From IMG/VR virus record IMGVR_UViG_3300045971_000277, positions 37,897 through 101,896 of that record: a stretch of DNA of 64,000 nucleotides, one strand, 5' to 3'. The position numbers and the translations under genes were made by a program. The notes under the pieces were generated by a model. The model saw only the letters and a list, made by a program, of their open reading frames with translations, was not told where the DNA came from and did no database searches. Every line of letters begins with the position of its first letter. The stretch's first letter is position 1. Of this stretch, positions 1-64,000 are shown one piece after another. This DNA comes from a virus.

Positions 1-31
1 TGCACTGTCGCACCAGCCGAACGGATAAATT

Positions 32-454
32 ATGCGTAAACTACTTTGGTTAGTTCTTCTATTACCCGTCGTTGCATCAGCCCAACAGGTGGCGAATCAA
101 GGTCAAGGTAGCCCATCGACTGTCGCGCCATGGCGTGTCACCGTTACGTCCCCCGGCGGTGTTGCTACGGCCAGCGGCGCTATCTTGGCTCCGGGCGTAC
201 CGACCAACGTGGCTGTTAGCACGTCGTCGGCCGCCATTACTGGTCTGACGGCTAAGTCGACCCTACGTCTGATCTGCACCGTCGACGTTCAGTATCGGGT
301 CGGCACGGGTGCCATTACGGCAGTGACGACCGACAATGACCTACCGGGCCGTGTTATTGAGTATATTGCGTTGCCAACCGGCATGACGTCGATTGCATTC
401 GTCACGACGTCCGGGTCAGGCACGTGTAAAGTAGCCGTGATTCCGTCGGCCTAA
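32..454 (+). CDS. Small exported beta-rich protein, unknown function
   Basis: The 140-residue product starts with a clear Sec signal peptide: two basic residues, a hydrophobic core (LLWLVLLLPVV) and a likely cleavage site ASA|QQ near residue 18. The mature part is about 120 residues, rich in Thr, Val, Ala and Gly with alternating hydrophobic residues, as in an immunoglobulin-like or jelly-roll beta domain; no catalytic motif is visible. Two cysteines (in LICTVD and GTCKVA) could pair in the periplasm. The gene ends 10 bases before the next exported protein, which has a strong AAAGGAG site, so the two are probably co-expressed. I do not recognise the family. It could be a small surface or virion-associated protein. 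Confidence 0.6.
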   Translation: MRKLLWLVLLLPVVASAQQVANQGQGSPSTVAPWRVTVTSPGGVATASGAILAPGVPTNVAVSTSSAAITGLTAKSTLRLICTVDVQYRVGTGAITAVTTDNDLPGRVIEYIALPTGMTSIAFVTTSGSGTCKVAVIPSA

Positions 455-464
455 AGGAGTTCAG

Positions 465-3400
465 ATGCGGCGTTTAGCCTTACTTATACTGCTGGTCGGT
501 ACGGCAGCGGCACAGACGTCACCGGAGTCGAACGCGCATCAGGGTGCGACGACGATGTCGAGCTACCCGGGCGGTCTGGGCCCGATATTTGAAGACGTGC
601 CGGATCTAAATCAGCACACGCCCGGCCTGATCACGCCCGATGCCAACGCTGTCGTCCATCTGGTGTGGGACGGTACTGCGCTTGTTAACCGCATCGGACC
701 CGCCTTCACGATGAACGGGACGGTGCCGCAGGTTCCGGCGCAGTGGTGGGGGCCGCCCGGGGCTGGGCCGTACAGCAATCTCAACTATTATTCGGTAACC
801 AGCGGGCTCCCGTCTTCTGGAGACTTCTCCGTTTGCGCAGTCTATTCGTGCCCCACCGCGATCCAGATCGACGCCTATGTAGTGGCGGTGAACGACAGCG
901 CACTGCAAAACGGCTGGGGGCTGGATATCCGCTGCGGTAGGCCCACGCCCGGCTCTGGTTTCTATACGTTTAACGCGGGTGCTGGTGCTGGTAGTGCCCC
1001 GCTTGGGAGCGGCCCCACTCTCGGTGCAGCGCATGTTACCTGTGCAGGTAAGTCTGGTGCGGCTGTGTATATCAAAGAGGACAACGGCGTAACCGTTACT
1101 GGAGCGGCTAGCACTTACGGCACCCCCGTCACACCGGTTAGAGTGGTCGGCAACCAGTCGAATAACATGCTGCCGTTCCTTGGCACCATCCACGAAGTCT
1201 ACGCCACCACCACACCCTTCAACGAGACCACCGTCGCCGCGCTGCAAGCCTCGGTGATGGCGAAGATCAACCAGCCCGCCACCGTACTGCACTGGACTGC
1301 TGAAGACTGGAACATGATCAGGTACGGGGAGCAGTTTGAGAATGCGGCGTGGGCGAACACCGGCCTTAATATGGGGCTCGCAGTTGATACTCAGACTGCC
1401 CCTGACGGTACGTTCACCGCTGACTACCTTTACAAGGCAACCAGCGCAGGTTCGACCTCGTTGGTGCAATTTGTCGGGGCGGTCCAGCCCGCTAACACCC
1501 CGCTGACCGTTTCCATCTACGCTCGCGCTTCAGTGACCAGCAGCCAGTTTGACCTCGGCCTATCTTGCGGCGGCTGGGTTGCTGGTGGTACCGGAAAAGT
1601 CGTGTCAGGCCCCGGTATCGTTACGATGGCGGCTGGTACGCTGGGTAGAGTTACCGGTCTGAGCCAGACGCAGTGGACTCGTATCGCTGTCAGCGCCCTC
1701 GCCCCCGGAGCACAGGCTTGCCAGTTTTACCTGTACCCGGATACGGCAGGCTCATCCACCGTAGGCGCAGGCGTCTACGTCTGGGGCGCCAGCATGACCC
1801 GCTCCACGGTCCCGCTGCCATACAAGAAGCCCAGCACGACCGGCGACACCTTCGTGATGCAGGGCGTGGTTCCGTACTCCAAGGTGTCTCCGATGATGCC
1901 GAACGGGTCGGGCGCGGGGCGCAGGGGTGTGGGCACGTTTACGACGGGGATCTACTTCGATGCTCCTAACAGTACGTTAGGTGAGTGGGCTGGCGACTGG
2001 AACGTGAGCGTAGCCTTCGTTCCGACCAGCTTTGCCGCCACACAGCTACTAGTTGGTAAGCCAAACAATTTGACGAGCGCAGGCTGGAAAATGTACGTGG
2101 ACACATCAGGCCGGTTGGTGTGTCAGCGCCACAATGGCGCATGGACCGGCGCTACCACTACCTCTGGCCCGGTGGTTATTGGGTCCGTCAACGTAGGGAC
2201 TTGCGGCCTTGCGTCAGGCGTACTGAACGCCAAGCTAAATGGCGGTGCTACAGTTACCGCAGCGTCTACCGGTGCGACAACATCGGCAGCTTCTTTTGCC
2301 TTTAAGGTTGGGGCGTCCGTTGACGGCAACGCTGGCACCACCACCAAGATCTACGAAGTCTGGGCCACCTCGACACCCTTCAACGAAGCCAACGTCGCCG
2401 CCATCCAAGACGCGGCCATGCGGAACGGCGACCCGACTCGGGCGCTGTTCCCAGACGACGCCAACACGGTCCTGCATCTTGTAGGAAACAGCTACGACGG
2501 CACGACTTGGCGGGCGCCGCAGGCCACGATGACGACGGTCGGCACCGTAGGTTATTCGGATGCCTTCGTGCCCAGCCCTGAGTTGCCGCGTGACAGCTAT
2601 GGGCCTTGGTCGGATACGAACTACCTGTCGCTGGGTTCTGGATCAGACGTTCTCGACACCACCGGGGATCGGTACGGGTGCGCGTTGTTCACGCCGACGA
2701 GTCTAAGCGCCGCAGGGTTTATTTTTATCGACGGACAGCCCAGCATCGCTGGACAAAATCTAAAGTTACAGATTGGTGGCGCGATCTCGTACTCCTCTTC
2801 AGTACCAACAGAGAAGGCCATCAACACTGGCAATTTGGCTCTATCCAATTCACCAAACGTGGCCTGTTACTGGAGATCGGGGAATACGATTGCGGCTAAG
2901 TTGAACGGGGGAACTTCGACAACGTTAGACGCCACCGCCCTAGAAGTTTCTGGGGTCTCTTATTTTGCAAAGCTGGGCAAGTACGAATCGGCTAGCTTCT
3001 CCTTCCCCGGCCAGATCCACGAATTCATCGCGGGCAACGGAGCGTGTCCGAACAACAACTGTGAGGCGTGGGCGACGGCTACGCAGCGCCGCGTGCTGGG
3101 TATGCTGACGGCACAGGGGCAAACGGTTGCAGTCACCCGAACGACTCCAGAAACCTACGAGATCCCGGGTACTGGTCAGACGCTCTGGACGGCACCCGCA
3201 GGTACGCCCGCCATCTCTGCTGATGGTATCGGGATCTTCAGGGCCACGACCAACTATGCGTTGCAGAGTGAGGCTTCGTGCGTAGGAAATCTGGTTCAGG
3301 CTCCTTGGGCCCTGACGGGAGTACCCGTACCGACCTGCACGACGGATACAGGTGTCGCGCCTAACGGGACGACCACGATGGACCTGTGGGACAACACCGC

Positions 3401-4343
3401 TAATGCCTCTTCCCGCCTAGGGTATACCGCCCCAACAGCGAACACCACCACGGGAACTGTAAGTACGTGGGCCCAGACAATGACTGGAACGGGCCCAACG
3501 CTGATCATTGATATGACGGCAGGCACCGCGTCTGGTTGCTCTTGTGGAGGGTCCGTTTGCATCCCCACCCCAGCCTCCACGTACTGCTCTGCTGCTTTTA
3601 GTGGGGTGGCTGTGCCAACACGCCTGTGGATTTCGGCAAGCACGAACGCCACTGTAACGGGCATCAGCGCCCAGTTTGTTCCGGGGCAATGGGGGACCTC
3701 CACGGGGTCAACCCGCTTCTGGGGCGTTCAGGTCGAGTCCTCCTCTCGCCCCACCCCCTACACGGGCGCGACCACGACAGCAGCAGTCACCCGCAACGCC
3801 GACAACATCACGATCCCGATCCAGATCACGCCCAGCAACACTCGCTGGTGCGCTGGCGGGACCTACACGCCCTACATGCGCGGGTGGGCGAACCCGGAAG
3901 GCACCATCAACACGCTCTGGGCCGCAGGCGCTTTTGATGCTGCCAACTCGGGTCGGCTTGAGATCGGAGGTACGAAGCTGGCGTACACGCTGGTGGATTA
4001 CCTCGGCACTCCCAAGCGACTGGAGTACGACGCCACCGCGATCACAACGGGCTCGCACAAGGTTCAGTCCTGTGTTGCAGACGGAAGAATGGCGCTCTAC
4101 GTCGATGATGTGCTGGTGGGGGCTGGCTACACCTTCGCGGCTCCTGACTGGCAGACGATCCGGCCCGGGGTCTGGCTCACACCTCCTACGACGGTGACTC
4201 TGGGAGCGCGTGTGAACCAGACCAACCACTTCGATGGTTATGTCAGGGACTTCAACTTCAAGCGCGACACGTTCTCGTCGGGCATGATCATGCAACTCGA
4301 TGCGGCGCTTGCGGTCTGGGCTCCATTCAACGGGGTAAACTAA
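465..4343 (+). CDS. Large exported LamG/lectin-like multidomain protein
   Basis: The 1292-residue product follows a strong ribosome binding site (AAAGGAG, 453-459) and begins with a signal peptide (MRRLALLILLVG, cleavage near AAA|QT). The rest is a chain of beta-sandwich modules. Segments with an 'EVYATTTPFNE' or 'EVWATSTPFNE' motif end concanavalin A/LamG-like domains, at about residues 245-260 and 630-650. Segments such as 'APDGTFTADYL' and 'RFWGVQVE' resemble carbohydrate-binding modules common in phage tail proteins. A last LamG-like domain covers about 1110-1290 (ALYVDDVLVG ... FDGYVRDFNFKRD). The architecture fits a glycan-binding adhesin or fibre. The Sec signal is odd for a virion part assembled in the cytoplasm. 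It is paralogous to the next gene. Role inferred: binding of surface polysaccharide. Confidence 0.65.
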   Translation: MRRLALLILLVGTAAAQTSPESNAHQGATTMSSYPGGLGPIFEDVPDLNQHTPGLITPDANAVVHLVWDGTALVNRIGPAFTMNGTVPQVPAQWWGPPGAGPYSNLNYYSVTSGLPSSGDFSVCAVYSCPTAIQIDAYVVAVNDSALQNGWGLDIRCGRPTPGSGFYTFNAGAGAGSAPLGSGPTLGAAHVTCAGKSGAAVYIKEDNGVTVTGAASTYGTPVTPVRVVGNQSNNMLPFLGTIHEVYATTTPFNETTVAALQASVMAKINQPATVLHWTAEDWNMIRYGEQFENAAWANTGLNMGLAVDTQTAPDGTFTADYLYKATSAGSTSLVQFVGAVQPANTPLTVSIYARASVTSSQFDLGLSCGGWVAGGTGKVVSGPGIVTMAAGTLGRVTGLSQTQWTRIAVSALAPGAQACQFYLYPDTAGSSTVGAGVYVWGASMTRSTVPLPYKKPSTTGDTFVMQGVVPYSKVSPMMPNGSGAGRRGVGTFTTGIYFDAPNSTLGEWAGDWNVSVAFVPTSFAATQLLVGKPNNLTSAGWKMYVDTSGRLVCQRHNGAWTGATTTSGPVVIGSVNVGTCGLASGVLNAKLNGGATVTAASTGATTSAASFAFKVGASVDGNAGTTTKIYEVWATSTPFNEANVAAIQDAAMRNGDPTRALFPDDANTVLHLVGNSYDGTTWRAPQATMTTVGTVGYSDAFVPSPELPRDSYGPWSDTNYLSLGSGSDVLDTTGDRYGCALFTPTSLSAAGFIFIDGQPSIAGQNLKLQIGGAISYSSSVPTEKAINTGNLALSNSPNVACYWRSGNTIAAKLNGGTSTTLDATALEVSGVSYFAKLGKYESASFSFPGQIHEFIAGNGACPNNNCEAWATATQRRVLGMLTAQGQTVAVTRTTPETYEIPGTGQTLWTAPAGTPAISADGIGIFRATTNYALQSEASCVGNLVQAPWALTGVPVPTCTTDTGVAPNGTTTMDLWDNTANASSRLGYTAPTANTTTGTVSTWAQTMTGTGPTLIIDMTAGTASGCSCGGSVCIPTPASTYCSAAFSGVAVPTRLWISASTNATVTGISAQFVPGQWGTSTGSTRFWGVQVESSSRPTPYTGATTTAAVTRNADNITIPIQITPSNTRWCAGGTYTPYMRGWANPEGTINTLWAAGAFDAANSGRLEIGGTKLAYTLVDYLGTPKRLEYDATAITTGSHKVQSCVADGRMALYVDDVLVGAGYTFAAPDWQTIRPGVWLTPPTTVTLGARVNQTNHFDGYVRDFNFKRDTFSSGMIMQLDAALAVWAPFNGVN

Positions 4344-4344
4344 C

Positions 4345-7300
4345 ATGAAGAAGCTACTGCTACTGGCTCTGCTGATCCCCGTGCAATCAATTGCGGACGG
4401 CGTCTTCACGGAAGATGCAAACGTGGTCCTGCATTGGGTGGCGGACGAGTGGAACATGATCAGGTTCCCTGAGGCGTTCACGGCTGGACAGTGGCCCAGT
4501 GGGACGGTTTCTGCGACGGTGACCGACAACTTCGCGGCGGCCCCGAACGGGACGATGACTGCCGCGAGGGTTGTCTGGGCTGCCGGTGCGCCTCGCTACG
4601 TGGTATCCGCCGCAGTAGTTGAGGGCTCCACGGTACACACGGCATCTATGTGGCTGAAGTCCAACACCGGAGCCAACCAAGTCTTGAGGCTGTTTTCCTG
4701 TGGGGCGCTGCCTCTGGTCGATACCACCGTCACCACAACTTGGCAGCGTTTCTCGGTTACTTGCACCACCACAGCTACCACCGGACTGAAGCAGGTGGTT
4801 GGGGTCTACTCGGCCACCACCAACGTCGCGGCCGACATTCTGATCTGGGGCGCTCAACTGGTCCGTGGCGACCGTGCGCTACCGTACAAGAGCCCTCCGG
4901 TGGCGAACCTGCTGGCAAGCCCGAAGGCAATTGGAACTTCTCCTTGGCTCTCTTCCGGGTGCGCTTTTGGTAACTGGAGCGCCTTGGTGGCTACGCAGAA
5001 TTCGGTGGCGTCCCCAGACGGTGTTGTCACGGCCACCAAGTTGGCTTTGGGCGTTACAGGGAATAGTTCTAACTCGGTGTGCCAAGTTCTTTCGGCCACC
5101 CCATCGGCTATCTACAAGTTAGGCGTGTGGCTGAAGGGCGATGGCACTCTCTCGTCCGTACAGATGGGGTTTAACACCGGTAACTCTGGGGTCTTGGTGT
5201 TAAACAACAGGCAGACGAAGACTTGTCCCCTCACGACTGCGTGGAGTTACTGCGAAGGCATCGGCTACACGTTCCCCGCCAGCGGGTCAAACCAGATCGA
5301 GCCATACATCCAGGTCGATTCCATCCAGCCGTCTGGGGCCGCCTTCTACGCTTGGGGAGCGACACTCACCCGCGCCGACCAGCAAGGCGACACGCTGGTG
5401 ATGAACGGCACGGTGCCTGTCTCCAACTCCACGCTGTTCCCCAGCGGGTACGGTACTGGACGTAGGGGGGTGGGGCCATATGCTGCGGGCGCACCCCTTT
5501 TTAATTCAGACATCCCGGTTGCCACCAATACGGCCGCCTTTACCGTATGTGTGGCTTACTACCCACAAAGAGATATTGCAAATAACGAATTACTAATAAC
5601 CACTGGGCAATACAACGTCAGTGGTTTTCAACTGTGGCATCGACCTGACCCTGCCGGGTATCAGGGGGTTTTCAACACCTCGACGGCGGGTCTAATAACG
5701 CAATCTATGGCAGCTATACCCTCTATGCGGGGACTGTCGGTGCTCTGTGGGGGCGTGAACGGCAGCAACCAGTACGTTAAAAGCAACAGCGGGTTGACTT
5801 ACACTACAGCTTCACCAAAAACAACTCCCGGAACTCTCACCAAGATTGGCATCGATGCCGGAGTCGGTAGTGGTGGTAGCACCCTCATTTACGAAGTCTA
5901 CGTCACCAACTCCGCGTGGAACGAAGCCACCGTGACGGCCCTGCAATCGGCTGCACTCGCACAGGGCGATCCCACGAAGCCGCTGTTCACGCCTGACGCC
6001 AACACCGTCCTGCACCTGAAGGGGAACGACTACACGGGCGGCAGTGTTTGGGCGGGCGACTACGGCAGCGTCACGAAAGTCGGAACCGTGGGGTACAGCG
6101 ACAGCTTCGTACCTCCGATCCAGAACCGTCTTGCCCGCCAAGCGTATGGTCCGTTGTCTTCATCGAATTACCTCTCTCTAGGTGCTGGTGCCGACGTTCT
6201 CGACTTTGCTGGCGACTTCACGGTGTGCGCCGTGGCTACGTCCCCAGTGGGACTTACCGCCCCTATTGTCGGATCTGGAAACTTTGGGGCTTCAGGTGCT
6301 GGGTGGGACATGGGCGTTACTTCGTCTTCCGGTTACATCAACACCTTTGCGACGGGGTCCACCATCACTGGTACGACCACCAACGCTCTGACTGTGCCGG
6401 GAGGCGGGCCTACCGTAGTTTGTGCAGGCCGGGCTGGTAGCACGCAGTACGTTAAGGCAAACGGTGGAACAACCGTATCGTCAGCGGGGGCAAAGACTAC
6501 CCCAGATACTACCACCCCCTCTTACATAGGTAAGCGTGGCGATGCTGGCGGTGGTTTCTTCTCTGGACAAGTTCTAGAAGTCTACGCCACCACCTCCGCA
6601 TGGAACGAAACGACCGTCAGCAACCTCCAGAAGAAGGCCCTCGGCATGATCCTGCCCACGGGTCAGACTCTTTCAGTCACCCGTGCTGGCCCGCAAACGG
6701 TTGCAGTCCCGACCGCTACTGGCCCTGCTGTCGTTACGGTTCCTGCGGGCGCTCCTGCCTTGGGTCCTGACGGGATCGAGGTGTACGGGACGAGGGTGAA
6801 TTCGATCCTGCAAAGCCAGACCATCGCTTCGGGTACCAACTACATCGCACCGTGGACAGCAAACCTGACCACCGTCACCGAAATCGCCGGGGGTCCAAGC
6901 GGATCTGGTTCATGGGCGGAAGTCACCTCCACTAACGTACAAGGCGGGACCGACGCAGGGACAGTCACCATCCCGTCCAACGCCGTCTACACGTTCTCTA
7001 TCTGGGCGTCGAAGTCGTCTGGCACCGGGTACGCCGGGTTGATGGGTATGACTTCCAACAACATAGCAGCATCGTCATGCTCTTGCGGGCGCAGCGATGG
7101 GGGTGCGTGTACGGCCCAGAACACGGGGCCTGCTGGTACTTCATACTGCTACTTCACCCTCCCAGACCTAGGGACCACTCCGATCCGTATGTGGCTTACG
7201 GTAACTGGGCCGTCGGCTGCTACGGCCCCCAGACTGCTCCTTCTGCCGGGGCAGTATCCGACCGCTGTCGGCACCACCCGTTTCTGGGGCGCACAAGTAG

Positions 7301-8352
7301 AAGCAGGCGTCACCACACCCGGCCCGTATTGTCCTACTACGACGGGTACTTGTACGACGCCCGCCACGGTAGCGACGGTTCCACTACCGGTGCTGGGGTA
7401 TGCGAACCTGTATTTCCAGAGCGAGACTCCCGCGTCATGGTCTCGTAAGTTCGGGGTGGTGAACACCGACAACCAAATTCTATCCCCGGTAGGCACCATG
7501 ACCGGCGGGCAGATTACGGAAGACGGCACGACGGCAGTCCATTACACAGACACGACCGTGACGACGGCCAACGCCCCCCACGCTTACTCGATATCACTCA
7601 AGGCTGGAACGAGGACTTGGGCCACCATCAACAAGGCGGGAGGGACGGCTGAGTATTGCTACATCAATCTGATGACCGGGGCGCTAGGGTCTTGTTCCCC
7701 GTCCTTTACCGGAAACGTGACCGTAACGGCGCAGCCCAACGGCTGGTGGAGGGTCAACGTGACCTACACACCTCCTGCTGGCGGGGTGTTCTGGGGCGTC
7801 GGTCTTGCCTCCTCAGATGGGGTGAATAGCTACACAGGCGACCCCAGCAAGTACATCTACGTCTGGGGTGCTCAACTCACCGCTACCCCCACCGTCCAGC
7901 CCTATGTCCCCACTACGTCCGCGATTGCATACGGCGGGAACAAGTGGTGCGTGGGGGTGACGGGGCAGCCGCCTGCTGGGATCTGGCCGGGAAGCGTTGG
8001 CGGAAACTATTTGATCAGCATCGGTGTCGCGGGTTTGGCTAACTCGTTTGGGCTTTACAGAGCAGCCGCCTCCGGGGCGGTGTGGGCGTACCTTTGGGAC
8101 TCCGGAGCGGTGCTCCGAAACACAGGGACAACGGCGACTATGAGTACCGGACCTCATCGGTTCGTCGCCCACAACTCTGCCGGTACCTTGACGCTCTACG
8201 CGGACGGGATAGCTACCACCTCGTCGGCTGCTGGGACAGCGTTGTTCAGCGCCACCTCCGCCACCCTATCGATGGGTTCCGGCGAGGGAGAAAAGATCAT
8301 CTCCAACCTCAAGATCGTCAACAACCCCAAGTCATGGCGTGAGTGTTTTTAG
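4345..8352 (+). CDS. Large exported LamG/lectin-like multidomain protein, paralogue of the upstream gene
   Basis: The 1335-residue product begins one base after the previous stop and has a signal peptide (MKKLLLLALLIPV, cleavage near SIA|DG). It repeats the modules of its neighbour in another order. 'VLHWVADEWNMIRF' starts a carbohydrate-binding-like domain, 'APNGTMTAARV' and 'WGAQLVRGDRALPYK' are module hallmarks, and 'EVYVTNSAWNEATV' and 'EVYATTSAWNETTV' close two LamG-like domains at about 510-530 and 740-760. 'NTVLHLKGNDY' is shared with the upstream protein, and a final LamG-like domain ends the chain. The two genes look like a duplication followed by module shuffling. Function inferred: glycan binding at the cell surface or virion surface. 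No enzyme active site was recognised. Confidence 0.65.
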   Translation: MKKLLLLALLIPVQSIADGVFTEDANVVLHWVADEWNMIRFPEAFTAGQWPSGTVSATVTDNFAAAPNGTMTAARVVWAAGAPRYVVSAAVVEGSTVHTASMWLKSNTGANQVLRLFSCGALPLVDTTVTTTWQRFSVTCTTTATTGLKQVVGVYSATTNVAADILIWGAQLVRGDRALPYKSPPVANLLASPKAIGTSPWLSSGCAFGNWSALVATQNSVASPDGVVTATKLALGVTGNSSNSVCQVLSATPSAIYKLGVWLKGDGTLSSVQMGFNTGNSGVLVLNNRQTKTCPLTTAWSYCEGIGYTFPASGSNQIEPYIQVDSIQPSGAAFYAWGATLTRADQQGDTLVMNGTVPVSNSTLFPSGYGTGRRGVGPYAAGAPLFNSDIPVATNTAAFTVCVAYYPQRDIANNELLITTGQYNVSGFQLWHRPDPAGYQGVFNTSTAGLITQSMAAIPSMRGLSVLCGGVNGSNQYVKSNSGLTYTTASPKTTPGTLTKIGIDAGVGSGGSTLIYEVYVTNSAWNEATVTALQSAALAQGDPTKPLFTPDANTVLHLKGNDYTGGSVWAGDYGSVTKVGTVGYSDSFVPPIQNRLARQAYGPLSSSNYLSLGAGADVLDFAGDFTVCAVATSPVGLTAPIVGSGNFGASGAGWDMGVTSSSGYINTFATGSTITGTTTNALTVPGGGPTVVCAGRAGSTQYVKANGGTTVSSAGAKTTPDTTTPSYIGKRGDAGGGFFSGQVLEVYATTSAWNETTVSNLQKKALGMILPTGQTLSVTRAGPQTVAVPTATGPAVVTVPAGAPALGPDGIEVYGTRVNSILQSQTIASGTNYIAPWTANLTTVTEIAGGPSGSGSWAEVTSTNVQGGTDAGTVTIPSNAVYTFSIWASKSSGTGYAGLMGMTSNNIAASSCSCGRSDGGACTAQNTGPAGTSYCYFTLPDLGTTPIRMWLTVTGPSAATAPRLLLLPGQYPTAVGTTRFWGAQVEAGVTTPGPYCPTTTGTCTTPATVATVPLPVLGYANLYFQSETPASWSRKFGVVNTDNQILSPVGTMTGGQITEDGTTAVHYTDTTVTTANAPHAYSISLKAGTRTWATINKAGGTAEYCYINLMTGALGSCSPSFTGNVTVTAQPNGWWRVNVTYTPPAGGVFWGVGLASSDGVNSYTGDPSKYIYVWGAQLTATPTVQPYVPTTSAIAYGGNKWCVGVTGQPPAGIWPGSVGGNYLISIGVAGLANSFGLYRAAASGAVWAYLWDSGAVLRNTGTTATMSTGPHRFVAHNSAGTLTLYADGIATTSSAAGTALFSATSATLSMGSGEGEKIISNLKIVNNPKSWRECF

Positions 8353-8354
8353 CC

Positions 8355-8783
8355 ATGAAGAAACTTCTCGGCATCCTCGTAGTGCTGCAACTCGCGTGTC
8401 TCCACCCGCCGCATGGATACAGCGTGTGGGGTGGCACGCCGGAACAGCAAGCCGCTGCGAACGACATGTGGGTGGTGGCGAAGGCCGTCACGGGCGACAC
8501 CTCCGGGGCCTTGTCAGGCGACCTCGGCGTCCGCTTCTCGCCCAACCAGTACGACCTGATCCAGTTTTGCCTTTACGACTTCAACACGGTCGCGGGCTGT
8601 ACGTATCGAAGTGGCGATGGCTTCGCCGTCATCGTGGAGATCCATCCGGATCAGTTGGTTACTGATACCGCTCTGGCCCACGAACTCTGCCATGTGGGCT
8701 ATGTGACAACTAACGAAGACCAAGTTAAAGCTTGTGCGGCTGAAGTTATAGCTGAATATGAGGCCCAATATGTCACTCCTTAG
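8355..8783 (+). CDS. Small exported HExxH metallopeptidase-like protein
   Basis: The product is about 142 residues from ATG 8355; an in-frame GTG at 8343 would add four residues and overlap the upstream stop. I prefer 8355 because it gives a standard signal peptide (MKKLLGILVVLQLA). The mature chain contains AHELCHVGY, a zinc-binding HExxH motif, followed some 20 residues later by a Glu-rich helix (AAEVIAEYEAQY) that could supply the third ligand. HExxH with little else is typical of short metallopeptidase-like phage proteins of unknown substrate. The residue before the Cys of LQLAC is Ala, but position -3 is Gln, so a lipoprotein signal is doubtful. It heads a run of overlapping small envelope genes, so a role in cell-wall or envelope remodelling is plausible but unproven. 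Confidence 0.55.
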   Translation: MKKLLGILVVLQLACLHPPHGYSVWGGTPEQQAAANDMWVVAKAVTGDTSGALSGDLGVRFSPNQYDLIQFCLYDFNTVAGCTYRSGDGFAVIVEIHPDQLVTDTALAHELCHVGYVTTNEDQVKACAAEVIAEYEAQYVTP

Positions 8784-9084
8784 CGATATCAAGCGTAACT
8801 GGGCCGCTCTAGGCGCCATTGGCGTCATCGTCGGCGGCACCTTCTATGCCCTAGACGCCCTCGATGCCCGTGCAGCCGAAGTAGCCAAAAAGGAGGTCCA
8901 AGCTACCATTAATGTTGAAATGGTGGCGGGGGCCAAGAAGGCTGCCCGGGAAGCCGTACAGGAAGCCATGGCGGAGCAGAAGGCCGCGATGAGCGCTATC
9001 GTCAAGGAAGCCGCCCGCGAAGTCGCCAAGGAAGTCGTCCGGGCGCAGCGGGCTGAAGATAAGGCCGCGAAAGCCAAGCCGTAA
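8770..9084 (+). CDS. Small membrane-anchored coiled-coil protein
   Basis: The start was set at ATG 8770 (product MSLLSDIKRN..., 104 residues), which overlaps the upstream stop by 14 bases; an ATG at 8758 is also in frame. One hydrophobic segment spans about residues 11-28 (WAALGAIGVIVGGTFYA). The remainder is a long, charged Ala/Glu/Lys helix with heptad character and a basic end (KAAKAKP). This is a membrane anchor with a coiled-coil rod. It lies in a cluster of overlapping single-TM proteins, so it could be part of a lysis or spanin-like complex or a membrane scaffold. No family was recognised. Confidence 0.55.
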   Translation: MSLLSDIKRNWAALGAIGVIVGGTFYALDALDARAAEVAKKEVQATINVEMVAGAKKAAREAVQEAMAEQKAAMSAIVKEAAREVAKEVVRAQRAEDKAAKAKP

Positions 9085-9091
9085 AGGAGAT

Positions 9092-9433
9092 ATGATGGAA
9101 CCTAAACTCTCAGATGACCATCTCGTAGATTCTAATGACTCTGGCTGGCGCAAGCTTGGATTGACGGCGGCCGGGCTAGCCCTAATCGCGTGGGGATACT
9201 GGATCACCCAATTCTCATCTATCTTACAGGGTCTCTATACGGTTTATATCGGTGCCGTTATCAGTCTCGTTACAATATTTATGGGCCTGCACATTGCCGA
9301 TAAGGTCCAAGGTGGCATTATAAATCTGAAGGCATACCCGCTGACTAACGGTGATACGCCTCCAGTCGTCACCCCACCTCCAGCCCCGGGAGCCGCCGAT
9401 GTCGTTCCTCCTCCGCCTCCTCCCGCTGCTTAA
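9092..9433 (+). CDS. Two-TM membrane protein, holin-like candidate
   Basis: The 113-residue product has an AAGGAG site immediately upstream; two adjacent ATG codons (9092 and 9095) can serve as start. There are two hydrophobic helices, at about residues 22-42 (LGLTAAGLALIAWGYWI) and 47-66 (VYIGAVISLVTIFMGL), separated by a short turn. A proline-rich C-terminus (PPVVTPPPAPG, ending PPPPPPAA) follows. Small size, two TM segments and nearness to other TM genes fit a class II holin, but this topology is not specific. The proline tail is read in one frame while the next gene starts in another (overlap 9399-9433). Confidence 0.5.
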   Translation: MMEPKLSDDHLVDSNDSGWRKLGLTAAGLALIAWGYWITQFSSILQGLYTVYIGAVISLVTIFMGLHIADKVQGGIINLKAYPLTNGDTPPVVTPPPAPGAADVVPPPPPPAA

Positions 9434-9794
9434 GTCCGGATTGACCCCACTCAAGGCTTGGTGGATCAGGCTTAACTGGAACGATAAGATTACGATCGTC
9501 ATCATTGTGGCGGTTGGCTGCATCGTCGGATTCCAGTACCTTAGTCTACGCCAACACAATCGAGAGATTGTTGAGCTTAAGGCTAAAGTGGCTGAGTTGG
9601 CCACCAAGGCTGATTTGGCTCGCATTGATGGGCGGATTGACGCAACTCACGGGCAGATTGAGTCGGTCAATACTTCAATTGGCAAGCTTGAAACCGACCT
9701 AGACAAGGTCCGTGGCGGCATAAAGCCACCGACGATTACTGGCATGTCGGAATCCGCTATTGTTGACGCGTTCAAGAAACTGGGTGCGCCATGA
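9399..9794 (+). CDS. Membrane-anchored coiled-coil protein
   Basis: ATG 9399 was chosen over 9351 because it has GGGAG seven bases upstream and overlaps the previous gene by only 35 bases. The product is 131 residues: an amphipathic N-terminus (MSFLLRLLPLLK), one TM helix at about 28-47 (ITIVIIVAVGCIVGFQYL), then a coiled coil (IVELKAKVAELATKADLARI... DLDKVRGG) and a short tail. The layout resembles an inner-membrane spanin subunit or a membrane tether. It overlaps the next gene by four bases (ATGA), which implies translational coupling. Confidence 0.5.
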   Translation: MSFLLRLLPLLKSGLTPLKAWWIRLNWNDKITIVIIVAVGCIVGFQYLSLRQHNREIVELKAKVAELATKADLARIDGRIDATHGQIESVNTSIGKLETDLDKVRGGIKPPTITGMSESAIVDAFKKLGAP

Positions 9795-10246
9795 AACGCC
9801 TCGTCGCTCTTCTTTTGCTTTTGCCGATGGCTTCGCTCGCCCAGACCCCATATGTAACACTAATACCGGAACTGAAGCTCCGGACGCAGTTCGCGCCCCA
9901 GGCTGTACAGGTCCTGGGCCGCCCCGGCGTATGGTTTCCAAATGATGACGCCGAGTATCTACTCAAGCTGCGTGTCGACACCGTGCCGTCCTTGTACAAC
10001 ACCGTGGTAGCGCAAGATGCACTGATTCAACAGTATCAGGAACGCGTACGGCTCTCTGATAATCTATTTAATCTAGAGCATCAGCGTGGGTTGAACCTAG
10101 AGAAGGCCAATCACGACCTCAATGGCTCGCTCCAGAAGTGTTTGGGTGAGCGTCCATGGTATCAGTCCACCACCTTTATGGTCGGCGTAGGCTTCGTCGC
10201 CGGAATGCTCGTCATGGGTGGCGCGGTCTGGCTAGGACGGAAGTAA
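9791..10246 (+). CDS. Exported or membrane coiled-coil protein with C-terminal TM, spanin-like candidate
   Basis: The 151-residue product has a signal peptide or signal anchor (MKRLVALLLLLPMASLA|QT), a mid-region with charged helices (about 70-120, SLYNTVVAQDALIQQY ... LEKANHDL) and a second hydrophobic helix near the C-terminus (about 128-148, VGVGFVAGMLVMGGAVWLG). If the signal is cleaved, the mature protein would be periplasmic and anchored by its C-terminus. It starts by ATGA overlap with the upstream gene and ends by overlap (TAATG) with the next, so it belongs to one translation unit. A lysis role is possible; no family was recognised. Confidence 0.5.
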   Translation: MKRLVALLLLLPMASLAQTPYVTLIPELKLRTQFAPQAVQVLGRPGVWFPNDDAEYLLKLRVDTVPSLYNTVVAQDALIQQYQERVRLSDNLFNLEHQRGLNLEKANHDLNGSLQKCLGERPWYQSTTFMVGVGFVAGMLVMGGAVWLGRK

Positions 10247-10476
10247 TGGACCCGATTATTACAAAGATGTTAGAGGTGTGGGGCCTACCCAGCGCATTCG
10301 TTATTGCGCTCGCGGTTGGTATTAAGGTCCTATATGACCGTAACAATGAGATTCAAGATGCGCGACTAGAAGAAGCCAAAGAATACGCGAAGGACCTGTC
10401 GGAAATCATCACCAACCTACGTGCTACTTTGGATAGCCTAACTCAGGCCATTCATGCGTTAATGGCGAGGAAGTAG
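10246..10476 (+). CDS. Small single-TM coiled-coil protein
   Basis: The start at ATG 10246 overlaps the upstream stop by one base (TAATG); longer in-frame starts would run through the previous gene. The 76-residue product has a TM helix at about 11-28 (GLPSAFVIALAVGIKVLY) followed by a charged amphipathic helix (NNEIQDARLEEAKEYAKDL ... TLDSLTQAIHALM). It is the third protein in this cluster with one TM segment and a cytoplasmic or periplasmic helix, suggesting that they assemble together. Function unknown; holin or spanin accessory are possibilities. Confidence 0.5.
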   Translation: MDPIITKMLEVWGLPSAFVIALAVGIKVLYDRNNEIQDARLEEAKEYAKDLSEIITNLRATLDSLTQAIHALMARK

Positions 10477-10477
10477 T

Positions 10478-10678
10478 ATGGGGATACTACGGCGATTATT
10501 TGGATCTAATCGGAAAGACCTCCGCGAAGAGCGTATTATAGAAGTTAAGAATATACGGAGTGCGTCGATGGACGACGTCCGTGCCAGTATCCTTAGGATG
10601 CAGAGCGAGTTAGAGCAGATACGGGAGGCTGCCGAACAGATTATCGAGACTACCAATACGCTGGCGAAGCCTAAATAG
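10478..10678 (+). CDS. Small soluble coiled-coil protein
   Basis: The 66-residue product starts one base after the previous stop with GAGGAAG nearby. The N-terminus is basic and amphipathic (MGILRRLFGSNRK), which may contact membranes; the rest is a single predicted helix (VRASILRMQSELEQIREAAEQI). It is the last gene of the small-protein cluster before a hairpin and the long fibre gene. No family was recognised. Confidence 0.45.
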   Translation: MGILRRLFGSNRKDLREERIIEVKNIRSASMDDVRASILRMQSELEQIREAAEQIIETTNTLAKPK

Positions 10679-10683
10679 TATCT

Positions 10684-10706
10684 ATAGTAGCGTGTGATAC
10701 TACTAT
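10684..10706 (+). promoter_or_regulatory. Intergenic hairpin before the fibre gene
   Basis: An inverted repeat ATAGTAG / CTACTAT with a 9-base loop lies in the 47-base gap between two genes, just after a CTATAG hexamer (10682-10687). It has no T-run, so it is a weak terminator candidate. Similar short hairpins with ATAGT/ACTAT tips and a CTATAG-type palindrome occur in the gaps before the sheath gene and before the last long fibre gene. The function (processing site, terminator or promoter element) is inferred only from this recurrence. Confidence 0.3.
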
Positions 10707-10725
10707 CGGGTAGGAGTTTATCGGA

Positions 10726-13700
10726 ATGGCCATATCACACGTTAAGTCCGTCACGATCGCTGACGGGACCAACACCAATATTGTCAGGCCAAGTGACTGG
10801 AATAGTCATCACAATCAGTACTACACTCTAGGCGGCAATACAGCGGGTGCGTCGACCGTCAGCGGGACCAATGTGGTCCTACACGGCGGCAATAACGTCA
10901 CATTATCGGGGACCGGTGATACCATTTTGGTGTCGGCCGGTGGTGTTGCCGTATCGGCTTTCGGTGGTGGCCAAAACAGCGGCACGATCCAGTTTGTCAA
11001 TTCCAACGGCGTTAGTTTCGGATATAGTGCGGGCAGCATTACCGCCACCGTTATTCCGGGTGCCGCTGCCGGTATCGGCGCGATCCAAGCTGGTGGTAGC
11101 ACTATAACGTCTGGCACGTTTAGCCTGGGCAATGCAAATGGCATGTCATTCGTCGGGTCCAACGGCAGCGTCGTTGGTTCTTATACGGTGCCGGGCGCGA
11201 CACAGTTTGCTAACTCCAATAACGTCACGTTTGGACTAGCTGGCTCCACCATAACGGCCTCTGCTAGCTTCCCGGCACAAACGGTACAGCCGGTCGCGTA
11301 CGCTGCTGGCGGAACAACCAATAACTTCTCAACTCTGGCATTCGTCAACACCAATGGAGTTAGCTGGTCAACATCAACCGATGGAATCCGCGCCAGCGTC
11401 GATACGAACTACCAGAGTCAGGGTGCGTACCTCACGACGGCAGCACAGTCTGGGCATTCGCATGGCAACCCAACGCTTGCGCTGACAAACCTGACCGGCA
11501 CGACTGCATCAAACTCAGCCGGTCTTACTCTATCGCTGTCAGCCGCAGCCCAATCAGCACAGCCCGTCGCATACGCCGTTGGTGGAACCACCAACAACTT
11601 CAGCACCATTAACTTTGTTAATACAAATGGCGTAAGCTGGTCGACCTCGACTGACGGTGTCCGTGCGAGTGTGGCGACGAACTACCAAAGTCAGGGCGCC
11701 TATCTCACGACTGCGCGCGCCTCCAATGACGCTGTCGGCCTTAATGTGGCCATTACGAATGGCACGTGGACCGTCAATAGCTCAGGCGTCAGTCTTAACC
11801 TGAGCAACCATCTAACGACGCAGACGGTGCAGCCTGTGGCTTATGCGGCTGGCGGCACCACCAACGCATTCTCTACCATCAATTTTGTTAATACTAATGG
11901 TGTGAGTTGGTCGACGTCAACCGATGGGGTCCGTGCGAGCGTCGCCACAAACTACCAATCAGCTGGGGCTTATCTCACGACCGCCGCCCAAGTCAGCCAC
12001 AGCCACGGCAACCCCACGTTAGCCCTGACGAACTTGACTGGTACGACGGCATCAAACTCAGCCGGGTTCACCCTAAGCCTATCGGCCAATGCTCCCGGAG
12101 CGGGAGCGTTTAGTGCGGGTAACTCTACTGATGGCGTCGGCACGACTGGGTTGGTTGGAGGTCAGCTTGTATTCTTTGAAGGCGCCAACATTACGCTATC
12201 GCAGTCTATCAATGGCGCATCGGCCTCGCTTTCTATCATAGGTGGGGCTGGCGGAGCCGGTGGTGTCAACGTTGCCGGTGGTGGCGTCACACAAGGCACC
12301 GGCACCGTCAACTTTGCTAACTCAAACAACGTCACGTTTGGTCTGTCCAATAACGGCACCATCACGGCGTCGGCTAGCTTTGCCCAATCCACGCAGCCCG
12401 TCGCCTACGCCGTTGGTGGTACTACCAACAACTTTAGCACTATCAATTTCGTTAACACCAATGGGGTTAGTTGGTCGACTTCGACTGACGGGATCCGTGC
12501 GACGGTAGCGACGAATTACCAAAGTCAGGGTGCATATTTAACAACGGCCCGCGCGTCTAATGACGGCGTCGGACTGAACTCGGCCATCACGAATGGCGCG
12601 ATGACGTTGAATAGCAGTGGGCTCAGCCTTAACCTGAGCAACCACCTAACAACGCAGACGGTACAGCCGGTCGCGTATGCTGTGGGCGGGACCACTAACA
12701 ACTTCAGCACCATTGCTTTCGTCAACACCAACGGCGTAAGCTGGTCGACTTCAACCGATGGCGTCCGCGCCAGCGTCGCTACTAATTATCAATCAGCTGG
12801 AGCATACCTCACGACTGCGCGCGCCTCAAACGATGCAGTTGGTCTCAATGCAGCCATTACGAATGGTACATGGACCGTCAATAGCAGTGGGATTAGCTTA
12901 AACCTAAGTAACCATTTGACAACACAGTCGGTGCAACCCGTGGCTTATGCCGTGGGCGGGACCACCAATGTATTCTCCACCATAGCTTTCGTTAATACGA
13001 ACGGCGTAAGCTGGTCGACTTCAACTGATGGCGTTCGTGCAAGTGTGGCGACGAACTACCAAAGTCAGGGCGCTTATTTAACAACGGCTCGTGCGTCTAA
13101 CGATGCTGTTGGGCTTAATGCGGCCATCACAAATGGCGCGTGGACCGTCAACAGCAGCGGCATTAGCCTTAACCTAAGCAACCATTTAACGACACAATCG
13201 GTACAACCCGTCGCGTACGCTGTGGGCGGAACTACCAACGCATTCTCCACTATCAACTTTGTCAACACCAATGGTGTAAGCTGGAGTACCTCAACTGATG
13301 GCGTCCGTGCGACGGTCAAGACTGATTATCAGAGCAGCAACGCTAATTATTTGACGATCCAGTCGGCCCAGCCAGTGGCGGCCTCGGCCTCCAATGGTAG
13401 CTTCAATTTCTCTACCCTGAAGTTTGTTGAAGGCTCTGGCGTAACATGGGCGACGCAGGCCAATGGTATACAGGCGTCGGTCAAGACCGATTATCAAAGC
13501 TCTAACGCAAACTACCTGACGTCCCAGAGCGTAGCCCCAGCTGGTATCGCGATTCCTGGCACCACCATCACAAACGGCACGGTCCAGTTTGTCAACTCTA
13601 ACGGCGTCACGTTCGGGTTCGGGGCCGGTGCCTCGGCCAGCCAGATCACCATTACGGTACAGCCGGGTGCCGCCGCTGGCGTTGCGGCTTTCGCCGCCAG

Positions 13701-16050
13701 CAACTCGACCCAGACTTCTGGCACGGTCCAGTTTGCTAATTCCAATGGCGTCTCTTGGTCTTCTGGCACCCAAGGCATCTTCGCCACGGTCAAGACAGAC
13801 TACCAAAGCAGTAACGCTAACTACCTAACGGTCCAGTCGGCCCAGCCCGTCGCGTATGCTGCTGGTGGCACTACCAACGCGTTCTCCACTATCAACTTTG
13901 TTAATACGAACGGCGTAAGTTGGTCAACGTCGACTGATGGCGTCCGCGCGAGTGTGGCGACGAACTACCAAAGTCAGGGTGCGTATCTAACGACGGCACG
14001 AGCTTCAAACGATGGCATTGGCCTCAACACAGCTATTACAAACGGGACTTGGACGGTAAACTCTTCCGGCATCAGTCTTAATCTGAGCAACCACCTAACA
14101 ACACAATCAGTACAACCCGTCGCGTACGCCGTTGGTGGCACTACCAACGCGTTCTCAACTATCAACTTCGTCAACACAAATGGAGTTAGCTGGTCGACGT
14201 CTACCGACGGGGTTCGGGCGACGGTAGCAACAAACTACCAAAGTCAGGGTGCGTATCTAACGACAGCTAGGGCGTCAAACGACGCGGTTGGTCTCAACGC
14301 TGCCATCACGAATGGACTTTGGACGGTCAATTCGTCCGGTATCAGCTTAAACCTAAGCAATCACTTGACGTCGCAGACAGTACAACCTGCGGTTGGGGCC
14401 ATTGCGGTTGCTGGATCAACAGCGACCAGCGGCACCATTGTGTTTGCTAACTCAAATGGTCTGACGTTCTCTTCTGGAACCCAAGGTATCTTCGGCAGCT
14501 ACACTGTACCGGTTACAGTCGCCCAATCGGTTCAACCCGTCGCCTACGCTGTTGGTGGCACCACCAACAACTTCAGCACCTTGGCCTTCGTCAACACGAA
14601 CGGCGTAAGCTGGAGCACTTCAACCGATGGGGTTCGCGCGACGGTCAAGACAGACTATCAAAGCAGTAACGCTAACTATCTGACGTCCCAGAGTAACCAA
14701 GCTTTCTCGGGTTCCAACGGGTCCTCCACCTTCCAGACCGTCACGTTCGGTAGCTCCAACGGGCTACACTTCTACCTGACCAACGGCTCAGTGGTAGGGT
14801 CTTACACCGTGCCAGCTGGCGGCGGCGGGGGCGTAGCAATTTCGGCTGGTTCTAATGGTGGCACTGCTGCAGCTTCACAGTCCACCGGTACCGTGGTGTT
14901 CTCAAACTCCAATGGCGTTACGTTCGGGTTGTCCAACAACGGCGTCATGACGGCCTCAGTCGCGGCCGGTGCTGCTGCTGGCATCGCCGCCATCGCTGTC
15001 CCCGGCACGACCCAGACGAGCGGCACGCTGGTGCTGGCCAATTCTAACGGCATTACTTGGTCGTCCGGCACACAAGGCGTATTCGGCACGGTCCAGACCG
15101 ATTATGCAGTGAGCAGCCACAGCCACGGCAACCCCACGTTAGCCCTGACGAACTTGACTGGTACGACGGCATCAAACTCAGCCGGGTTCACCCTATCGTT
15201 GTCGGCGGGTGCTGGCGGCGGTGGCGGCGCGCTTACCATTAGTGCCAATAACGGCTCTTATGCTTCTGGCGTCCTTAACTTCCCCGCCACACTTGGACAC
15301 ACTTGGTCGACGGATACCAACGGTGTCTACTTAGCTAGCGATGCAGATCCGTGGGGCTACACCGCACTAACGTACCAGAATCGCCAGCTAGGCGCTTCGT
15401 CGGCTTGGGCCCCAACGACAGCTAACCAAATGTGGCTGCTGCCAATGCGCATGGGCGCTCCTGTGTCTGGATCTACGTTAATGCAGATTATGTCATTTAC
15501 CGGGTCAGTCACATCCAACCAGACCAACACGGTCGGTGCGACGATGGACTTGGCCCTGTATAAGGTCACACAGACAACTGCCCCGACTCGATTCGATTCT
15601 ATATGGTCAACCCGGGCATTGTTCACTTGGTTCAATGGTGGCACCACCACCATGTCGTTCGCCTATGGCCATGGCGGCACCACCTATACGACGGGCGGCG
15701 GCGCTAGCTCGGCCAGCTTCATGTCATCCGTATTCGGCCTGCGCTTCCTCACGTACACATTGAACTCAGTCTTTGATACCGGGCTATACGCGTACGGCCT
15801 GCGTATTTCTACGTCTTCTGCAGGCGGGTCGTCGGTTATGCGCTCATTCTGCCCGATTTTCGATGCCCCCATCTTCACCGTAGGTAACCTTGGATTCGGC
15901 GGGCTCAACAATACCGCAGCTTCATCCATCGGGTTCGTTGACGCTGGTATATTGACCGCTACGACCGCGTCTCCAGTAGCTTCCTTCGCGTTTACCGACG
16001 TCAGACAGTCTAACAACCTTGTGCCGTACGTTAAAATCGGCGCGGTGTAA
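10726..16050 (+). CDS. Long repetitive tail fibre protein
   Basis: The 1774-residue product has GTAGGAG upstream. Its N-terminus (MAISHVKSVTIADGT ... VRPSDWNSHH) is of a type found at the start of many phage tail fibre and tail-tip proteins. The body consists of beta-rich repeats of about 90 residues: ten copies of QPVAYAxGGTTN...FSTxxFVNTNGVSW, usually followed by STSTDGVRASV and an NLSNHLTTQ linker. The last 240 residues or so (from DPWGYTALTYQNR) are unique and probably form the receptor-binding tip; the chain ends SNNLVPYVKIGAV. There is no signal peptide, unlike the exported fibre-like proteins nearby. A glycosyltransferase and a methyltransferase follow directly. Alternative: a structural fibre shaft without receptor role. 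Confidence 0.8.
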   Translation: MAISHVKSVTIADGTNTNIVRPSDWNSHHNQYYTLGGNTAGASTVSGTNVVLHGGNNVTLSGTGDTILVSAGGVAVSAFGGGQNSGTIQFVNSNGVSFGYSAGSITATVIPGAAAGIGAIQAGGSTITSGTFSLGNANGMSFVGSNGSVVGSYTVPGATQFANSNNVTFGLAGSTITASASFPAQTVQPVAYAAGGTTNNFSTLAFVNTNGVSWSTSTDGIRASVDTNYQSQGAYLTTAAQSGHSHGNPTLALTNLTGTTASNSAGLTLSLSAAAQSAQPVAYAVGGTTNNFSTINFVNTNGVSWSTSTDGVRASVATNYQSQGAYLTTARASNDAVGLNVAITNGTWTVNSSGVSLNLSNHLTTQTVQPVAYAAGGTTNAFSTINFVNTNGVSWSTSTDGVRASVATNYQSAGAYLTTAAQVSHSHGNPTLALTNLTGTTASNSAGFTLSLSANAPGAGAFSAGNSTDGVGTTGLVGGQLVFFEGANITLSQSINGASASLSIIGGAGGAGGVNVAGGGVTQGTGTVNFANSNNVTFGLSNNGTITASASFAQSTQPVAYAVGGTTNNFSTINFVNTNGVSWSTSTDGIRATVATNYQSQGAYLTTARASNDGVGLNSAITNGAMTLNSSGLSLNLSNHLTTQTVQPVAYAVGGTTNNFSTIAFVNTNGVSWSTSTDGVRASVATNYQSAGAYLTTARASNDAVGLNAAITNGTWTVNSSGISLNLSNHLTTQSVQPVAYAVGGTTNVFSTIAFVNTNGVSWSTSTDGVRASVATNYQSQGAYLTTARASNDAVGLNAAITNGAWTVNSSGISLNLSNHLTTQSVQPVAYAVGGTTNAFSTINFVNTNGVSWSTSTDGVRATVKTDYQSSNANYLTIQSAQPVAASASNGSFNFSTLKFVEGSGVTWATQANGIQASVKTDYQSSNANYLTSQSVAPAGIAIPGTTITNGTVQFVNSNGVTFGFGAGASASQITITVQPGAAAGVAAFAASNSTQTSGTVQFANSNGVSWSSGTQGIFATVKTDYQSSNANYLTVQSAQPVAYAAGGTTNAFSTINFVNTNGVSWSTSTDGVRASVATNYQSQGAYLTTARASNDGIGLNTAITNGTWTVNSSGISLNLSNHLTTQSVQPVAYAVGGTTNAFSTINFVNTNGVSWSTSTDGVRATVATNYQSQGAYLTTARASNDAVGLNAAITNGLWTVNSSGISLNLSNHLTSQTVQPAVGAIAVAGSTATSGTIVFANSNGLTFSSGTQGIFGSYTVPVTVAQSVQPVAYAVGGTTNNFSTLAFVNTNGVSWSTSTDGVRATVKTDYQSSNANYLTSQSNQAFSGSNGSSTFQTVTFGSSNGLHFYLTNGSVVGSYTVPAGGGGGVAISAGSNGGTAAASQSTGTVVFSNSNGVTFGLSNNGVMTASVAAGAAAGIAAIAVPGTTQTSGTLVLANSNGITWSSGTQGVFGTVQTDYAVSSHSHGNPTLALTNLTGTTASNSAGFTLSLSAGAGGGGGALTISANNGSYASGVLNFPATLGHTWSTDTNGVYLASDADPWGYTALTYQNRQLGASSAWAPTTANQMWLLPMRMGAPVSGSTLMQIMSFTGSVTSNQTNTVGATMDLALYKVTQTTAPTRFDSIWSTRALFTWFNGGTTTMSFAYGHGGTTYTTGGGASSASFMSSVFGLRFLTYTLNSVFDTGLYAYGLRISTSSAGGSSVMRSFCPIFDAPIFTVGNLGFGGLNNTAASSIGFVDAGILTATTASPVASFAFTDVRQSNNLVPYVKIGAV
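11286..14646 (+). repeat. Coding tandem repeats of the fibre shaft
   Basis: Ten copies of a protein repeat beginning QPVAYA(A/V)GGTTN lie in this span, some separated by other beta modules. Protein sequence is nearly constant between copies, but codons differ at many synonymous sites (for example CCGGTCGCG, CCCGTCGCA and CCTGTGGCT for Pro-Val-Ala). Such codon scrambling reduces DNA identity between neighbouring copies. Confidence 0.8.
11994..12075 (+). repeat. 82-bp exact repeat, copy 1
   Basis: This stretch, coding for a SHSHGNPTLALTNL-type module of the fibre, is identical over 82 bases to 15114-15195. Flanking bases differ at once on both sides (T versus G before, A versus T after). The exactness contrasts with the heavy synonymous divergence of the other repeats in the gene. 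Confidence 0.85.
15114..15195 (+). repeat. 82-bp exact repeat, copy 2
   Basis: Second copy of the 82-base identical segment at 11994-12075, 3120 bases apart and in the same frame. A third, diverged version of the module lies near 11455-11535. Direct repeats of this length could recombine and delete about 3.1 kb (1040 codons) in frame. Confidence 0.85.
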
Positions 16051-16116
16051 GGCCATTACTGAGCGCAGCAGTATATTTATAATTTACAACACCCCTTACG
16101 ATAGGTAGACACGTGC

Positions 16117-16821
16117 ATGACTGCGATTACGGAAAACGATGCTGGGTTTCACAATCAAGATTTAGAGCGAACGCGGACTAGGTTGGTTGAGGGTGGTAGC
16201 TGGAAGAAACAGCGGATCGTGATGGTGCTGCCGTCGGCCAACCTGATCCACGCCAAGGTTGCCCTATCATTGATGAATCTGGCGTTCCCACCAAACCAAG
16301 GTGTGTATCGATATCTCGTACTGGGTGAGGAAGTCGGCGTAGCCTACTCTAATGCGGTTCGCGACATACTGGCAAACCCGCAGCTAAATCAATACGAGTA
16401 CTTCCTAACGGTCGAGCACGATAACATGCCGCCATGGTTTGGCGTGCTAAAGCTCCTCGAGGACATGGAAAAGTACCCCGAATACAGTGCTATCGGTGGC
16501 CTTTATTTCACTAAGGGCGAGGGCGGGGTCGCACAGATCTGGGGTGACCCTAAGGATCCGGTACAAAACTACCGTCCACAGATCCCGATACCAAATACGA
16601 TTCAGGAATGCGTCGGCACCGCTATGGGGTTTACCTTATACAGGATGTCGATGTTAAAGGATCTGGCGGAGAAGGAAGGCCATCCTTTGTTTAAGACGGT
16701 ACCGCAAGGCACGCAGGACTTACAGTTCTGGAACACAGCGCGCAAGCATGGGTATAAGTGCGCTATCGATACTGGGGTCCAAGTCGGCCACATTGATCCA
16801 TCAACTGGGTTTGTTTGGTAG
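16117..16821 (+). CDS. Glycosyltransferase-like protein (GT-A type)
   Basis: The 234-residue product has a GT-A-like layout. A first beta strand with VMVLPSANLIHAK is at about residues 35-47, and a VGVAYSNAVRDIL helix at 73-85 resembles the start-of-fold region of family 2 enzymes. EHDNMPP at 100-106 sits where the metal-binding DxD motif is expected. GTQDLQFWNTARKHGY at 198-213 resembles the later conserved D-x-x-F/W region. It would transfer a sugar from a nucleotide-sugar donor; acceptor unknown. Its place between a tail fibre and a methyltransferase suggests modification of virion proteins or of a host surface glycan (inference). Related proteins are frequent next to structural genes in phages. 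Confidence 0.65.
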   Translation: MTAITENDAGFHNQDLERTRTRLVEGGSWKKQRIVMVLPSANLIHAKVALSLMNLAFPPNQGVYRYLVLGEEVGVAYSNAVRDILANPQLNQYEYFLTVEHDNMPPWFGVLKLLEDMEKYPEYSAIGGLYFTKGEGGVAQIWGDPKDPVQNYRPQIPIPNTIQECVGTAMGFTLYRMSMLKDLAEKEGHPLFKTVPQGTQDLQFWNTARKHGYKCAIDTGVQVGHIDPSTGFVW

Positions 16822-16831
16822 AAAGGGTACG

Positions 16832-17398
16832 ATGAAGCTTGATCTAGGCTGTGGGACACAAAAGCGTGGCGTTGATTGGGTTGGGTGCGACTCAGTTGCA
16901 TTCCCCGGGGTCGACAAGGTATTTGACTTGGGCACAGATATCTGGCCGTTTGATGATAACTCGGTCGACGAGGCGTACTGCAGTCATGTGCTTGAGCACC
17001 TGACGAATCATAATGGCCGGTGGGAGCGCGTGCATTTCTTCAATGAGTTATCGCGCGTCCTAAAGCCAGAAGCCAAGTGCCAAGTTATCATACCGTATTG
17101 GAACTCGACCCGATACTACGGCGACCCCACCCACAAGGAGCCGTTCAGTGAGTTTGCTTGGTACTACCTGGATCGCGGCTGGCGTCGTGCCAACGCTCCA
17201 CATTGCGACGCTGAGCAAGTGCCGGGTCCACAGTCGTACAATTGTGACCTAGGCTGCACGTGGGGCTACAATATCGCGGAATGGCTCCTTGTACGGCATG
17301 AGGAGTTCCGCCAGTTTGCGATGCAGAACTATAAGGATGCCATAACCGATATGTTGGCGACGGTCCAGAAGCGGCCAGCGCCGAAGGCTTTGCCATAA
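16832..17398 (+). CDS. SAM-dependent methyltransferase (class I)
   Basis: ATG 16832 was chosen because it has a GAAAGG site at 16821-16826 and starts directly with the cofactor loop; an upstream in-frame ATG (16748) lies inside the glycosyltransferase gene. The product is 188 residues. Motif I is LDLGCGTQKRG (residues 3-13), followed by an acidic strand end (WVGCD), a DLGTDIWPFDDNSVD motif II/III region and a typical HVLEHL (about 53-58). The second half (PYWNSTRYYGDPTHK) is a signature often seen in phage methyltransferases of this type. Substrate unknown; the pairing with a glycosyltransferase suggests sugar or capping methylation, but protein or small-molecule substrates are possible. Confidence 0.7.
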   Translation: MKLDLGCGTQKRGVDWVGCDSVAFPGVDKVFDLGTDIWPFDDNSVDEAYCSHVLEHLTNHNGRWERVHFFNELSRVLKPEAKCQVIIPYWNSTRYYGDPTHKEPFSEFAWYYLDRGWRRANAPHCDAEQVPGPQSYNCDLGCTWGYNIAEWLLVRHEEFRQFAMQNYKDAITDMLATVQKRPAPKALP

Positions 17399-17399
17399 G

Positions 17400-17678
17400 A
17401 TGTTCCAGGCCGACGCATTCCAGAACGACGCGTTCCAAGTCGACTCTGTCTATATCCGGGCCGTCCGGATATTCGGGAATGACGGCGATAGCATAGCGAG
17501 AGCCCAACTAAGCGCGGCAGGTCGCGGTGATGCAACGAAGCCCGGGACGACCGCAGATAACAATGACATAACGCGAGCCCAATTGGGTCCACGGGGCCGT
17601 GGTGACGTTATAGGCCCCGGTTCGTCCCCGGGTGTTTCTGGTGATGGTCGAATCCCTATTATTATCATCAGGGATTAA
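17400..17678 (+). CDS. Small hypothetical protein with FQxDAFQ repeats
   Basis: The 92-residue product starts one base after the methyltransferase stop. The N-terminus is MFQADAFQNDAFQVD, a short repeat I have seen at the start of small proteins in phage structural clusters. The rest has two matching halves: 'DGDSIARAQLSAAGRGDATKP' and 'DNNDITRAQLGPRGRGDVIGP' share an (S/T)(x)RAQL...GRGD core. An RGD triplet occurs in both halves. It ends in hydrophobic IPIIIIRD. It is probably a minor virion or assembly protein; function not known. Confidence 0.5.
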   Translation: MFQADAFQNDAFQVDSVYIRAVRIFGNDGDSIARAQLSAAGRGDATKPGTTADNNDITRAQLGPRGRGDVIGPGSSPGVSGDGRIPIIIIRD

Positions 17679-17681
17679 ACT

Positions 17682-18536
17682 ATGGCTAGCAGTCTTCCAA
17701 GTATCAAAGTCGCCTTATACGGATCGGTTGAGCCGTGCGATATCCAAGTTACGGATTCGACCGGGGCTCAGGTCGATGCGACTACACTTACGCTGAATGT
17801 ATTGGACTTGGGCGGCAACACGCTCTTGACCGATACATTTGGCGGGGTTGGCTCCAACATTGTCAAGCCGGTCGGCACTACCGGCTACTACTACTATAAC
17901 TTCGGTGCGACCAACCTAACGGTTCCGTTGACAACCCAGCTGAATGACTTTATCATTCAATGGGTGATTGAGACGACCGGCGCGATGATGCCTGCGACGG
18001 TCATGCAGAACGTCAAGGTGGTATCGCCACTGGTGATCCAGAATATACCATATCTGAAGCTGTTGATTGATAAGTCGCGCAAGATGGTGGATCCGGCCAA
18101 TGATGTATATCTAGGATATACGGACCAGCAGCTTATCATGTATATGGAAGATGGAATCAACATTATCAACGGGTACCAGCCCGAGACCGTGTCGGGCTTC
18201 ACCCTCGGCAACTTCCCGTGGACCACGTTCCGTCATCTGGCGAACGAGACTGCGTTGATGGCTGGTGTATTGTCACAACAACTGTTCGCGATTGATACGG
18301 ATCTGCCGAACTACTCGGACCAAGGCATTTCGTTCGTTATCGCCCACCAACCGCAATTGGCGTCGTTGTTCAATACGATCGCGCAGCGGCTCGACAAGAT
18401 GATCCCGATGATGAAGCAGCAGTTTGTGTCGACCGGGTCGATCCATCTCGAAATGGGACCCAACTTCCGCCTTGCTACGCTCGTCAACGCTGCACCCAAT
18501 GGTGCGCTCTTTAGGAACCTTCTAATGAAATCCTAG
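17682..18536 (+). CDS. Structural protein, head-tail connector/neck candidate
   Basis: The 284-residue product has two visible parts. Residues 1-115 are a beta-rich domain (IKVALYGSVEPCDIQVTD ... IIQWVIETTGAMMP) resembling an immunoglobulin-like fold. The second half is helical (IPYLKLLIDKSRKMVDP, DQQLIMYMEDGINIINGY, IAQRLDKMIPMMKQQF), as in connector or neck proteins. Position upstream of the sheath and tube and among other virion-like genes supports a head-tail joining role, but no specific family was recognised. Confidence 0.5.
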   Translation: MASSLPSIKVALYGSVEPCDIQVTDSTGAQVDATTLTLNVLDLGGNTLLTDTFGGVGSNIVKPVGTTGYYYYNFGATNLTVPLTTQLNDFIIQWVIETTGAMMPATVMQNVKVVSPLVIQNIPYLKLLIDKSRKMVDPANDVYLGYTDQQLIMYMEDGINIINGYQPETVSGFTLGNFPWTTFRHLANETALMAGVLSQQLFAIDTDLPNYSDQGISFVIAHQPQLASLFNTIAQRLDKMIPMMKQQFVSTGSIHLEMGPNFRLATLVNAAPNGALFRNLLMKS

Positions 18537-18578
18537 AAATCTGTATTTCTAGTACGCACATGATAATCAATATTAGGA

Positions 18579-19211
18579 ATGACAAAGCAATGCAGAATAT
18601 GCCACAAAGATAAAGACATAACCGATTTTTACAAAAGTAAGATAACGCGTGACAAGCTGATGCACGAGTGCAAGATATGTACTAGCGAGGCTAGGAAATT
18701 AAATTATAGGTCAAATCCAGAGATTAAAAAGGCAGCGGCACTCAAGTGGTATTATGAAAACCACGAAGAAGCGAAAAAGCGTAATAACGACTATCGATGG
18801 AAGAATCGCGATGTGGCGGTAAAGCGGACTAAAGACTGGTGTGACGCGAATCGTGACTATAAGAATCAGTATGATCGTGAATACTATCAGCGCAATAAGC
18901 TAGCGTATTATTTAAGGAACGAGAATCGAAGAGCGGCTAAGATTGCACAGTCAGACCCGCCCGGATGGAAGGCAACAGTACCGTGGTGGCGAGAGGTGAT
19001 GGAACGCAACAAAAATCGTTGTTCGTACTGTAATAAAGAGTTTGGTAAGGAACGCTTAGATAGACCAACAATGGAACATAAGATACCACTATCACGAGGC
19101 GGCAAGCATTCTGTCGACAATATCGTACCGGCATGCCGTGCCTGTAACGATTCAAAGTCAGTCAAGACGCCAGACGAATGGCGTCAACCGGTTTATTTCA
19201 TGAAGTCATAA
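18579..19211 (+). CDS. Free-standing HNH homing endonuclease
   Basis: The 210-residue product starts with a zinc-ribbon pair (CRICHKDK ... CKICTSEARK), then a long basic and aromatic helix-rich middle (WYYENHEEAKKR, YQRNKLAYYLRNENRRA). It ends in an HNH nuclease motif: CSYCNKEF, MEHKIPLSRGG (the catalytic His region), and VDNIVPACRACNDSK with the Asn and the second Cys pair. Such enzymes cut cognate alleles lacking the gene and spread by repair. Base composition is clearly more AT-rich than the flanking structural genes, supporting mobile origin. It is inserted cleanly between two virion genes, 42 bases after one stop and 3 bases before the next start. Confidence 0.9.
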   Translation: MTKQCRICHKDKDITDFYKSKITRDKLMHECKICTSEARKLNYRSNPEIKKAAALKWYYENHEEAKKRNNDYRWKNRDVAVKRTKDWCDANRDYKNQYDREYYQRNKLAYYLRNENRRAAKIAQSDPPGWKATVPWWREVMERNKNRCSYCNKEFGKERLDRPTMEHKIPLSRGGKHSVDNIVPACRACNDSKSVKTPDEWRQPVYFMKS

Positions 19212-19214
19212 CGT

Positions 19215-20294
19215 ATGGCAGAGCTTAAAGTCAAACCAGCGTGGATGGCGACCGGATCGTGGGCTCGTGACCTTTCGAGCCACATCGCGGCGCTCCATAC
19301 GGCTGAACGTGTCCTTGCGTTGAACCTCGACAAGATTCGTGCGATGGGCCTGCCGTTCCGTGTGTGGCGCCGCGTCGATGAGCGGCTCGCGCTGACTCTA
19401 CCCAGGTCGCAGAAGTGCAGCTGCTTCCAAGACTCGACGCAGCAGTCGGATGCTCCCTGCCTATCCTGCTACGGCCAGCGCATTATACCCGGCTATCTCC
19501 GGTGGGGCTACACGACCGAATTCTACGCTAGCATCGACACTGGTCTAACATTGTCGAATCTTGAGTTGAACCGGGCCGTTACGCCGTTCCGCTTACAGCT
19601 GACGGCGGGCTCCATCACCGGCAGCCTCATCACTCCTCTCTACACCATTACTGATATCCCGGTCGGCCCATGGCAGCATAAGGTCGATGGCTATCCACGG
19701 GATTCGTCCGGCACCATCACGACCGAAATGAGTGTCGATGGTGGGGCTTATCAGCCTGTTGCGAATCTTGGTGTGACGGTTAACCCAGGCCAAGGTCAAT
19801 CTATACGATTCCGAGTAACACTGGCGCGGCCCACGGCCGCAGGTAAGTCTCCCCTGTTTGAGATCCTACGGGTCCGATATCCTGTGGTTCCGTCGTTCCG
19901 CAGCCATAATCCGGCTGGCCCCCTCAATGGCTTCGCCCACCAAGATACGACGGAGCCGGGTGAGATTCTACTGCTAAAGACTTGGGATCAAGAGCGATTT
20001 GCACGTGAGGCCGCTGGCACCAACACGGCCACGGACGGACAACGGTATTGGACCGTTCCGCTTTCGTTCTTCGACCCGCGAATCGATCGGGAGAGCCCGG
20101 AGGCCACTCTGGGCCGCGACCATTTCGTCGAAGAAGCGAGAGGGCCAGAGGACGGCGCTCGCTATGTCGGCACGCGCCACGCGTACTCCCGCACATTCAA
20201 GATCTTCACCCAGCAAACCATCAGCTTACGTAGGATCATCGGCGACATTGGTGATCGAACCGGCGGTGAAGGTACAATCCAGAGGGTATTTTAG
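19215..20294 (+). CDS. Virion structural protein, unknown (neck/tail candidate)
   Basis: The 359-residue product has an N-terminal helical part, then a compact cysteine cluster (CSCFQDS ... APCLSCYGQRIIPGYLRWG, about residues 73-101) that looks like a zinc-binding or disulphide knuckle. A beta-rich remainder follows (SIDTGLTLSNLELN, VSFRVTL-like strands). It is flanked on both sides by HNH endonuclease genes, which typically target conserved essential genes, and by other structural genes. Function beyond 'structural' is not recognisable. Confidence 0.5.
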   Translation: MAELKVKPAWMATGSWARDLSSHIAALHTAERVLALNLDKIRAMGLPFRVWRRVDERLALTLPRSQKCSCFQDSTQQSDAPCLSCYGQRIIPGYLRWGYTTEFYASIDTGLTLSNLELNRAVTPFRLQLTAGSITGSLITPLYTITDIPVGPWQHKVDGYPRDSSGTITTEMSVDGGAYQPVANLGVTVNPGQGQSIRFRVTLARPTAAGKSPLFEILRVRYPVVPSFRSHNPAGPLNGFAHQDTTEPGEILLLKTWDQERFAREAAGTNTATDGQRYWTVPLSFFDPRIDRESPEATLGRDHFVEEARGPEDGARYVGTRHAYSRTFKIFTQQTISLRRIIGDIGDRTGGEGTIQRVF

Positions 20295-21017
20295 ATGATC
20301 AAAATCACCCTACTAGCACATAAGGCATGCGTAAAGTGCAATAAAAGTAAGCCGGTTAGCGAATTCCCACGACGCTACACTGGATACCGCAATGATTGTA
20401 AAGTATGCAATCGAAATGGTGCGAGACAACGTTATGTAGATAACGCTGATAGATATTTACAAACCAAAAAGTTGCGCTATACTGGAGATCAAGAATACAA
20501 ACAGCGGCGTAATGCTATGACTAACTCGTGGTATGCTAACAATAAGGATCAAGTTTCCGCCGCTAGCAAGAAATACTATCAAGAGAACAGAGAGCAGATT
20601 TTGGCTCATAGTAAGGTGTATTATCAAGACAATAAGCTACAGATTCTATCTAGAGATAGAGCGTATCAGGCAGGTAATCGTGATAAAATAAACAAACGTC
20701 GTAAAAATAAGCTTAAGACTGATGTTAATTTTAGGCTTGGCATGAATCTACGACATAGGGTGAAAAATAGTTTACGATCTGGATCAGCCGTGCGCGATCT
20801 GGGTTGTACCATAGATGAACTGCGGCAACATTTGGAGTCTAAGTTTCAGCCCGGTATGACGTGGGACAATTATGGGCTACACGGATGGCATATCGATCAC
20901 ATCCGGCCGCTGGCTAATTTTAGTTTGGAGAACAGGGAAGAGTTCTTAAAGGCTGCGCATTACACTAATTTGCAACCGTTGTGGGCCAAGGATAACTTGG
21001 TTAAGGGTAATAGGTAA
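20295..21017 (+). CDS. Free-standing HNH homing endonuclease
   Basis: The 240-residue product begins immediately after the upstream stop. An N-terminal zinc ribbon (CVKCNKSKPVSEF ... CKVCNRNGARQ) precedes a lysine- and tyrosine-rich repeat region (SKKYYQENREQILAHSK and similar). The C-terminal nuclease domain carries WHIDHIRPLANF, YTNLQPLWAKDN and a final LVKGNR, the H-N-H residues with the conserved Asn-Leu-Gln-Pro-Leu-Trp core. The sequence is AT-rich relative to flanking genes. It overlaps the next start by one base (TAATGA), so insertion kept translation of the downstream gene. Confidence 0.9.
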   Translation: MIKITLLAHKACVKCNKSKPVSEFPRRYTGYRNDCKVCNRNGARQRYVDNADRYLQTKKLRYTGDQEYKQRRNAMTNSWYANNKDQVSAASKKYYQENREQILAHSKVYYQDNKLQILSRDRAYQAGNRDKINKRRKNKLKTDVNFRLGMNLRHRVKNSLRSGSAVRDLGCTIDELRQHLESKFQPGMTWDNYGLHGWHIDHIRPLANFSLENREEFLKAAHYTNLQPLWAKDNLVKGNR

Positions 21018-22561
21018 TGAAATTAACGGTAACCAATATCAGTGGCTCAGTCGTTTCGTCTCCCGTCGGAGTTCTACAGCCGCGTGAGTCATACCCCAGG
21101 ACCGGCACAGCTGACATCACTAAGCAGAAATTTGATCGGATTCAGCCAGAGTTGGAGACGCTTCGTCAGCGTGGAGCACTAACGTACTCTATATCAGCTG
21201 GCCGCGCTGATATTGATCCAATGACGACTGATTATATTGCCTACATTGATTCGGTCAATGGAAGTGATAATAACGATGGTCTTACGCAGAATACGGCGTG
21301 GGCCACTATTGATAAGGCACTCAATAGTGCTCCGCTGTCGTGGACCGGCAAGTGTCGGATCTATGCTAAGGCAGGCACGTATAAGTTGGCCGCTAACTGT
21401 ATTAGCACCGGTATTCCAATAGGGAGCACAGCCGAACCGTTCGCGTTTATTGGAGAGATGATAGATTCCGGCGTCGGTGTAGCCACATGTTCTGCCGGGT
21501 CTACCACAACTGTTATTAATACTAGTGCTGTCTTAGTATCAGACGCCCACTATGGGAGACGTGTAAGATTCTTAACTGGTGCATTAGCTGGTAAAACCTC
21601 ACATGTTGTAGCCAACACTACATCTTCAGTGACAGTATTAGTACCACTTAGTTCTGCTCCACTTACTAGTGATACATTTGTAATTGAGATGCCTGGTACT
21701 ATAATCCAGCTACCTGATCTTAATTGCTTAATATCATCTGGCGGCATTGCTGCAAGTTTCATATCTACAGTTCCAATGTCTGCTACATTTAACAGTGTAA
21801 AGTGGAAACTTGGGACTATAACATGGTTAATAGTCAGCGGTGGTACTACTCATATTAATTTTGATTCAAATGAGTTTATATTAGGTACTGCTACTAATAG
21901 TAAGTTGACCTGTGAGGCTGGGGCATCAATTAGTTCTAGAAGATTGTCTACTGAAGTAGGCCCTGATAACAGTTTAGTAGCCAGTGTCATCGTGTCCAAT
22001 TCAGGATCATCTAGCTTAGTTGTCAGAGGTCTATATCCTACTAGTCAATCTTGTGCATTGTACGTACAATTTGCTGGATTCTTATCTGGATTTACTAATT
22101 TAATAACAGATAATGCATCCTTTAGTTTGTCTGCTTACAACTCATCTGTAAGCTACGCGTATATGCGAGCTGGGTCATTATATGTTAATGATAATGCATC
22201 GTTATGGACCCCATTCCCGATTGTCATAGATGGTAAAAATCTAACATCAGTAGGAGTTAAGATAGAGCAGGGATCAATTATGGTAAATGGGTCACCTTCA
22301 GTATCTGTTTCAAATGTAAATGGCGATGCCGTACAGTTGTCTGAAAGTAGCAGATTTAGAACAGCATCGTTGACTGGTACTGGCAATACTGGTTATGGAG
22401 TTAAATTAGGGGATGGATGCATGGCTGTTGTCAGTGCATCATCTGTTACCGGCGCGGCAGGTGATATTATCGTGGGCGACACCGTGACGACGCATGCCGC
22501 GTTGACCACAGCTGGGTTCGTTACAAACGCTAATTATTTGGCACGAATCAGTAGGACATAA
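21017..22561 (+). CDS. Right-handed beta-helix (pectin-lyase-like) protein
   Basis: The 514-residue product has an N-terminal 70-residue module (MKLTVTNISGSVVSSPVGV) possibly for virion attachment, then DYIAYIDSVNGSDNNDGLT, the typical entry to phage beta-helix domains. About 400 residues of short strand-turn coils follow (ISSRRLSTEVGPDNSL, VSNVNGDAVQLSESS, SASSVTGAAGDIIVGD). Such folds occur in tailspikes and depolymerases; no catalytic pair can be assigned by eye. The part between about 21500 and 22400 is visibly more AT-rich than its own ends and than its neighbours, suggesting acquisition of a foreign module. It starts by one-base overlap with the HNH gene. Confidence 0.6.
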   Translation: MKLTVTNISGSVVSSPVGVLQPRESYPRTGTADITKQKFDRIQPELETLRQRGALTYSISAGRADIDPMTTDYIAYIDSVNGSDNNDGLTQNTAWATIDKALNSAPLSWTGKCRIYAKAGTYKLAANCISTGIPIGSTAEPFAFIGEMIDSGVGVATCSAGSTTTVINTSAVLVSDAHYGRRVRFLTGALAGKTSHVVANTTSSVTVLVPLSSAPLTSDTFVIEMPGTIIQLPDLNCLISSGGIAASFISTVPMSATFNSVKWKLGTITWLIVSGGTTHINFDSNEFILGTATNSKLTCEAGASISSRRLSTEVGPDNSLVASVIVSNSGSSSLVVRGLYPTSQSCALYVQFAGFLSGFTNLITDNASFSLSAYNSSVSYAYMRAGSLYVNDNASLWTPFPIVIDGKNLTSVGVKIEQGSIMVNGSPSVSVSNVNGDAVQLSESSRFRTASLTGTGNTGYGVKLGDGCMAVVSASSVTGAAGDIIVGDTVTTHAALTTAGFVTNANYLARISRT

Positions 22562-22562
22562 C

Positions 22563-23759
22563 GTGGCGATTTCGGAAGACCTAAGCTTACGCACGAACAT
22601 ACCGACCAACCCGGATCAGCCGGGTCGGTTGCCGGGTCAACTTGGTCGGATGACCGAATTGGTCAAGAATGTGTTTGTGTACGAACTCCGTCATTATTTC
22701 GATAGTCAGACAAGCCCGGACCGGCTCGCTATGGTGCCGGTTATTCAGAAGTTCGCTTCAGATCTTCCCGCGCCCGACCGTGAACTTGATCCGCTCGAAA
22801 CTATTGTACGCGTTATCCGGAGCCATCCTGACATTACGGAACGCCTGCCCTATATCGGCATCGCCGCATCGGCTGGCAAGAACATGAAGCTGGCGATGAG
22901 TGGTAAGTACGTCGACGCGGTTCGCCATCTGCCACGTTTGGTCGCCGGTACCGGCGCATACGCGCCACCGGTTGGCACGCCTGCCGTGGTGCCGTCAGCG
23001 CTAGACCTAACACAGTTTGATGACAACGGCCAGCCGGGCGTGCCTGTAGATTGGCCTGCCCCGCTCGGTATGGCCCAGTATGGATTAGTTGGAGCCGATT
23101 ATGTTGAGTTCACGACGTCATTTGACGGCGCGGTGTATACTGATCATATTAGCTTCAACGATATATATCTTGGGGTGTCTCCGCAAACCCCACGGATGAT
23201 TGCGGACGCCATTAACAATCAGGCCCTATATTGTCAAGCTCATGTGGTGTTCTACAATAATGTACCAACGCTCGTAATCGAGCCCGGTGGCCCTTGTGGT
23301 CGTGGCACGTACGTGACGATTCAAAAGACGGCTGCGACGGCCAACTTTGACGCTTATATTAATCTGCCGATCCTACAGAAGTCCGCGCCATCTGATGAGT
23401 TTCCGACGTCTAACCGCTACCTTAACAGCATGTCGATGACGATCAGCATGGTTTTGGGTACGGACGGTGAGAACATCCGGGCGGAACTGACCGACTTGGT
23501 CCAGAACTTCTTCTGCTTTGTCATGGAAGACCGTCACTTCACCTTCTACGGTCGCTCATTCTTCCATGCCGACATTCCTGACGAGACCTACCAGATCCTA
23601 ATTCGTGATAATGAGATCACCCCAGTGGGCGAACAGGAAGTAGCACGGCAGGACGATCCGATGCGTAAGGTATATATCAATAAAGTTGATGTGCCGGTGC
23701 ATCTACTTTATTATGTCGACCGTAACGTGCAGGTCGGTGCGTATATGGGAGAACTATAA
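22563..23759 (+). CDS. Virion structural protein, unknown
   Basis: The 398-residue product starts at a GTG with AGTAGGA about eight bases upstream. The N-terminal third is helical (RMTELVKNVFVYELRHYF, DPLETIVRVIRSHPDI); the centre is beta-rich and proline-rich; the C-terminal third (FCFVMEDRHFTFYGRSFF ... YINKVDVPVHLLYYVDRNVQVG) is mixed. It lies in the structural operon and overlaps the next gene by one base. It resembles conserved myovirus virion proteins of unknown role; neck, completion or decoration are possible. Confidence 0.5.
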   Translation: MAISEDLSLRTNIPTNPDQPGRLPGQLGRMTELVKNVFVYELRHYFDSQTSPDRLAMVPVIQKFASDLPAPDRELDPLETIVRVIRSHPDITERLPYIGIAASAGKNMKLAMSGKYVDAVRHLPRLVAGTGAYAPPVGTPAVVPSALDLTQFDDNGQPGVPVDWPAPLGMAQYGLVGADYVEFTTSFDGAVYTDHISFNDIYLGVSPQTPRMIADAINNQALYCQAHVVFYNNVPTLVIEPGGPCGRGTYVTIQKTAATANFDAYINLPILQKSAPSDEFPTSNRYLNSMSMTISMVLGTDGENIRAELTDLVQNFFCFVMEDRHFTFYGRSFFHADIPDETYQILIRDNEITPVGEQEVARQDDPMRKVYINKVDVPVHLLYYVDRNVQVGAYMGEL

Positions 23760-24244
23760 TGGCTGTCACAACACCCATAACATTACCGACAACACGCACG
23801 GACCTACCCGGACGTAGTCTGCCTGATACCTCTACCCGTTGGGCCGCGGTCGAATGCAACGCTACGATTGGAGCGATTCGCGAGCGTATGTGCTGGCGCG
23901 GCCCGTGGGTTATCACACCGCAGTATGCGAGTAACGACGTCGTGACGTATAATAATAAGATATACGTCGCTTTTATGGCCAATGTCGGCAACGTTCCACC
24001 CGGCACTGCGTGGGACTTGCTCGCAGCTACGTCGGCTCCAGTCGACAATGAGGTTCCGGTCGGAACCGTAGACGGCGTCAATCCGACGTTCACATTGGCA
24101 GCCGTGCCGGCGACTGGCTCACTTCATTTATACTTGAACGGCGTTCGATTACGTCCGACTACCGACTATACTGCAACAGGATCTACCATTACGATGTTGA
24201 TGATACCACAGGTCGGGGATTGGCTTTATGCGGATTATCGTTAG
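23759..24244 (+). CDS. Fibre-associated protein with carbohydrate-binding-like motif
   Basis: The 161-residue product contains a WRGPWVITPQYASNDVV...YNNKIYVAF segment (about residues 46-75). This resembles the aromatic chitin/cellulose-binding CBM5/12-type module found in many phage fibre proteins. A second module follows (TVDGVNPTFTLAAVP ... LYLNGVRLRPTTDY, about 100-150), also frequent in fibres. No signal peptide is present. It overlaps the next gene by 17 bases. It is probably a virion protein binding glycans or a fibre adaptor. Confidence 0.55.
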   Translation: MAVTTPITLPTTRTDLPGRSLPDTSTRWAAVECNATIGAIRERMCWRGPWVITPQYASNDVVTYNNKIYVAFMANVGNVPPGTAWDLLAATSAPVDNEVPVGTVDGVNPTFTLAAVPATGSLHLYLNGVRLRPTTDYTATGSTITMLMIPQVGDWLYADYR

Positions 24245-25430
24245 TATCATTATAGCGTTAGTCTGGTCCACTGCGATGGCGGCTCCGACTGGCATTGGAG
24301 CGAACCAGATTCGTACGGCGCAGCCTAATGCGGTAGACATGAGTGGAGTCGCAGTGGCGGAAGGTAACTCACTGTCGGCTTCACGCGCGGATCACACGCA
24401 CCCAATCACCGGCATTCTGCAGCCTGCCCATGGTGGCACAGGTGTGAGCAACCTCAATTGTCCAGCTGGACAAGTGCTGACGTCAAATGGCTCAGTGTTT
24501 TCGTGTGTGGCTGCCGCAATATCCGCATACGCTAGGGCGTCAGTACCTGCGTGTGATGCAACTACGGCTGCACAAGAGATCCGTGTACACGATGCTGGCC
24601 AGTCTGATGAAACGTGGGTATGCATAAGGCGGGATACGACCTACGCTTGGTCGACGTATTCGATGGCTGCAAATTCAAATGCTGCTGTAATGGCTGACGG
24701 TACGTTGATAGCTACGGTAGGTGTAGTATGGACCTCTGCTCCATCAGGAGATGCCTGCGTTAACCAGCTCACGAGCGTAAGTACATTAGGCGCAGCTCAC
24801 TCAGGTGAGTGCGTTAATCCACGTACTGACGTTTATGGCACTTACACGTGGCGTAGCACCGCTATGTGGATGGCTGTGGGAGCTACAAATAAGTTTTACG
24901 GCGCTGAGATCAGACTAACAGGGTCAATCCCAGTTACATTTGGGCCAGCCTCTACGCCTGATAACTATCAGTGCGGCGCTGGCGGCGGTGAAGATGTATG
25001 CAATTATGACACACCGTATGATGTGGTGGGATACAGCAGAATGTATCCGTGCGCACTAAACTCTACTACATGTTGGATTGGTGCCACTACTTACACTGGA
25101 TGGCGTCACTATAGCGCGGTCAATACTGTATCGTCTAGAAAACTAATCATAAAGAGTAGCCCTATGACTGCTAGCGGGACGGTAATTTGGTCCAGTGCGG
25201 CAGGCGTTAACGCTATCACCTGGAATAAGGGCTGGAACTTGATACGTGCTGATAACGTTAATCCACCGGCAGGTATTAACGCCGACGACTACTATTGGGT
25301 GGTGATTAAGCGCTTCGATTTCGGTCCTTGGTATAGCTGCACTGGACCGATATGCTTACCTGCTAATAATGACAGTGAAGCATTGGTGAGCCATCCAGCC
25401 TCATGGGTAGTGACAAAGGTTCTTAGGTGA
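24228..25430 (+). CDS. Exported cysteine-rich fibre-like protein, paralogue 1
   Basis: The 400-residue product begins inside the upstream gene and has a signal peptide (MRIIVSIIIALVWSTAMA|AP). After cleavage it begins PTGIGANQIRTAQPNA, then VAEGNSLSASRADHTHPITG and HGGTGVSN, motifs typical of phage tail fibre shafts. About 20 cysteines, many in apparent pairs (LNCPAGQ/FSCVAA, DACVNQ/GECVNP, YSCTGPICLP), would form disulphides after export. The C-terminal signature is PAGINADDYYWVV. The first 170 residues are shared with the next two genes, the remainder is mostly unique. Role inferred: exported adhesin or surface-displayed fibre. An alternative is a virion fibre whose signal peptide has another function. 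Confidence 0.6.
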   Translation: MRIIVSIIIALVWSTAMAAPTGIGANQIRTAQPNAVDMSGVAVAEGNSLSASRADHTHPITGILQPAHGGTGVSNLNCPAGQVLTSNGSVFSCVAAAISAYARASVPACDATTAAQEIRVHDAGQSDETWVCIRRDTTYAWSTYSMAANSNAAVMADGTLIATVGVVWTSAPSGDACVNQLTSVSTLGAAHSGECVNPRTDVYGTYTWRSTAMWMAVGATNKFYGAEIRLTGSIPVTFGPASTPDNYQCGAGGGEDVCNYDTPYDVVGYSRMYPCALNSTTCWIGATTYTGWRHYSAVNTVSSRKLIIKSSPMTASGTVIWSSAAGVNAITWNKGWNLIRADNVNPPAGINADDYYWVVIKRFDFGPWYSCTGPICLPANNDSEALVSHPASWVVTKVLR

Positions 25431-25434
25431 AAAC

Positions 25435-26664
25435 GTGAAAAAACTTACCTTAGGTTTGCTATTAATCAGCGTAGCATTAGCCGCACCAACTGGTATCAAC
25501 ACTAACCAGATCAGGACGGCTCAGCCTAACGCGATCGACTTGGCCGCACCTTCAGTAGCCGAGGGTAACTCGCTAGGAGTGGCACGTTCCGATCATACCC
25601 ACTCTATTACAGGCGTACTCCCACAGTTGCATGGCGGTACAGGTAGCGCTAGCGTAGCATGTGGAGCAGGTCAGGTACTGACGTCGGATGGAACGACTTA
25701 CACATGTGTTAGCGCTGGATTGACGACGTATGCCAGAGCTTCCGTACCAGCATGCGACGGGTCAAAGATATCCAGCGAGATAGTTGTGCATGATGCAGGT
25801 CAGCCTGACGAGACTTGGGTGTGCGAGTTAACTGCAGCCGCTGCGTATATGTGGACGGTGTACGCTCAGGTGCCTAACTCTACAGTTCAAGTTATGAGCG
25901 GCAGCGGCATGCAGTTCGTTACTGTTGGAGGTACATTTACTCCTGCATATATGAATGGGCAGGTGTTCTGCAGCGTGTCGCTGACCTCGACACAGGCGGG
26001 CCCAGCTACTAGTTCTGGATGCCGTAGGGACACACCGGACTACTGCGGCGCAGGATGTACAGGATCCTTTAAGATAGGGGCGATGTATTTAGCTGTAGGC
26101 GCGACCTCACGCTTCACTCGCGTTAGACTGGAGTTGAGTGGCACGCCTTGGCCTATGCTTCAACCGTGTGTCGGGTCAACTCCAGCTAGCTGCACGGCTA
26201 ACATAACTAGCGGGCAAAGGGTGATGCAGTACGGCTCGCCTTACGCGTATGCTTCATGGCCCGTTGCATGGTCTAGTGGCGGGTCAGGCGCATCGCTTCA
26301 GATAGGAGTGCTGTGGGATACATACGGGAGCGTTTATAGCGTGCAGGTGGCTTCTCCCTACAATAAAGTATTCCAAACTAACCAATTCGTACGGTCAGGC
26401 GATTTGAAGATATCGCTTGATGCGGCTGCTAGGAATGCGTGGCTTCCTGGCTGGAATGCTTCACTCGGACCTGCCCCAACTGGCGTTAATGCGGCTAGCT
26501 ACTATTGGATGGTATACACTTGGGATGGCGCCTATGGTACCCCATGGACGAGCACTGTTAACGCGCCGTGGACTTACGGTGCAGGCTGGGGCGCTTGGGA
26601 AGCTGAGGCTCAGGCTCCTGTTACTAATTACACAGTCAGAGCTGCGGGAGTCTGGGATGATTAA
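25435..26664 (+). CDS. Exported cysteine-rich fibre-like protein, paralogue 2
   Basis: The 409-residue product starts at ATG 25435, five bases after the upstream stop, with a signal peptide (MKKLTLGLLLISVALA|AP). The N-terminal 160 residues align closely with the previous protein (PTGINTNQIRTAQPNA, VAEGNSLGVARSDHTH, HGGTGSAS, DETWVCEL). The C-terminal half differs, but the closing motif PTGVNAASYYWMV is kept. Cysteines are again numerous and paired (CSVSL, GCRRDTPDYCGAGC). It is a tandem duplicate with a diversified distal domain. Confidence 0.6.
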   Translation: MKKLTLGLLLISVALAAPTGINTNQIRTAQPNAIDLAAPSVAEGNSLGVARSDHTHSITGVLPQLHGGTGSASVACGAGQVLTSDGTTYTCVSAGLTTYARASVPACDGSKISSEIVVHDAGQPDETWVCELTAAAAYMWTVYAQVPNSTVQVMSGSGMQFVTVGGTFTPAYMNGQVFCSVSLTSTQAGPATSSGCRRDTPDYCGAGCTGSFKIGAMYLAVGATSRFTRVRLELSGTPWPMLQPCVGSTPASCTANITSGQRVMQYGSPYAYASWPVAWSSGGSGASLQIGVLWDTYGSVYSVQVASPYNKVFQTNQFVRSGDLKISLDAAARNAWLPGWNASLGPAPTGVNAASYYWMVYTWDGAYGTPWTSTVNAPWTYGAGWGAWEAEAQAPVTNYTVRAAGVWDD

Positions 26665-27865
26665 ACTGGCCTTAGCGCTACTCCTCACAGCGCCTACCGG
26701 CATCAATACGAACCAGATCAGGACGGCTCAGCCAAACGTATTAGATGTAACGGGAGTAACGGCAGCTGACGGTAACGTTTTAGATGTGGCGAGAGCCGAC
26801 CATGGTCACGCTGTGACGGGTACTCTACAACAGTCACACGGTGGTACGGGCGCTGGCAGCGTAGTTTGCCCAGCAGGTCAAGTGCTGACGTCAAGCGCAG
26901 GTGTAGTGTCATGCGTGAGTGCCGGTATCAGTGCATACGCTCGCGCCTCAGCCCCCACGTGTGATGCGTCGCAGGTGTCAAAAGAGATAAGGGTGCACGA
27001 CACAGGCCAAGCGGATGAGACATGGGTATGTGAGTTGCGCGATACGACTTACGCGTGGACCGTATACTCACAAGCACCTAATTCGACTGCTCAAGTAATG
27101 GCTGATGGTACAGGCTTAGTCACAGTTGGCGGGGTCGTAGCCAGTGTAGGCGATAGGTTTCTTAGCAGCGCAGTACCTGCCTACGGTGCACCAACTGCTA
27201 CGGTATTAGTAGATGCGCAGTATGGCTCACGTATGGCTTCATATTTCGCGGTAGGCTCAACTAAGAAGTTTTCGCGTATCTATTTAAACGTACGCAACCC
27301 GCCTAAGGACTCTACTTATTTATGCACAGGCGCTTCATATACGCATTTTAAGTACTTAGATGGTGGCTGGACACAGGGTGGACTTAATTGGACGCCTAGC
27401 ACATTAGAAGCGAGCAATGGTTGGTTTAATTACGGTGTTCCTGCGCTTCTGCAGCAAAGCGGTACCGTTCCTACATGCGGCAATGTGACTGTTACTAAAG
27501 CCACTACGGGTACATTTGGCTCTTCTACAGGTACTCCATGGGGTGCGGATACAGGTGTTACACAGTTTTTAACTTGGCGACCGTTCGGTGTTGATGGCTA
27601 TATCGAGTTCACAGGCGCTAACGTAAACTGGACTAAGGGATGGAGCTGTCTTGGTTACGGTAGCGGTTACGGTACTGCCGCACCCACAGGCATCAACGCA
27701 AACGATTATTACTGGGTCGTATTTAGCGTACTCACTGACTGGACTGTACACTCATGCTCAACCGACCCCACTGCAGGTACATGCGGTAGTTTTTTGGGTG
27801 GTAATGTGTACCGACGGGGTGACAACTACTCACCATTAGTAATCTACGCAACAAGTGTGGAATAG
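26657..27865 (+). CDS. Cysteine-rich fibre-like protein, paralogue 3
   Basis: ATG 26657 (overlapping the upstream stop by 8 bases) was chosen because it begins the shared N-terminus; the longer frame to 26417 runs through the upstream gene. The product is 402 residues. The hydrophobic start is short (MIKLALALLL) and leads straight into TAPTGINTNQIRTAQPN, so the signal peptide is shorter than in the two paralogues and its function is uncertain. Shared motifs are ARADHGHAVTG, HGGTGAGS, CPAGQVLTS, DETWVCEL, and PTGINANDYYWVV near the end. The middle is unique. Confidence 0.6.
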   Translation: MIKLALALLLTAPTGINTNQIRTAQPNVLDVTGVTAADGNVLDVARADHGHAVTGTLQQSHGGTGAGSVVCPAGQVLTSSAGVVSCVSAGISAYARASAPTCDASQVSKEIRVHDTGQADETWVCELRDTTYAWTVYSQAPNSTAQVMADGTGLVTVGGVVASVGDRFLSSAVPAYGAPTATVLVDAQYGSRMASYFAVGSTKKFSRIYLNVRNPPKDSTYLCTGASYTHFKYLDGGWTQGGLNWTPSTLEASNGWFNYGVPALLQQSGTVPTCGNVTVTKATTGTFGSSTGTPWGADTGVTQFLTWRPFGVDGYIEFTGANVNWTKGWSCLGYGSGYGTAAPTGINANDYYWVVFSVLTDWTVHSCSTDPTAGTCGSFLGGNVYRRGDNYSPLVIYATSVE

Positions 27866-27873
27866 GGGATAGG

Positions 27874-29070
27874 ATGAGTAAACTTATTTTAATTGTGCTT
27901 CTTTTCGGTATCGCGCTGGCCGATCAAGGGCCGCCCGTATACCAAGCCACTGGAACCGTACCGGGTACCGGCATTGCCTGCGACGGTAATCGGGTTCAGT
28001 TTGAAACTGCGACGGGTATTGGATGGGGTTGCGTTAGCGGAGCGTGGAAGAAGCTGAACGACCCCACCGCTAGCTTCTTACTAAACTACTCCAATCCAGC
28101 GTATCCTAATGCTACGGCTGTATCTAGTTTAGCTACCGGGTTGCTACTGAATACTCAGTACATTGGCATAAGCAGCACTGTCGCATTACCACTATCAGTA
28201 GCCAACGGTGGTACGGGCTCGACAACCGCAGGCGCTACGACTCAGGTATTGTTCAACGACGTTGGTGTGATTAACGGCGACGCGGGTCTTACTTACGACA
28301 AGACCAACGATACGCTAACCTTCGGGACCGCAAACGGCACGGACGCTGTAAAATTCACCACGGCTGGGGCCCGTCTTCGGCTGTCCTCGGGCGGCACAAG
28401 TGACTACCTGTACGGTGATGGAGCGTTTCGCCTCCTGACTCCTGGCATCCTCAAGCCGGCTCAGATTGAGTCCAATGCCGGGACAGCCACCTTCCTGTTT
28501 CACGGGCTCTACGCCACTACGCCTTTCGTAACTCCCGTGTGGCAGTTCGACAATTCCTACTACGGGAGTGGAGTGTTATTCTCCATCCTCGACGGCCCAA
28601 GCGGAAGTGGGACTACGAAGGTGGCCTATGAAATCAACACCAGCCGCACCGGGCCGGGCCCGATCCAACATACGTTTGGAGTCACAAACAGCACTGCATC
28701 TATTCAAGCTAACGCTATTATAACTCAAGGTAGCACGGCGGGGACGGCCAAACTAACGCTAGACGAGGTGTTCTCGGGTCGACTTGAGGGTCGTGATGGT
28801 ACCATAAACTACGCGCCTCTTATCGGTACCAGTTCAACAGCTGCGACATCCACTAGTCTCGTTACGCAGTTTTACAGGAGTGGCGACCTAAAGGTGTCAG
28901 TTTGCGCGGTATTCGCCGATGGACATACTTCATGTTCTGGGCCACTCGCTGCTGTGCCCAGCACAGCAACTACAGCGTGCACTGCTGGACAGATTGCTGC
29001 CGACGTGACTTATTTATATATCTGCTACGCTACCAACACATGGCGTCGTGTGGCTACCGCTACGTGGTAG
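27874..29070 (+). CDS. Exported tail-fibre-like protein
   Basis: The 398-residue product has a signal peptide (MSKLILIVLLFGIALA|DQ) and GGGGATAGG upstream. The body contains fibre shaft motifs: VANGGTGSTTAGATTQ and GDAGLTYDKTNDTLTFG (about residues 109-150). It ends with CTAGQIAADVTYLYICYATNTWRRVA, a C-terminal signature common in phage fibre and tail-tip proteins. It is not a close paralogue of the three genes before it but shares their export signal. It is the last gene before a 111-base gap and the sheath gene. Confidence 0.6.
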   Translation: MSKLILIVLLFGIALADQGPPVYQATGTVPGTGIACDGNRVQFETATGIGWGCVSGAWKKLNDPTASFLLNYSNPAYPNATAVSSLATGLLLNTQYIGISSTVALPLSVANGGTGSTTAGATTQVLFNDVGVINGDAGLTYDKTNDTLTFGTANGTDAVKFTTAGARLRLSSGGTSDYLYGDGAFRLLTPGILKPAQIESNAGTATFLFHGLYATTPFVTPVWQFDNSYYGSGVLFSILDGPSGSGTTKVAYEINTSRTGPGPIQHTFGVTNSTASIQANAIITQGSTAGTAKLTLDEVFSGRLEGRDGTINYAPLIGTSSTAATSTSLVTQFYRSGDLKVSVCAVFADGHTSCSGPLAAVPSTATTACTAGQIAADVTYLYICYATNTWRRVATATW

Positions 29071-29129
29071 GCGTGATTGGTATTACTGATTCATGCCGTG
29101 TGTCTATTATTATATAGCTTGAGTTATAC

Positions 29130-29147
29130 CTATAGTTCTTACTATAG
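29130..29147 (+). promoter_or_regulatory. CTATAG hairpin in the gap before the sheath gene
   Basis: The 111-base gap 29071-29181 holds TATTATATA (about 29106-29115), then ACCTATAG and a perfect inverted repeat CTATAG-ttctta-CTATAG. Similar TATTATATA plus ACCTATAG elements lie in the gap before the gene at 47033. I read this as a candidate late promoter or processing element of the tail operon. No host-type -35/-10 pair is convincing. Confidence 0.3.
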
Positions 29148-29181
29148 AGCCACGAAGACTTAATGTAAGGACGGAGACACC

Positions 29182-31755
29182 ATGGCATTTTCCATTGATT
29201 CGTATGTAGACCCGGGCACATATCAGCAAGAAGTGCTGGTCCCGGGGGCTGGTGCCATCACCAGTATCCCGTTCACCGCATGCTATATCGGTGTAGCTAA
29301 CCGTAATAAGCGTGTGCTGAACGAGGCTGTCATGCGCGGCCAGATTTCGGCCGAAGATGTCGTATTTGCCGGTACTCCTAAGGTCGACTATCTAGCCAGC
29401 TTGGCTCTTCGTCGATACAGCTTGGTGTCAGTAACCCAAGACGGCACTGCTCTAGTAGGTGGAACCGACTGGACCTTCGTGGCCCCGTTTGTTTCGTCCA
29501 CCTACACTACGGGCGACCTAGCCACACTTAACGCTATCACGCTTTCGCTCGATGGTAAGCTTCCCATCACGGCTAAGCTATCGAACAATGTAGCTGGTTC
29601 TGGCTACACCGTGTCGCTCGTCGCTGGCCACACCAACCGATTCAGCGTTGTAATCAACGGCACAGCCAACATGACCGCCATCACTGGGGTCCAGCTGGCT
29701 GGCGCGATCAATGCAATGTTGAATTTTGCTGATGCTACTGCGCTCAGCACTACGGCTGCACTTGCTTACGGCCCCACCTATAACTCGGCCGCAGCCTATG
29801 CCAGCACGACTCTTACGATCACCTCGGTTGAGCAGACTGGGTCGGAAGACGTTGTGATCCTCGATGGCCCGCTCTCGACCGAAGACATGGTATTTGCTGG
29901 CGTACCGAAGCTGGTGTTCACTTCAACCGTGCTGGCCGATTCTTATGGCGCCCTGCATGCTAGGACTCAGCTTAAGCTGAACTCGACATACTTGGCCACT
30001 GCCGCATACAAGGCCACGTATGTAGCAACAAACTCATCTACCGACGCGTTAGTTAACGCCACAATCCAACGCTTCATCCGTGTTGGTAGCTACGCTGGCG
30101 TGACTTCATTTACTAGCGGCGTTGACTATACTAACGGCAGCACCAATATCGCGTGGTCTGGCGCGTGGACTTCTGCTGTCGTGACTGGCGTCGCTGGCAT
30201 GGAAGTTGGTGCCACTTTCAACGTTAGTGTTAATAATACGCTGCAGGTGGCGGTCGACGGCAAGGCAGCGATTGCTGTCACCCTATCTGGTATGGCTAAC
30301 CCGCCCGTTGGCGGGCCGAACCCGGCCACACCGGCTTTGGCTACGGCGACTGAAATCGCCGCCATCATCAATGGCACGCTAGCAGCGAGCCAGACGTATG
30401 GTCCGAAGTATAACGGTGTCGCCACGGTATCGTCAGGCAAGATCGTCCTGACGAGCCCGACCGGCGGTGCAGCTGGACAGGTTGAGCTAACTGCCCCGAC
30501 TTCTCTGTCGGCCGTTCTGACCGTGTTCGGTCTGACTTCGACTCAGCTGCCGTACACGGTGCGCGGCGTTGGTACTGCCCCGGCTGCTGCCTCCTTGTAC
30601 TACGCCACGTACGAATACACCCGTCCGTTAACCGATTACAACACCCCGAAGCAGTACTTCAGCGTCGATGCGGCCCGTACCGACCTTGGCTACGAGACTG
30701 CGACGAACCAGCTGATGCTGGCGGCCAGCTTAGCCTTCAAGAACGGCGCCCCGTCGATCTTCACGATTCAGGTTAACGACGCTACTGCAACTGGGTCGGC
30801 GACACTGACTGAAATGGAGACTGCGTTGTCGCATGCAGGTGACAAGTCTGCCATTACTGAAGTCGTTTGCCTCGACACCCGCACACAGATTGCGGTTGAC
30901 GTCGTCTCGCACGTGACCGCTCAGTGTGGCCCCGTAATCCAGCAGCCGCGCCGTGGATGGTTCGGCATGGCTCGTGGTACTGCGGTTGGTGACAAGGATA
31001 CCGCCGGTACCCTACGCTACATGGCCGCTCATACCCTACAGGTTCCGGCTGACTCTCCGGCCCGTGGCCGTAGCTTCCTGATGGGCCCGACTACGGCGAG
31101 CGTCACCGTGACGCTGGAAGATGGTACGTCGACCCGCGTCCTCCTCGATGGCTCCTACATCGCGGCTGCAGCTGCCGCGATGTTTACAGCCCGCCCGTCC
31201 GTCGCGGCTTCTATGATGACGGTCGCGATGACCGGCTTCAACATCGACGACTTCGGTACTTACCTGCCGGTCGAGCGGCGTTTGCTGGCCGACGGCGGCG
31301 TTTGCGTCGTGACGAACGATGGCGGGCGTCTGGTCCTCCTCGATCCGATCTCGACTGAGCGTGCCGGTGGTCGTCTGCCGCAGTTCGAAGAGCCTTCTTC
31401 GTCCTCGCAGAAGGACAACATTAGCGCCAACGTTACGGCCCAGCTGAATTCTGGCGCCCGTGGCATCGTCCCGTCCGATCTGTCGGACTTCATCTTCACC
31501 TTGAAGGCCATCATTGGTGGCGTGCTTGAGCAGGCAGTTGCATCCGGCTCAATCGGTCCGTTCCGTGATGCTACCGGCCGTACTCGTGCTATCAACTACG
31601 CCACTGATATCCAGGTGTTCCAGAGCAAGTCGGATCCACGTAAGTACACGTTCCGCTACTTCTTCATGCTCCGCTACCCGGCCAAATGGTTCTTTGGCGA
31701 GTGGTCCGTAGATAACCCTTTCTTCTCATCTAAGTCGTCTAGCCTCATCGCTTAA
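29182..31755 (+). CDS. Tail sheath protein
   Basis: The 857-residue product starts MAFSIDSYVDPGTYQQEV, matching the N-terminal 'PGVY' arm of contractile tail sheath subunits. It ends with IQVFQSKSDPRKYTFRYFFMLRYPAKWFFGEWSVDNPFF, the conserved C-terminal domain (sheath core with the IxV...F ending). Between them, inserted beta domains (about residues 60-480) enlarge it beyond typical sheaths of about 380-660 residues. A protruding domain region, GNAPSI-like (AFKNGAPSIFTIQVND), precedes the conserved part. Subunits polymerise around the tube and contract to drive it through the envelope. The next gene encodes the tube. Confidence 0.9.
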   Translation: MAFSIDSYVDPGTYQQEVLVPGAGAITSIPFTACYIGVANRNKRVLNEAVMRGQISAEDVVFAGTPKVDYLASLALRRYSLVSVTQDGTALVGGTDWTFVAPFVSSTYTTGDLATLNAITLSLDGKLPITAKLSNNVAGSGYTVSLVAGHTNRFSVVINGTANMTAITGVQLAGAINAMLNFADATALSTTAALAYGPTYNSAAAYASTTLTITSVEQTGSEDVVILDGPLSTEDMVFAGVPKLVFTSTVLADSYGALHARTQLKLNSTYLATAAYKATYVATNSSTDALVNATIQRFIRVGSYAGVTSFTSGVDYTNGSTNIAWSGAWTSAVVTGVAGMEVGATFNVSVNNTLQVAVDGKAAIAVTLSGMANPPVGGPNPATPALATATEIAAIINGTLAASQTYGPKYNGVATVSSGKIVLTSPTGGAAGQVELTAPTSLSAVLTVFGLTSTQLPYTVRGVGTAPAAASLYYATYEYTRPLTDYNTPKQYFSVDAARTDLGYETATNQLMLAASLAFKNGAPSIFTIQVNDATATGSATLTEMETALSHAGDKSAITEVVCLDTRTQIAVDVVSHVTAQCGPVIQQPRRGWFGMARGTAVGDKDTAGTLRYMAAHTLQVPADSPARGRSFLMGPTTASVTVTLEDGTSTRVLLDGSYIAAAAAAMFTARPSVAASMMTVAMTGFNIDDFGTYLPVERRLLADGGVCVVTNDGGRLVLLDPISTERAGGRLPQFEEPSSSSQKDNISANVTAQLNSGARGIVPSDLSDFIFTLKAIIGGVLEQAVASGSIGPFRDATGRTRAINYATDIQVFQSKSDPRKYTFRYFFMLRYPAKWFFGEWSVDNPFFSSKSSSLIA

Positions 31756-31766
31756 TAGGAGCTAAT

Positions 31767-32222
31767 ATGGCTACTAACCCGCCCATCACTACAGCTAGGA
31801 CTTCACACGCCATTACGATCAAGACCGATAAGGGCATCACGATCGGTCTGGTCAAGCAGTGGAATCCGAGCCAGAACCGCGCGATCACGCCGATCTATGA
31901 GCTAAACGTCGAGACGTCCGGTGATCCGCTCGAGAACATCCCGGGTAACGTGCAGAACCTTAAGATTAAGGTGACGCGGTACGACCTGTTTACGACCAAA
32001 ATGGAAGAGGCGTTTGGCACAGCAGAACTCGTCTTCCTATCGGATCAGGACCGCCCATTTTCTGTCCAAGAGACTTGGCGGAAGCCGGACGGGACGACTG
32101 AAGGTTGGCAGTACACTGGCTGCTGGTTTGAGTCGATTGGCCGTAACCTCCAGTCCGATGACACCCGCATGGTATTGGTCGACGCCTCACTCGCCTACGT
32201 ACGTCGGATTAAGCTGAGCTAG
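31767..32222 (+). CDS. Tail tube protein
   Basis: The 151-residue product lies directly after the sheath, the usual order. It has TAGGAG at its start. The compact beta-rich chain (ITIGLVKQWNPSQNR, NLKIKVTRYDLF, WQYTGCWFESIGRNLQSDD) fits the single-domain tube fold (gp19/Hcp-like), of which VxxWxPxQ...R and IxxGRxLxxDD-type motifs are reminiscent. Hexamers stack into the rigid inner tube. Confidence 0.8.
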   Translation: MATNPPITTARTSHAITIKTDKGITIGLVKQWNPSQNRAITPIYELNVETSGDPLENIPGNVQNLKIKVTRYDLFTTKMEEAFGTAELVFLSDQDRPFSVQETWRKPDGTTEGWQYTGCWFESIGRNLQSDDTRMVLVDASLAYVRRIKLS

Positions 32223-32254
32223 TGTAGAAGTAGTGTAGTTGCAACTCTAACCCG

Positions 32255-32266
32255 GGGCTTCGGCCC
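32255..32266 (+). promoter_or_regulatory. UUCG-loop hairpin upstream of the chaperone gene
   Basis: The 56-base gap between tube and chaperone contains a GGGC-TTCG-GCCC hairpin right before an AGGAGG ribosome binding site (32267-32272). A UUCG tetraloop is very stable. Without a T-run it is more likely an mRNA end-stabilising or level-setting element, separating abundant tube message from downstream message, than a full terminator. The gap also holds a direct repeat TAGTGTAG. Confidence 0.35.
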
Positions 32267-32278
32267 AGGAGGCAAATC

Positions 32279-32761
32279 ATGGCTGACACGAAACCCGCAG
32301 ATCTGCGTGCGAAGCGGCATAAGTTACTCGCGGACTTTACGGATGAAGTTAAGGTTGGGTTCATCGAAGATACATATGAAGTGCGTGGGCATAAGTGGCT
32401 AATCCGCACCCCAACCGAAGATGAAACCTGTTGGGCCGACCGATACATCCAGAGTTCGTCCCCGATTGCCTTCGTAAGCTCCCGTAGGGCTCCGAAGCTG
32501 GCCGTTGGCATTAAGGCCCTCGATGGCGTCCCAACGTCCGAATTGTTCCAGTATCCGACCGATATGGAAGATTCGGTCCGCACTGCATTGGACCAAGATA
32601 AGGCCCAGAAGCAGTACTGGCTCTACAGCCAGATGCTGACGTATCTGGTCGAGTCCGTGCCGACTCCGGTCGTTGAAGAGCTATATGCGAAGTACGAGGA
32701 GCTAGTCAAGCGGCAGTATAAGGCGCTTGAAGAGGCGGCTCGACCCGGCCCAAACTCCTAG
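32279..32761 (+). CDS. Tail assembly chaperone, upstream part (G-like)
   Basis: The 160-residue product has a consensus AGGAGG site. Position between the tube and the tape measure gene is that of lambda G / P2 E-type chaperones. Sequence features are mixed helices (YIQSSSPIAFVSSRRAPK, AKYEELVKRQYKALEEAA) without an enzyme motif. Near its end the reading frame contains C CCA AAC (32749-32755), a canonical -1 slippery heptamer located one codon before the last sense codon. The downstream ORF lies in the -1 frame. Some ribosomes would therefore make a 340-residue fusion that binds the tape measure and recruits tube subunits. Confidence 0.8.
   Translation: MADTKPADLRAKRHKLLADFTDEVKVGFIEDTYEVRGHKWLIRTPTEDETCWADRYIQSSSPIAFVSSRRAPKLAVGIKALDGVPTSELFQYPTDMEDSVRTALDQDKAQKQYWLYSQMLTYLVESVPTPVVEELYAKYEELVKRQYKALEEAARPGPNS
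32749..32755 (+). promoter_or_regulatory. -1 programmed ribosomal frameshift site (CCCAAAC)
   Basis: In the zero frame the codons are ..C CCA AAC TCC TAG; slipping back one base gives CCC AAA CTC CTA GAC. This fits X XXY YYZ exactly (X=C, Y=A, Z=C). The -1 frame then stays open to 33300. The arrangement and location match the conserved frameshift of tail assembly chaperone genes in lambda, P2 and many other long-tailed phages. A downstream RNA structure was not identified by eye. Confidence 0.8.
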
Positions 32762-32781
32762 ACGAGGACCCGAAATGGGAT

Positions 32782-33300
32782 ATGCGGGCGTTTATCGCGG
32801 CTCGCAAGGGGCTCCTCGTTTCCGATCCCAGCTTACTCAACCTGACTCGTTCACAGCTGTGGATGGAGTATATGGTTGAGCGTAGGCTGGAGAAGAGTGA
32901 GCGTGAGTTCCACGTAAAGTCGCTCCGCGTCACCCTGATCGATATACTAGGGTTGGACCTAAAGGAGCGGTACGAGGCCAATCGGGACGACCGCAAGGTT
33001 GACCCCGAAGCCTATGTCCCATTTATTCTGGTTGGTGGCAACCACCACCTGATGCAGGCGTACCTCAAGGACATACAGGGTGAGTCCGAGGATAAGACGG
33101 GCGAGTCCAAGGTGGCGGATTCCGACTTCGAAGAACAAGCTCAACGTCTGCTGGCCGACATGGAGCCGATCGAAGGCAATCCATTCGTCAGTATGTCACC
33201 GACCGACATCATTAATGCCAAGCAGGCTGAGGCCCTAGGCGTACGGGATTCGGATGAATTCCCGATACCCGGCGACCACGTTATTATTGAACCGGGATAA
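32782..33300 (+). CDS. Tail assembly chaperone, frameshift-extension part (T-like)
   Basis: The first ATG is at 32782, but the frame is open back through the slippery site and ATG 32782 has only a poor, distant GAGGA. I therefore infer it is expressed mainly as the C-terminal 181 residues (from 32755) of a -1 frameshift product. The sequence is helical and charged (WMEYMVERRLEKSEREF, DFEEQAQRLLADMEPI), as expected for the tape-measure-binding part. It ends 3 bases before the tape measure start. Independent translation of a 172-residue protein cannot be excluded. Confidence 0.7.
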   Translation: MRAFIAARKGLLVSDPSLLNLTRSQLWMEYMVERRLEKSEREFHVKSLRVTLIDILGLDLKERYEANRDDRKVDPEAYVPFILVGGNHHLMQAYLKDIQGESEDKTGESKVADSDFEEQAQRLLADMEPIEGNPFVSMSPTDIINAKQAEALGVRDSDEFPIPGDHVIIEPG

Positions 33301-33303
33301 ACT

Positions 33304-35481
33304 ATGGCGGATCCGACAGCCGGACAAAGTATTCATGACGCGACGCAATCTGCGATCGACCTTGATGGCCTCATGGAGGAAATTGAGGCATCAACGAAGA
33401 GTATTGCGGAAACGTTCAAGTCAATTGACCTGAGTAATATCAAGACGTTTACGCAAGAAATTAATGCGGCCACTAAAGAATGGGTCGATAACGTAAAGCA
33501 GATTAGCTCTGAATTCCGCAAAGAACTCGAGACCTTATCCCTACTGAGCCAAGACCAGCAGCAGCTGCAGATCGCCGGTTTGCTGGCAAACCAGCAAAAG
33601 TCCGTATATTCGCATTATTCTAAACAAGAAGTTGAAAATCTTGAGCATGAGCTTAGGCTATCTGAATCTTTATTCACTTCAATGCAGAAGCGAATGGAGC
33701 ACTGGAACCAGCAGCTAGACTCGATTGCACCGAAGACTCGTGCCGCATACAAGACGATGGACGAGGGTGCTCGCCATCTATCGACGCCTGCAGCGGTCCC
33801 GGGCCAGTTACTCAACGCGATGCCGGGCGCAGGTATTCTGTCGTTCCTCATCATGGGCATGTCAGCGAACGAGAAGTGGCGTTCGATGACGGAGCAGGCC
33901 GTCCAGCAGTTTGACCGGGTCGGCGGCGGTGGCAAGAAGTTCTTTGGCGAGATGCAGGGTCACATTGAGCGCCTATCGAACGACCTGACGGGCGGTGCAC
34001 AGACGCTGGTGGCAATCAACTCAGCGTTCGCCGCGACCGGCGTCTCGGCCAAGCAAGCATGGGGCCGCGAAGGCCTGACTGGAGACATCGGACGGGTTGG
34101 GCGCAGCCTAGCTGAAGTATCGATGAAGTTTGACTTCCTCACGGAACAGGCGCCGGGTACCACGGCACACCTCATCGGAACCGCGTACGGCCAGCTCGGC
34201 AGCTCTATGGAGTCTGCTACATCTGCCATTGTCACCTATGGTATGGCGGCGCGGTCGGCTGGCTTAGATCAGGTCGGGTTTGTCAACTCGGTCGTCCAGA
34301 ACGCACAGGCGCTGAAGCTATATGGGATCCAGATCGACGCGGTAGCCGCTGCTACGCTGCGTGTCGTTGACGCTAACAAAGCTGCTGGTATGGGCAGCGC
34401 ATACGCACTTGAGGTCGGCAAGGCTGGCATCGGGCAGGTTACGAGCGGGCTGGCCGGGATCACACCGGGCTTCGCCGCCGTCATTGGTCAGCAAGTTGCG
34501 GGCGCACTAGACGCTAAGGGCGCGCTGTCGTCCAATAATGAGTATAATAAGTGGACCGCCAACGGTTCTAGCTTTGGTATTATGATGGAAATGCGCCAAG
34601 GATTCCGTAACGCGCCAGAAAATGAGCGCGGCGGATTCATGGGCGAATCCATATCGGCCATATACAAGCAAGCGATGCAGGCTGCAGGCAACTCGCTACC
34701 AGAAGCCCAGTTCTTCCTTGAAAAGATGGGATTTGGCATGGAAGGGTCCCGTACGATTCTTCAGATCGGTAACGATATGAAGCGAGATGGCCGTAGCCAG
34801 ATGACTAAGGAGGAGCAGAAGACACTAGATTCCGCAACAGCGTCTGAAGCACAAAAGACCAGCAGCATGGACCGCTCGCTCCAGTACCTCGTCACCGCCG
34901 TCGGCCAAGTCGCAGTTGGCCTACTTGGTATGATCCTATCTGGCATCAAGATCATGATCGATATATTGCGGATTAGCGTGAGCGCCTTGACCGGCGAATC
35001 CGTTACTGGCCCCGGTGGGCTGCTAGACTCGCTTAGGAATGACTTTAAGGTAATGGGCAGGAGTGGTGACTTCGTTAATCGTGGATTCAGCAACCTTAAG
35101 ACTTCTGGCGAAAACTTTATCGACGCTGTCCCGTTTACCGATTTGTGGCGGCGCGGCATTAATGAACGTGAGTCATCTGGTGGTCCGAATGCCACGCCAT
35201 TCTCTACCGTCACGCAGAAACAGCTAGCTGTATTGAAGGCTCAAGCGAAGCGTGACAAAGAAGACATCGGCCAGCATTTACGTAATATGTCTGAATCAGA
35301 CGCTGATGCCGCCGGAATCAGTCTTGGTCAACGGTGGAACTACAAAGAACTATTGGGCAGACAGAGTAACCAAGACATAGCAGCTGAGCAGAACCGCGAT
35401 GGTACCTATACGCTGAAGATTGTACTTAAGCCAAAGACTGGGTCGGCACACGCCAACGCCAGGACCAAAAAGAGCCCATAA
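33304..35481 (+). CDS. Tape measure protein
   Basis: The 725-residue product follows the chaperone pair, the defining position. The N-terminus is long coiled coil (about 1-150: SIAETFKSIDLSNIK, VENLEHELRLSESLF). Hydrophobic stretches occur at about 165-195 (PGAGILSFLIMGMS) and 535-570 (VGQVAVGLLGMILSGIKIMIDIL), typical of segments inserted into the host membrane on ejection. No lysozyme or peptidase domain is visible. By the rule of about 0.15 nm per residue the tail would be about 110 nm (inference). It overlaps the next gene by one base. Confidence 0.85.
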   Translation: MADPTAGQSIHDATQSAIDLDGLMEEIEASTKSIAETFKSIDLSNIKTFTQEINAATKEWVDNVKQISSEFRKELETLSLLSQDQQQLQIAGLLANQQKSVYSHYSKQEVENLEHELRLSESLFTSMQKRMEHWNQQLDSIAPKTRAAYKTMDEGARHLSTPAAVPGQLLNAMPGAGILSFLIMGMSANEKWRSMTEQAVQQFDRVGGGGKKFFGEMQGHIERLSNDLTGGAQTLVAINSAFAATGVSAKQAWGREGLTGDIGRVGRSLAEVSMKFDFLTEQAPGTTAHLIGTAYGQLGSSMESATSAIVTYGMAARSAGLDQVGFVNSVVQNAQALKLYGIQIDAVAAATLRVVDANKAAGMGSAYALEVGKAGIGQVTSGLAGITPGFAAVIGQQVAGALDAKGALSSNNEYNKWTANGSSFGIMMEMRQGFRNAPENERGGFMGESISAIYKQAMQAAGNSLPEAQFFLEKMGFGMEGSRTILQIGNDMKRDGRSQMTKEEQKTLDSATASEAQKTSSMDRSLQYLVTAVGQVAVGLLGMILSGIKIMIDILRISVSALTGESVTGPGGLLDSLRNDFKVMGRSGDFVNRGFSNLKTSGENFIDAVPFTDLWRRGINERESSGGPNATPFSTVTQKQLAVLKAQAKRDKEDIGQHLRNMSESDADAAGISLGQRWNYKELLGRQSNQDIAAEQNRDGTYTLKIVLKPKTGSAHANARTKKSP

Positions 35482-36161
35482 TGGCAGACATTAATATCAG
35501 CGATGCCATCTATGGCAAATTATTCGGGCCAGAGTTCGACACGAGCGGAGTCGTTCAACGTAGAGGCCGTCCGTTCGTGTTCACTAGCGATTACATGATG
35601 CAGCAAGCGCTTGGCGGGCCTGCACAAGGTGTGGTCGACGCCATAGTGGATCAGGGCACGGTTGATACACCAACGTCGGTTAAGACTGCCGTGATATCGA
35701 TGGCGGTAAACCCCAATAGTATTAAGTGGTCTCAGGCTAAGCGTATTACAAGGAAGGACACGATACAGGGCGCAACATTCTTCCATTTCTCCGACCGCAA
35801 CGGCCAGAACAACGATATCCTGACGTTGGACTTTAGTGGTCAAACCGGCAGCATCTGGGGCCGCGATCCGGCTAATAAGCAAAAGCTGGTTATTTGGCAT
35901 ATGCTGTATCGTATGTCACGTGAACCAATGCACTATAGTGTTGTTAACGATGCTGGTGTTACTACACGGTACGCAAATAAGCAGTACATTTACTATCAAA
36001 CCACCCTATTTCCAACCCAGATACAATTCACTGGCTTCTTTAGCCGGGTATTAGAGTTTGAGGAGACTGCAGACGATCCATTTAATCGTCGCTACACGAT
36101 GGGGTTTACTGTGACCGGTGTTAATCCTCCGCTCGATGATATTGTCAGTACACTATTATAA
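35481..36161 (+). CDS. Baseplate/tail-end structural protein
   Basis: The 226-residue product lies between tape measure and hub. It contains ISMAVNPNSIKWSQAKRITRKDT and FFHFSDRNGQNNDILTLDFSGQTG, a pattern I associate with myovirus baseplate proteins that cap the tail tube end. It is soluble and beta-rich, with no enzymatic motif. It starts and ends with one-base overlaps (TAATG). Possibilities include a tube-initiator or LysM-type baseplate protein; no LysM repeat was clearly seen. Confidence 0.55.
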   Translation: MADINISDAIYGKLFGPEFDTSGVVQRRGRPFVFTSDYMMQQALGGPAQGVVDAIVDQGTVDTPTSVKTAVISMAVNPNSIKWSQAKRITRKDTIQGATFFHFSDRNGQNNDILTLDFSGQTGSIWGRDPANKQKLVIWHMLYRMSREPMHYSVVNDAGVTTRYANKQYIYYQTTLFPTQIQFTGFFSRVLEFEETADDPFNRRYTMGFTVTGVNPPLDDIVSTLL

Positions 36162-38221
36162 TGGCGACGAATGACTCAAACTATGTAATCAAACAGGCGT
36201 TCCCTGCCTATCGCGTTTTTATATTCGGCAAGGAAGTGACAGACGATGTTATCTCGGTCGATACTAGCTGGCATGACGGCCCGACGCCGAGCACCTGTAC
36301 CATTACACTGGTGTCACCAGAAGATAAGTATACGATCACGCATGAAGACATCGTACGAATTGTAACGCAGCGCAGTGGTACAGATGGGGCGGCTTCGACG
36401 GTTGATAAATCTCTAAAGTCAGCCGTTAACTCAATCTCGACCGGCGCCGCAGCGCTTGATGTAGAAAATACTAAGTGGGATAAGTCAACCGGCGTCATCG
36501 CGGCTAAGCTAGCCTGTCCAATGGTGTCGATGCCGCCAGATAGTATTAACCAATTAGCTAATGGCGCGCCGCAATCAGAAGATTTTATCGACCGCTTCCC
36601 ATTTCAATCTGGCAAGCCTATATTCCATCCAATGGACCCGGTTCGCGTGGCCTTCCGCGACCCATTTGATCCAGCTACATGGTATTGGATGTTCTCTGGC
36701 TTCGTGAGCGATTTTAATAACTCATTTGGCGCAAACCAAGATAAGACGTTGATGATTGTGGCGGAGAGCCCGGCTAAGTTACTACGCTACGCTAGATTTA
36801 CCGCTAACTCTGGTATTGTTGATATAAGTAAGTTACTGGTACGCACTGCGATTGTGGCTGACATCGCGACTAAGTCAGCCTATGCCAACCTGTTCGTTGA
36901 TATGTCACTGCAACAGGTATTCTACGCCCTAATATTTGGTGTCGAGGCGCTTAGCAAAGATCAGATCCAAAAAGCAGGGCTTAATTTGGACCTAAGCCAG
37001 TCTACCGTTACTGAACTCTTGTCGTGCGCTAACGGCTCAGCCTACGTAACAAAGCCAGTCGGCGGTGTCGGCCACCCCGATATGGCTGGAAGCCGTATAT
37101 TCATCTATGGGCCACAGGATGAGATTAATAACGCGCTGTCGGAAGGTGAAGCGTTCCCGCCGAATATTCCGATCAATAGAGCCCCGATTACACTAGACCA
37201 ATATCAAAGTATTATCAGCCATAAAGTCGTCTATTCGGATGTAGACGACATGAAGAACAGCGAGGCCAGTAGCATATCTGGCGCGCAACCTCAACCAGCA
37301 TTTACCATCGATGATGTTATTACAATCGTTGGAAGCAGACCCGACCTGTACCCGGTCGACGGTGGCCGCTTGTTTATCATGCTGCCGTCGAGCATCGGTA
37401 CGAATCAGCGGGCCGTAATTACGCGTGATTTTATGAGCGGAAGCTTTGCGCTCAATACAGAATGGGGCACGCGGTCTGAAGTTTTACATGAAATCGTGCA
37501 GCGGGCCGAATTCGTATTCTATGTGTCGCCGCGTGGCGACTGGATTGTTGAATTCCCAATGTATGACTTCTCGCCATCCGACTACGGCAGCCATGAAGCT
37601 GACTTCACCGTGCTACTAGAAGACACCTGCAGCGTAAACGATTCGTTTAGTGACTCTAAAGTATATACACAAGCTGTAACGTCAGTGACACCGATTTCAG
37701 GGTATGATTCATTTACTAATGTCGGCCGCGAAATCGGACAGCAGGGTGTCGTCACTCTGTGGCATCTTATACCATTCTATGGCGTCCGTAACGCACCAAT
37801 AACGGCGCGCGGCTACATATCAACAAAGGAAGCCTCAGTACTGTATTCGCACATTGCTCTTAACCGACTCAACGCGGATGCTCATACGCAAGGTGTTAGT
37901 ATGAACCCACGCGCGCAGGCGTGGCTAAACCGCCCGATGCTAATGCACGCATGCGATCACATCGGTACGGTTAAGAGTATCACGAACAATATAACATGGG
38001 GCGCAAGCGGCACATGTGATACTAGTGTTACGCTAAATGCACTACGTGGGTGGGACGGCGAGACTGAAACCGTAGGTAATGTAGTACAGAAGGTATACAC
38101 GACGATTGGCGGGCGCGGGTCTAGGCCACTCAACTACAAAATGCTATTAGATCCACCGCCAAAGCTATCGCCACCAATTAAGGGCAAGTTGTTATCTAGC
38201 GGGCTTAGGAGTAGCCACTAA
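36161..38221 (+). CDS. Baseplate hub protein (gp27/gpD-like)
   Basis: The 686-residue product starts with a YRVFIFGKEVTDDVISVDTSWHDGPTPSTCTITLVSP segment (about residues 16-50), typical of the first barrel of hub proteins. Further beta domains follow (MDPVRVAFRDPFDPATWYWMFSGFVSDF, about 165-195). The C-terminal part has NVGREIGQQGVVTLWH and a basic tail. Position after the tape measure and before the OB-fold spike supports the hub role. No lysozyme domain is visible. Confidence 0.65.
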   Translation: MATNDSNYVIKQAFPAYRVFIFGKEVTDDVISVDTSWHDGPTPSTCTITLVSPEDKYTITHEDIVRIVTQRSGTDGAASTVDKSLKSAVNSISTGAAALDVENTKWDKSTGVIAAKLACPMVSMPPDSINQLANGAPQSEDFIDRFPFQSGKPIFHPMDPVRVAFRDPFDPATWYWMFSGFVSDFNNSFGANQDKTLMIVAESPAKLLRYARFTANSGIVDISKLLVRTAIVADIATKSAYANLFVDMSLQQVFYALIFGVEALSKDQIQKAGLNLDLSQSTVTELLSCANGSAYVTKPVGGVGHPDMAGSRIFIYGPQDEINNALSEGEAFPPNIPINRAPITLDQYQSIISHKVVYSDVDDMKNSEASSISGAQPQPAFTIDDVITIVGSRPDLYPVDGGRLFIMLPSSIGTNQRAVITRDFMSGSFALNTEWGTRSEVLHEIVQRAEFVFYVSPRGDWIVEFPMYDFSPSDYGSHEADFTVLLEDTCSVNDSFSDSKVYTQAVTSVTPISGYDSFTNVGREIGQQGVVTLWHLIPFYGVRNAPITARGYISTKEASVLYSHIALNRLNADAHTQGVSMNPRAQAWLNRPMLMHACDHIGTVKSITNNITWGASGTCDTSVTLNALRGWDGETETVGNVVQKVYTTIGGRGSRPLNYKMLLDPPPKLSPPIKGKLLSSGLRSSH

Positions 38222-39528
38222 TGGGACGCTTCTTAAATCCAGGCGAAGAAGAATTCTCAAACATCATGGACCCTTATGGGATCCATGATCGTACCTTGCG
38301 TGCGCGGCTCGATACCGTCAGCCTCGATGGCGGATTCACTACGTTTTCCATGCTTGGCTCGCCCTCGTCCGGCCGCTCCGCTTCGCTTCCTTGGCTTTGG
38401 GTCAGCTTTCCCGAAGGCGACCCCGGTCAGCCACCATCGGACGTCCGGAGTGGAGCGTGGGGCCGCTACATGCCATTCCAGAACGACATCGTCAAGGTGT
38501 CGTTTGACTACGATGATACGCCACACATCGTCGGTTACGATATGCTGGCGGCGCTCGACCGTAAGCATTATGGGGCTGGCGACGGCAAATCAGGCTACAT
38601 TGCGATTACGAAGGCCCGCGAATCCGGTGTTGTCCATCCGAATTTCAGAACGCTACAGCCGGGCGAGTATGACTTTATGTCAATCGGAGGTGCCTATATC
38701 TATGGCGCGGCCGATGGTACGCTACATCTAGAATCTGGCATTACGTACTGCCACATCTCAAATGCGGCTGATGAAATCGGCATGGCGACAACGTCGCTCA
38801 GAATTGATGGCCGCACGTCAATGCTCCGGTATGGACAGGTTAGGCGCGAGTCACTGACATCGCCCGGCGATTATACTGCACTTGGCCCGTGGAATCCAAC
38901 AGGTTCTGGCCAAGAATTTGATGTAAAGCTGACCAGGACCGTTACGGGCGCTGAGAAGCTTGACGTAGCACGATTCGCTATTGGCAACGTGGCAAATGAC
39001 CTGATGGTTGAATTGTCGGCCAATTCTGGCCTACCGAAGCTGCTAGATCTACAGTTGTACAACCCGTCTGGCTTAGCGTCGGTTTGGTCAACTGAGGTTG
39101 ACCAGCTTGGGTCAACCGAAATCGCATCACTAACCGCCCTCAGCTATCGCATTAGCGTGCCACTTGCCAGCTTCGGTGTGTCGGCTGCGTCAATGTCACT
39201 AACCGCTGCGGCTAATGCCTCAATTACCGGCGCGTCGATTGCTTTATTGGCGCAATCGATTACGATAGGCTCGACCCCAGGTAGTATCGTCGCGCTCGGG
39301 CCGAACCCCGTGCTAGGTGGGGCCGTGGGTGGCACGGCCCTATCTACGTTACTGTCGCCGGTTTCTGGTACGCTTTCTGCCGCGTTAGCTGCAGCAATAG
39401 CGATGTCAGCCATCGTCGCGCCAGTCAACGGGTCCGCAGTCGGCCCCTTATTAACGACCATTCTAACATATCTGCAGACACTTGATCTGGCCATACCAGC
39501 ATCGACGTCGACGGCGGTATCGGTTTAA
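38221..39528 (+). CDS. Baseplate spike/gpV-like OB-fold protein
   Basis: The 435-residue product has an N-terminal OB-like domain (WLWVSFPEGDP ... WGRYMPFQNDIVKVSFDYDDTPHIVGYD, about residues 58-107), as in the central spike hub of contractile tails (gpV/gp5 type). The C-terminal third (about 310-430) is Ala/Ser/Ile-rich, with repeats such as AASMSLTAAANASITGASIALL. This could be a beta-prism-like spike or a trimeric coil. It lies directly after the hub and before a gp25-like gene. Confidence 0.65.
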   Translation: MGRFLNPGEEEFSNIMDPYGIHDRTLRARLDTVSLDGGFTTFSMLGSPSSGRSASLPWLWVSFPEGDPGQPPSDVRSGAWGRYMPFQNDIVKVSFDYDDTPHIVGYDMLAALDRKHYGAGDGKSGYIAITKARESGVVHPNFRTLQPGEYDFMSIGGAYIYGAADGTLHLESGITYCHISNAADEIGMATTSLRIDGRTSMLRYGQVRRESLTSPGDYTALGPWNPTGSGQEFDVKLTRTVTGAEKLDVARFAIGNVANDLMVELSANSGLPKLLDLQLYNPSGLASVWSTEVDQLGSTEIASLTALSYRISVPLASFGVSAASMSLTAAANASITGASIALLAQSITIGSTPGSIVALGPNPVLGGAVGGTALSTLLSPVSGTLSAALAAAIAMSAIVAPVNGSAVGPLLTTILTYLQTLDLAIPASTSTAVSV

Positions 39529-40043
39529 TGAATACCATTACAATACCAGCGGAAGTCAGATGCGTTGCCACTGCGTTGGCACTGTTGCCCGATTCCACTC
39601 TAAGGTCAGCGTCGGCTGCACTTAATACGGTAATACAAACGTTGACGGCATACGAGGCCATATTGGCTGCGCGATTATCTTCGCTAAACCTTATACTACT
39701 TCCATTGCTAGCGAAGAAGGCCGCGATTGAGAATATAATAAAGTCGTACCAGACTACTACCAATCTATTTGCGCAGGGCGTAGTGAATCAGTGTCCCGCA
39801 CTCGGTGCTACGGTCCAAATAGCCCAATCAGCCATAGACCCTTATATAGCTGGGGCGCGACGCTTGCTTAATATTATTAATATTACAGCGCGGCTTCAGC
39901 TTGAATATGGCAAATACCGCGATGAGATAATAAAGCAGATTAATTTTCTACGCCGCGTAAAGGCACAGATAGATAATCTAATACAGATCAGAACTAGTGT
40001 GATCATGACGGCGTCAATTAAGCCGTCCATCAAAGGCCTTTAA
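39528..40043 (+). CDS. Helical baseplate-cluster protein, unknown
   Basis: The 171-residue product is predicted almost wholly helical (SASAALNTVIQTLTAYEAIL, KAAIENIIKSYQ, EIIKQINFLRRVKAQIDNLIQ). One-base overlaps on both sides (TAATG) tie it to the spike and gp25-like genes. It could be a small baseplate wedge or a chaperone. No family was recognised. Confidence 0.45.
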   Translation: MNTITIPAEVRCVATALALLPDSTLRSASAALNTVIQTLTAYEAILAARLSSLNLILLPLLAKKAAIENIIKSYQTTTNLFAQGVVNQCPALGATVQIAQSAIDPYIAGARRLLNIINITARLQLEYGKYRDEIIKQINFLRRVKAQIDNLIQIRTSVIMTASIKPSIKGL

Positions 40044-40456
40044 TGAGTACTACGTTCAAAATACAGGACGGCGATTTCGTCGACAATAGCGCGACCGGAC
40101 GTCCTATTATGTTAATGGACCGCGACGCGGTTAAACAATCTATTGGCGAGAATCTGTCGATTAAGACACTGTCGAATGGGTTTGGCGCAGGCATACAGGG
40201 GCTAGTCGGCACGATCCCGGTCGACGATACCACGATGACGATGATGCTAGACAGCAAGATTCGTAATTCTATCACGGCAATGATCAGCTTGCAGACGCAG
40301 AACGATGTAACGCGCACAACAACCGAAAAGTTGACTGGGATTTCATTTTTAAAGGTGGTACAGGATACATCGGACCCACGCCGGTATCTATACTACCTAG
40401 ATGTTGCTACGGTGGCCGGACCCGCCATTAGGGTCAGTGGGCAGGTGGTGCGATAA
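40043..40456 (+). CDS. Baseplate wedge protein, gp25/W-like
   Basis: The 137-residue product is located between the spike and the J-like protein, the position of gpW/gp25. The N-terminus FKIQDGDFVDNSATGRPIMLMDRDAVKQSIGENL fits the gp25-like pattern of an acidic target strand followed by a helix that starts with D/Q residues. The C-terminal half is a short alpha/beta domain. gp25-like proteins join the wedge and initiate the sheath. The assignment rests mostly on position and size. Confidence 0.55.
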   Translation: MSTTFKIQDGDFVDNSATGRPIMLMDRDAVKQSIGENLSIKTLSNGFGAGIQGLVGTIPVDDTTMTMMLDSKIRNSITAMISLQTQNDVTRTTTEKLTGISFLKVVQDTSDPRRYLYYLDVATVAGPAIRVSGQVVR

Positions 40457-41904
40457 TGTCGATCGAAAAGGTGTCAGCGTCACAATTTGCGCAGCGTATT
40501 AAAGCTGCCATCACGTCCCGCAATAAGACGTATGACGTCAATGTCGGCCCCATACCTGACGTTATTATTAATCCGATGGGCGGTGTTCTCGAGTCGCAAA
40601 ACAACGCGATCGTATCACTACAGTCACTACTTTCACTTATTAATGACGGCACATATACCCACGACGACTTAGTCGCCTTTGTAAAGAATGAGGGCGTTAC
40701 ACCTGATACTGGGTCGGCCGCCTCAGCTACCCTCGTGTTTTCTGTAGCCGCTGTTAGCGCCTCGCTGACGGTTGGTACAGGTTACCCAGTCGGATCACTA
40801 TCAAACGAAGAAACCGGAAGTTCAATCACGTTTATAACGATTGAGTCAGCTACACTTTCGTATGCAACCCGCGCATCTTATTATAATCCAGATACACAGC
40901 GATATGAGCTACAGGTCGCAGCGGTTGCAACATCCGGCGGGACTAAGGGTAATGTCGGCGCCAACCGTATCATTAATCCACTTAGGCCACTAATTGGGTT
41001 TGATTCAATCACAAACCCGCAGCCCGCCACAGGTGGTCGCGACTCTTCCAGTGATAGCGAGTTGATCGAGCAATACTTAATTGCCATTACGGGGTCGAAT
41101 GCCTCTGGCGAAGATGGCATTCGTCGCACATCACTCGATGTATTTTCTAATGTACAAGACGTCGCGATGGTTTACGGTAGTGACCCGCTTCTGCTACGTG
41201 CGAGCACAGACGCTGGGGCAGTTGACCAGTGGGTTCTAGGCGACGCCATGGTGTCACGCACGGACGCGTCGACTTACGTAGGCCCGTTACAGCCCATATA
41301 TCTGCTGAGTCAGCCCGTCGTCGGCATCACGCGGATTACGAGCGGGGCTAATAATCTGGTTGAGGGCGTAGATTTTACGTTCGTTAAGGATGTCACTGGA
41401 TACAGTGGATCTATACGTGGACGAGATTACATTAAGCTGCTTAACACATCACTATTGCTGCCAGTTGCCGGTAGCCCCATAACAGTTGTATATAATCAGA
41501 ACTCTCTGATCGAATTGATGCAAAACACATATTCGCAGCCAGCGTATTATTCATACGGTAGCGACCTACTAATACGTGCGGCGAATCAGATTAATATCGC
41601 GGTGACGGCCACGTTTAGAACGCGGCAAGGATACAATCCGACGACAGTGCAGGCGCAGGTCACAACCGCCGTTCGTGGTTTCGTTAATTCGTTGATGCTT
41701 AATGCCCGCATACCAAGTGTGTCGGATGGCGGATCTGTGCAGAAGTCCGACATTGACGCTGAGGTTCGGCGCATCAGCGGCGTCGATAACTTTACTATAA
41801 CTATATTTGACGTCGTAGGCGGGACCGGCAACGCTGATATTCCGATTGGGCGTAATCAATATCCGCGTCTAGCCGCCACCGACCTTACCATCACGCCTGC
41901 CTAA
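40456..41904 (+). CDS. Baseplate J-like (gp6/gp47-like) wedge protein
   Basis: The 482-residue product has an N-terminal helical part (NNAIVSLQSLLSLI), a central beta domain with VSASLTVGTGYPVGSLSN and AVATSGGTKGNVGANRIINP (about 100-185), and GGRDSSSDSELIEQYLIAITG (about 195-215). The latter is the hallmark of baseplate J family proteins (GGxDxESDE...R). The C-terminal part carries QVTTAVRGFVNSL. Six or twelve copies form the iris of the baseplate. One-base overlaps join it to neighbours. Confidence 0.75.
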   Translation: MSIEKVSASQFAQRIKAAITSRNKTYDVNVGPIPDVIINPMGGVLESQNNAIVSLQSLLSLINDGTYTHDDLVAFVKNEGVTPDTGSAASATLVFSVAAVSASLTVGTGYPVGSLSNEETGSSITFITIESATLSYATRASYYNPDTQRYELQVAAVATSGGTKGNVGANRIINPLRPLIGFDSITNPQPATGGRDSSSDSELIEQYLIAITGSNASGEDGIRRTSLDVFSNVQDVAMVYGSDPLLLRASTDAGAVDQWVLGDAMVSRTDASTYVGPLQPIYLLSQPVVGITRITSGANNLVEGVDFTFVKDVTGYSGSIRGRDYIKLLNTSLLLPVAGSPITVVYNQNSLIELMQNTYSQPAYYSYGSDLLIRAANQINIAVTATFRTRQGYNPTTVQAQVTTAVRGFVNSLMLNARIPSVSDGGSVQKSDIDAEVRRISGVDNFTITIFDVVGGTGNADIPIGRNQYPRLAATDLTITPA

Positions 41905-42842
41905 TGTTATACCCGTCTAAGAGCGTCGGCTGGGTGGATGACCAGATATACATGCCAACATCTGGGTTGGCATCGACGACTGCGCGTAATACGAACTTTG
42001 TATCGTCGCCTGTGTGGACCATGACGGGTGCCGGTCAGTATAACTTTAGTGTGCTCAATGGGGTTCGTACTGTTACGGTCGGCGGCCAGCCAGGATCCAC
42101 CGCATTGTTGTCCGACGCCGCCACATACGTATGTGCCGACATCTCAGTTAGAGTGAAGGTTGATGCTGACACATCGGCTGTCGATGGTGTCGTATATGCC
42201 GCGCTCACATTAGCATTTGACGCGTCTAATTACATTATAGTTAGGCATCGCTCGTCACTAGAGTACGGTGCAGTTTGTGACGCCATAATTGTGCAGAATG
42301 GTGAAGACATCCACTGCGGATTCGTCATCCCAGCGACACAGATATATGAGCTACGTATTATACATGCCGCACAATCCGTGGATGTGATGGTACGCGACGA
42401 CGGCGGCGCGTGGGCCGTTCTTGGCTCTACGCGAACATGGACATCGTCAATAGCAGCAGTGGCGTCGGTTAGCTGCTCAAATGGTACAAATGGGTATAGG
42501 TTTAGTACTAGCCTTATAAGCTTTGTGTCTAAGCTCAACGTGTTGTATGGTCTAGAACCAGCGATAGACTCAGCCGTTACATTGTTTGGTACCACCACAA
42601 ACGTACCAGACCCGCAATGGGCTCGACATGAAATTAAGTCAGTTACATTGACGTTGTTTGACCATGTCGGCGTCCGCGATACTGGTATATTTACCTACAA
42701 CCGTGTGGGATATTATAGGGTTAAACAGAGTAGTCGGCTGACAGCAGACTTAATAACTAAGCCGCACAAATCAGTCAGGAAGCTACCACTGGCCAGCAGC
42801 AACAATATCGGGCTAGCGTTCACGCTGCCGTACGCATTATAA
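41904..42842 (+). CDS. Baseplate/tail-associated beta-sandwich protein
   Basis: The 312-residue product is beta-rich, with a central segment (ADISVRVKVDADTSA ... YAALTLAFDASNYIIVRHR ... YELRIIHAAQSVDVMVRDDG) that looks like a LamG/concanavalin-type sandwich. It directly follows the J-like gene, where the gpI-type tail protein usually lies. A wedge-to-fibre connector is likely; no close family was recognised. Confidence 0.45.
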   Translation: MLYPSKSVGWVDDQIYMPTSGLASTTARNTNFVSSPVWTMTGAGQYNFSVLNGVRTVTVGGQPGSTALLSDAATYVCADISVRVKVDADTSAVDGVVYAALTLAFDASNYIIVRHRSSLEYGAVCDAIIVQNGEDIHCGFVIPATQIYELRIIHAAQSVDVMVRDDGGAWAVLGSTRTWTSSIAAVASVSCSNGTNGYRFSTSLISFVSKLNVLYGLEPAIDSAVTLFGTTTNVPDPQWARHEIKSVTLTLFDHVGVRDTGIFTYNRVGYYRVKQSSRLTADLITKPHKSVRKLPLASSNNIGLAFTLPYAL

Positions 42843-42849
42843 GGATCTT

Positions 42850-45828
42850 ATGGATGTACTAGCGCCAAGATATGCCGACCTGCTCGCGAGCCTACCACAA
42901 GGCTCATTTTATGACGCCGACGGTGTTGTCGTGCCGTGGACTAACGCACCGTACGAATTAAGATTAACGACGGACTCGGCTGCCACTACATATTCATTAT
43001 TTGTCAATGATATCGTGGTAGGCGAAGCAACGACTGACGCAGACTCATCGGTGCTCGTAACCGTCATATTGAAACTCGGACGTAACGTCATCACGCTCAC
43101 CCGCAGTGGATATGATAGCAAAACATTAGTATACATTACAGCGCGGCACACCGCCACTTATCATGCGGCGCATGCCGACGCATTACAGATAATCGACGAT
43201 AACATAGATCAAGTTAAGCAGAATCAGTATCTGGCCACGGTTAACCCAGATAGCATAGACCAGATTTGGGCTCGACGCCTAAGAACACAAAACACACCAA
43301 ATTATCCTACCAGTACCTACCGTAGCATACTGCAGCAGCTGCAGCAGGCGTATCGGTACTACGGCGGGACTGAATCAGGACTAATGTCGGCTGTCGCGGC
43401 GTTTACTGGAATGAGCCCCATGTTGGTCCCGTTTGCGGAGTCCAAACGGTGGCTACTTGGCGAGCAACTCATACCAAACCCTAGCTTTACCGACATGGTC
43501 TGGGACGTGACAGAAAGCCTAGCTTCACTTAACGCGTTGGGTATCGGCATATCAATAATCGACCCGCATTATTACATTGATGACGTACTAAACGTAACTT
43601 GGAATGGAACTGGATTAGACGTTGGTGGTAGTGTATATGGGATCGACCGCAAATCTGGGCCAGCCGACATCGATGTCGAGCTATATGAAATAAATACTGG
43701 CGCCATACTAACCAACGTTGGGCCATACGACACTAGCGTACGTAACCTATTAACATTAGACTTAGGCCGTGGACCGATCACATTTACACTAACAAGTTCT
43801 GCCACGCTTGGCGCAGCACAATTACTGATTGATATCAATGCTGGGCTTACTGCGGACTCTAGGTACGTAAGTATACCGCCATCTACGCTTAATCTTGGCT
43901 GTGTCACCATATATCCAATGCCAGATGAGCCGACTATCTCGATTCTTCCGTCCAGGTCAGTTAATAATGACTATAACACTGACGCTGCTATTAATATATT
44001 TAACATACCTATTGGCCGCACTACATGCGGTGCAGCCACCTTTACTGGATATACAACAGCCGTATCGGTAGCCAGCGTGACGGGGTTTAACGTGGGCGAT
44101 GACGCGTTGTTATTCTCATGCGTTGTGGCTGGCCCTGCCACTAAGGCGCTAACGGTTAAAGTCACCGCAATTGGTACTACAACATTAACTCTTGATGCGT
44201 CTGCGTATACTGGCATATGCGTGCCAACGCAGATATTAAGTGGTACGATTATATGTAATGCCACGCAGTATCCGGCTAGTTATAACCTTAAGACGCCACG
44301 CGCAAAGTTTACTGTGCATGTGGAGCATCCTGAGTCGTTCCCCACATCCGGGCCAGCAGTAAGCGGCAGCATAACCGTATCGCCTGTAGTGAATCGTGTC
44401 GTTGGTTGGGTTGTCTCGCCGGGCCCCACAACCGGCTCATTCGGCAATTTTTGGATCAATCAAAGATCCCTTGGGCTAAACTCGGCTGTGTTAACCACAG
44501 CCACTACCATAGTGTACGGATTAGATAGGTGGGCTGGCCGAACCGCTACGTTACATGCCGTAGTAAGCCCACAGTATACTGGAACGGCATCGTCACTCGT
44601 ATTAGAAATATCGTACGACAACGTTACATGGACGTCTACGACTCCGTTCAACGTCCCATTTGCCGCGACGCCTGTTTTGTCGACGTTGGCAACTACGATA
44701 CCATACGATGCCACCATGGCCTATGTTAGACTACGAGTCGCCACGGTCGGCGCTGCCGGATCCGCTGTGTTTATCGAGCGCGTGACATTCACCGTAGACT
44801 CACACCACGCCTTGTTCCTTGGCACTAACACAATCGTGAGGAACCAGCATCGGGCGAAGCGAGGCAGTACCCTATACGTATGGTGCCCAGATGTACTAAC
44901 GGCGGCCGAGCAAGCTTTATTGGGCTTACCGCAGGGGGCACGTGGACACATCGACACGATCAGCCCAGCCCACGTTGTTGTTGACCGTGTTGACATGTCA
45001 GGCGGGTCTAATGTGGTCGGAATAAGTGGTGCGGCTGCGCTAGCTGCTTGCACACTAGTTAACATGGAGGTTGTCGCACAATCCCCGGATCGGCTATCAT
45101 ATCTGCGCCCGACAACGGCGTCGCGTGTCGTGGGTGAAGTTGTATATCCCCTTACAGTATCGCCATACACGTTTGGGCTAGCCCACCCGATTAATGTGAC
45201 TAGTGCAGTTTATACCGTATATGAAAACGGCGTGCCAGTCGTAGCTAGCATGACCAGCGTGACTGATGCAACTACACTAAATCTAACGTACGCGCCAGAT
45301 ACAACTAAGGTGTATACGGTTGATTATGATACAGTGATACAAGCCACATCATCCGTAATTGAACTGCCAGCAGACTATGCTACGCGTCCATGGTACGGCA
45401 ATTATGCTACCTATAGTGAGCTTTATGTAACTCCACAGTCGGTCCCAATCGTGGCTGGTATACAATTCGACGCAACGTACAAGGCGCTGCTAAAAGTACG
45501 ATCGGATCAGGATAAAGCAACCACCACGTTGTCGCGAGACGATGGCCGATACGTAACAGTGGTACCAGAAGACCAGTGGGGATACATCGACGCTACTACC
45601 GTATCGATCTCGCCTAACCAGTTTGACGCAAACAATCTATATACATTAACGTACGTCGGGCGTGTCGTGCATCCAGTTCCTAGGCAGTCCACGCTGGCTG
45701 AGGTGCGGCAGGCCGCTACATCGCCAAACGTTTTACTGGCACCATGGACTCAATACGAAATCAATCAACCGTTGGCGCCAATGCAGTTCTGTCAATTCCG
45801 CATCACTTTATCGAACGTGATAGGTTAA
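42850..45828 (+). CDS. Large baseplate/fibre-connector protein
   Basis: The 992-residue product starts with MDVLAPRYADLLASLPQGSFYD, followed by an Ig-like segment and a helical section (DALQIIDDNIDQVKQNQYL, STYRSILQQLQQAYRYYGG, about residues 130-185) reminiscent of gpI-like wedge proteins that start with 'LP.....D'. The long remainder is beta-rich, with several probable Ig or jelly-roll domains. Gene order (J-like, this region, fibres) suggests that it links baseplate to fibres. AGGATC lies upstream as a weak ribosome binding site. Confidence 0.5.
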   Translation: MDVLAPRYADLLASLPQGSFYDADGVVVPWTNAPYELRLTTDSAATTYSLFVNDIVVGEATTDADSSVLVTVILKLGRNVITLTRSGYDSKTLVYITARHTATYHAAHADALQIIDDNIDQVKQNQYLATVNPDSIDQIWARRLRTQNTPNYPTSTYRSILQQLQQAYRYYGGTESGLMSAVAAFTGMSPMLVPFAESKRWLLGEQLIPNPSFTDMVWDVTESLASLNALGIGISIIDPHYYIDDVLNVTWNGTGLDVGGSVYGIDRKSGPADIDVELYEINTGAILTNVGPYDTSVRNLLTLDLGRGPITFTLTSSATLGAAQLLIDINAGLTADSRYVSIPPSTLNLGCVTIYPMPDEPTISILPSRSVNNDYNTDAAINIFNIPIGRTTCGAATFTGYTTAVSVASVTGFNVGDDALLFSCVVAGPATKALTVKVTAIGTTTLTLDASAYTGICVPTQILSGTIICNATQYPASYNLKTPRAKFTVHVEHPESFPTSGPAVSGSITVSPVVNRVVGWVVSPGPTTGSFGNFWINQRSLGLNSAVLTTATTIVYGLDRWAGRTATLHAVVSPQYTGTASSLVLEISYDNVTWTSTTPFNVPFAATPVLSTLATTIPYDATMAYVRLRVATVGAAGSAVFIERVTFTVDSHHALFLGTNTIVRNQHRAKRGSTLYVWCPDVLTAAEQALLGLPQGARGHIDTISPAHVVVDRVDMSGGSNVVGISGAAALAACTLVNMEVVAQSPDRLSYLRPTTASRVVGEVVYPLTVSPYTFGLAHPINVTSAVYTVYENGVPVVASMTSVTDATTLNLTYAPDTTKVYTVDYDTVIQATSSVIELPADYATRPWYGNYATYSELYVTPQSVPIVAGIQFDATYKALLKVRSDQDKATTTLSRDDGRYVTVVPEDQWGYIDATTVSISPNQFDANNLYTLTYVGRVVHPVPRQSTLAEVRQAATSPNVLLAPWTQYEINQPLAPMQFCQFRITLSNVIG

Positions 45829-45829
45829 C

Positions 45830-46972
45830 ATGAGCCTTGATAATATCAGAGTGTTTGGCATGATGATGCGGACCACTGCGACTGGCGCGCCTCCTCCGGG
45901 AGGTGGAGGAGGTGGAGGAGGTGGTGGAGGTGGCGGTGGAGGCGTGCCGATGCCGTTCGACGTTACTGCGTTGCGAATCAATGCTGAAGTACTATCGTGG
46001 AGTCCTGGCAGTACTGCGATGACATTTGAGACGCTTCCTCTTACACTTGTTGGCACTGGACTAAATACAATAACCACTGTAACTCTTAACGGTGAAGAAG
46101 GGTGGGTCTCCATACAAGCGCAGTCGGCATCAGAAATAACATTCTATAACATACCCGTATCTCCTTTGGAAAACTATGGGATGGAAAATCATCCCCATAC
46201 CCAGACACTGACAATATCGGACGGTACCAATAGTTTTGATATTACTATCGGCGTCATGTTGACGCCGAGGCCGCAAGCCAACTCTATTGATAGTAGCAAC
46301 ATTCTTGCCAACTGGTCTACTGAGCTATACTATAACAGTCTAGATTATTATGGTGTTTATCTACAAAACCCAGCTACAAATTCTGCCCCGGTATTATTAA
46401 GATATACAGCCAATAGAGTACCATCGTATGCAGATAAGTTACTTACTACAGCTGAGATACCCATCAACTCAGGCAGATTCGTGTATGTAACTGGAGTTAT
46501 CACGAAACAAGTCGGGATGGATTGGGTTAAGTCAGTCGAGAGCCCATTCTTAAACCAATTGTTCGTTGGGTTGGCTAATGCACCACCGACCACGACAGAT
46601 TTTGGTAGGTATACAGACGGTGGGTGGGTTTGGGAATCACAAATCGGCCAATTTGTACCTGCGGTCCAAACCGATATCATAATACGAGGACTACGTCTAG
46701 AGACAGTTACGTGGATTGAGTTCTTAAATGGCGCCGGTACAACAATTGATGTGTGGGATCCTGCTAACCCGGCTGGTAGTGGGTACCGGGTTGGTGCGTG
46801 GGCGGAACGTTCGTGGTCGCTCAATGCCAATCCCGGATCTCCCACGTATAACACCTGTGAAATACATATTAGGATGGACTTGGGTACGCCAATCACGAAT
46901 GTTAGAAACCTTCGTCTATATAATGATGTCGGTAGTACCTTATTGCCTGCCACGATCGGGTGGGCTGTATAA
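45830..46972 (+). CDS. Baseplate/fibre protein with polyglycine hinge and IPT-like domain
   Basis: The 380-residue product has a short N-terminus (MSLDNIRVFGMMMRTTATGAPPP), then 15 consecutive glycines at about residues 24-38. A domain follows with LPLTLVGTGLNTITTVTLNG and a later strand pattern typical of IPT/TIG (immunoglobulin-like) domains, then two similar beta domains (VQTDIIIRGLRLETVTWIEFLNG). The glycine run mixes GGA, GGT and GGC codons. It is probably a flexible attachment of a fibre or decoration to the baseplate. Confidence 0.5.
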   Translation: MSLDNIRVFGMMMRTTATGAPPPGGGGGGGGGGGGGGGVPMPFDVTALRINAEVLSWSPGSTAMTFETLPLTLVGTGLNTITTVTLNGEEGWVSIQAQSASEITFYNIPVSPLENYGMENHPHTQTLTISDGTNSFDITIGVMLTPRPQANSIDSSNILANWSTELYYNSLDYYGVYLQNPATNSAPVLLRYTANRVPSYADKLLTTAEIPINSGRFVYVTGVITKQVGMDWVKSVESPFLNQLFVGLANAPPTTTDFGRYTDGGWVWESQIGQFVPAVQTDIIIRGLRLETVTWIEFLNGAGTTIDVWDPANPAGSGYRVGAWAERSWSLNANPGSPTYNTCEIHIRMDLGTPITNVRNLRLYNDVGSTLLPATIGWAV

Positions 46973-46977
46973 TTGCC

Positions 46978-47000
46978 ATAGTGTAGGTTTACCACACTAT
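46978..47000 (+). promoter_or_regulatory. Hairpin and CTATAG palindrome before the last fibre gene
   Basis: ATAGTGT and ACACTAT form a 7-bp stem around a 9-base loop immediately after the upstream stop. It is followed by TATATAACC and the 14-base palindrome CAACCTATAGGTTG (about 47008-47021), then GAGGAG before the start at 47033. The combination resembles the gaps at 10679-10725 and 29071-29181. It may be a terminator plus late promoter or an RNA processing site. Confidence 0.3.
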
Positions 47001-47032
47001 TATATAACCAACCTATAGGTTGAGGAGAGTCC

Positions 47033-50000
47033 ATGTCACGTTCGTTATTCCCAGATGGCGTCGAGGTTACGCAAGCCGACTTAGTTCGCGAGTCTGATGC
47101 ACGCGACACGGCTTTATTAGATCGCTTTACTGACCTGACTCAGTTTGGGATCGCTAGCGGTCTAACCGTGACGGTCGCCACGACGACGACGTGTGTCAAA
47201 ATCGCAGTCGGCTCTGCTTATGCCGCGTCTGGCGAGCGCGTCGAAGTGTTGATGGAATTAGACAATAATAGCTTAGCTGATTATTCTAATGCGGCATTAA
47301 ACTACGTCACCTTAGTCTATACCGAAGTCTACGGCAGTCCGCAGGCGCATGAATCGTCTGGCCTTACCATGAACACGGCCGCGACTGACTCGTACCGTGT
47401 GCGTGTGTTTACTGCGGCCCAGTATGCTGCACTAAACCTCTCCGACCCAAACTTTAGCAACGACGCGGCTGACCGTACCGTACTATTGGCTATAGTCACA
47501 GCCAAGGGCGCTGGCGTTCCGCTTACTGCTGGCGATATACAGCTACCGACCACTAGTTCTTCAGTCATCTCGGTATCGCAGCCAATCATCAGTGGCGTCG
47601 TTATAATGTCTGCTGCTCCGGTCGTACCGGTTGGAACTGGTCAAATTAGGTATACCGCTGGCGTACCTGGAACATTGGAGTGGGCTGCACCCGGCGGCAC
47701 CTTCGGCACTCCGGTCTCGATCCCAACTGACGGCACATACACGTTAACGTCGAGCGCGGCTGCATACTCTATTCAGGTTAGTGTTATTGTGGCATCGCTC
47801 CCCAGCACGCTCGTCCCAGTCGTTAGCACAGTGCAGGTAACTAGTCTATACTCTACCACTATACCTCAATTTTCTGCTCGTGATGAGGTACACCGGCATA
47901 TGTTAGGCTCGGTCGCCCCGACTCGCAGCAATCCGCACGGGACGTCGATCGTCGATATCATTGGTGCCAGTGGTGGTGTCAATACTATTTTACAGGAACA
48001 CCAGGACAAGCTACACGCGAACGGAATTATAAAGAATAGCGCGTGGGGCCCATCACGGTCAACGTTAAAGCTCTCAATTCAGCACACTGGCGGGTCGTCT
48101 GATGCCATAGCGGTTGGTGCGTTTGGAGCTGGCGACGAAGCCATTGTAAACGGGCTCAGCATCACCAGCATAACATCGGCTTCATCGCCATTGTCATTCG
48201 CTGGCATGGTTACTGGGTGGCTTGAACTGTGGGGCATCTACTGTACTTATGATGTAATCGGAGTTGGAAGAGTTACCCGTGGCTACGATGACACGGCACC
48301 GCTGGCCCGCGTACGGATGAACGCGACCGGGACTGGGGTGGGCGGGATTAGCCCCGACCCATTTGGTGGCCTTATCCAGGTCGTCGACGTTTCTGATGGG
48401 TTTGTAACATCAGCATATCAAGATTTTAACATCCGTTACACTCTATCAGACGACATGCTGTGGCTTGAGGACCCAACTACGACGCAATACCCGATTCGTC
48501 TGACTGCTCGCCCAGCTACCGATACTATAGTGCGGCTGTGGCACTACGATGACGTGCGCTGGGTCGATGTGTGGGTCCGTGGTACTGGTTCATTTGTAGC
48601 CGACGCGTCTGTCAACATTCGTATATACGCACCTGCCACATCTAATTCAAGCATGCTGCTTGGGTATGTTGTGTCACACGGCACGGCGACGACAGTGTTG
48701 GGGTATGGACTATACGGGATCCCAGGCATCACAACTAATAACGTTGTCGACCGGCGTTCGTTCGGCACACAATCTTATGATAATTTAAGTGATGATGCGA
48801 TTAGTAAGTTAACGACGGACGACCGTCATAGTAACACGTACACCCGTGGATTCGGCCTTGGCACGATAGCTGGTGGGTCGCTACCGGTTCAAGGTGGCAT
48901 TATTTACGTTGGCGGTAAGCGGTACGAAGCAGCCAATCAGTCGGTCGCGGTTAGTGATGGTGTATCATACGTCTATGCTGCGATAGATTCAGCCGACGCG
49001 GTTGTGGTGTCTGTTAATACCAACTATGCTACCGCTGCATCACTCGGGACCGTCCTGTGGTCTATAACGGTAACAGCTGGGGTATTAACATCGTCGAATC
49101 GGCTGATTAGGCTCGGCACACAGATAGAGGATAAACTCGCCGTCACGGTTGACCCAGATGGCATAAATGGTGCGTTTACTACGCTGGCCGACGCTGTGGC
49201 ATATATCACCATTGTTGGCACTGGTACGCCATCAGAGATCGTCTGCCATCGCGGCACCTATGCAGTGTCTGCTCCCCTCGTACTGCCTGCCAATACATGG
49301 CTCCACGGCGACTCTGCCAATTCAGTTATCTTATCTAATTCTGGCTCAGCAACCGTTATAGTAACAGGCGGTGGGTGCAAGATCTCAGACCTATCAATCG
49401 TGAATGCGTCTAATACGAATACCGTTACTGGTATTCGCACGATCGGGTCTGATACGATCGAACACGTGACGTTTGATGGCGGTGCTCCTGGCGCACCAGT
49501 CAATGTTGTTGGGTTTGACATCACTAATGCTGCCAGCACCATTGTTGTGGTCTCCGACTGTATCCTAACTAAGTTTACGCTGGGCGTGCGCATAGCAGCT
49601 GGCGCTGTCAACGACGTAACAGTCCGCGATTGCGTCTTCACATTCGGGTTGGCTGTGGCTGGCACTAGCGCCATATACTCATCAGCTACTAACATCCTGA
49701 CGGTATCGGATTGCTCATTTAACTGGAATACAGCGGTGGTCGGTACATACGCTAGGGCGGGTATACAGCTAAGCGGATCTGGCCAAGCCACACTAATCAA
49801 CAATAATACAGCGTCGGACAATTCGGTGTTAACGGCGACACGTGATACGACGTTGGTCTACTCTGCGGCCACATCAACTGCTATCCATGACGTTATCATC
49901 TCTAACAACGTCGTGACAGACACTCGCACGCTCTGCTCGCTGTCAACCACCACAACATCTACGTTGCGCGGCATTACAATCGACTCCAATCAGTACACAC

Positions 50001-52006
50001 GCGCAGCACAGGCTGCGTATGCGTCCGGTACTTGCGCTGTGTATCTCGCGTCGTCCGACACTACATTAAATTACCCGACCGTCGGCCTATGCGACGTGTC
50101 AGTTACAAATAATAAGTTTACTAATCCAGGCGCCACCGTTATCTCCACCATTGGTCTTGTTGGCACACTAAACGTCATCAATAATACCATCCGTTCGGAC
50201 GATGGTAAGGGTGGTATTGGCATTTCGGTTACCACTACCACGGCTGGCACCAATAACGTCGCGGTGGCTAATATAACTGGTAATACTATCTATAACCTAC
50301 AGGGCACGTCTGGTAGCGGTGTCCACAATATTGGCGTATATGTCTATACTGCCGGACTGGTGCTGCACGCATGCAATATACTAGACAATACACTGACGGC
50401 GATTGGCAATGCTAATGGCACTACAGGTGCTGATGGCTACGGTATACAGATATTCTGCAATAGCGGCAGCGCTGTTGGCGACAAGATTAAGATCAATCAG
50501 AATATCATTGAGTCAGTAAAAACGCATTCAATCCTATCAAATGTCGGTACGTACACAAACGCGCAAGTCTGCAGCAATACCGTAAGGGGCTACAGCGGAT
50601 ATGGGATTAGGCTATTAGGAACCAATATGCATGGGTCTCTGGTATGCAACAATACCATAACGACAAACGGCGCCGGAGCGTCGGTCGTTGGTATCCTAAT
50701 TGGCCCGGGCATAACGGCTACCAATGTTGACCATAACGTACTATCCTATATCGGCACGACTGGCGCCACTGGCTGGCTATTAGAACTAAGCTCAGCCACC
50801 GACTCTAGCGTCAGCTATAACACAATCGACACTTGCAATGGCAATTACGCTATCGTATGGACCGGCACATTCAGCACCTGCAAAGTTGACGGCAATCGCA
50901 TGCTCAGCACGACTGCGCTTGCGCAGATCCGCTGTGCGGCGGCCACCAATACTAGCATTGATGACAATATATTATCAGAATTCTCTGCAATTGGAGTCCA
51001 GATTATCGCAGGCTGTACTGGGTCATCGATATCAAACAACAAGATGTCGGTTACAGCCGGAACCGGGCGCGGATTACAGGGCATATATTGTAATGCGAGC
51101 GTGACGTTCGATACGGTCAACATAAATAATAATATTATGAAGGGGCTTGGCCTAGCATTTAGTGGCACTGGCAACTTCTCGCCGATCGATATCCAAGTCA
51201 CCACAGTCTACACATGCTCATTTAGCCATAACAAAATAAAGTCTGTGGTAAACCCAACGGGCTCTGCTTCCGCCATTTACGTCGTCGGCACAGGAGTCTT
51301 TGTTGGTGCTGACGCAAGTAATAATGAAATAGACACTTTGTCTACTAAGACTGGTGCGGCGCAAAATGGCGGTGGCATAGTACTAACGTCTGGCATCGAC
51401 ATAAACGGCATAACAACAATTGGTAATCGTATATTCAGACATGCGGGCGCATCTGGACGCACGCATATAGCCATAATTATAACCGCTGGTGGCGCTGCCA
51501 AGACCGCGTATGACATAAACGCGTCAAATAATGTGATTGCTACCGATGGCAATTACGCGGGTGGCATATTTATTACTGCTGGGCCATCAGGACAAGGTAT
51601 TGGCAACGCCATTATGTCAGGTAATGCTGTAGAGCTGGTCGGGGGCACTGGCTCCATTTACCCGCTAGCTATGCTCAGCAATATTACCGGCAGTGGTAAT
51701 GGCATATATAATACTGTTGTATCAAATAACTCACTCTATATGGTTCAGGGCGACATTGGCATGATTGTGTTGGCTACGGGAGGTGCTGTCCCGGATAAAG
51801 TGTGGGCTACGTCAATCATCGGCAACTCAATGCGTAGTGGGGTGAGGACTGCAGGAGCCGTGATTATGAACGGCGCGGCCACTAGCATCGTGAGCGGCAA
51901 CACGGCTCCTAAAATACCGGGGACTGGAACCTACGTAAGCACATACGTCGTAGGCAACGCTATCGTCGGCGATGATGTCACTCTGACGCTGAACGTGGCA
52001 TATTAA
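47033..52006 (+). CDS. Long parallel beta-helix tail fibre/tailspike
   Basis: The 1657-residue product has GAGGAG upstream. The N-terminus (MSRSLFPDGVEVTQADL ... YAASGERVEV, about 1-75) looks like a baseplate-binding module. Residues 75-700 are mixed beta domains. From VTVDPDGINGAFTTLADAVAYI (about 702) begins a very long right-handed beta-helix with asparagine-ladder coils (ISNNVVTDT, VTNNKFTNPG, INNNIMKGL, ASNNVIATDG). This fold is typical of tailspikes that bind or cleave polysaccharide; catalytic residues cannot be assigned by eye. It is immediately followed by the endolysin. It is the second giant adhesin of the window without a signal peptide. Confidence 0.75.
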   Translation: MSRSLFPDGVEVTQADLVRESDARDTALLDRFTDLTQFGIASGLTVTVATTTTCVKIAVGSAYAASGERVEVLMELDNNSLADYSNAALNYVTLVYTEVYGSPQAHESSGLTMNTAATDSYRVRVFTAAQYAALNLSDPNFSNDAADRTVLLAIVTAKGAGVPLTAGDIQLPTTSSSVISVSQPIISGVVIMSAAPVVPVGTGQIRYTAGVPGTLEWAAPGGTFGTPVSIPTDGTYTLTSSAAAYSIQVSVIVASLPSTLVPVVSTVQVTSLYSTTIPQFSARDEVHRHMLGSVAPTRSNPHGTSIVDIIGASGGVNTILQEHQDKLHANGIIKNSAWGPSRSTLKLSIQHTGGSSDAIAVGAFGAGDEAIVNGLSITSITSASSPLSFAGMVTGWLELWGIYCTYDVIGVGRVTRGYDDTAPLARVRMNATGTGVGGISPDPFGGLIQVVDVSDGFVTSAYQDFNIRYTLSDDMLWLEDPTTTQYPIRLTARPATDTIVRLWHYDDVRWVDVWVRGTGSFVADASVNIRIYAPATSNSSMLLGYVVSHGTATTVLGYGLYGIPGITTNNVVDRRSFGTQSYDNLSDDAISKLTTDDRHSNTYTRGFGLGTIAGGSLPVQGGIIYVGGKRYEAANQSVAVSDGVSYVYAAIDSADAVVVSVNTNYATAASLGTVLWSITVTAGVLTSSNRLIRLGTQIEDKLAVTVDPDGINGAFTTLADAVAYITIVGTGTPSEIVCHRGTYAVSAPLVLPANTWLHGDSANSVILSNSGSATVIVTGGGCKISDLSIVNASNTNTVTGIRTIGSDTIEHVTFDGGAPGAPVNVVGFDITNAASTIVVVSDCILTKFTLGVRIAAGAVNDVTVRDCVFTFGLAVAGTSAIYSSATNILTVSDCSFNWNTAVVGTYARAGIQLSGSGQATLINNNTASDNSVLTATRDTTLVYSAATSTAIHDVIISNNVVTDTRTLCSLSTTTTSTLRGITIDSNQYTRAAQAAYASGTCAVYLASSDTTLNYPTVGLCDVSVTNNKFTNPGATVISTIGLVGTLNVINNTIRSDDGKGGIGISVTTTTAGTNNVAVANITGNTIYNLQGTSGSGVHNIGVYVYTAGLVLHACNILDNTLTAIGNANGTTGADGYGIQIFCNSGSAVGDKIKINQNIIESVKTHSILSNVGTYTNAQVCSNTVRGYSGYGIRLLGTNMHGSLVCNNTITTNGAGASVVGILIGPGITATNVDHNVLSYIGTTGATGWLLELSSATDSSVSYNTIDTCNGNYAIVWTGTFSTCKVDGNRMLSTTALAQIRCAAATNTSIDDNILSEFSAIGVQIIAGCTGSSISNNKMSVTAGTGRGLQGIYCNASVTFDTVNINNNIMKGLGLAFSGTGNFSPIDIQVTTVYTCSFSHNKIKSVVNPTGSASAIYVVGTGVFVGADASNNEIDTLSTKTGAAQNGGGIVLTSGIDINGITTIGNRIFRHAGASGRTHIAIIITAGGAAKTAYDINASNNVIATDGNYAGGIFITAGPSGQGIGNAIMSGNAVELVGGTGSIYPLAMLSNITGSGNGIYNTVVSNNSLYMVQGDIGMIVLATGGAVPDKVWATSIIGNSMRSGVRTAGAVIMNGAATSIVSGNTAPKIPGTGTYVSTYVVGNAIVGDDVTLTLNVAY

Positions 52007-52008
52007 TT

Positions 52009-52539
52009 ATGGAACAGCCAAAACTCACGCGATATCAGGCGAATCCTGCGACATTTGCTAAGGCGCATCGGACGGCCGAGAATATCGACCGTCTGCTGAT
52101 CCATACGATGGAAGGCACATATGACGGCACCCGGCAGTGGTTTGAGAAAGGCGCGACGGCTGCGTCCCATTATTGCATTGCTCGCGACGGCAGAATTGCT
52201 CAGTTTGTCGACGAGGCCGACATCGCGTACCACGCCGCCAATTGGGACTACAATGTGAGGTCAATCGGGATCGAGCTTGAAGCGGCATTGGACGCAAAGA
52301 GCCAGAAGCTCTATGGGTTTCCTCCGAATGACTTCCCCATTGTCATGCTGGGTAGCTTAGTCGAGCTTAGCCGATGGATCCTTGAACGGTACTCACTTAT
52401 TATCCCGGATCGTCGTCATATTATTGGCCACAATGAGGTGCCGGACCCGCGTGACCCGACTAAGATGGGTGGTGCAGGTGGACACCAGGACCCGGGACAG
52501 CACTTTAAATGGGATGAGTACATGTCATCTATACAGTAA
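52009..52539 (+). CDS. N-acetylmuramoyl-L-alanine amidase (endolysin)
   Basis: The 176-residue product is a single Amidase_2-type domain that cleaves the amide bond between MurNAc and L-Ala in peptidoglycan. Zinc ligands are probably H32 (LLIHTMEG), H141 (IIGHNEV) and D161 (GGHQDPG); E89 in SIGIELE is the likely catalytic acid. No signal peptide or cell-wall-binding domain is present, so release would need a holin. The gene starts two bases after the fibre gene and ends 11 bases inside the convergent HNH gene. Alternative: a virion-associated lysin, given its place at the end of the tail operon. Confidence 0.85.
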   Translation: MEQPKLTRYQANPATFAKAHRTAENIDRLLIHTMEGTYDGTRQWFEKGATAASHYCIARDGRIAQFVDEADIAYHAANWDYNVRSIGIELEAALDAKSQKLYGFPPNDFPIVMLGSLVELSRWILERYSLIIPDRRHIIGHNEVPDPRDPTKMGGAGGHQDPGQHFKWDEYMSSIQ

Positions 52540-53134
52540 GTTTAGGACATTTACCACCATTAGTGGCCCTGCCGCAGTTACAGTTCCAGCATAATACCTT
52601 TACTATCGGCGGGTAATTATTTTTACGTAGGTCTTTGTATATGCGCCCACCGGCTCCACTACTGCCTATGCGCTTCTTATGCGCAGATCCGTCATTTTGT
52701 ACGTGATCTAAGGTTAGGCATTTTGGCGTAGACTCACTACACCCACATTCACAGGAGCATTTATATCCGCCGTATGCGCTAAATACTTCATCTCTGAGTT
52801 TTTGGTGTCTGTCTCTATTTTTAACCCTACACTTCTCGCAATGCACAGACCCAAGTATGGCCTTATCTGGACACGATAGACAATTACCATGTGCACGCTT
52901 ATTATCAAATCTTTTCTTGGCTCTTTTCTTGTGCCCGTCCATGCACTTCTTACATAAGCTACGACCCTCAGTCGCCTTATTCGTGCACTTTTGACATATC
53001 CCGTTAGCAGTTTTTATGGTTATTCTATCCTTGGCCTTTTTGCCATGGTCCATCCTGCACTGCTGGCACAGAGTCATATCGCCTGCATCATTATTGCAAT
53101 AGCGACATTGATTGATAGACGGGAATCGTGTCAT
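52529..53134 (-). CDS. HNH homing endonuclease with zinc-finger array
   Basis: ATG 53134 was chosen because the frame upstream lacks similarity and reads through the terminator; the product is 201 residues. It has three CxxC-x(9-12)-CxxC zinc knuckles (CRYCNND/CQQC, CQKCTNK/CKKC, CLSCPDK/CEKC) separated by basic linkers. A nuclease part follows: CSCECGC, CLTLDHVQNDG with the catalytic His, and a VLCWNCNCGRATNGGKC end. This is a common phage HNH family. Its 3' end overlaps the endolysin's 3' end by 11 bases tail to tail. It lies downstream of the terminator of the leftward operon, so it may need its own promoter. It is AT-rich. Confidence 0.85.
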   Translation of the reverse strand: MTRFPSINQCRYCNNDAGDMTLCQQCRMDHGKKAKDRITIKTANGICQKCTNKATEGRSLCKKCMDGHKKRAKKRFDNKRAHGNCLSCPDKAILGSVHCEKCRVKNRDRHQKLRDEVFSAYGGYKCSCECGCSESTPKCLTLDHVQNDGSAHKKRIGSSGAGGRIYKDLRKNNYPPIVKVLCWNCNCGRATNGGKCPKLTV

Positions 53135-53216
53135 GTAATGATATTTCCGTCTCGCGTCGCTGTGGCAATACAGCACTTCCCATGGCAGCCTTATATGGAG
53201 TCGATCCAATAAAGCT

Positions 53217-53248
53217 GAGGCGGCACCCGTCTGTCCCGGGGCCGCCTC
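53217..53248 (-). terminator. Probable terminator of the leftward operon
   Basis: GAGGCGGC (53217-53224) pairs perfectly with GCCGCCTC (53241-53248), and an inner CCCG/CGGG pair extends the hairpin. On the minus strand the hairpin is followed by AGCTTTATT, a short U-rich tail. It stands 29 bases after the stop of the last small gene of the replication operon and before the HNH gene. Confidence 0.65.
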
Positions 53249-53276
53249 GCAACGGTTTCGACGCGTGGTCGGTCCG

Positions 53277-53447
53277 CTAAATCGCGATCGCTGTGTCTCC
53301 CGCTTTTTCCTTCGCACGCTCGGCGGTTTCGGCCGCCATCGTGCGCCCCAACGACTCAAAAAGCATCCGGCGTTCGTCTGACCTCAACTGCCGGATTTGG
53401 TCCAATACCACGCCGATCGTCAGCTTCTTCTGCTTTTCAGACTTCAC
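53277..53447 (-). CDS. Small helical protein, unknown
   Basis: The start is set at GTG 53447 because AGGAGAT lies just upstream; the longer frame to 53543 would overlap the zinc-ribbon gene. The 56-residue product is one long amphipathic helix region (LTIGVVLDQIRQLRSDERRMLFESLGRTM) with an Ala/Glu/Lys-rich tail. It is the last gene of the leftward operon. No family was recognised. Confidence 0.55.
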   Translation of the reverse strand: MKSEKQKKLTIGVVLDQIRQLRSDERRMLFESLGRTMAAETAERAKEKAGDTAIAI

Positions 53448-53458
53448 GTAATCTCCTA

Positions 53459-53653
53459 TTAACGGCGCCAGCCAGCGGCTGCGTGGCTGTCTACCCTTGG
53501 ACAGGATAGTATACGATATCCAGGTTCTTGGCAATCCGGACACAGGATGACGTCACCGTCCTTCGCCATCGCCTCAAACTGGTGCGAGCACTTTTTGCAC
53601 TCGAAATCAAACATCTTGGCTACTTTGCCTGCCTTGGCTGCCGGTACCCTCAT
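53459..53653 (-). CDS. FmdB-like zinc-ribbon protein
   Basis: ATG 53653 overlaps the upstream stop by ATGA (64 residues); an internal ATG at 53614 would give the more usual FmdB-like start (MFDFECKKCSHQFE). The motif is CKKC-x(18)-CPDC, a zinc ribbon typical of small FmdB-family regulatory proteins, followed by GYRILSCPRVDSHAAAGWRR. In phages such proteins are frequent and uncharacterised; DNA or RNA binding is assumed. Confidence 0.6.
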   Translation of the reverse strand: MRVPAAKAGKVAKMFDFECKKCSHQFEAMAKDGDVILCPDCQEPGYRILSCPRVDSHAAAGWRR

Positions 53654-54681
53654 GTGGCCGCCTGCTCATTGTTAGCCTCAACCATTTCATCCTTCGGCCC
53701 GGTCTTACCCTCCGGATCAGTGTCGAGTACCACAGCCTCCTTAAGGATCAGGCTGCGCATAGCATCTGCGTACTGATGCATATTGGTCAGGCTGGAGTCG
53801 CCTTCGATCCCATGGAACCGGCCCCACGCACGCCAGATCAAGTGATGGATGGTGCGCTGGGTGACCGAAGCTGAAATAACCGACAGGATAGTGTCGCGAT
53901 TTGAGTAGCCTGACTGTTTGATGAATTCGGCCTCAGACTTGAACATGCTGACGTTTCCCTGATAAAGCTCAACCGCCTTGTACTGCCGCCACGATTCAGG
54001 TAGAGGCGTCATCAGGCAGAGTTCACCCAAGTGCTGCAAGATGAGCGCCGCCACGCGCTCCTCGCGCTGATGTGTGAGGCTATCTTCGGCCTCACGCTCA
54101 TACGTGGACCGCATCTGCGCCAGCGTCTCAAACCCGGCCGACACAGCGAGATCGTCATTGATCTCTGGCTGCTTGAACTCTTCCTGCTTCGACGTCAGCT
54201 TGCCATTAACGTACTGAGCAATGAGGTCGAGGTTAAGCGCCTCCATGTAAACACGGAAGAAGCGCGGGACGACGATAGCGACGTCTGGCTTCCACTTGAC
54301 TTCAGGCTCAAAATAGCCCTGCGCCATAATCTCATACCGGTCCTGTACCAGCTTATACTGGACCTGTATCCACGACAGGATATCGCGGTCAACCTTGGCG
54401 GCCTTCGCTGCGTCGCGCACTACACCAAGCACGACGGGCTCGTAGAACTGTGCGGCCCCGCCCAAGACGTTGATGATGCGGACCCGCATCTCGTCCACCG
54501 GGGTGCCCTGACGGAACCCCTTGTACGCCTTGTCCAATACCGCCTTTGACAGCTTCTTGCTGGTTTCGGCCCAGTACTGGTCTAGCTTGGGCTCTAGCTC
54601 GTCCTTTGGGACTAGCGTCCTAAACTGGTACGGCGTGGCCTGCTCAAAAGCTTCAAATGACGCTGCGGTCGGTTCGGACAT
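53650..54681 (-). CDS. Trigger-factor-like ribosome-associated chaperone lacking the PPIase domain
   Basis: The 343-residue product resembles trigger factor (Tig) in two regions. Residues 20-145 match the ribosome-binding domain: VPKDELEPKLDQ, then GFRQGTPVDEMR at 55-66 (the family loop is GFRxGxxP, which contacts ribosomal protein L23), VVLGVVRDAAKAAKVD, and a 'PEVKW' strand. Residues 172-290 match the C-terminal substrate arm: QPEINDDLAVSAGFETLAQMRSTYEREAEDSL followed by long helices. The FKBP-type PPIase domain of about 100 residues is missing; only about 25 residues join the two parts. An acidic C-terminal tail follows. It overlaps the Rad50-like gene by 29 bases. Function inferred: co-translational folding of phage proteins. 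An alternative is a structural fold without ribosome binding. Confidence 0.65.
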   Translation of the reverse strand: MSEPTAASFEAFEQATPYQFRTLVPKDELEPKLDQYWAETSKKLSKAVLDKAYKGFRQGTPVDEMRVRIINVLGGAAQFYEPVVLGVVRDAAKAAKVDRDILSWIQVQYKLVQDRYEIMAQGYFEPEVKWKPDVAIVVPRFFRVYMEALNLDLIAQYVNGKLTSKQEEFKQPEINDDLAVSAGFETLAQMRSTYEREAEDSLTHQREERVAALILQHLGELCLMTPLPESWRQYKAVELYQGNVSMFKSEAEFIKQSGYSNRDTILSVISASVTQRTIHHLIWRAWGRFHGIEGDSSLTNMHQYADAMRSLILKEAVVLDTDPEGKTGPKDEMVEANNEQAAT

Positions 54682-56764
54682 TGCTGGTCTCTATCCTCGT
54701 GATGTGTTGGTTTTTAACTGCGGTCCATATTTGGTTATACGAAATGTGGTCGCGGATAAACGGGCTATGGGTGATAACAAAAATGGTGCCCCAGTTAGAC
54801 GCCTTGATGGATTCGATGAATCTGAGGGCAGACGCGGACGAGGCTTCGTCGAACATCCCGAAAATTTCATCCAATGCTAGCATGTTAGTGCCGCCGCCCT
54901 GCTGTACCGCTAGCTGGTTGAATGCACGGATAATGGCGAGTACGATCTGCTGGCGTTCGGCCCCGCTATATAGGGCAAGCTCGACTTCGTCCTTGGGCCC
55001 CTCGCGGACGAAGATCTGGATCTCCGCCACGATGTCGTCGTCGGTTTTTGCGTTTGCCCGCTCTTTCCATGGGCTAAACCAGACCTGGACTTGGCCATCC
55101 GTGAGGATCCTGATGTTGTCTGCGATTAAGTCGTTCAGCTTGGCAATGATGCTGCCGAACTTATATGCCTTGATGCCCTTATCGCCCATCCCCTTAATAA
55201 CGGCTGCAAGAACGGCGACGCGGGCTTCGGCCTCGCTCAGCTTCTCTTTACCATCTGCGATGGACTTGACCAGCTGAACCCGCCTTGCCGCGACTTCTTC
55301 GTGCCGGTCTAATATATCGACGAGGCGCGCGATTTCTGCGTTTATGCTGACACAGCCGCTGTCTAGTTTATGTGCGTCTTCGCGACAACTTTGGATACTG
55401 GCTTCGGTCGTCTTTATTACATTGGCCAGCCGCGTAATTTCGGATGAAAACCCGGCCGCTTCAGACGCTAAGCTACCAATCGTCAGCTGTACGTTATATT
55501 GCTTAGTTCTAATTTCACTGAAGGCTTCATCGCGGAGCCGCGTCGTCTCGGCCTCATCCTTGGCCCACTGCTCAGTTAATTCTAACGTAATGTTATCGAC
55601 GTCGTTCTTATATACTTCAATCTCTGCCTCTAAGCGGGCCTGATAGTCCAGACTCGTGGCGGCCGACACATGTGACCCGCACCGATCACACTGGTCGCCG
55701 CCCCCTGGCTTTTCTACTAACTTGTGGGCCGCCTGATTCCACATCCATCTGACGCGCTCTAGATTATCGCGGATCTCTTTGGTCCGGTCGACTTTCGGGA
55801 CCGTTGACGGTGCGGCCAGACTAGCATCAAGTCGCTGTAGCTCGTACTTAGCCTCTAGTATCTTTACATTGACGGCGTAGGCAGATCCGTTAAGTTTATT
55901 TAGGTCAGCCTTCGCGCCAGCTAAGTCTGCACTGGCCGTATCAATATAGTCTTTGATCCCAGATGACCACGACCGATTCGTCTCAAGTTGCTCACTTAGC
56001 TGCATCACGCGCAGGCTGTGTTGGCCAGCCTCGTCTTCGGTGATCGCAGGTGGTGTCGCATTCAGTACGGCTTCTGCACCCTCAACGCCAGTCTTGTGTA
56101 TGCGAGCCGACGTCTCAGCCAGCGCGAATCTGGTGCGAGCCTCGACGCAGCACCGGTCCCAAACCGACATGTCGGTCAATTCGGTGATGAGTTGCATACG
56201 GTCTTTATTCTTGCCACTAATGAAGGCCAGACCGCGCTGTTGTGCCAGATATGACGTCGCCAGGAACTGGTCGTACGACATACCCAGTATGGCCAGGACC
56301 CGCTTGCGTGTGTCTAGCGTCTTGGTCCCACGTAGGTCGGTCCACTTGGCGTGGACTAGCTCTTCAAAGTATAAGTCGGTTCCGTCGAGCCGGTCGCCGT
56401 TTTCATGAATCGCACACGGTAGCGTCTCGGTCGCCTTATCCGGATACTCGCCCTTCCACCCACGTGTCATCGTCACCCGATATTCGCGCTGGTCTTGCAG
56501 GCGGAATCGGACTTGGGCCCAGCATCCACGCGACCATACTGAGTTGACGATGTCGGTGTCGCCCCGGCCCGTTGGGTTCTCGCCAAACAGTATATGCGTT
56601 ATGCTATTGATCAACGACGTCTTGCCAGCCCCGTTAGCCGTTGGTGGGGTCCGGTCGTTATTGATGCCATGAATGACGACGACGCCTTGCTGGTCCAACG
56701 ACAGAGTCTGAACAAGCCCGTTACTAAACAAGCCTGTTGCGTTACAACTCAATAATGTCAGCAT
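54653..56764 (-). CDS. Rad50/SbcC-like (gp46) recombination ATPase
   Basis: The 703-residue product has all landmarks of the SMC-type nuclease ATPase: Walker A NGAGKTS (44-50), a QQRGLAFISGK region after the first lobe, and coiled coils on both sides of a CDRC zinc hook (359-362). The signature YSGAERQQ (599-606), Walker B MLALDEIF (628-635) and an H-loop ITHSPF (about 664-669) follow. With the Mre11-like partner two genes upstream it would process DNA ends for recombination-dependent replication, as T4 gp46/gp47. The start directly follows the stop of the small gene between them. Confidence 0.9.
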   Translation of the reverse strand: MLTLLSCNATGLFSNGLVQTLSLDQQGVVVIHGINNDRTPPTANGAGKTSLINSITHILFGENPTGRGDTDIVNSVWSRGCWAQVRFRLQDQREYRVTMTRGWKGEYPDKATETLPCAIHENGDRLDGTDLYFEELVHAKWTDLRGTKTLDTRKRVLAILGMSYDQFLATSYLAQQRGLAFISGKNKDRMQLITELTDMSVWDRCCVEARTRFALAETSARIHKTGVEGAEAVLNATPPAITEDEAGQHSLRVMQLSEQLETNRSWSSGIKDYIDTASADLAGAKADLNKLNGSAYAVNVKILEAKYELQRLDASLAAPSTVPKVDRTKEIRDNLERVRWMWNQAAHKLVEKPGGGDQCDRCGSHVSAATSLDYQARLEAEIEVYKNDVDNITLELTEQWAKDEAETTRLRDEAFSEIRTKQYNVQLTIGSLASEAAGFSSEITRLANVIKTTEASIQSCREDAHKLDSGCVSINAEIARLVDILDRHEEVAARRVQLVKSIADGKEKLSEAEARVAVLAAVIKGMGDKGIKAYKFGSIIAKLNDLIADNIRILTDGQVQVWFSPWKERANAKTDDDIVAEIQIFVREGPKDEVELALYSGAERQQIVLAIIRAFNQLAVQQGGGTNMLALDEIFGMFDEASSASALRFIESIKASNWGTIFVITHSPFIRDHISYNQIWTAVKNQHITRIETSNVRTDRSVI

Positions 56765-57010
56765 TTACGCCTTTGCTATTATATCGAGCATTTCAGCCGA
56801 AAGGGTAATCTCACCATTATCGACTAGTATCTGTACTATGGGTGGCCAGATTATGACATCGTCGTCAGCGAATGTTTCGATGATCTCCATCATGATTTCG
56901 CCGTCGTCTTCTAGAATCTTATTGTCGAGCCACCGGCTAATCGCATCCATGTATTGCGGGGCAATGCCCACGATCTCTTCTACATTATGCAGTTCTAGCG
57001 GGCGTCCCAT
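56765..57010 (-). CDS. Small acidic protein between the nuclease subunits
   Basis: The 81-residue product is acidic (ILEDDGEIMMEIIETFADDDV) and helical. It overlaps the upstream Mre11-like gene by 26 bases and ends directly before the Rad50-like gene, so it is translationally coupled to both. T4-like phages also carry tiny ORFs between 47 and 46 (for example 46.1-type). No family was recognised; an accessory to the nuclease complex is a guess. Confidence 0.5.
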   Translation of the reverse strand: MGRPLELHNVEEIVGIAPQYMDAISRWLDNKILEDDGEIMMEIIETFADDDVIIWPPIVQILVDNGEITLSAEMLDIIAKA

Positions 57011-58124
57011 TTTCTATCGTATTTATAATATCTTCGCCTTCACGCATTAATGCATCTGGATCAATGTCGGGCAGCTTGCCTGAGCTTACAAACACCTTCC
57101 AATCTTCCATCGGCGTCTTCGTCGCTTTCAACTCAGGTATCAACTCTTTAACGGCCGTGTATGGCTCCGTGATGATCTTAAGCGAACGCGCCCCCGTCTG
57201 TTCTCTAAGTGACCGCTCTAAGGTTGAAACCTTACTTATTGAACATAATTGGGCGGCGTCTCCTCTTAGTATTATCCTAACAATATGACCTTCTAGGGCG
57301 CTGCCATTCTTACGTACCACATCAGATTCAACCTGCTTGAACGAGCGGTCGGCTCCAACGTTGTCGTCTAGTTCGATAAATCGCGGGGCTCCGCTATCGA
57401 TATACTGGACCATCATCGAAGTAGCTTTGTGCGCCGTGTTTATCTCGATATACATAAAGCCACGAGCTTGATCGCGATCACCCCAATTGTGCTGGAGCGC
57501 CGCACCAATATAGTGGGCTTCGACGTTACGCGTCGGCAGTTTCTGCCGCACGTGGTTGTCGCCGCCCAAGACTAGCTGGAAGTCACTTGAATCCAGTACA
57601 GATAGATCAAACCCGTGTAGAGCTTTCTGACCGTTTTGCTGGAGCGAGCCCAGCGCCATATCGTGGAACATACAGAGGTTGAACGTATTACGATGCACCT
57701 GTGGCCTAAACTTGTGTCCGGCCGGGACCGCCGTGATAGTCAGGTTTGATCCGACTCGATAATCGCGGGCCTCGTCCATGATGACGAGGTTTGACTGCAT
57801 GTCGCGGTCCCAAATCTTTACGTGATTGAGGTTGTGCTGACTATGCATTCCTTTAGATTCTCTGTCATGATTTCCGACGAGTGCCGCGACCATTGCATGG
57901 TCAGCTTTACGTGCCAATGCCGCGTCCCGGATAGCTCGTAGGCCACTGTCGGGGTTCTTGTCGGCGAACCAATCGCCCCCAAACAGCCAACAATGTACGT
58001 CCCGCTCGATCCCGATCTGTAACGATAGCTCGTCGACACGCTGAATGTCCTCTAGCGTTAGTCCGTTATTATACCGGTCGTAATGAATGTCGCTATAGGC
58101 CAAAAGCCTCAGGGTCTCTTCCAT
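56985..58124 (-). CDS. Mre11/SbcD-like (gp47) nuclease
   Basis: The 379-residue product is a metallophosphoesterase. Its motifs in order are SDIHYD (11-16), LFGGDWF (48-53), GNHD (84-87), MFHDM (152-156) and GGDNH (187-191), giving the two-metal site residues D12, H14, D51, N85, H154, H191. The C-terminal 170 residues would contain the capping and Rad50-binding region. It is the exonuclease/endonuclease partner of the Rad50-like protein. The start overlaps the ThyX stop by 16 bases. Confidence 0.88.
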   Translation of the reverse strand: MEETLRLLAYSDIHYDRYNNGLTLEDIQRVDELSLQIGIERDVHCWLFGGDWFADKNPDSGLRAIRDAALARKADHAMVAALVGNHDRESKGMHSQHNLNHVKIWDRDMQSNLVIMDEARDYRVGSNLTITAVPAGHKFRPQVHRNTFNLCMFHDMALGSLQQNGQKALHGFDLSVLDSSDFQLVLGGDNHVRQKLPTRNVEAHYIGAALQHNWGDRDQARGFMYIEINTAHKATSMMVQYIDSGAPRFIELDDNVGADRSFKQVESDVVRKNGSALEGHIVRIILRGDAAQLCSISKVSTLERSLREQTGARSLKIITEPYTAVKELIPELKATKTPMEDWKVFVSSGKLPDIDPDALMREGEDIINTIENGTPARTA

Positions 58125-58969
58125 ACAGCCTCGTTCGGCAGCATTTTGCGATACTGGACCCAGCCACGGAAGTTGCCACGGAAGCCGTGGTCGTAGGACG
58201 CGACGGCTTGGTGCTCAAACGGGCTCATGTGACCACCCGACAGAAGCGAATCATGCATCGCGATGTCCTTGTCACGGTTTGCATTCTCGTCGCCGTGAGT
58301 CACATATGACACGCGAGCACAGCGGGCCACAGAACAGCAGATTGCATCTTTAAACCAAAGCGACCCGAATTCGACATCTTCGGGAATGGCCGACCAGTCG
58401 ATACTGGCACGTTCGTCGGCTGTTATGTACGGCATGTGCCAGTCGCCCGGATGGAGCGTAACGGGCACGCTGTCGCGCATTGCGTATTTCATCTGGTGCG
58501 CCAGCACCTGGATTTCAGGCTGGGCCGCTTCGTCGCACCGTAGGTTAAAGAAGTTATCAAACTCTGTTGCCGTTATAACGACGCTAATGTGGGCCCATGG
58601 CTCCAAGATACGGTTCACGGTCTGCTTGTGTAAACCTAAGGCGACTAGCGCATTGGCGCTTTCAATTGCTCTGTCGCGAGCATTCAACCACAGAGTGCAG
58701 GCGTCTGCCTTACTGGCTGTGTCGATCTCCTCCTTTGCTGCCATTCCACGCTGATTCTTGCCCCAATATGACGGAATCGCGGGATCATTTCGGATCCGTT
58801 CGATCATCTTCTCAATCGGTATCGCACGCGACGATGCGGCATTCCGGCTGAACACGCGGTGCGTGAGTACCTCACTATGTATAAATCTAGGATATTCCAA
58901 TTCGAACGTTGTCAGCCGCGTTTTATTCAGCGTGTTGACCGAATCACAGATTATCTTAGCCGTTATCAT
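58109..58969 (-). CDS. thyX: ThyX-like flavin-dependent thymidylate synthase
   Basis: ATG 58969 was chosen (286 residues); a TTG at 58990 would add seven. The substrate/FAD motif reads THRVFSRNAASSRAIP (about residues 36-51), matching the ThyX signature RHRxxSxNxxSxR except that the first Arg is Thr. This is seen in a divergent ThyX family common in phages. Later conserved segments include EPWAHISVVITATEFDNFFNLRC and LSGGHMSPFEHQA near the end. The enzyme would methylate dUMP to dTMP with methylene-THF and NAD(P)H for phage DNA synthesis. It overlaps both neighbours. Confidence 0.85.
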   Translation of the reverse strand: MITAKIICDSVNTLNKTRLTTFELEYPRFIHSEVLTHRVFSRNAASSRAIPIEKMIERIRNDPAIPSYWGKNQRGMAAKEEIDTASKADACTLWLNARDRAIESANALVALGLHKQTVNRILEPWAHISVVITATEFDNFFNLRCDEAAQPEIQVLAHQMKYAMRDSVPVTLHPGDWHMPYITADERASIDWSAIPEDVEFGSLWFKDAICCSVARCARVSYVTHGDENANRDKDIAMHDSLLSGGHMSPFEHQAVASYDHGFRGNFRGWVQYRKMLPNEAVWKRP

Positions 58970-59165
58970 TTGTATATGTCCACATGCCAAGTGGGTCGAT
59001 CTTTAGTATCTTGCAGGCGTCTTTACATATTTGGCAGCCACAAGCCACGCCTAGTGGCCATTTTCTAACAACTACGTCTTTATCGTTAAGCCCAATGCGA
59101 GTTTCAAAATTATGCTGGTTTACTATACGATGTAGTAGTTGTTCCGCCCTACTCGTCTTCCGCAT
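58956..59165 (-). CDS. Small cysteine-motif protein
   Basis: The 69-residue product has a C-x-C-x2-C-x3-C cluster (C42, C44, C47, C51) in CGCQICKDACKILK, suggesting metal binding, with a basic N-terminus. It overlaps both neighbours (17 bases upstream, 14 downstream). The frame is fixed by tight coupling in the operon. Function unknown. Confidence 0.5.
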   Translation of the reverse strand: MRKTSRAEQLLHRIVNQHNFETRIGLNDKDVVVRKWPLGVACGCQICKDACKILKIDPLGMWTYTNDNG

Positions 59166-59328
59166 TCATGCGCTCCAAATCTTCATTGGCCGCGATAAGC
59201 GACATCTCGATCGAACTTGAGATTTCCTCTAGGAAGTCTATGTAGTCTTCGACTGGGGCCTTGATGCCAGCCGAGTCTTCCAGCAGTTCATTGATCTCGT
59301 CTAAAATGCCCTTGTATGCCTTGTTCAC
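59149..59328 (-). CDS. Small acidic helical protein
   Basis: The GTG start at 59328 overlaps the upstream stop as GTGA, with GGAG eight bases upstream; the longer frame to 59448 would run through the neighbour. The 59-residue product is helical and acidic (ILDEINELLEDSA, YIDFLEEISSSIEMSLIAANEDLERM). No family was recognised. Confidence 0.55.
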   Translation of the reverse strand: MNKAYKGILDEINELLEDSAGIKAPVEDYIDFLEEISSSIEMSLIAANEDLERMNAEDE

Positions 59329-59531
59329 GGTATCATCTCCGTACCCTTGGGCAGCGTTACCATGTTGTCGCAGCGGGGGCACTCTAAGTCGACCGTGCCT
59401 TCCTGATCGCGACGGACGTAGTAGTACTCCTGCAGACAAACCGTGCACTGCTTCGGTGTCTTACGCAGATAAATGGAACGGTCCTTCTCTTCCAGCGCCC
59501 CAACCGCATTCGAACGACGGCCTTCACTCAT
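59325..59531 (-). CDS. Small zinc-ribbon protein
   Basis: The 68-residue product follows an AAGGAG site. A CxxC pair CTVC (about residues 29-32) and CPRC (about 51-54) form a zinc ribbon with aromatic EYYYVRRDQEG between them. It may bind nucleic acid or act as a transcription accessory. It is coupled to the next gene by a GTGA overlap. Confidence 0.6.
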   Translation of the reverse strand: MSEGRRSNAVGALEEKDRSIYLRKTPKQCTVCLQEYYYVRRDQEGTVDLECPRCDNMVTLPKGTEMIP

Positions 59532-59540
59532 GATGGCTCC

Positions 59541-59681
59541 TTAGGTGTGTAGCAGAAATAAAGCGTAGCGATATAGAATGATGCAGCAGACAATAGACAA
59601 GCCGAGCATCATGGCAGAAATCCCAACCAGTATAACCTTATATGCCACATCCTCAAGCGTTATGTCGGTCAGTTTGAGCAT
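59541..59681 (-). CDS. Tiny membrane protein (46 residues)
   Basis: Reading the minus strand from ATG 59681 gives 46 codons and TAA at 59541-59543, with AAAGG upstream. The product has one strong TM segment (VILVGISAMMLGLSIVCCIIL). It starts inside the preceding gene (overlap 59669-59681) and its stop supplies part of the ribosome binding site of the next gene. Tight packing in the operon supports it as a real gene. Function unknown. Confidence 0.5.
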   Translation of the reverse strand: MLKLTDITLEDVAYKVILVGISAMMLGLSIVCCIILYRYALFLLHT

Positions 59682-59800
59682 GTAATGCCTTTAATGATTT
59701 GATATAGGCTAGTAACGCCAGCGATCAATGCTAGCATGATCAGAGCCCCAGCCGACATCGCGATTAAAATGTCTGGCAGTTCACGGATGTACTTATTCAT
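59669..59800 (-). CDS. Tiny membrane protein (43 residues)
   Basis: ATG 59800 overlaps the upstream stop by 8 bases and is preceded by GCGGAG. The 43-residue product has one TM helix (ILIAMSAGALIMLALIAGVTSL) after a short charged N-terminus. It overlaps the next tiny membrane gene by 13 bases. The pair may act together at the inner membrane. No family was recognised. Confidence 0.5.
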   Translation of the reverse strand: MNKYIRELPDILIAMSAGALIMLALIAGVTSLYQIIKGITCSN

Positions 59801-60056
59801 CACTATACTCCGCGCTCTTGTACTGTTTCACGATTTCACGATACTGGCGATTATTCTCTAGGTGCTTTAGCAGCGTCGCCACCGTAGTCGCGCTCTGGTT
59901 GACGCGGGCGTAGACCTCATCTGCCAATGCATTGAGTAGCGGGTCCTGTATTAGTTTTACCCGATCAACCAACCAGTTACACGTATCAAGCAGTGCCACG
60001 TTCTGCCGTAAACGGCGCACCATATCAATTAAATCTGCTTCTGAAATATTACTCAT
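59793..60056 (-). CDS. Small helical protein, unknown
   Basis: The 87-residue product shares one base with the polymerase stop (TAATG). It is fully helical (DLIDMVRRLRQNVALLDT, PLLNALADEVYARVN, TVATLLKHLENNRQYREIVKQY). It is translationally coupled to the polymerase; a replication accessory is conceivable but nothing in the sequence shows it. Confidence 0.5.
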   Translation of the reverse strand: MSNISEADLIDMVRRLRQNVALLDTCNWLVDRVKLIQDPLLNALADEVYARVNQSATTVATLLKHLENNRQYREIVKQYKSAEYSDE

Positions 60057-63000
60057 TAGGCCGCCAGTAGAAGCTTGAAGTTTTCCATGCCGCGTAATGG
60101 ATCAAGGATCGTGGGAGTGGCATTGAATACCTGCTTTAGGTTCGTTACCACACCATATCCGGGAATGTTGACGGATTCTGACACCTGCAGGTTAAGTATT
60201 TTCGCAATCGCCTGCGCCTTTTCGGCTGTATCGGTAATAAACCCACGCACGGGAAGCCCGCCTTGCACCGTGAACACGCTCTTGACTTTGACTTCCATCA
60301 CACCGGGCCGGAAGTCTGTGATTTCAGTCGTGCCCCTCAATACCGCGATGCCGTGTTCCTGTAAACTGGGCCAGATAGCTGATGCCGTAGGACTCCACAC
60401 GCGCACCGACATGCCGCTGAACTGGTCTTGTATGTGAAGGACTAAGTAGGGGTCGCCCTTCTTCGTTGTCTTCATCTCCTTCTTTGTCAGGAGTCCGATG
60501 ACAACACACCCGTGCTCTTCATCCATTTCCTGCACCTGCGACGGTGTTATTACTGGGGCATCCGCGTGTAGCATGCCGAAGTATTTCATATAAGTCGCAA
60601 TGGGGTGGCCGGAGACGTAGAAGTTTAGTGTTTCACGTTCGAATGCCGAGATTTCGATCTTGTCCCACTCCTGATTCGTAATGGTTTCTGCCGCCTTCGC
60701 CATTACCTTAAATTCAAAGTCTTCGATCGCTACCTTCTTCTTTGCCTTCGCCACCTTCTGTATAATTTCAACGATGGCGGCCTTGTCGCGGTTCGTCAGG
60801 TTCTCGTCAAACTTAAACGATCCAGCCTTGACGAGGTTATCAATGACGGTCTTGGTGACTGACTTAATCAGATATGTGCTTGGTAGCTGCGGGCTCTTTT
60901 CGTAATCCCATTCTGGCAGCTTGTGCTTCTTGAATAGCGGATGCGTGGTCGGAATCGGCTCCAGCTGCGATACGCGGCGCACGAAGTCTATATAGCTCGC
61001 ATACGGCCCGCCGCGTTCGCGTTCCCACAGGATCGCCATGAGGGCTTCGATGCCGGTCGAGCGCACCGAATACAAACCCATGTAGATAACTTTGCCATCG
61101 GTCGAGAACTCTGGGCCGGACACGTTGATGTCTGGCGGGCGGATTTCAAATCCCTTCTGCATGATGCTACGTAGGAGCACGGCCAGCTTGTCATTCTTGC
61201 CCGTATTAGCATTCAGCAGAGCCGCGTAATACTCAAGCGGATAGTGGGCCTCCAAATAGGCCGTCACGTATGAAATCCGTGAATACCCGCAGTTGTGGAC
61301 GACGAACCCGTTTGCGATGAAATTTGGGTCCTGTTCCATCGTAAGGTCGAATACATGTTCGGACCGACCAAGATCTTCGACCGAATCTACTGCAGCATCA
61401 TATATTACTGGAATGTTCCAATTACTTATTATTCCACTATGATCCTCGACGTCCTGTGCACTGAGTGCAATATTATCTTCAAAACCGACCATACCAACGT
61501 TCGTCGTTTCTGCGATGGCTGCCGAAGCAGAACTGACATCAAGCCGGTTACGTGCATCGATTGTGGCGTCACCATTACGGTCGGGAAATGGGATGGAAAA
61601 CATCTTTGCATTTTGTGCATGCGCAAGGCCGACCCGTACTACGTCCATCGCGAGTTGATTGAGCGGCTTCATCGAGATGGGCACAGTAATTCTGCCATCA
61701 TAAAGCTGGTCCGATTCAGTGCAACCCCAGCTTCCCTCACCCGACACCTGCGCGAATGGGGGCTTAGCGGCAATCGTGTCTATGCCATTACCCCAAACGT
61801 CGCCGCTGCGATCGTTGAGATTGTTGACAGCGGCATTACGTCCCAACTGGCCATCGCCAAACGACTGAATGAGCGTGGCATTGTTATCAATCCGCGTAGT
61901 ATTTTTAAGTTCCTTCGTCGCGGGCGTGGGGGCAGAACGCTTATCGACGCTAAGATCGCACGAAGTAAGATGGGCGTTGAGTTCAGAACTGCGCTGTTCA
62001 GTCGTGATAGAGACAAGTGTGTTTTCTGTGCCTCCGCCGATAGACTCTCTTTGCACCACATCATCCCATTCGATATTTGTGGTCACCATGAAGCATGGAA
62101 TCTCGTTGCGGTGTGCCGACGCTGCCATACTGAGGTCGAGATCGGCCGACGTAGCCCTGTACTTAACATGTTTCAAAAGCTGCCCACTGCAAAACTGCGT
62201 AGTGTCTTTATAAAGTTTTTCGGCGGTCATGTGAGAGTGGTCGGGTGTGCAAACAAGGCTATCGCCACCAGCATTGACTCGGACCACGGGACGGACGCCT
62301 TGGTCCAAAACCTTAACGACACGATTCTTGAACAACTCACCAGTTGTCTCTCTGACTGACCAAACGTGTTCGCCTTCACGAACCTCCACGATCGGGACCA
62401 AACCACGGTCGCATGTTGCTACTAGGGCTCCCCGTTCCGTGCATGCGTGACCACGGTTCCAGCCGTATCGGGCGAAACCGGCGAGGCGACCGGCGAGCCA
62501 GTCCATCCACTCCTGCGTGTGCCCGTTCTTGATACCACCCGCGATTAGCTTGCCCTGTGCAATGGCAAACTTGGCTGCATCCTTCTTACCGATGGCGGCG
62601 CGATACTCATCAGCCTCAGTATCATTAAACCCGGCGATAATCTTCGACATCTCACTGATCTGCTCTTGGTAAATCGGCAGACCGAATGAGTCGCTCAGGA
62701 TTTCCTTGAGCGAAGGATGCCACTGGTCCACGTCCTGCTGTCCATGGCGCCGCTTGATGTACGTATCAGCGATAGAGTCGCCTTCGCCAATCTTCTTGCC
62801 GTCCTTGTCTAGCAGGACTTCTGGCTTCATCGGTCCCGGTCGATACAGGGCGTTGAGCGCCATCAGTAGTTCGAAGTTGACTGGCTTAAGCTGCTTAGCC
62901 ATACTGCGCATGCCTTCCGAGTCATATTGGAAGACCGAGACGAACTCGCCGCTGCAGACCAACTCATGTGCCTTCTTGTCGTCGAACGGAATCGCGTGGG

Positions 63001-64000
63001 GGTCTATGGTGACGCCGTGGTTAACCGCTATGTATTTGACGGCGTCGTTGATCACATCCATCGTGCGCAGACCTAACATGTCCAGCTTAAGTAGGCCGAG
63101 GTCTTGCACGTCCTTCATGTCGAACTGCGTCGCCCTGTACCCGTCGTGGTCCTTTGTGAGCGGCACGTACTGGTCAATCGGGTTGTTCGATATCACAATA
63201 CCGGCGGCGTGGACCGACGTATTGCGATGGACACCTTCGAACGACTTAGCCACCGCAATCCACTTATCGTGCGGCGCCATCAATGATCGTGCCTTGTCGT
63301 TCTCCTCCAGTAGATCCTCGATCGAGTCGTCCTTCGTGACCTCATCCCCGAGTAGCTTGCTGACGGCCCGCCGCACCGGGGCCGGGATATTCAGTACCAT
63401 ACCGGCGTCGTCAATTGACTTCTTCGCCAGCATCGACTGGAACGTGATGATCTGCGCGACATGGTCGGCGCCATACTTGCCGACGATGTAGTTGAGCACA
63501 TCAAGCCGGTACCGCTGGCTGATGTCGGTATCAATATCGGGAAGGTCTTTGCGGCCTTCGTTAATGAACCGGTAGAACGGGATCTTCCACCGGAATGGAT
63601 CCATCGCGGTGATGCCCAGCACATAGCAGACGAGCGCGCCGACGGACGAGCCGCGTCCAAACGGCGGAATCATGTCGTGGTGACGACGGATGAAGTTTAC
63701 CACATCTGATATAATAAGGAAGTAGCTGGAGAATGACTTGCGCTCGATCGTGTCAAGCTCCATATTGAGCCGCTCGACGTATATGGGATCTGTATCGAGC
63801 CCGAGCCGATTCAGCCCCTCCCAGCATTCCATAACGAGCTTCTGATGGGACGATTCAGCGTCCCACTGCAGGCCCTTATCATCCTTGAATAGTGGGATGA
63901 TATGCTTACCTAACGTAAACCCGTAGTCCTCAATACTATTGGCGATCCGTACGCTATTCAGGTAGGCTTCTTCCGGGTAGCCTTCCTTAGTGACGAGCCC
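60056..64000 (-). CDS. dnaE: DNA polymerase III alpha subunit (DnaE-like), intein-containing, 5' end beyond the window
   Basis: The minus-strand frame is open from the window edge (64000) to 60056: 1314 residues, of which 384 are an intein. The N-terminal PHP region is not in view, and an internal Met at 63832 is not the true start. Catalytic motifs, numbered from 63832, are GRGSSVGALVCY (59-70), LPDIDTDI (97-104, two aspartates) and KLDMLGL (249-255, third aspartate). The fingers region ends NRGHA before the intein and resumes CGYSRISYVTAYLEAHYP after it. Further C-terminal are helix-hairpin-helix-type and OB-fold segments (GCVVIGLLTKKE). It is the replicative polymerase of the phage; family C polymerases are less common in phages than family A or B. 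Confidence 0.92.
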   Translation of the reverse strand, partial: GLVTKEGYPEEAYLNSVRIANSIEDYGFTLGKHIIPLFKDDKGLQWDAESSHQKLVMECWEGLNRLGLDTDPIYVERLNMELDTIERKSFSSYFLIISDVVNFIRRHHDMIPPFGRGSSVGALVCYVLGITAMDPFRWKIPFYRFINEGRKDLPDIDTDISQRYRLDVLNYIVGKYGADHVAQIITFQSMLAKKSIDDAGMVLNIPAPVRRAVSKLLGDEVTKDDSIEDLLEENDKARSLMAPHDKWIAVAKSFEGVHRNTSVHAAGIVISNNPIDQYVPLTKDHDGYRATQFDMKDVQDLGLLKLDMLGLRTMDVINDAVKYIAVNHGVTIDPHAIPFDDKKAHELVCSGEFVSVFQYDSEGMRSMAKQLKPVNFELLMALNALYRPGPMKPEVLLDKDGKKIGEGDSIADTYIKRRHGQQDVDQWHPSLKEILSDSFGLPIYQEQISEMSKIIAGFNDTEADEYRAAIGKKDAAKFAIAQGKLIAGGIKNGHTQEWMDWLAGRLAGFARYGWNRGHACTERGALVATCDRGLVPIVEVREGEHVWSVRETTGELFKNRVVKVLDQGVRPVVRVNAGGDSLVCTPDHSHMTAEKLYKDTTQFCSGQLLKHVKYRATSADLDLSMAASAHRNEIPCFMVTTNIEWDDVVQRESIGGGTENTLVSITTEQRSSELNAHLTSCDLSVDKRSAPTPATKELKNTTRIDNNATLIQSFGDGQLGRNAAVNNLNDRSGDVWGNGIDTIAAKPPFAQVSGEGSWGCTESDQLYDGRITVPISMKPLNQLAMDVVRVGLAHAQNAKMFSIPFPDRNGDATIDARNRLDVSSASAAIAETTNVGMVGFEDNIALSAQDVEDHSGIISNWNIPVIYDAAVDSVEDLGRSEHVFDLTMEQDPNFIANGFVVHNCGYSRISYVTAYLEAHYPLEYYAALLNANTGKNDKLAVLLRSIMQKGFEIRPPDINVSGPEFSTDGKVIYMGLYSVRSTGIEALMAILWERERGGPYASYIDFVRRVSQLEPIPTTHPLFKKHKLPEWDYEKSPQLPSTYLIKSVTKTVIDNLVKAGSFKFDENLTNRDKAAIVEIIQKVAKAKKKVAIEDFEFKVMAKAAETITNQEWDKIEISAFERETLNFYVSGHPIATYMKYFGMLHADAPVITPSQVQEMDEEHGCVVIGLLTKKEMKTTKKGDPYLVLHIQDQFSGMSVRVWSPTASAIWPSLQEHGIAVLRGTTEITDFRPGVMEVKVKSVFTVQGGLPVRGFITDTAEKAQAIAKILNLQVSESVNIPGYGVVTNLKQVFNATPTILDPLRGMENFKLLLAA
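61292..62443 (-). other. Intein in the polymerase (384 residues)
   Basis: The intein starts at Cys (codon 62441-62443) after NRGHA and ends at Asn (61292-61294), followed by Cys+1 of CGYSR. Block A is CTERGALVATCDRG; block B is CTPDHSH (intein residues 65-71); blocks F and G are VFDLTMEQDPNFIANGFVVHN (364-384), with the penultimate His and terminal Asn. All splicing residues are intact. Residues of about 110-340 show no LAGLIDADG, HNH or other endonuclease motif in this frame and are low in recognisable structure. That part of the DNA encodes an HNH enzyme on the other strand. Confidence 0.9.
61439..62359 (+). CDS. HNH homing endonuclease encoded antisense within the intein
   Basis: This 306-residue frame (ATG 61439) has two N-terminal zinc ribbons (LCTECNI/CDGC and CIDCGV/CILC), a helical HTH-like middle (SAIIKLVRFSATPASLTRHLREWGL; SQLAIAKRLNERGI) and a full HNH motif at 62018-62128. 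The HNH residues are CVFC, LHHIIPFD, WNLVAVCRRCH. The frame is open back to GTG 61295, and ATG 61355 has AAGG eight bases upstream; I chose 61439 because the zinc ribbon starts there and earlier codons oppose splicing blocks F/G. Its codons lie exactly opposite intein codons, and none of its 26 Leu or 19 Ser codons is TTA, CTA or TCA. The last 76 or so residues oppose the N-terminal splicing domain including block B. No clear promoter was seen. Confidence 0.8.
   Translation: MILDVLCTECNIIFKTDHTNVRRFCDGCRSRTDIKPVTCIDCGVTITVGKWDGKHLCILCMRKADPYYVHRELIERLHRDGHSNSAIIKLVRFSATPASLTRHLREWGLSGNRVYAITPNVAAAIVEIVDSGITSQLAIAKRLNERGIVINPRSIFKFLRRGRGGRTLIDAKIARSKMGVEFRTALFSRDRDKCVFCASADRLSLHHIIPFDICGHHEAWNLVAVCRRCHTEVEIGRRSPVLNMFQKLPTAKLRSVFIKFFGGHVRVVGCANKAIATSIDSDHGTDALVQNLNDTILEQLTSCLSD

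Follow-up and report, generated by a model that had tools for sequence, protein, structure and literature searches.

Two insertions of fibre-type genes

The window, a stretch of 64,000 nucleotides from the virus record IMGVR_UViG_3300045971_000277, carries fibre-type genes in two insertions, which interrupt a gene order that is conserved in other respects: island 1 (32–8783), located between the head genes and the lysis cassette, and island 2 (24228–29070), directly 5' of the sheath gene (Table 1; genes are named by their first position). The gap filled by island 1 is 18.1 kb, compared with 1.7–7.1 kb in 47 loci, and that filled by island 2 is 5.4 kb, compared with about 0.06–0.2 kb in 19 loci. 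The GC content is 0.59–0.61 over positions 1–8000 and 0.46–0.58 elsewhere. Gene 29182 is presumably the sheath gene, as judged from its size, its place and the tube- and baseplate-like genes that follow.

Table 1. Genes of the two islands, their borders and the genes used for comparison (^, predicted cleavage site; scores from the home-made signal-peptide scorer).
Position	Strand	Description	Remarks
32..454	+	140 aa, predicted beta-rich, signal MRKLLWLVLLLPVVASA^QQ	score 8.35; 2 Cys in mature part
465..4343	+	giant 1292 aa fibre/lectin-type protein, signal MRRLALLILLVGTAAA^QT	score 9.18; 20 Cys
4345..8352	+	giant 1335 aa paralogue of 465, signal MKKLLLLALLIPVQSIA^DG	score 8.07; 20 Cys
8355..8783	+	142 aa, signal or lipoprotein-like leader, HExxH (AHELCHVGY)	score 5.42; 4 Cys in mature part
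8770..10476	+	lysis-side cassette: 8770, 9092, 9399, 9791, 10237	topology by eye
9791..10246	+	core protein, signal MKRLVALLLLLPMASLA^QT, coiled coil, WYxS motif	score 8.0
10726..16050	+	ordinary fibre, 1774 aa, no signal (-10.9)	1 Cys; comparison
22563..23759	+	conserved structural gene, left border of island 2	directly precedes sheath in 19/19 relatives
23759..24244	+	161 aa fibre-like, without signal, start of island 2	weak CBM_5_12 and tail-fibre matches
24228..25430	+	400 aa fibre-like, signal MRIIVSIIIALVWSTAMA^APTG	score 7.85; 12 Cys; paralogues 41-44%
25435..26664	+	409 aa paralogue of 24228, GTG start, signal MKKLTLGLLLISVALA^APTG	score 7.47; 10 Cys
26657..27865	+	402 aa paralogue of 24228, shortened leader MIKLALALLLTA^PTG	score 3.77; 9 Cys
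27874..29070	+	398 aa fibre-like, signal MSKLILIVLLFGIALA^DQ	score 8.9; C-terminal tip homologous to tail-fibre tips
29182..31755	+	tail sheath (assumed), right border of island 2	46.6% to Rctr197k
47033..52006	+	ordinary fibre, 1657 aa, no signal candidate	20 Cys; comparison

The giant proteins of island 1 both match the tail-protein family phrog_5939 (465 at 8e-11 and 4345 at 1.8e-19). Protein 465 contains three aligned repeats of a jelly-roll-like domain and has no sequence match in the PDB; modelling of the 465/4345 repeat was of low quality (pLDDT 51), and the best fold matches of the model, lectin-like jelly rolls with a TM of about 0.35, are a hint only. Residues 1029–1194 of 4345 (166 residues) are homologous to residues 97–267 of the head spike fiber Rcc01080 of RcGTA (PDB 6tb9_F3, E 8e-20), with which 4345 shares its place in the head module; this homology was seen for 4345 only. 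Gene 32 weakly matched FimH (E 0.05–0.2), which was dismissed as chance. Judged by its motif, 8355 is a small HExxH protein and not a fibre, and sequence searches found no homologues of it.

Among the three paralogues of island 2 the leader varies in length and sequence, in contrast to the conserved APTGI(N/G) with which the mature part starts; the predicted structure of this family (pLDDT 34) was useless. Protein 27874 matches the tail family phrog_17312 (2e-9), and its C-terminal tip is present in 112 phage records, so that, like the phrog_5939 matches of island 1, it shares modules with virion fibres.

In the lysis-side cassette, inspection by eye assigned one transmembrane segment each to 8770 and 10237, two to 9092, and one together with a coiled coil to 9399, which weakly matches the Rz-like spanin family phrog_739 (E 0.003). 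Protein 9791 ends in a glycine-rich transmembrane segment, its family was aligned across nine phages, and it occurs with its signal in many relatives that lack exported fibres; it belongs to a core lysis-side family and is not a fibre.

Export-type leaders

The N-termini of 58 genes (47 in the window and 11 just upstream) were scored with a home-made scorer, not SignalP, with terms for the charge of the n-region, an eight-residue h-region and the cleavage residues at -3/-1. Seven genes (32, 465, 4345, 9791, 24228, 25435 and 27874) scored 7.47–9.18 and show the features of Sec/signal peptidase I substrates, namely a positive n-region, a hydrophobic core of eight or more residues and small residues at -3/-1. 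They were followed by 8355, whose leader ends in LQLAC and not in a canonical lipobox, by the one-transmembrane protein 8770 (4.65) and by 26657, whereas the remaining 48 of the 58 genes scored at most 1.83 or gave no candidate. In a control of 39 Escherichia coli K-12 genes, whose classes were assigned by the analyst from annotation and recall, nine exported proteins or lipoproteins scored 5.0–8.1, nine membrane proteins -3.2 to 5.3 and 21 others at most 0.35. None of 2435 shuffled phage N-termini reached 7.4 and three reached 6.5, and none of 3691 internal methionines used as control starts reached 6.5, so that high scores by chance are excluded.

The leaders of the window match real E. coli signals in score. 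Each has K/R in the n-region as its second or third residue, and the h-regions are uninterrupted and accompanied by A-x-A sites; no lipobox was seen in the fibre leaders inspected. A frameshift or start-site artefact was rejected because in eight or nine separate genes the leader follows the start codon directly. For the Gln at +1 in 32, 465 and 9791, the Bacteroidetes Q rule (PMC10367356) was considered but not used, since four of the seven strong leaders have another residue there.

These scores bear out the sequence-only reading that at least seven genes encode Sec signal peptides, as well as its statement that the fibres 10726 and 47033 have none. It had also placed signals at 8355 and 26657, where leaders are indeed present, but atypical in the former and weak and short in the latter. 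Its description of the mature parts as mostly fibres or lectins fits the fibre-type genes but not 9791, 8355 or the small protein 32; likewise, a signal-bearing fibre/lectin-type set does exist beside the two ordinary fibres, as it proposed for a second exported adhesin-like set, but 9791 and 8355 do not belong to it.

Signal-less homologues, cysteines and relatives

Phage fibres are normally assembled in the cytoplasm onto the virion, and an ordinary tail fibre has no export signal, whereas the signals here score high. Where homologous fibre modules occur elsewhere, signals are mostly absent (four named-phage homologues examined; 15 of 15 viral-contig ORFs); of 73 complete ORFs carrying the 27874-type tip, 71 have none. 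The closest such tips, in tail fibres and depolymerases of Klebsiella, Escherichia and Synechococcus phages (e.g. K64-1 S2-6), are 57–68% identical to the C-terminal 38–51 residues of 27874; no signal peptide was seen in the three of their N-termini viewed by eye. Where 27874 has Cys, all 80 other tips have Gly.

The signal-bearing set has a Cys density of 18.6 per 1000, compared with a reference value of 7.2. The number is even in ten of 12 proteins (window, L071 and Rctr197k, with 9791 left out), the exceptions being 26657 and the L071 giant with nine each; this parity weakly favours folding outside the cytoplasm, with which paired cysteines, less decisively, would also fit. Cysteines are not decisive, since the non-exported fibre 47033 has 20, and the virion of phage Milano is disulfide-rich (PMC10811340).

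Similar arrangements occur in two relatives, Rctr197k (from a DAMO enrichment) and the IMG/VR contig 3300009709_000003 (L071), whose major capsid proteins (MCP) are 69–70% identical to that of the window phage. At the same head-side place, L071 encodes two proteins with signal-like N-termini, one of 155 aa and a fibre of 1957 aa, and Rctr197k a 198 aa signal-bearing protein and a 690 aa protein with a borderline leader (4.98). The small proteins (L071:15769 and Rctr197k 10126) stand in the place of gene 32, with which their alignment is not confident. The mature parts differ from those of the window, being an SGNH-type tail-fibre protein in Rctr197k and YadA-head-like repeats in L071. Island 2 is carried by none of the relatives, these two included; the only homologue of its kind found, in L035, is truncated and has a hydrophobic but uncharged N-terminus. 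Fibre-type proteins of different architecture with export signals are also present in two or three unrelated contigs. Close-relative scans with the single proteins 4345 and 29182 gave no match; relatives were found by alignments. In the host search, the fibre family was absent from the genome collection and the capsid alignment yielded no more than two MAG contigs, whose binning is doubtful, and therefore no host is claimed.

Possible fates of the signal-bearing proteins

The two accessory islands probably encode glycan-binding proteins of fibre and head-spike type that are exported, remain periplasmic until lysis and then bind surface polysaccharide. Export would run through the Sec machinery of the host, with removal of the leader by signal peptidase I and disulfide-assisted folding outside the cytoplasm. 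If the host has two membranes, the proteins would be held in the periplasm and released at lysis; the released adhesins may then bind host surface polysaccharide, so that progeny are not captured by debris or already infected cells. That the leaders act as export signals is supported by 9791, the topology of which needs export and which carries the same leader type. The adhesin reading is supported by the end of 4345, a head-spike-fibre domain whose RcGTA relative binds capsule (PMC7296036).

The same domain also suits an unlikely alternative, in which the small and large signal-bearing proteins form a head spike, as its base and its fibre; they would fold and associate outside the cytoplasm and attach to capsids only after lysis. 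Such a pair lies beside the head genes in the window and in L071 (in Rctr197k the second leader is borderline), and RcGTA head spikes likewise consist of a base (Rcc01079) and a fibre (Rcc01080) (PMC7296036). However, a PDB sequence search detected no similarity of gene 32 to the RcGTA base, and island 2 is located in the tail module. We know of no case of such late docking. More doubtful still is a whole class of phage spikes made in this way, with Sec-exported base and fibre, periplasmic disulfide folding and docking to finished capsids at lysis, a step that to our knowledge is known in no tailed phage.

An objection to export is that the hydrophobic N-terminus of the RcGTA head fibre (residues 2–10, IALGLGLGL) can anchor it as a plug in the pentameric spike base (PMC7296036), and the N-termini here might similarly be virion anchors, not signal peptides. 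Like late docking, this reading is not among the roles proposed from the sequence alone. 4345 is homologous to that fibre, and the N-terminus MIKLALALLL of 26657 has the alternation I2-L4-L6-L8-L10. We consider this as doubtful as the spike class, since the RcGTA plug is uncharged, whereas the leaders of the window carry K/R and correctly spaced A-x-A sites, vary in length before a conserved mature start and recur on the membrane protein 9791; 26657 resembles the plug only in its alternation. Rcc01080 is moreover a 325 aa virion protein, whereas 4345 exceeds 1300 aa and has a charged, cleavable-type leader.

A role of the exported proteins within the envelope, where they would aid lysis from the periplasm or cell wall or alter the envelope beforehand, is distinctly improbable: island 1 adjoins the lysis cassette, 8355 combines a leader with HExxH and 9791 is lysis-side, but the mature parts consist of fibre/lectin modules, sequence searches revealed no wall hydrolase and most relatives have the lysis genes but no islands of this kind.

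T5 Llp and phi80/N15 Cor are exported superinfection-exclusion lipoproteins that act at the envelope; they are small lipoproteins. The fibres of the window lack a lipobox, and 8355 has no canonical one. Least probable of all is the earlier proposal that the proteins coat the infected cell and block receptors against superinfection: the modules are of glycan-binding type and adsorption can be prevented by a phage adhesin in free form (PMC12946066), but the fibres showed neither a lipobox nor an outer-membrane anchor, and Sec alone, which in a two-membrane host delivers to the periplasm, does not reach the outer surface, so that an additional step would be required for the cell to be coated before lysis.

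Porphyromonas gingivalis phages encode signal-bearing proteins adapted to host export, which are reported to be of unknown function rather than to form islands of fibre type (PMC10367356). No paper describing signal-bearing phage fibres was found by title or abstract, which is not proof of absence. The authors of a 2026 preprint state that they know of no phage-encoded soluble depolymerase with the biofilm matrix as its dedicated target (PMC13420450); the SGNH-type protein of Rctr197k, if exported, would be a candidate for something of this kind. If the proteins of the window are exported, the phage produces a further set of adhesins, none of which ever has to become part of the particle. Taken with the similar arrangements in the two relatives and, in other architecture, in the unrelated contigs, the islands suggest that phages may also use exported adhesins that stay free of the particle, or may complete their virions outside the cytoplasm.

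Leaders and the genes that carry them

Seven genes of the window score 7.47–9.18 on our own signal-peptide scorer (n-region charge, eight-residue h-region, −3/−1 cleavage residues), versus at most 1.83 for 48 genes, with intermediate values for those starting at 8355 (5.42), 8770 (4.65; one transmembrane segment) and 26657 (3.77). On the same scale, in a 39-gene E. coli K-12 control, nine exported proteins or lipoproteins score 5.0–8.1, 21 others at most 0.35, and the membrane proteins (n = 9) peak at 5.3. A score of 7.4 was attained by none of 2435 shuffled N-termini and none of 3691 internal methionines. Among ORFs of at least 350 aa, 5/19 in the window score at least 5.5, versus two of 359 distinct ORFs from 104 related or fetched loci: the giant protein of IMG/VR contig 3300009709_000003 (L071) and the L117 capsid ORF, whose score arises from an upstream start and was taken as an artefact. 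The leaders are genuine sequence features; they are very probably Sec signals, with export itself a prediction.

The sequence-only reading had assigned signal peptides to a set of genes with mostly fibre- or lectin-like mature parts; the leaders hold up in the scorer and controls, but the set is mixed. Its fibre-type members are 465, 4345, 24228, 25435, 26657 and 27874, plus the small 32. The 9791 family was aligned from nine phages and most members carry a signal, absent from the Virus Rctr197k member at its annotated start; because of this family, its topology (coiled coil, WYxSP-like motif, C-terminal membrane segment) and its small-membrane-gene neighbours, 9791 is read as a lysis-side core protein. 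For 8355, an HExxH protein, homologue searches found none; it may be a phage metallopeptidase that lacks known relatives.

Genes 465 and 4345 are paralogues (33%), both matching phrog_5939 'tail protein', with repeats that are tentatively jelly-roll-like. Sequence homology (E 8e-20) links the C-terminal domain of 4345 to the head spike fiber of RcGTA, where that fibre is reported to bind capsule. Genes 24228, 25435 and 26657 are paralogues at 41–44%, with four conserved N-terminal Cys that are present too in a truncated homologue (L035). The C-terminal tip of 27874 is common to tail fibres of 112 phage records.

Insertions and neighbouring genes

The distance from the upstream head gene homologue (L001:16666) to the 17682 homologue is 18.1 kb in the window phage versus 1.7–7.1 kb at 47 loci, some of which share a source virus; the ordinary fibre 10726 accounts for part of the extra length. 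From the 22563 homologue to the sheath it is 5.4 kb, versus 59–216 bp in 18/19 loci; in the nineteenth the overlap is extrapolated and the actual ORFs lie 76 bp apart. The G+C of the first island (32–8783), 0.59–0.61, is higher than the 0.46–0.58 of the remainder.

Selected features of the window
Feature	Position	Strand	Remarks
8355	8355-8783		small; predicted exported or lipoprotein-like; HExxH motif (AHELCHVGY)
234 aa protein + methyltransferase (Methyltransf_11)	16117-17398		between fibre and head-completion genes
Free-standing HNH endonuclease gene	18579-19211		between structural genes
DNA polymerase III alpha gene	60056-64000	(-)	intein-like insert, Pfam Intein_splicing 2.5e-12

Within the polymerase insert an HNH endonuclease ORF, 61295-62359 (+), lies antisense, with both frames open. 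Two more long head-region genes, L001:1356-4901 and L001:5110-9474, have intein-like inserts containing LAGLIDADG domains; by size and place, one is probably the portal. Genes 20295 and 52529 (-) resemble the free-standing HNH gene, yet gave no Pfam match. The 234 aa protein and the methyltransferase perhaps serve surface or glycan modification.

Relatives of the phage

The window spans positions 37897-101896 of a virus record 101,896 bases long and has the gene content of a contractile-tailed phage. Its nearest named relative, at 69–70% in the major capsid protein and 46.6% in the sheath, is Rctr197k, which comes from a DAMO enrichment and is placed close to the PaBG group in PMC7412058. One contig catalogued under an Archaeoglobales MAG (QMZE01000009.1) is identical in length and locus coordinates to an IMG/VR contig from a phage of this group; its binning is doubtful, or else the host is unexpected.

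In L071, the head gene is directly followed by signal-bearing proteins of 155 aa (7.28) and 1957 aa (6.02), the latter with YadA-head-like repeats. Rctr197k has a comparable pair of 198 aa (8.07) and 690 aa (4.98, borderline); the larger matches a tail-fibre family (5e-22) and contains GQSN and DGLH, presumably marking an SGNH esterase. Such a pair was not found in the remaining relatives examined (47 loci, 33 with at least 10 kb downstream of the capsid gene).

Proposed exported adhesins or virion fibres

The signal is absent from the four examined named-phage homologues of 4345 (six records, including one duplicate) and from 15/15 viral-contig ORFs homologous to fibre modules, some incomplete; one of these, L035, has an N-terminus that is hydrophobic yet uncharged. 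Among the best 80 of 522 loci with the 27874 tip, 71/73 complete ORFs carrying it lack a signal; the exceptions, L161 and L180, with a weaker L205, come from other, unrelated phage contigs, so fibres with signals arise in other phages too.

Per 1000 residues, Cys number 18.6 in the mature parts of the signal-bearing proteins, versus 7.2 in the other window genes counted, and the large fibre 10726 has a single Cys in 1774 residues. Gene 27874 encodes a Cys 15 residues upstream of the conserved Cys of its tip; at that position 80/80 viral tips and 4/4 named phages have Gly. Against an argument from cysteines, however, the ordinary fibre 47033 has 20, and phage Milano is reported to have disulfides in its virion.

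The chief doubts are that the signal-bearing proteins dock late onto virions, and that the leaders are hydrophobic plugs like that of RcGTA. The plug is countered by the charged n-region, the A-x-A sites and the variable length of the leaders. On balance, we lean slightly towards the fibre-type proteins being accessory exported adhesins, set free at lysis, and infer that these proposed adhesins would confer a benefit.

Follow-up and report, generated by a model that had tools for sequence, protein, structure and literature searches.

An HNH endonuclease gene lying antisense, in exact codon register, within the intein of a viral DnaE-type DNA polymerase

The DNA analysed here comprises positions 37,897-101,896 of the virus record IMGVR_UViG_3300045971_000277, that is, a window of 64,000 nt forming the right end of this 101,896-base record. 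At the end of the window lies a polymerase gene on the minus strand that contains an intein, and within the limits of the intein a gene for an HNH endonuclease is encoded on the plus strand. The features needed for what follows are listed below; all positions are those of the window.

60056-64000, minus strand: DnaE-type DNA polymerase III alpha gene (the host gene), recognised by profile matches; its N-terminus is cut off by the contig end.
61292-62443, minus strand: intein of 384 residues, running from Cys1 to His-Asn and followed by a +1 Cys; Pfam Intein_splicing, E 1.7e-13, and PDB mini-inteins at both ends.
62219-62443, minus strand: N-terminal portion of the Hint domain, comprising intein residues 1-75 and holding blocks A and B.
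61292-61399, minus strand: C-terminal Hint part with blocks F and G, intein residues 349-384; TIGR01443.
61377-61406, plus strand: possible sigma-70-like promoter, separated by 33 nt from the ATG of the HNH gene; a weak candidate of the quality expected by chance.
61439 (ATG)-62359 (TGA), plus strand: antisense HNH endonuclease gene, 306 codons and a stop, in exact register with the polymerase codons.
61457-61618, plus strand: two CxxC...CxxC pairs (putative zinc ribbons), residues 7-60 of the HNH protein, kept in all three phages discussed below.
61610-61924, plus strand: helical, HTH-like region, residues 58-162; AF2 pLDDT mostly 70-85, with sub-threshold Clr5/HTH matches.
62018-62128, plus strand: HNH core (CVFC..HHIIP..WNLVAVCRRCH); Pfam and PHROG matches.
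62219-62356, plus strand: last 46 codons of the HNH gene, opposite intein residues 30-75 (block B), with conservation in both frames.

The polymerase is encoded in a single frame that stays open through the intein and extends over at least 1314 codons of the window; a reading of the gene as a fractured gene with a split intein failed, host gene and intein not being in two separate ORFs. Near the polymerase, on the same strand (window 54653-58990, minus), are genes for an AAA_23 ATPase, a calcineurin-like phosphoesterase and a ThyX-type thymidylate synthase, the first two of which, judged by their order and families, are an SbcC/SbcD-like pair.

As regards the intein itself, the Pfam match is above its cut-off, the TIGR01443 profile for the intein C-terminus is also matched, and the splicing motifs are intact: Cys1 (CTER...), TPDH in block B, and EHVFDLTMEQDPNFIANGFVVHN followed by Cys+1 (VVHN/C, the slash marking the junction). 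The motif criteria for a class 1 intein (Cys1 or Ser1, TxxH in block B, C-terminal His-Asn and a +1 nucleophile) are thus satisfied in the window. Solved mini-inteins in the PDB align to the two ends only, and searches of Pfam, TIGR, PHROG and PDB gave no significant profile match, and no endonuclease profile, for the sense-strand middle. Intein homing endonucleases are in the majority LAGLIDADG and in some cases HNH enzymes, carried as in-frame domains; the identification of this element as a canonical homing-endonuclease intein was rejected, the criterion of an in-frame endonuclease between blocks B and F not being satisfied. A group I intron or other RNA at the locus was also rejected, with no Rfam match at E<=1 in 61000-62800 and the sense frame fully open. 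The AF2 model of the intein, for which only three sequences were available, was uninformative (pLDDT 27). That the intein splices itself is inferred from its sequence alone.

The plus-strand protein matches Pfam HNH with 25.6 bits against a cut-off of 21.4, and PHROG HNH families with E values down to 5.6e-9; a CxxC-flanked core with His, Asn and His is present, so that the criterion for an HNH protein is met. Its AF2 model, again based on only three sequences, is of moderate quality (pLDDT 53). Overall the predicted structures were weak, and a Foldseek search of the PDB gave no match. Cutting or nicking of DNA by this protein is likewise an inference, there being no cleavage data. Two further HNH endonuclease genes occur in the same contig, at window 18579-19211 (plus) and at L095 81-668 (plus), with Pfam HNH values of 1e-12 and 4e-15; both are free-standing, and their architecture is unlike that of the antisense gene.

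A search with the intein led to two relatives, L004 (IMGVR_UViG_3300032516_000004) and L005 (IMGVR_UViG_3300023174_000101), from other metagenomes, and an independent search with an alignment of the HNH proteins recovered the same two loci. In both, the intein occupies the same polymerase site and bears a full antisense HNH ORF in identical register, while the polymerase frame is uninterrupted (1539 aa in L004 and 1529 aa in L005). The class 1 motifs are the same as in the window, except that the +1 residue is Ser, and the Pfam HNH domain is matched in all three loci. The three HNH proteins are 42-45% identical pairwise and keep all twelve CxxC cysteines, the HHIIP motif and an ATG at the equivalent position. 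In L005 (antisense gene at 5079-6056, minus) Asp takes the place of the central Asn of the HNH motif (WDL, in IWDLVTVC), and this protein may differ in activity from the enzymes of the window and of L004. Three diverged phages thus have the same arrangement, with intact intein motifs and an intact HNH protein in exact antisense register; as the three loci are separate assemblies, an assembly error is very unlikely.

With the two proteins in this register, any TTA, CTA or TCA codon in the HNH gene would be a stop in the polymerase frame, and no such codon is found in any of the three genes. For the window this means none among 26 Leu and 19 Ser codons, and the probabilities of such an absence by chance, calculated from local codon usage and treating codons as independent, are 6e-7 for the window, 4e-13 for L004 and 9e-3 for L005. 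Codons that would stop the polymerase frame are therefore avoided in the HNH genes. The longest open stretch in exact antisense register in each dnaE gene, as compared with the next longest, is 358 against 96 codons in the window, 326 against 64 in L004 and 384 against 241 in L005. The length of an ORF was nonetheless rejected as evidence in its own right, because antisense ORFs of about 240-260 codons without family match exist in these genes; one of these, of 261 codons at window 62706-63491 (plus), lies over the polymerase N-extein in another register and is likely to be a chance product.

An initial, sequence-only reading of this stretch had proposed an intein with intact blocks on the minus strand at 61292-62443, an HNH gene at 61439-62359 of the plus strand with its core at 62018-62128, and an exact register free of TTA and CTA in 26 Leu codons and of TCA in 19 Ser codons. 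All of this held, down to identical coordinates and counts, and the profile search of the plus-strand frame that it had set as a test came out in its favour. Its description of the HNH gene as lying within the intein also held and can be refined: the gene is not limited to the intein middle but spans intein residues 30-335, block B included, where (see below) both frames are constrained.

Which of the two strands is under selection can be judged from the pattern of substitutions, as in this register the wobble (third) base of an antisense codon is the first base of a sense codon. Over intein residues 76-335, amino acid identity is 45-47% for the antisense protein as against 20-26% for the sense protein, and divergence at antisense position 3 is 0.65-0.71, as against 0.41-0.47 at position 1. 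Codons differing at antisense position 3 and not at position 1 outnumber the reverse class by 99:26, 83:32 and 95:34 in the three pairs, an excess of variation at the antisense third position with p values of 3.2e-11, 2.2e-6 and 7.3e-8. The sense identity to be expected from antisense conservation alone was computed by holding the antisense residues fixed and redrawing their codons; it came to 0.19-0.25, compared with 0.20-0.26 observed (z 0.9, -1.6 and 3.0), whereas in the converse calculation, with a sense-only expectation, antisense identity lay 10-14 z units above that expected. The antisense protein is thus under purifying selection over residues 76-335. Conservation of that protein alone nearly accounts for the similarity seen in the sense frame, which implies that selection on the sense middle, beyond the need to stay open, is slight or absent; a small extra sense constraint, suggested by the L004-L005 pair (z 3.0), cannot be ruled out. 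The initial reading of the sense middle as a merely tolerated linker is accordingly supported, its 20-26% identity being about what antisense conservation and codon choice would give. The comparison with homologous inteins, in which the antisense frame might have been found broken and the sense middle conserved, also favours that reading: in these inteins the antisense frame has stayed intact, and no conserved domain is present in the sense middle.

Of two alternative explanations, the first is refuted by these results and the second made very improbable. In the first, the antisense ORF is a chance product of codon bias with a fortuitous HNH-like motif, for which it can be said that another antisense ORF without family match (that of 261 codons) exists in the same gene; against it stand the presence of the same HNH protein in three diverged phages, the antisense z values of 10-14 and the wobble p values down to 3e-11. 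In the second, it is the sense middle that functions, as an endonuclease or linker domain, and similarity on the antisense strand merely mirrors it. The slight excess of sense identity over expectation between L004 and L005 speaks for this, but there is no profile match to the sense middle, sense identity is near the antisense-only prediction, and it is the third antisense position that shows the wobble.

In the segment with block B (residues 30-75) this pattern of wobble is lost or reversed, and both proteins are conserved beyond their single-frame expectations (sense z 3.9-5.5, antisense z 2.0-3.9). It is likely that both are constrained here; the evidence is good without being overwhelming, because the sites are few and not fully saturated.

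The insertion point is shifted by one codon among the three loci, reading GHA/CGYS in the window, GH/SAGY in L004 and GH/SIAY in L005; slippage of the junction during homing, or separate insertions, could explain this. (The junctions lie at 62443/62444 and 61291/61292 in the window, and at 5000/5001 in both L004 and L005.) Intein-less GFNRAHAASYAM alleles of the site occur in other viral DnaE genes. A search for similar insertion sites gave 64 further viral DnaE loci, all without a visible intein at this point, a typical reading being GFNRAHAASYAMISYVTAY. The locus satisfies the criterion for a homing gene, which asks for a self-splicing element as its host, conservation of the site of that element, and alleles that lack it. 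Phylogeny, on the other hand, does not show homing or horizontal movement, because only three members were found. Element and extein distances are similar in these three. In L234 and L235, the nearest further viral DnaE genes from the final scan, the site is free of an intein, but their distance is too great for vertical and horizontal descent to be distinguished.

It might be argued that the HNH gene, although real and selected, is a separate selfish or regulatory gene sheltering in the intein, which homes or nicks elsewhere and does not move the intein. Free-standing HNH genes are indeed common in phages, and this contig has two more. However, the gene lies at the same place inside the intein in all three phages, and pattern scans and tblastn found no free-standing homologue of this family in IMG/VR, annotated phages, plasmids or species genomes; scanning for the HNH core gave, besides L004 and L005, only unrelated HNH proteins, none of them nested in an intein. 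This explanation is therefore considered unlikely. Less likely still is that the intein is no longer mobile and that the HNH gene is kept for some other use, such as regulation of the polymerase by an antisense transcript or exclusion of intein-less rival phages. The antisense orientation would permit RNA interference with the polymerase mRNA, and the copies in the three phages have long since diverged (42-45% identity), but conservation is at the level of protein, with HNH and zinc residues kept, and antisense RNA alone would need none of these.

Promoter scans upstream of the HNH gene in the three loci revealed nothing strong or conserved, scores being at chance level. A candidate similar to that of the window, together with AGAGG before the ATG, is present in L004, while L005 has neither, and two of the HNH genes are without a Shine-Dalgarno sequence; initiation may be leaderless or host-specific. 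Independent expression, and mobility conferred by the endonuclease, were part of the original proposal and remain inferences, no strong promoter having been identified.

To see how common such an arrangement may be, other inteins were surveyed. The motif of the intein C-terminus gave at least 120 viral intein-like loci; of the 120 searched for HNH in six frames, 15 contained an HNH domain (one of them weak), always in the sense frame, and none had HNH in an antisense or other out-of-frame position. Nor was a nested antisense HNH found in 15 intein-bearing regions of annotated phages, where the sole HNH match, in a Corynebacterium phage, was a separate annotated gene; three positive controls were recovered in this part of the survey with E below 1e-23. 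Combined, 135 other phage inteins have about 15 in-frame HNH domains and no antisense ones. The ribonucleotide reductase locus of Campylobacter phage F355 (L228, 1709-4293) has an ORF with a mini-intein, followed by an opposite-strand homing-endonuclease-like gene just outside the ORF; it was rejected as a parallel case, the reversed gene adjoining the intein-bearing ORF and not lying inside it.

Several known systems share some part of this architecture. In-frame HNH inteins are alike in having a Hint domain with an endonuclease between blocks B and F and in interrupting a replication enzyme at one of its conserved motifs, but there the endonuclease is part of the intein polypeptide, whereas here it is a separate polypeptide, encoded on the other strand, with the 3' end of its gene over block B. 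In the ShiLan domain (Genes 2025, PMC11855218), HNH is inserted out of frame into a methylase of mycobacteriophages; as here, a phage HNH gene without RBS is concealed in a host gene that keeps an open frame, and homing is suggested. In ShiLan the HNH gene shares the strand of its host gene but not its frame, and the insert stays in the host protein, as the authors found no splicing domain; with an HNH gene on the opposite strand and a complete intein with full Hint domain, the window element was rejected as an insertion of that type. Group I introns whose homing endonuclease genes run antisense (Didymium Dsq.L2066 and Dir.S956-2; PMC9548176) are likewise mobile self-splicing elements with the homing gene on the opposite strand, where it is transcribed separately. 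However, these are RNA elements in rDNA that need no open sense frame, while the splicing element of the window is a protein, so that the DNA of the antisense gene has to be readable without stops on the sense strand too. Finally, in fractured genes a free-standing endonuclease lies between the halves of a split intein (Dassa et al. 2009, cited in PMC3229294; compare the RecA-like locus of Proteus phage Pm5461). An intein and a separately coded endonuclease likewise share one site there, but host gene and intein are broken around the endonuclease gene, in contrast to the contiguous intein here, which shares its bases with that gene.

No antisense endonuclease in an intein was found in the literature searched, in keeping with the original supposition that no such intein had been described, but bioRxiv preprints and most subscription papers were outside its scope. 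Excluded in particular was bioRxiv 2025.01.02.630785, on actinophage inteins of 'non-canonical architecture'. The arrangement may therefore be undescribed; if that preprint has antisense cases, the architecture has already been reported, and this family would still be new.

The reading considered most likely is that the intein is mobile and that its homing endonuclease is encoded by a separate gene antisense to it, it being understood that transcription, cutting, homing and splicing are all inferred. The HNH protein would be made from its own plus-strand transcript, would recognise the empty polymerase site and cut or nick it, and repair would then copy the whole intein into the cut site. After translation of the polymerase mRNA the intein would splice itself out, carrying in its middle the translated antisense sequence as an essentially unselected insert, tolerated because it has no stops. 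Weighing against this reading are the lack of transcript, cleavage or splicing data, the replacement of the HNH Asn by Asp in L005, and the weakness of the structure models. A bolder formulation, which also seems more probable than not, is that of a mobile intein of a kind not yet described: a protein-splicing element with an independently expressed antisense homing endonuclease, in a stretch of DNA selected on both strands, whose block B segment codes, in exact antisense register, for two proteins that are both conserved and functional.

An intein and its endonuclease are generally regarded as sharing one frame, and hence as being made in equal amount; in the present arrangement the dosage of the endonuclease would no longer be tied to that of the polymerase, while polymerase and intein would limit what the HNH gene can encode. 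If the reading is true, splicing and mobility are split between two strands, in a protein counterpart of the group I introns with antisense homing genes. The locus is also one of the few clean examples of antisense coding in exact register: the substitution pattern reveals, for each codon, on which strand the constraint lies, and where it lies on both. It suggests that endonucleases in inteins are missed where only one strand is annotated, and it makes it possible to test how a protein-coding element can take up a homing gene and remain unbroken.
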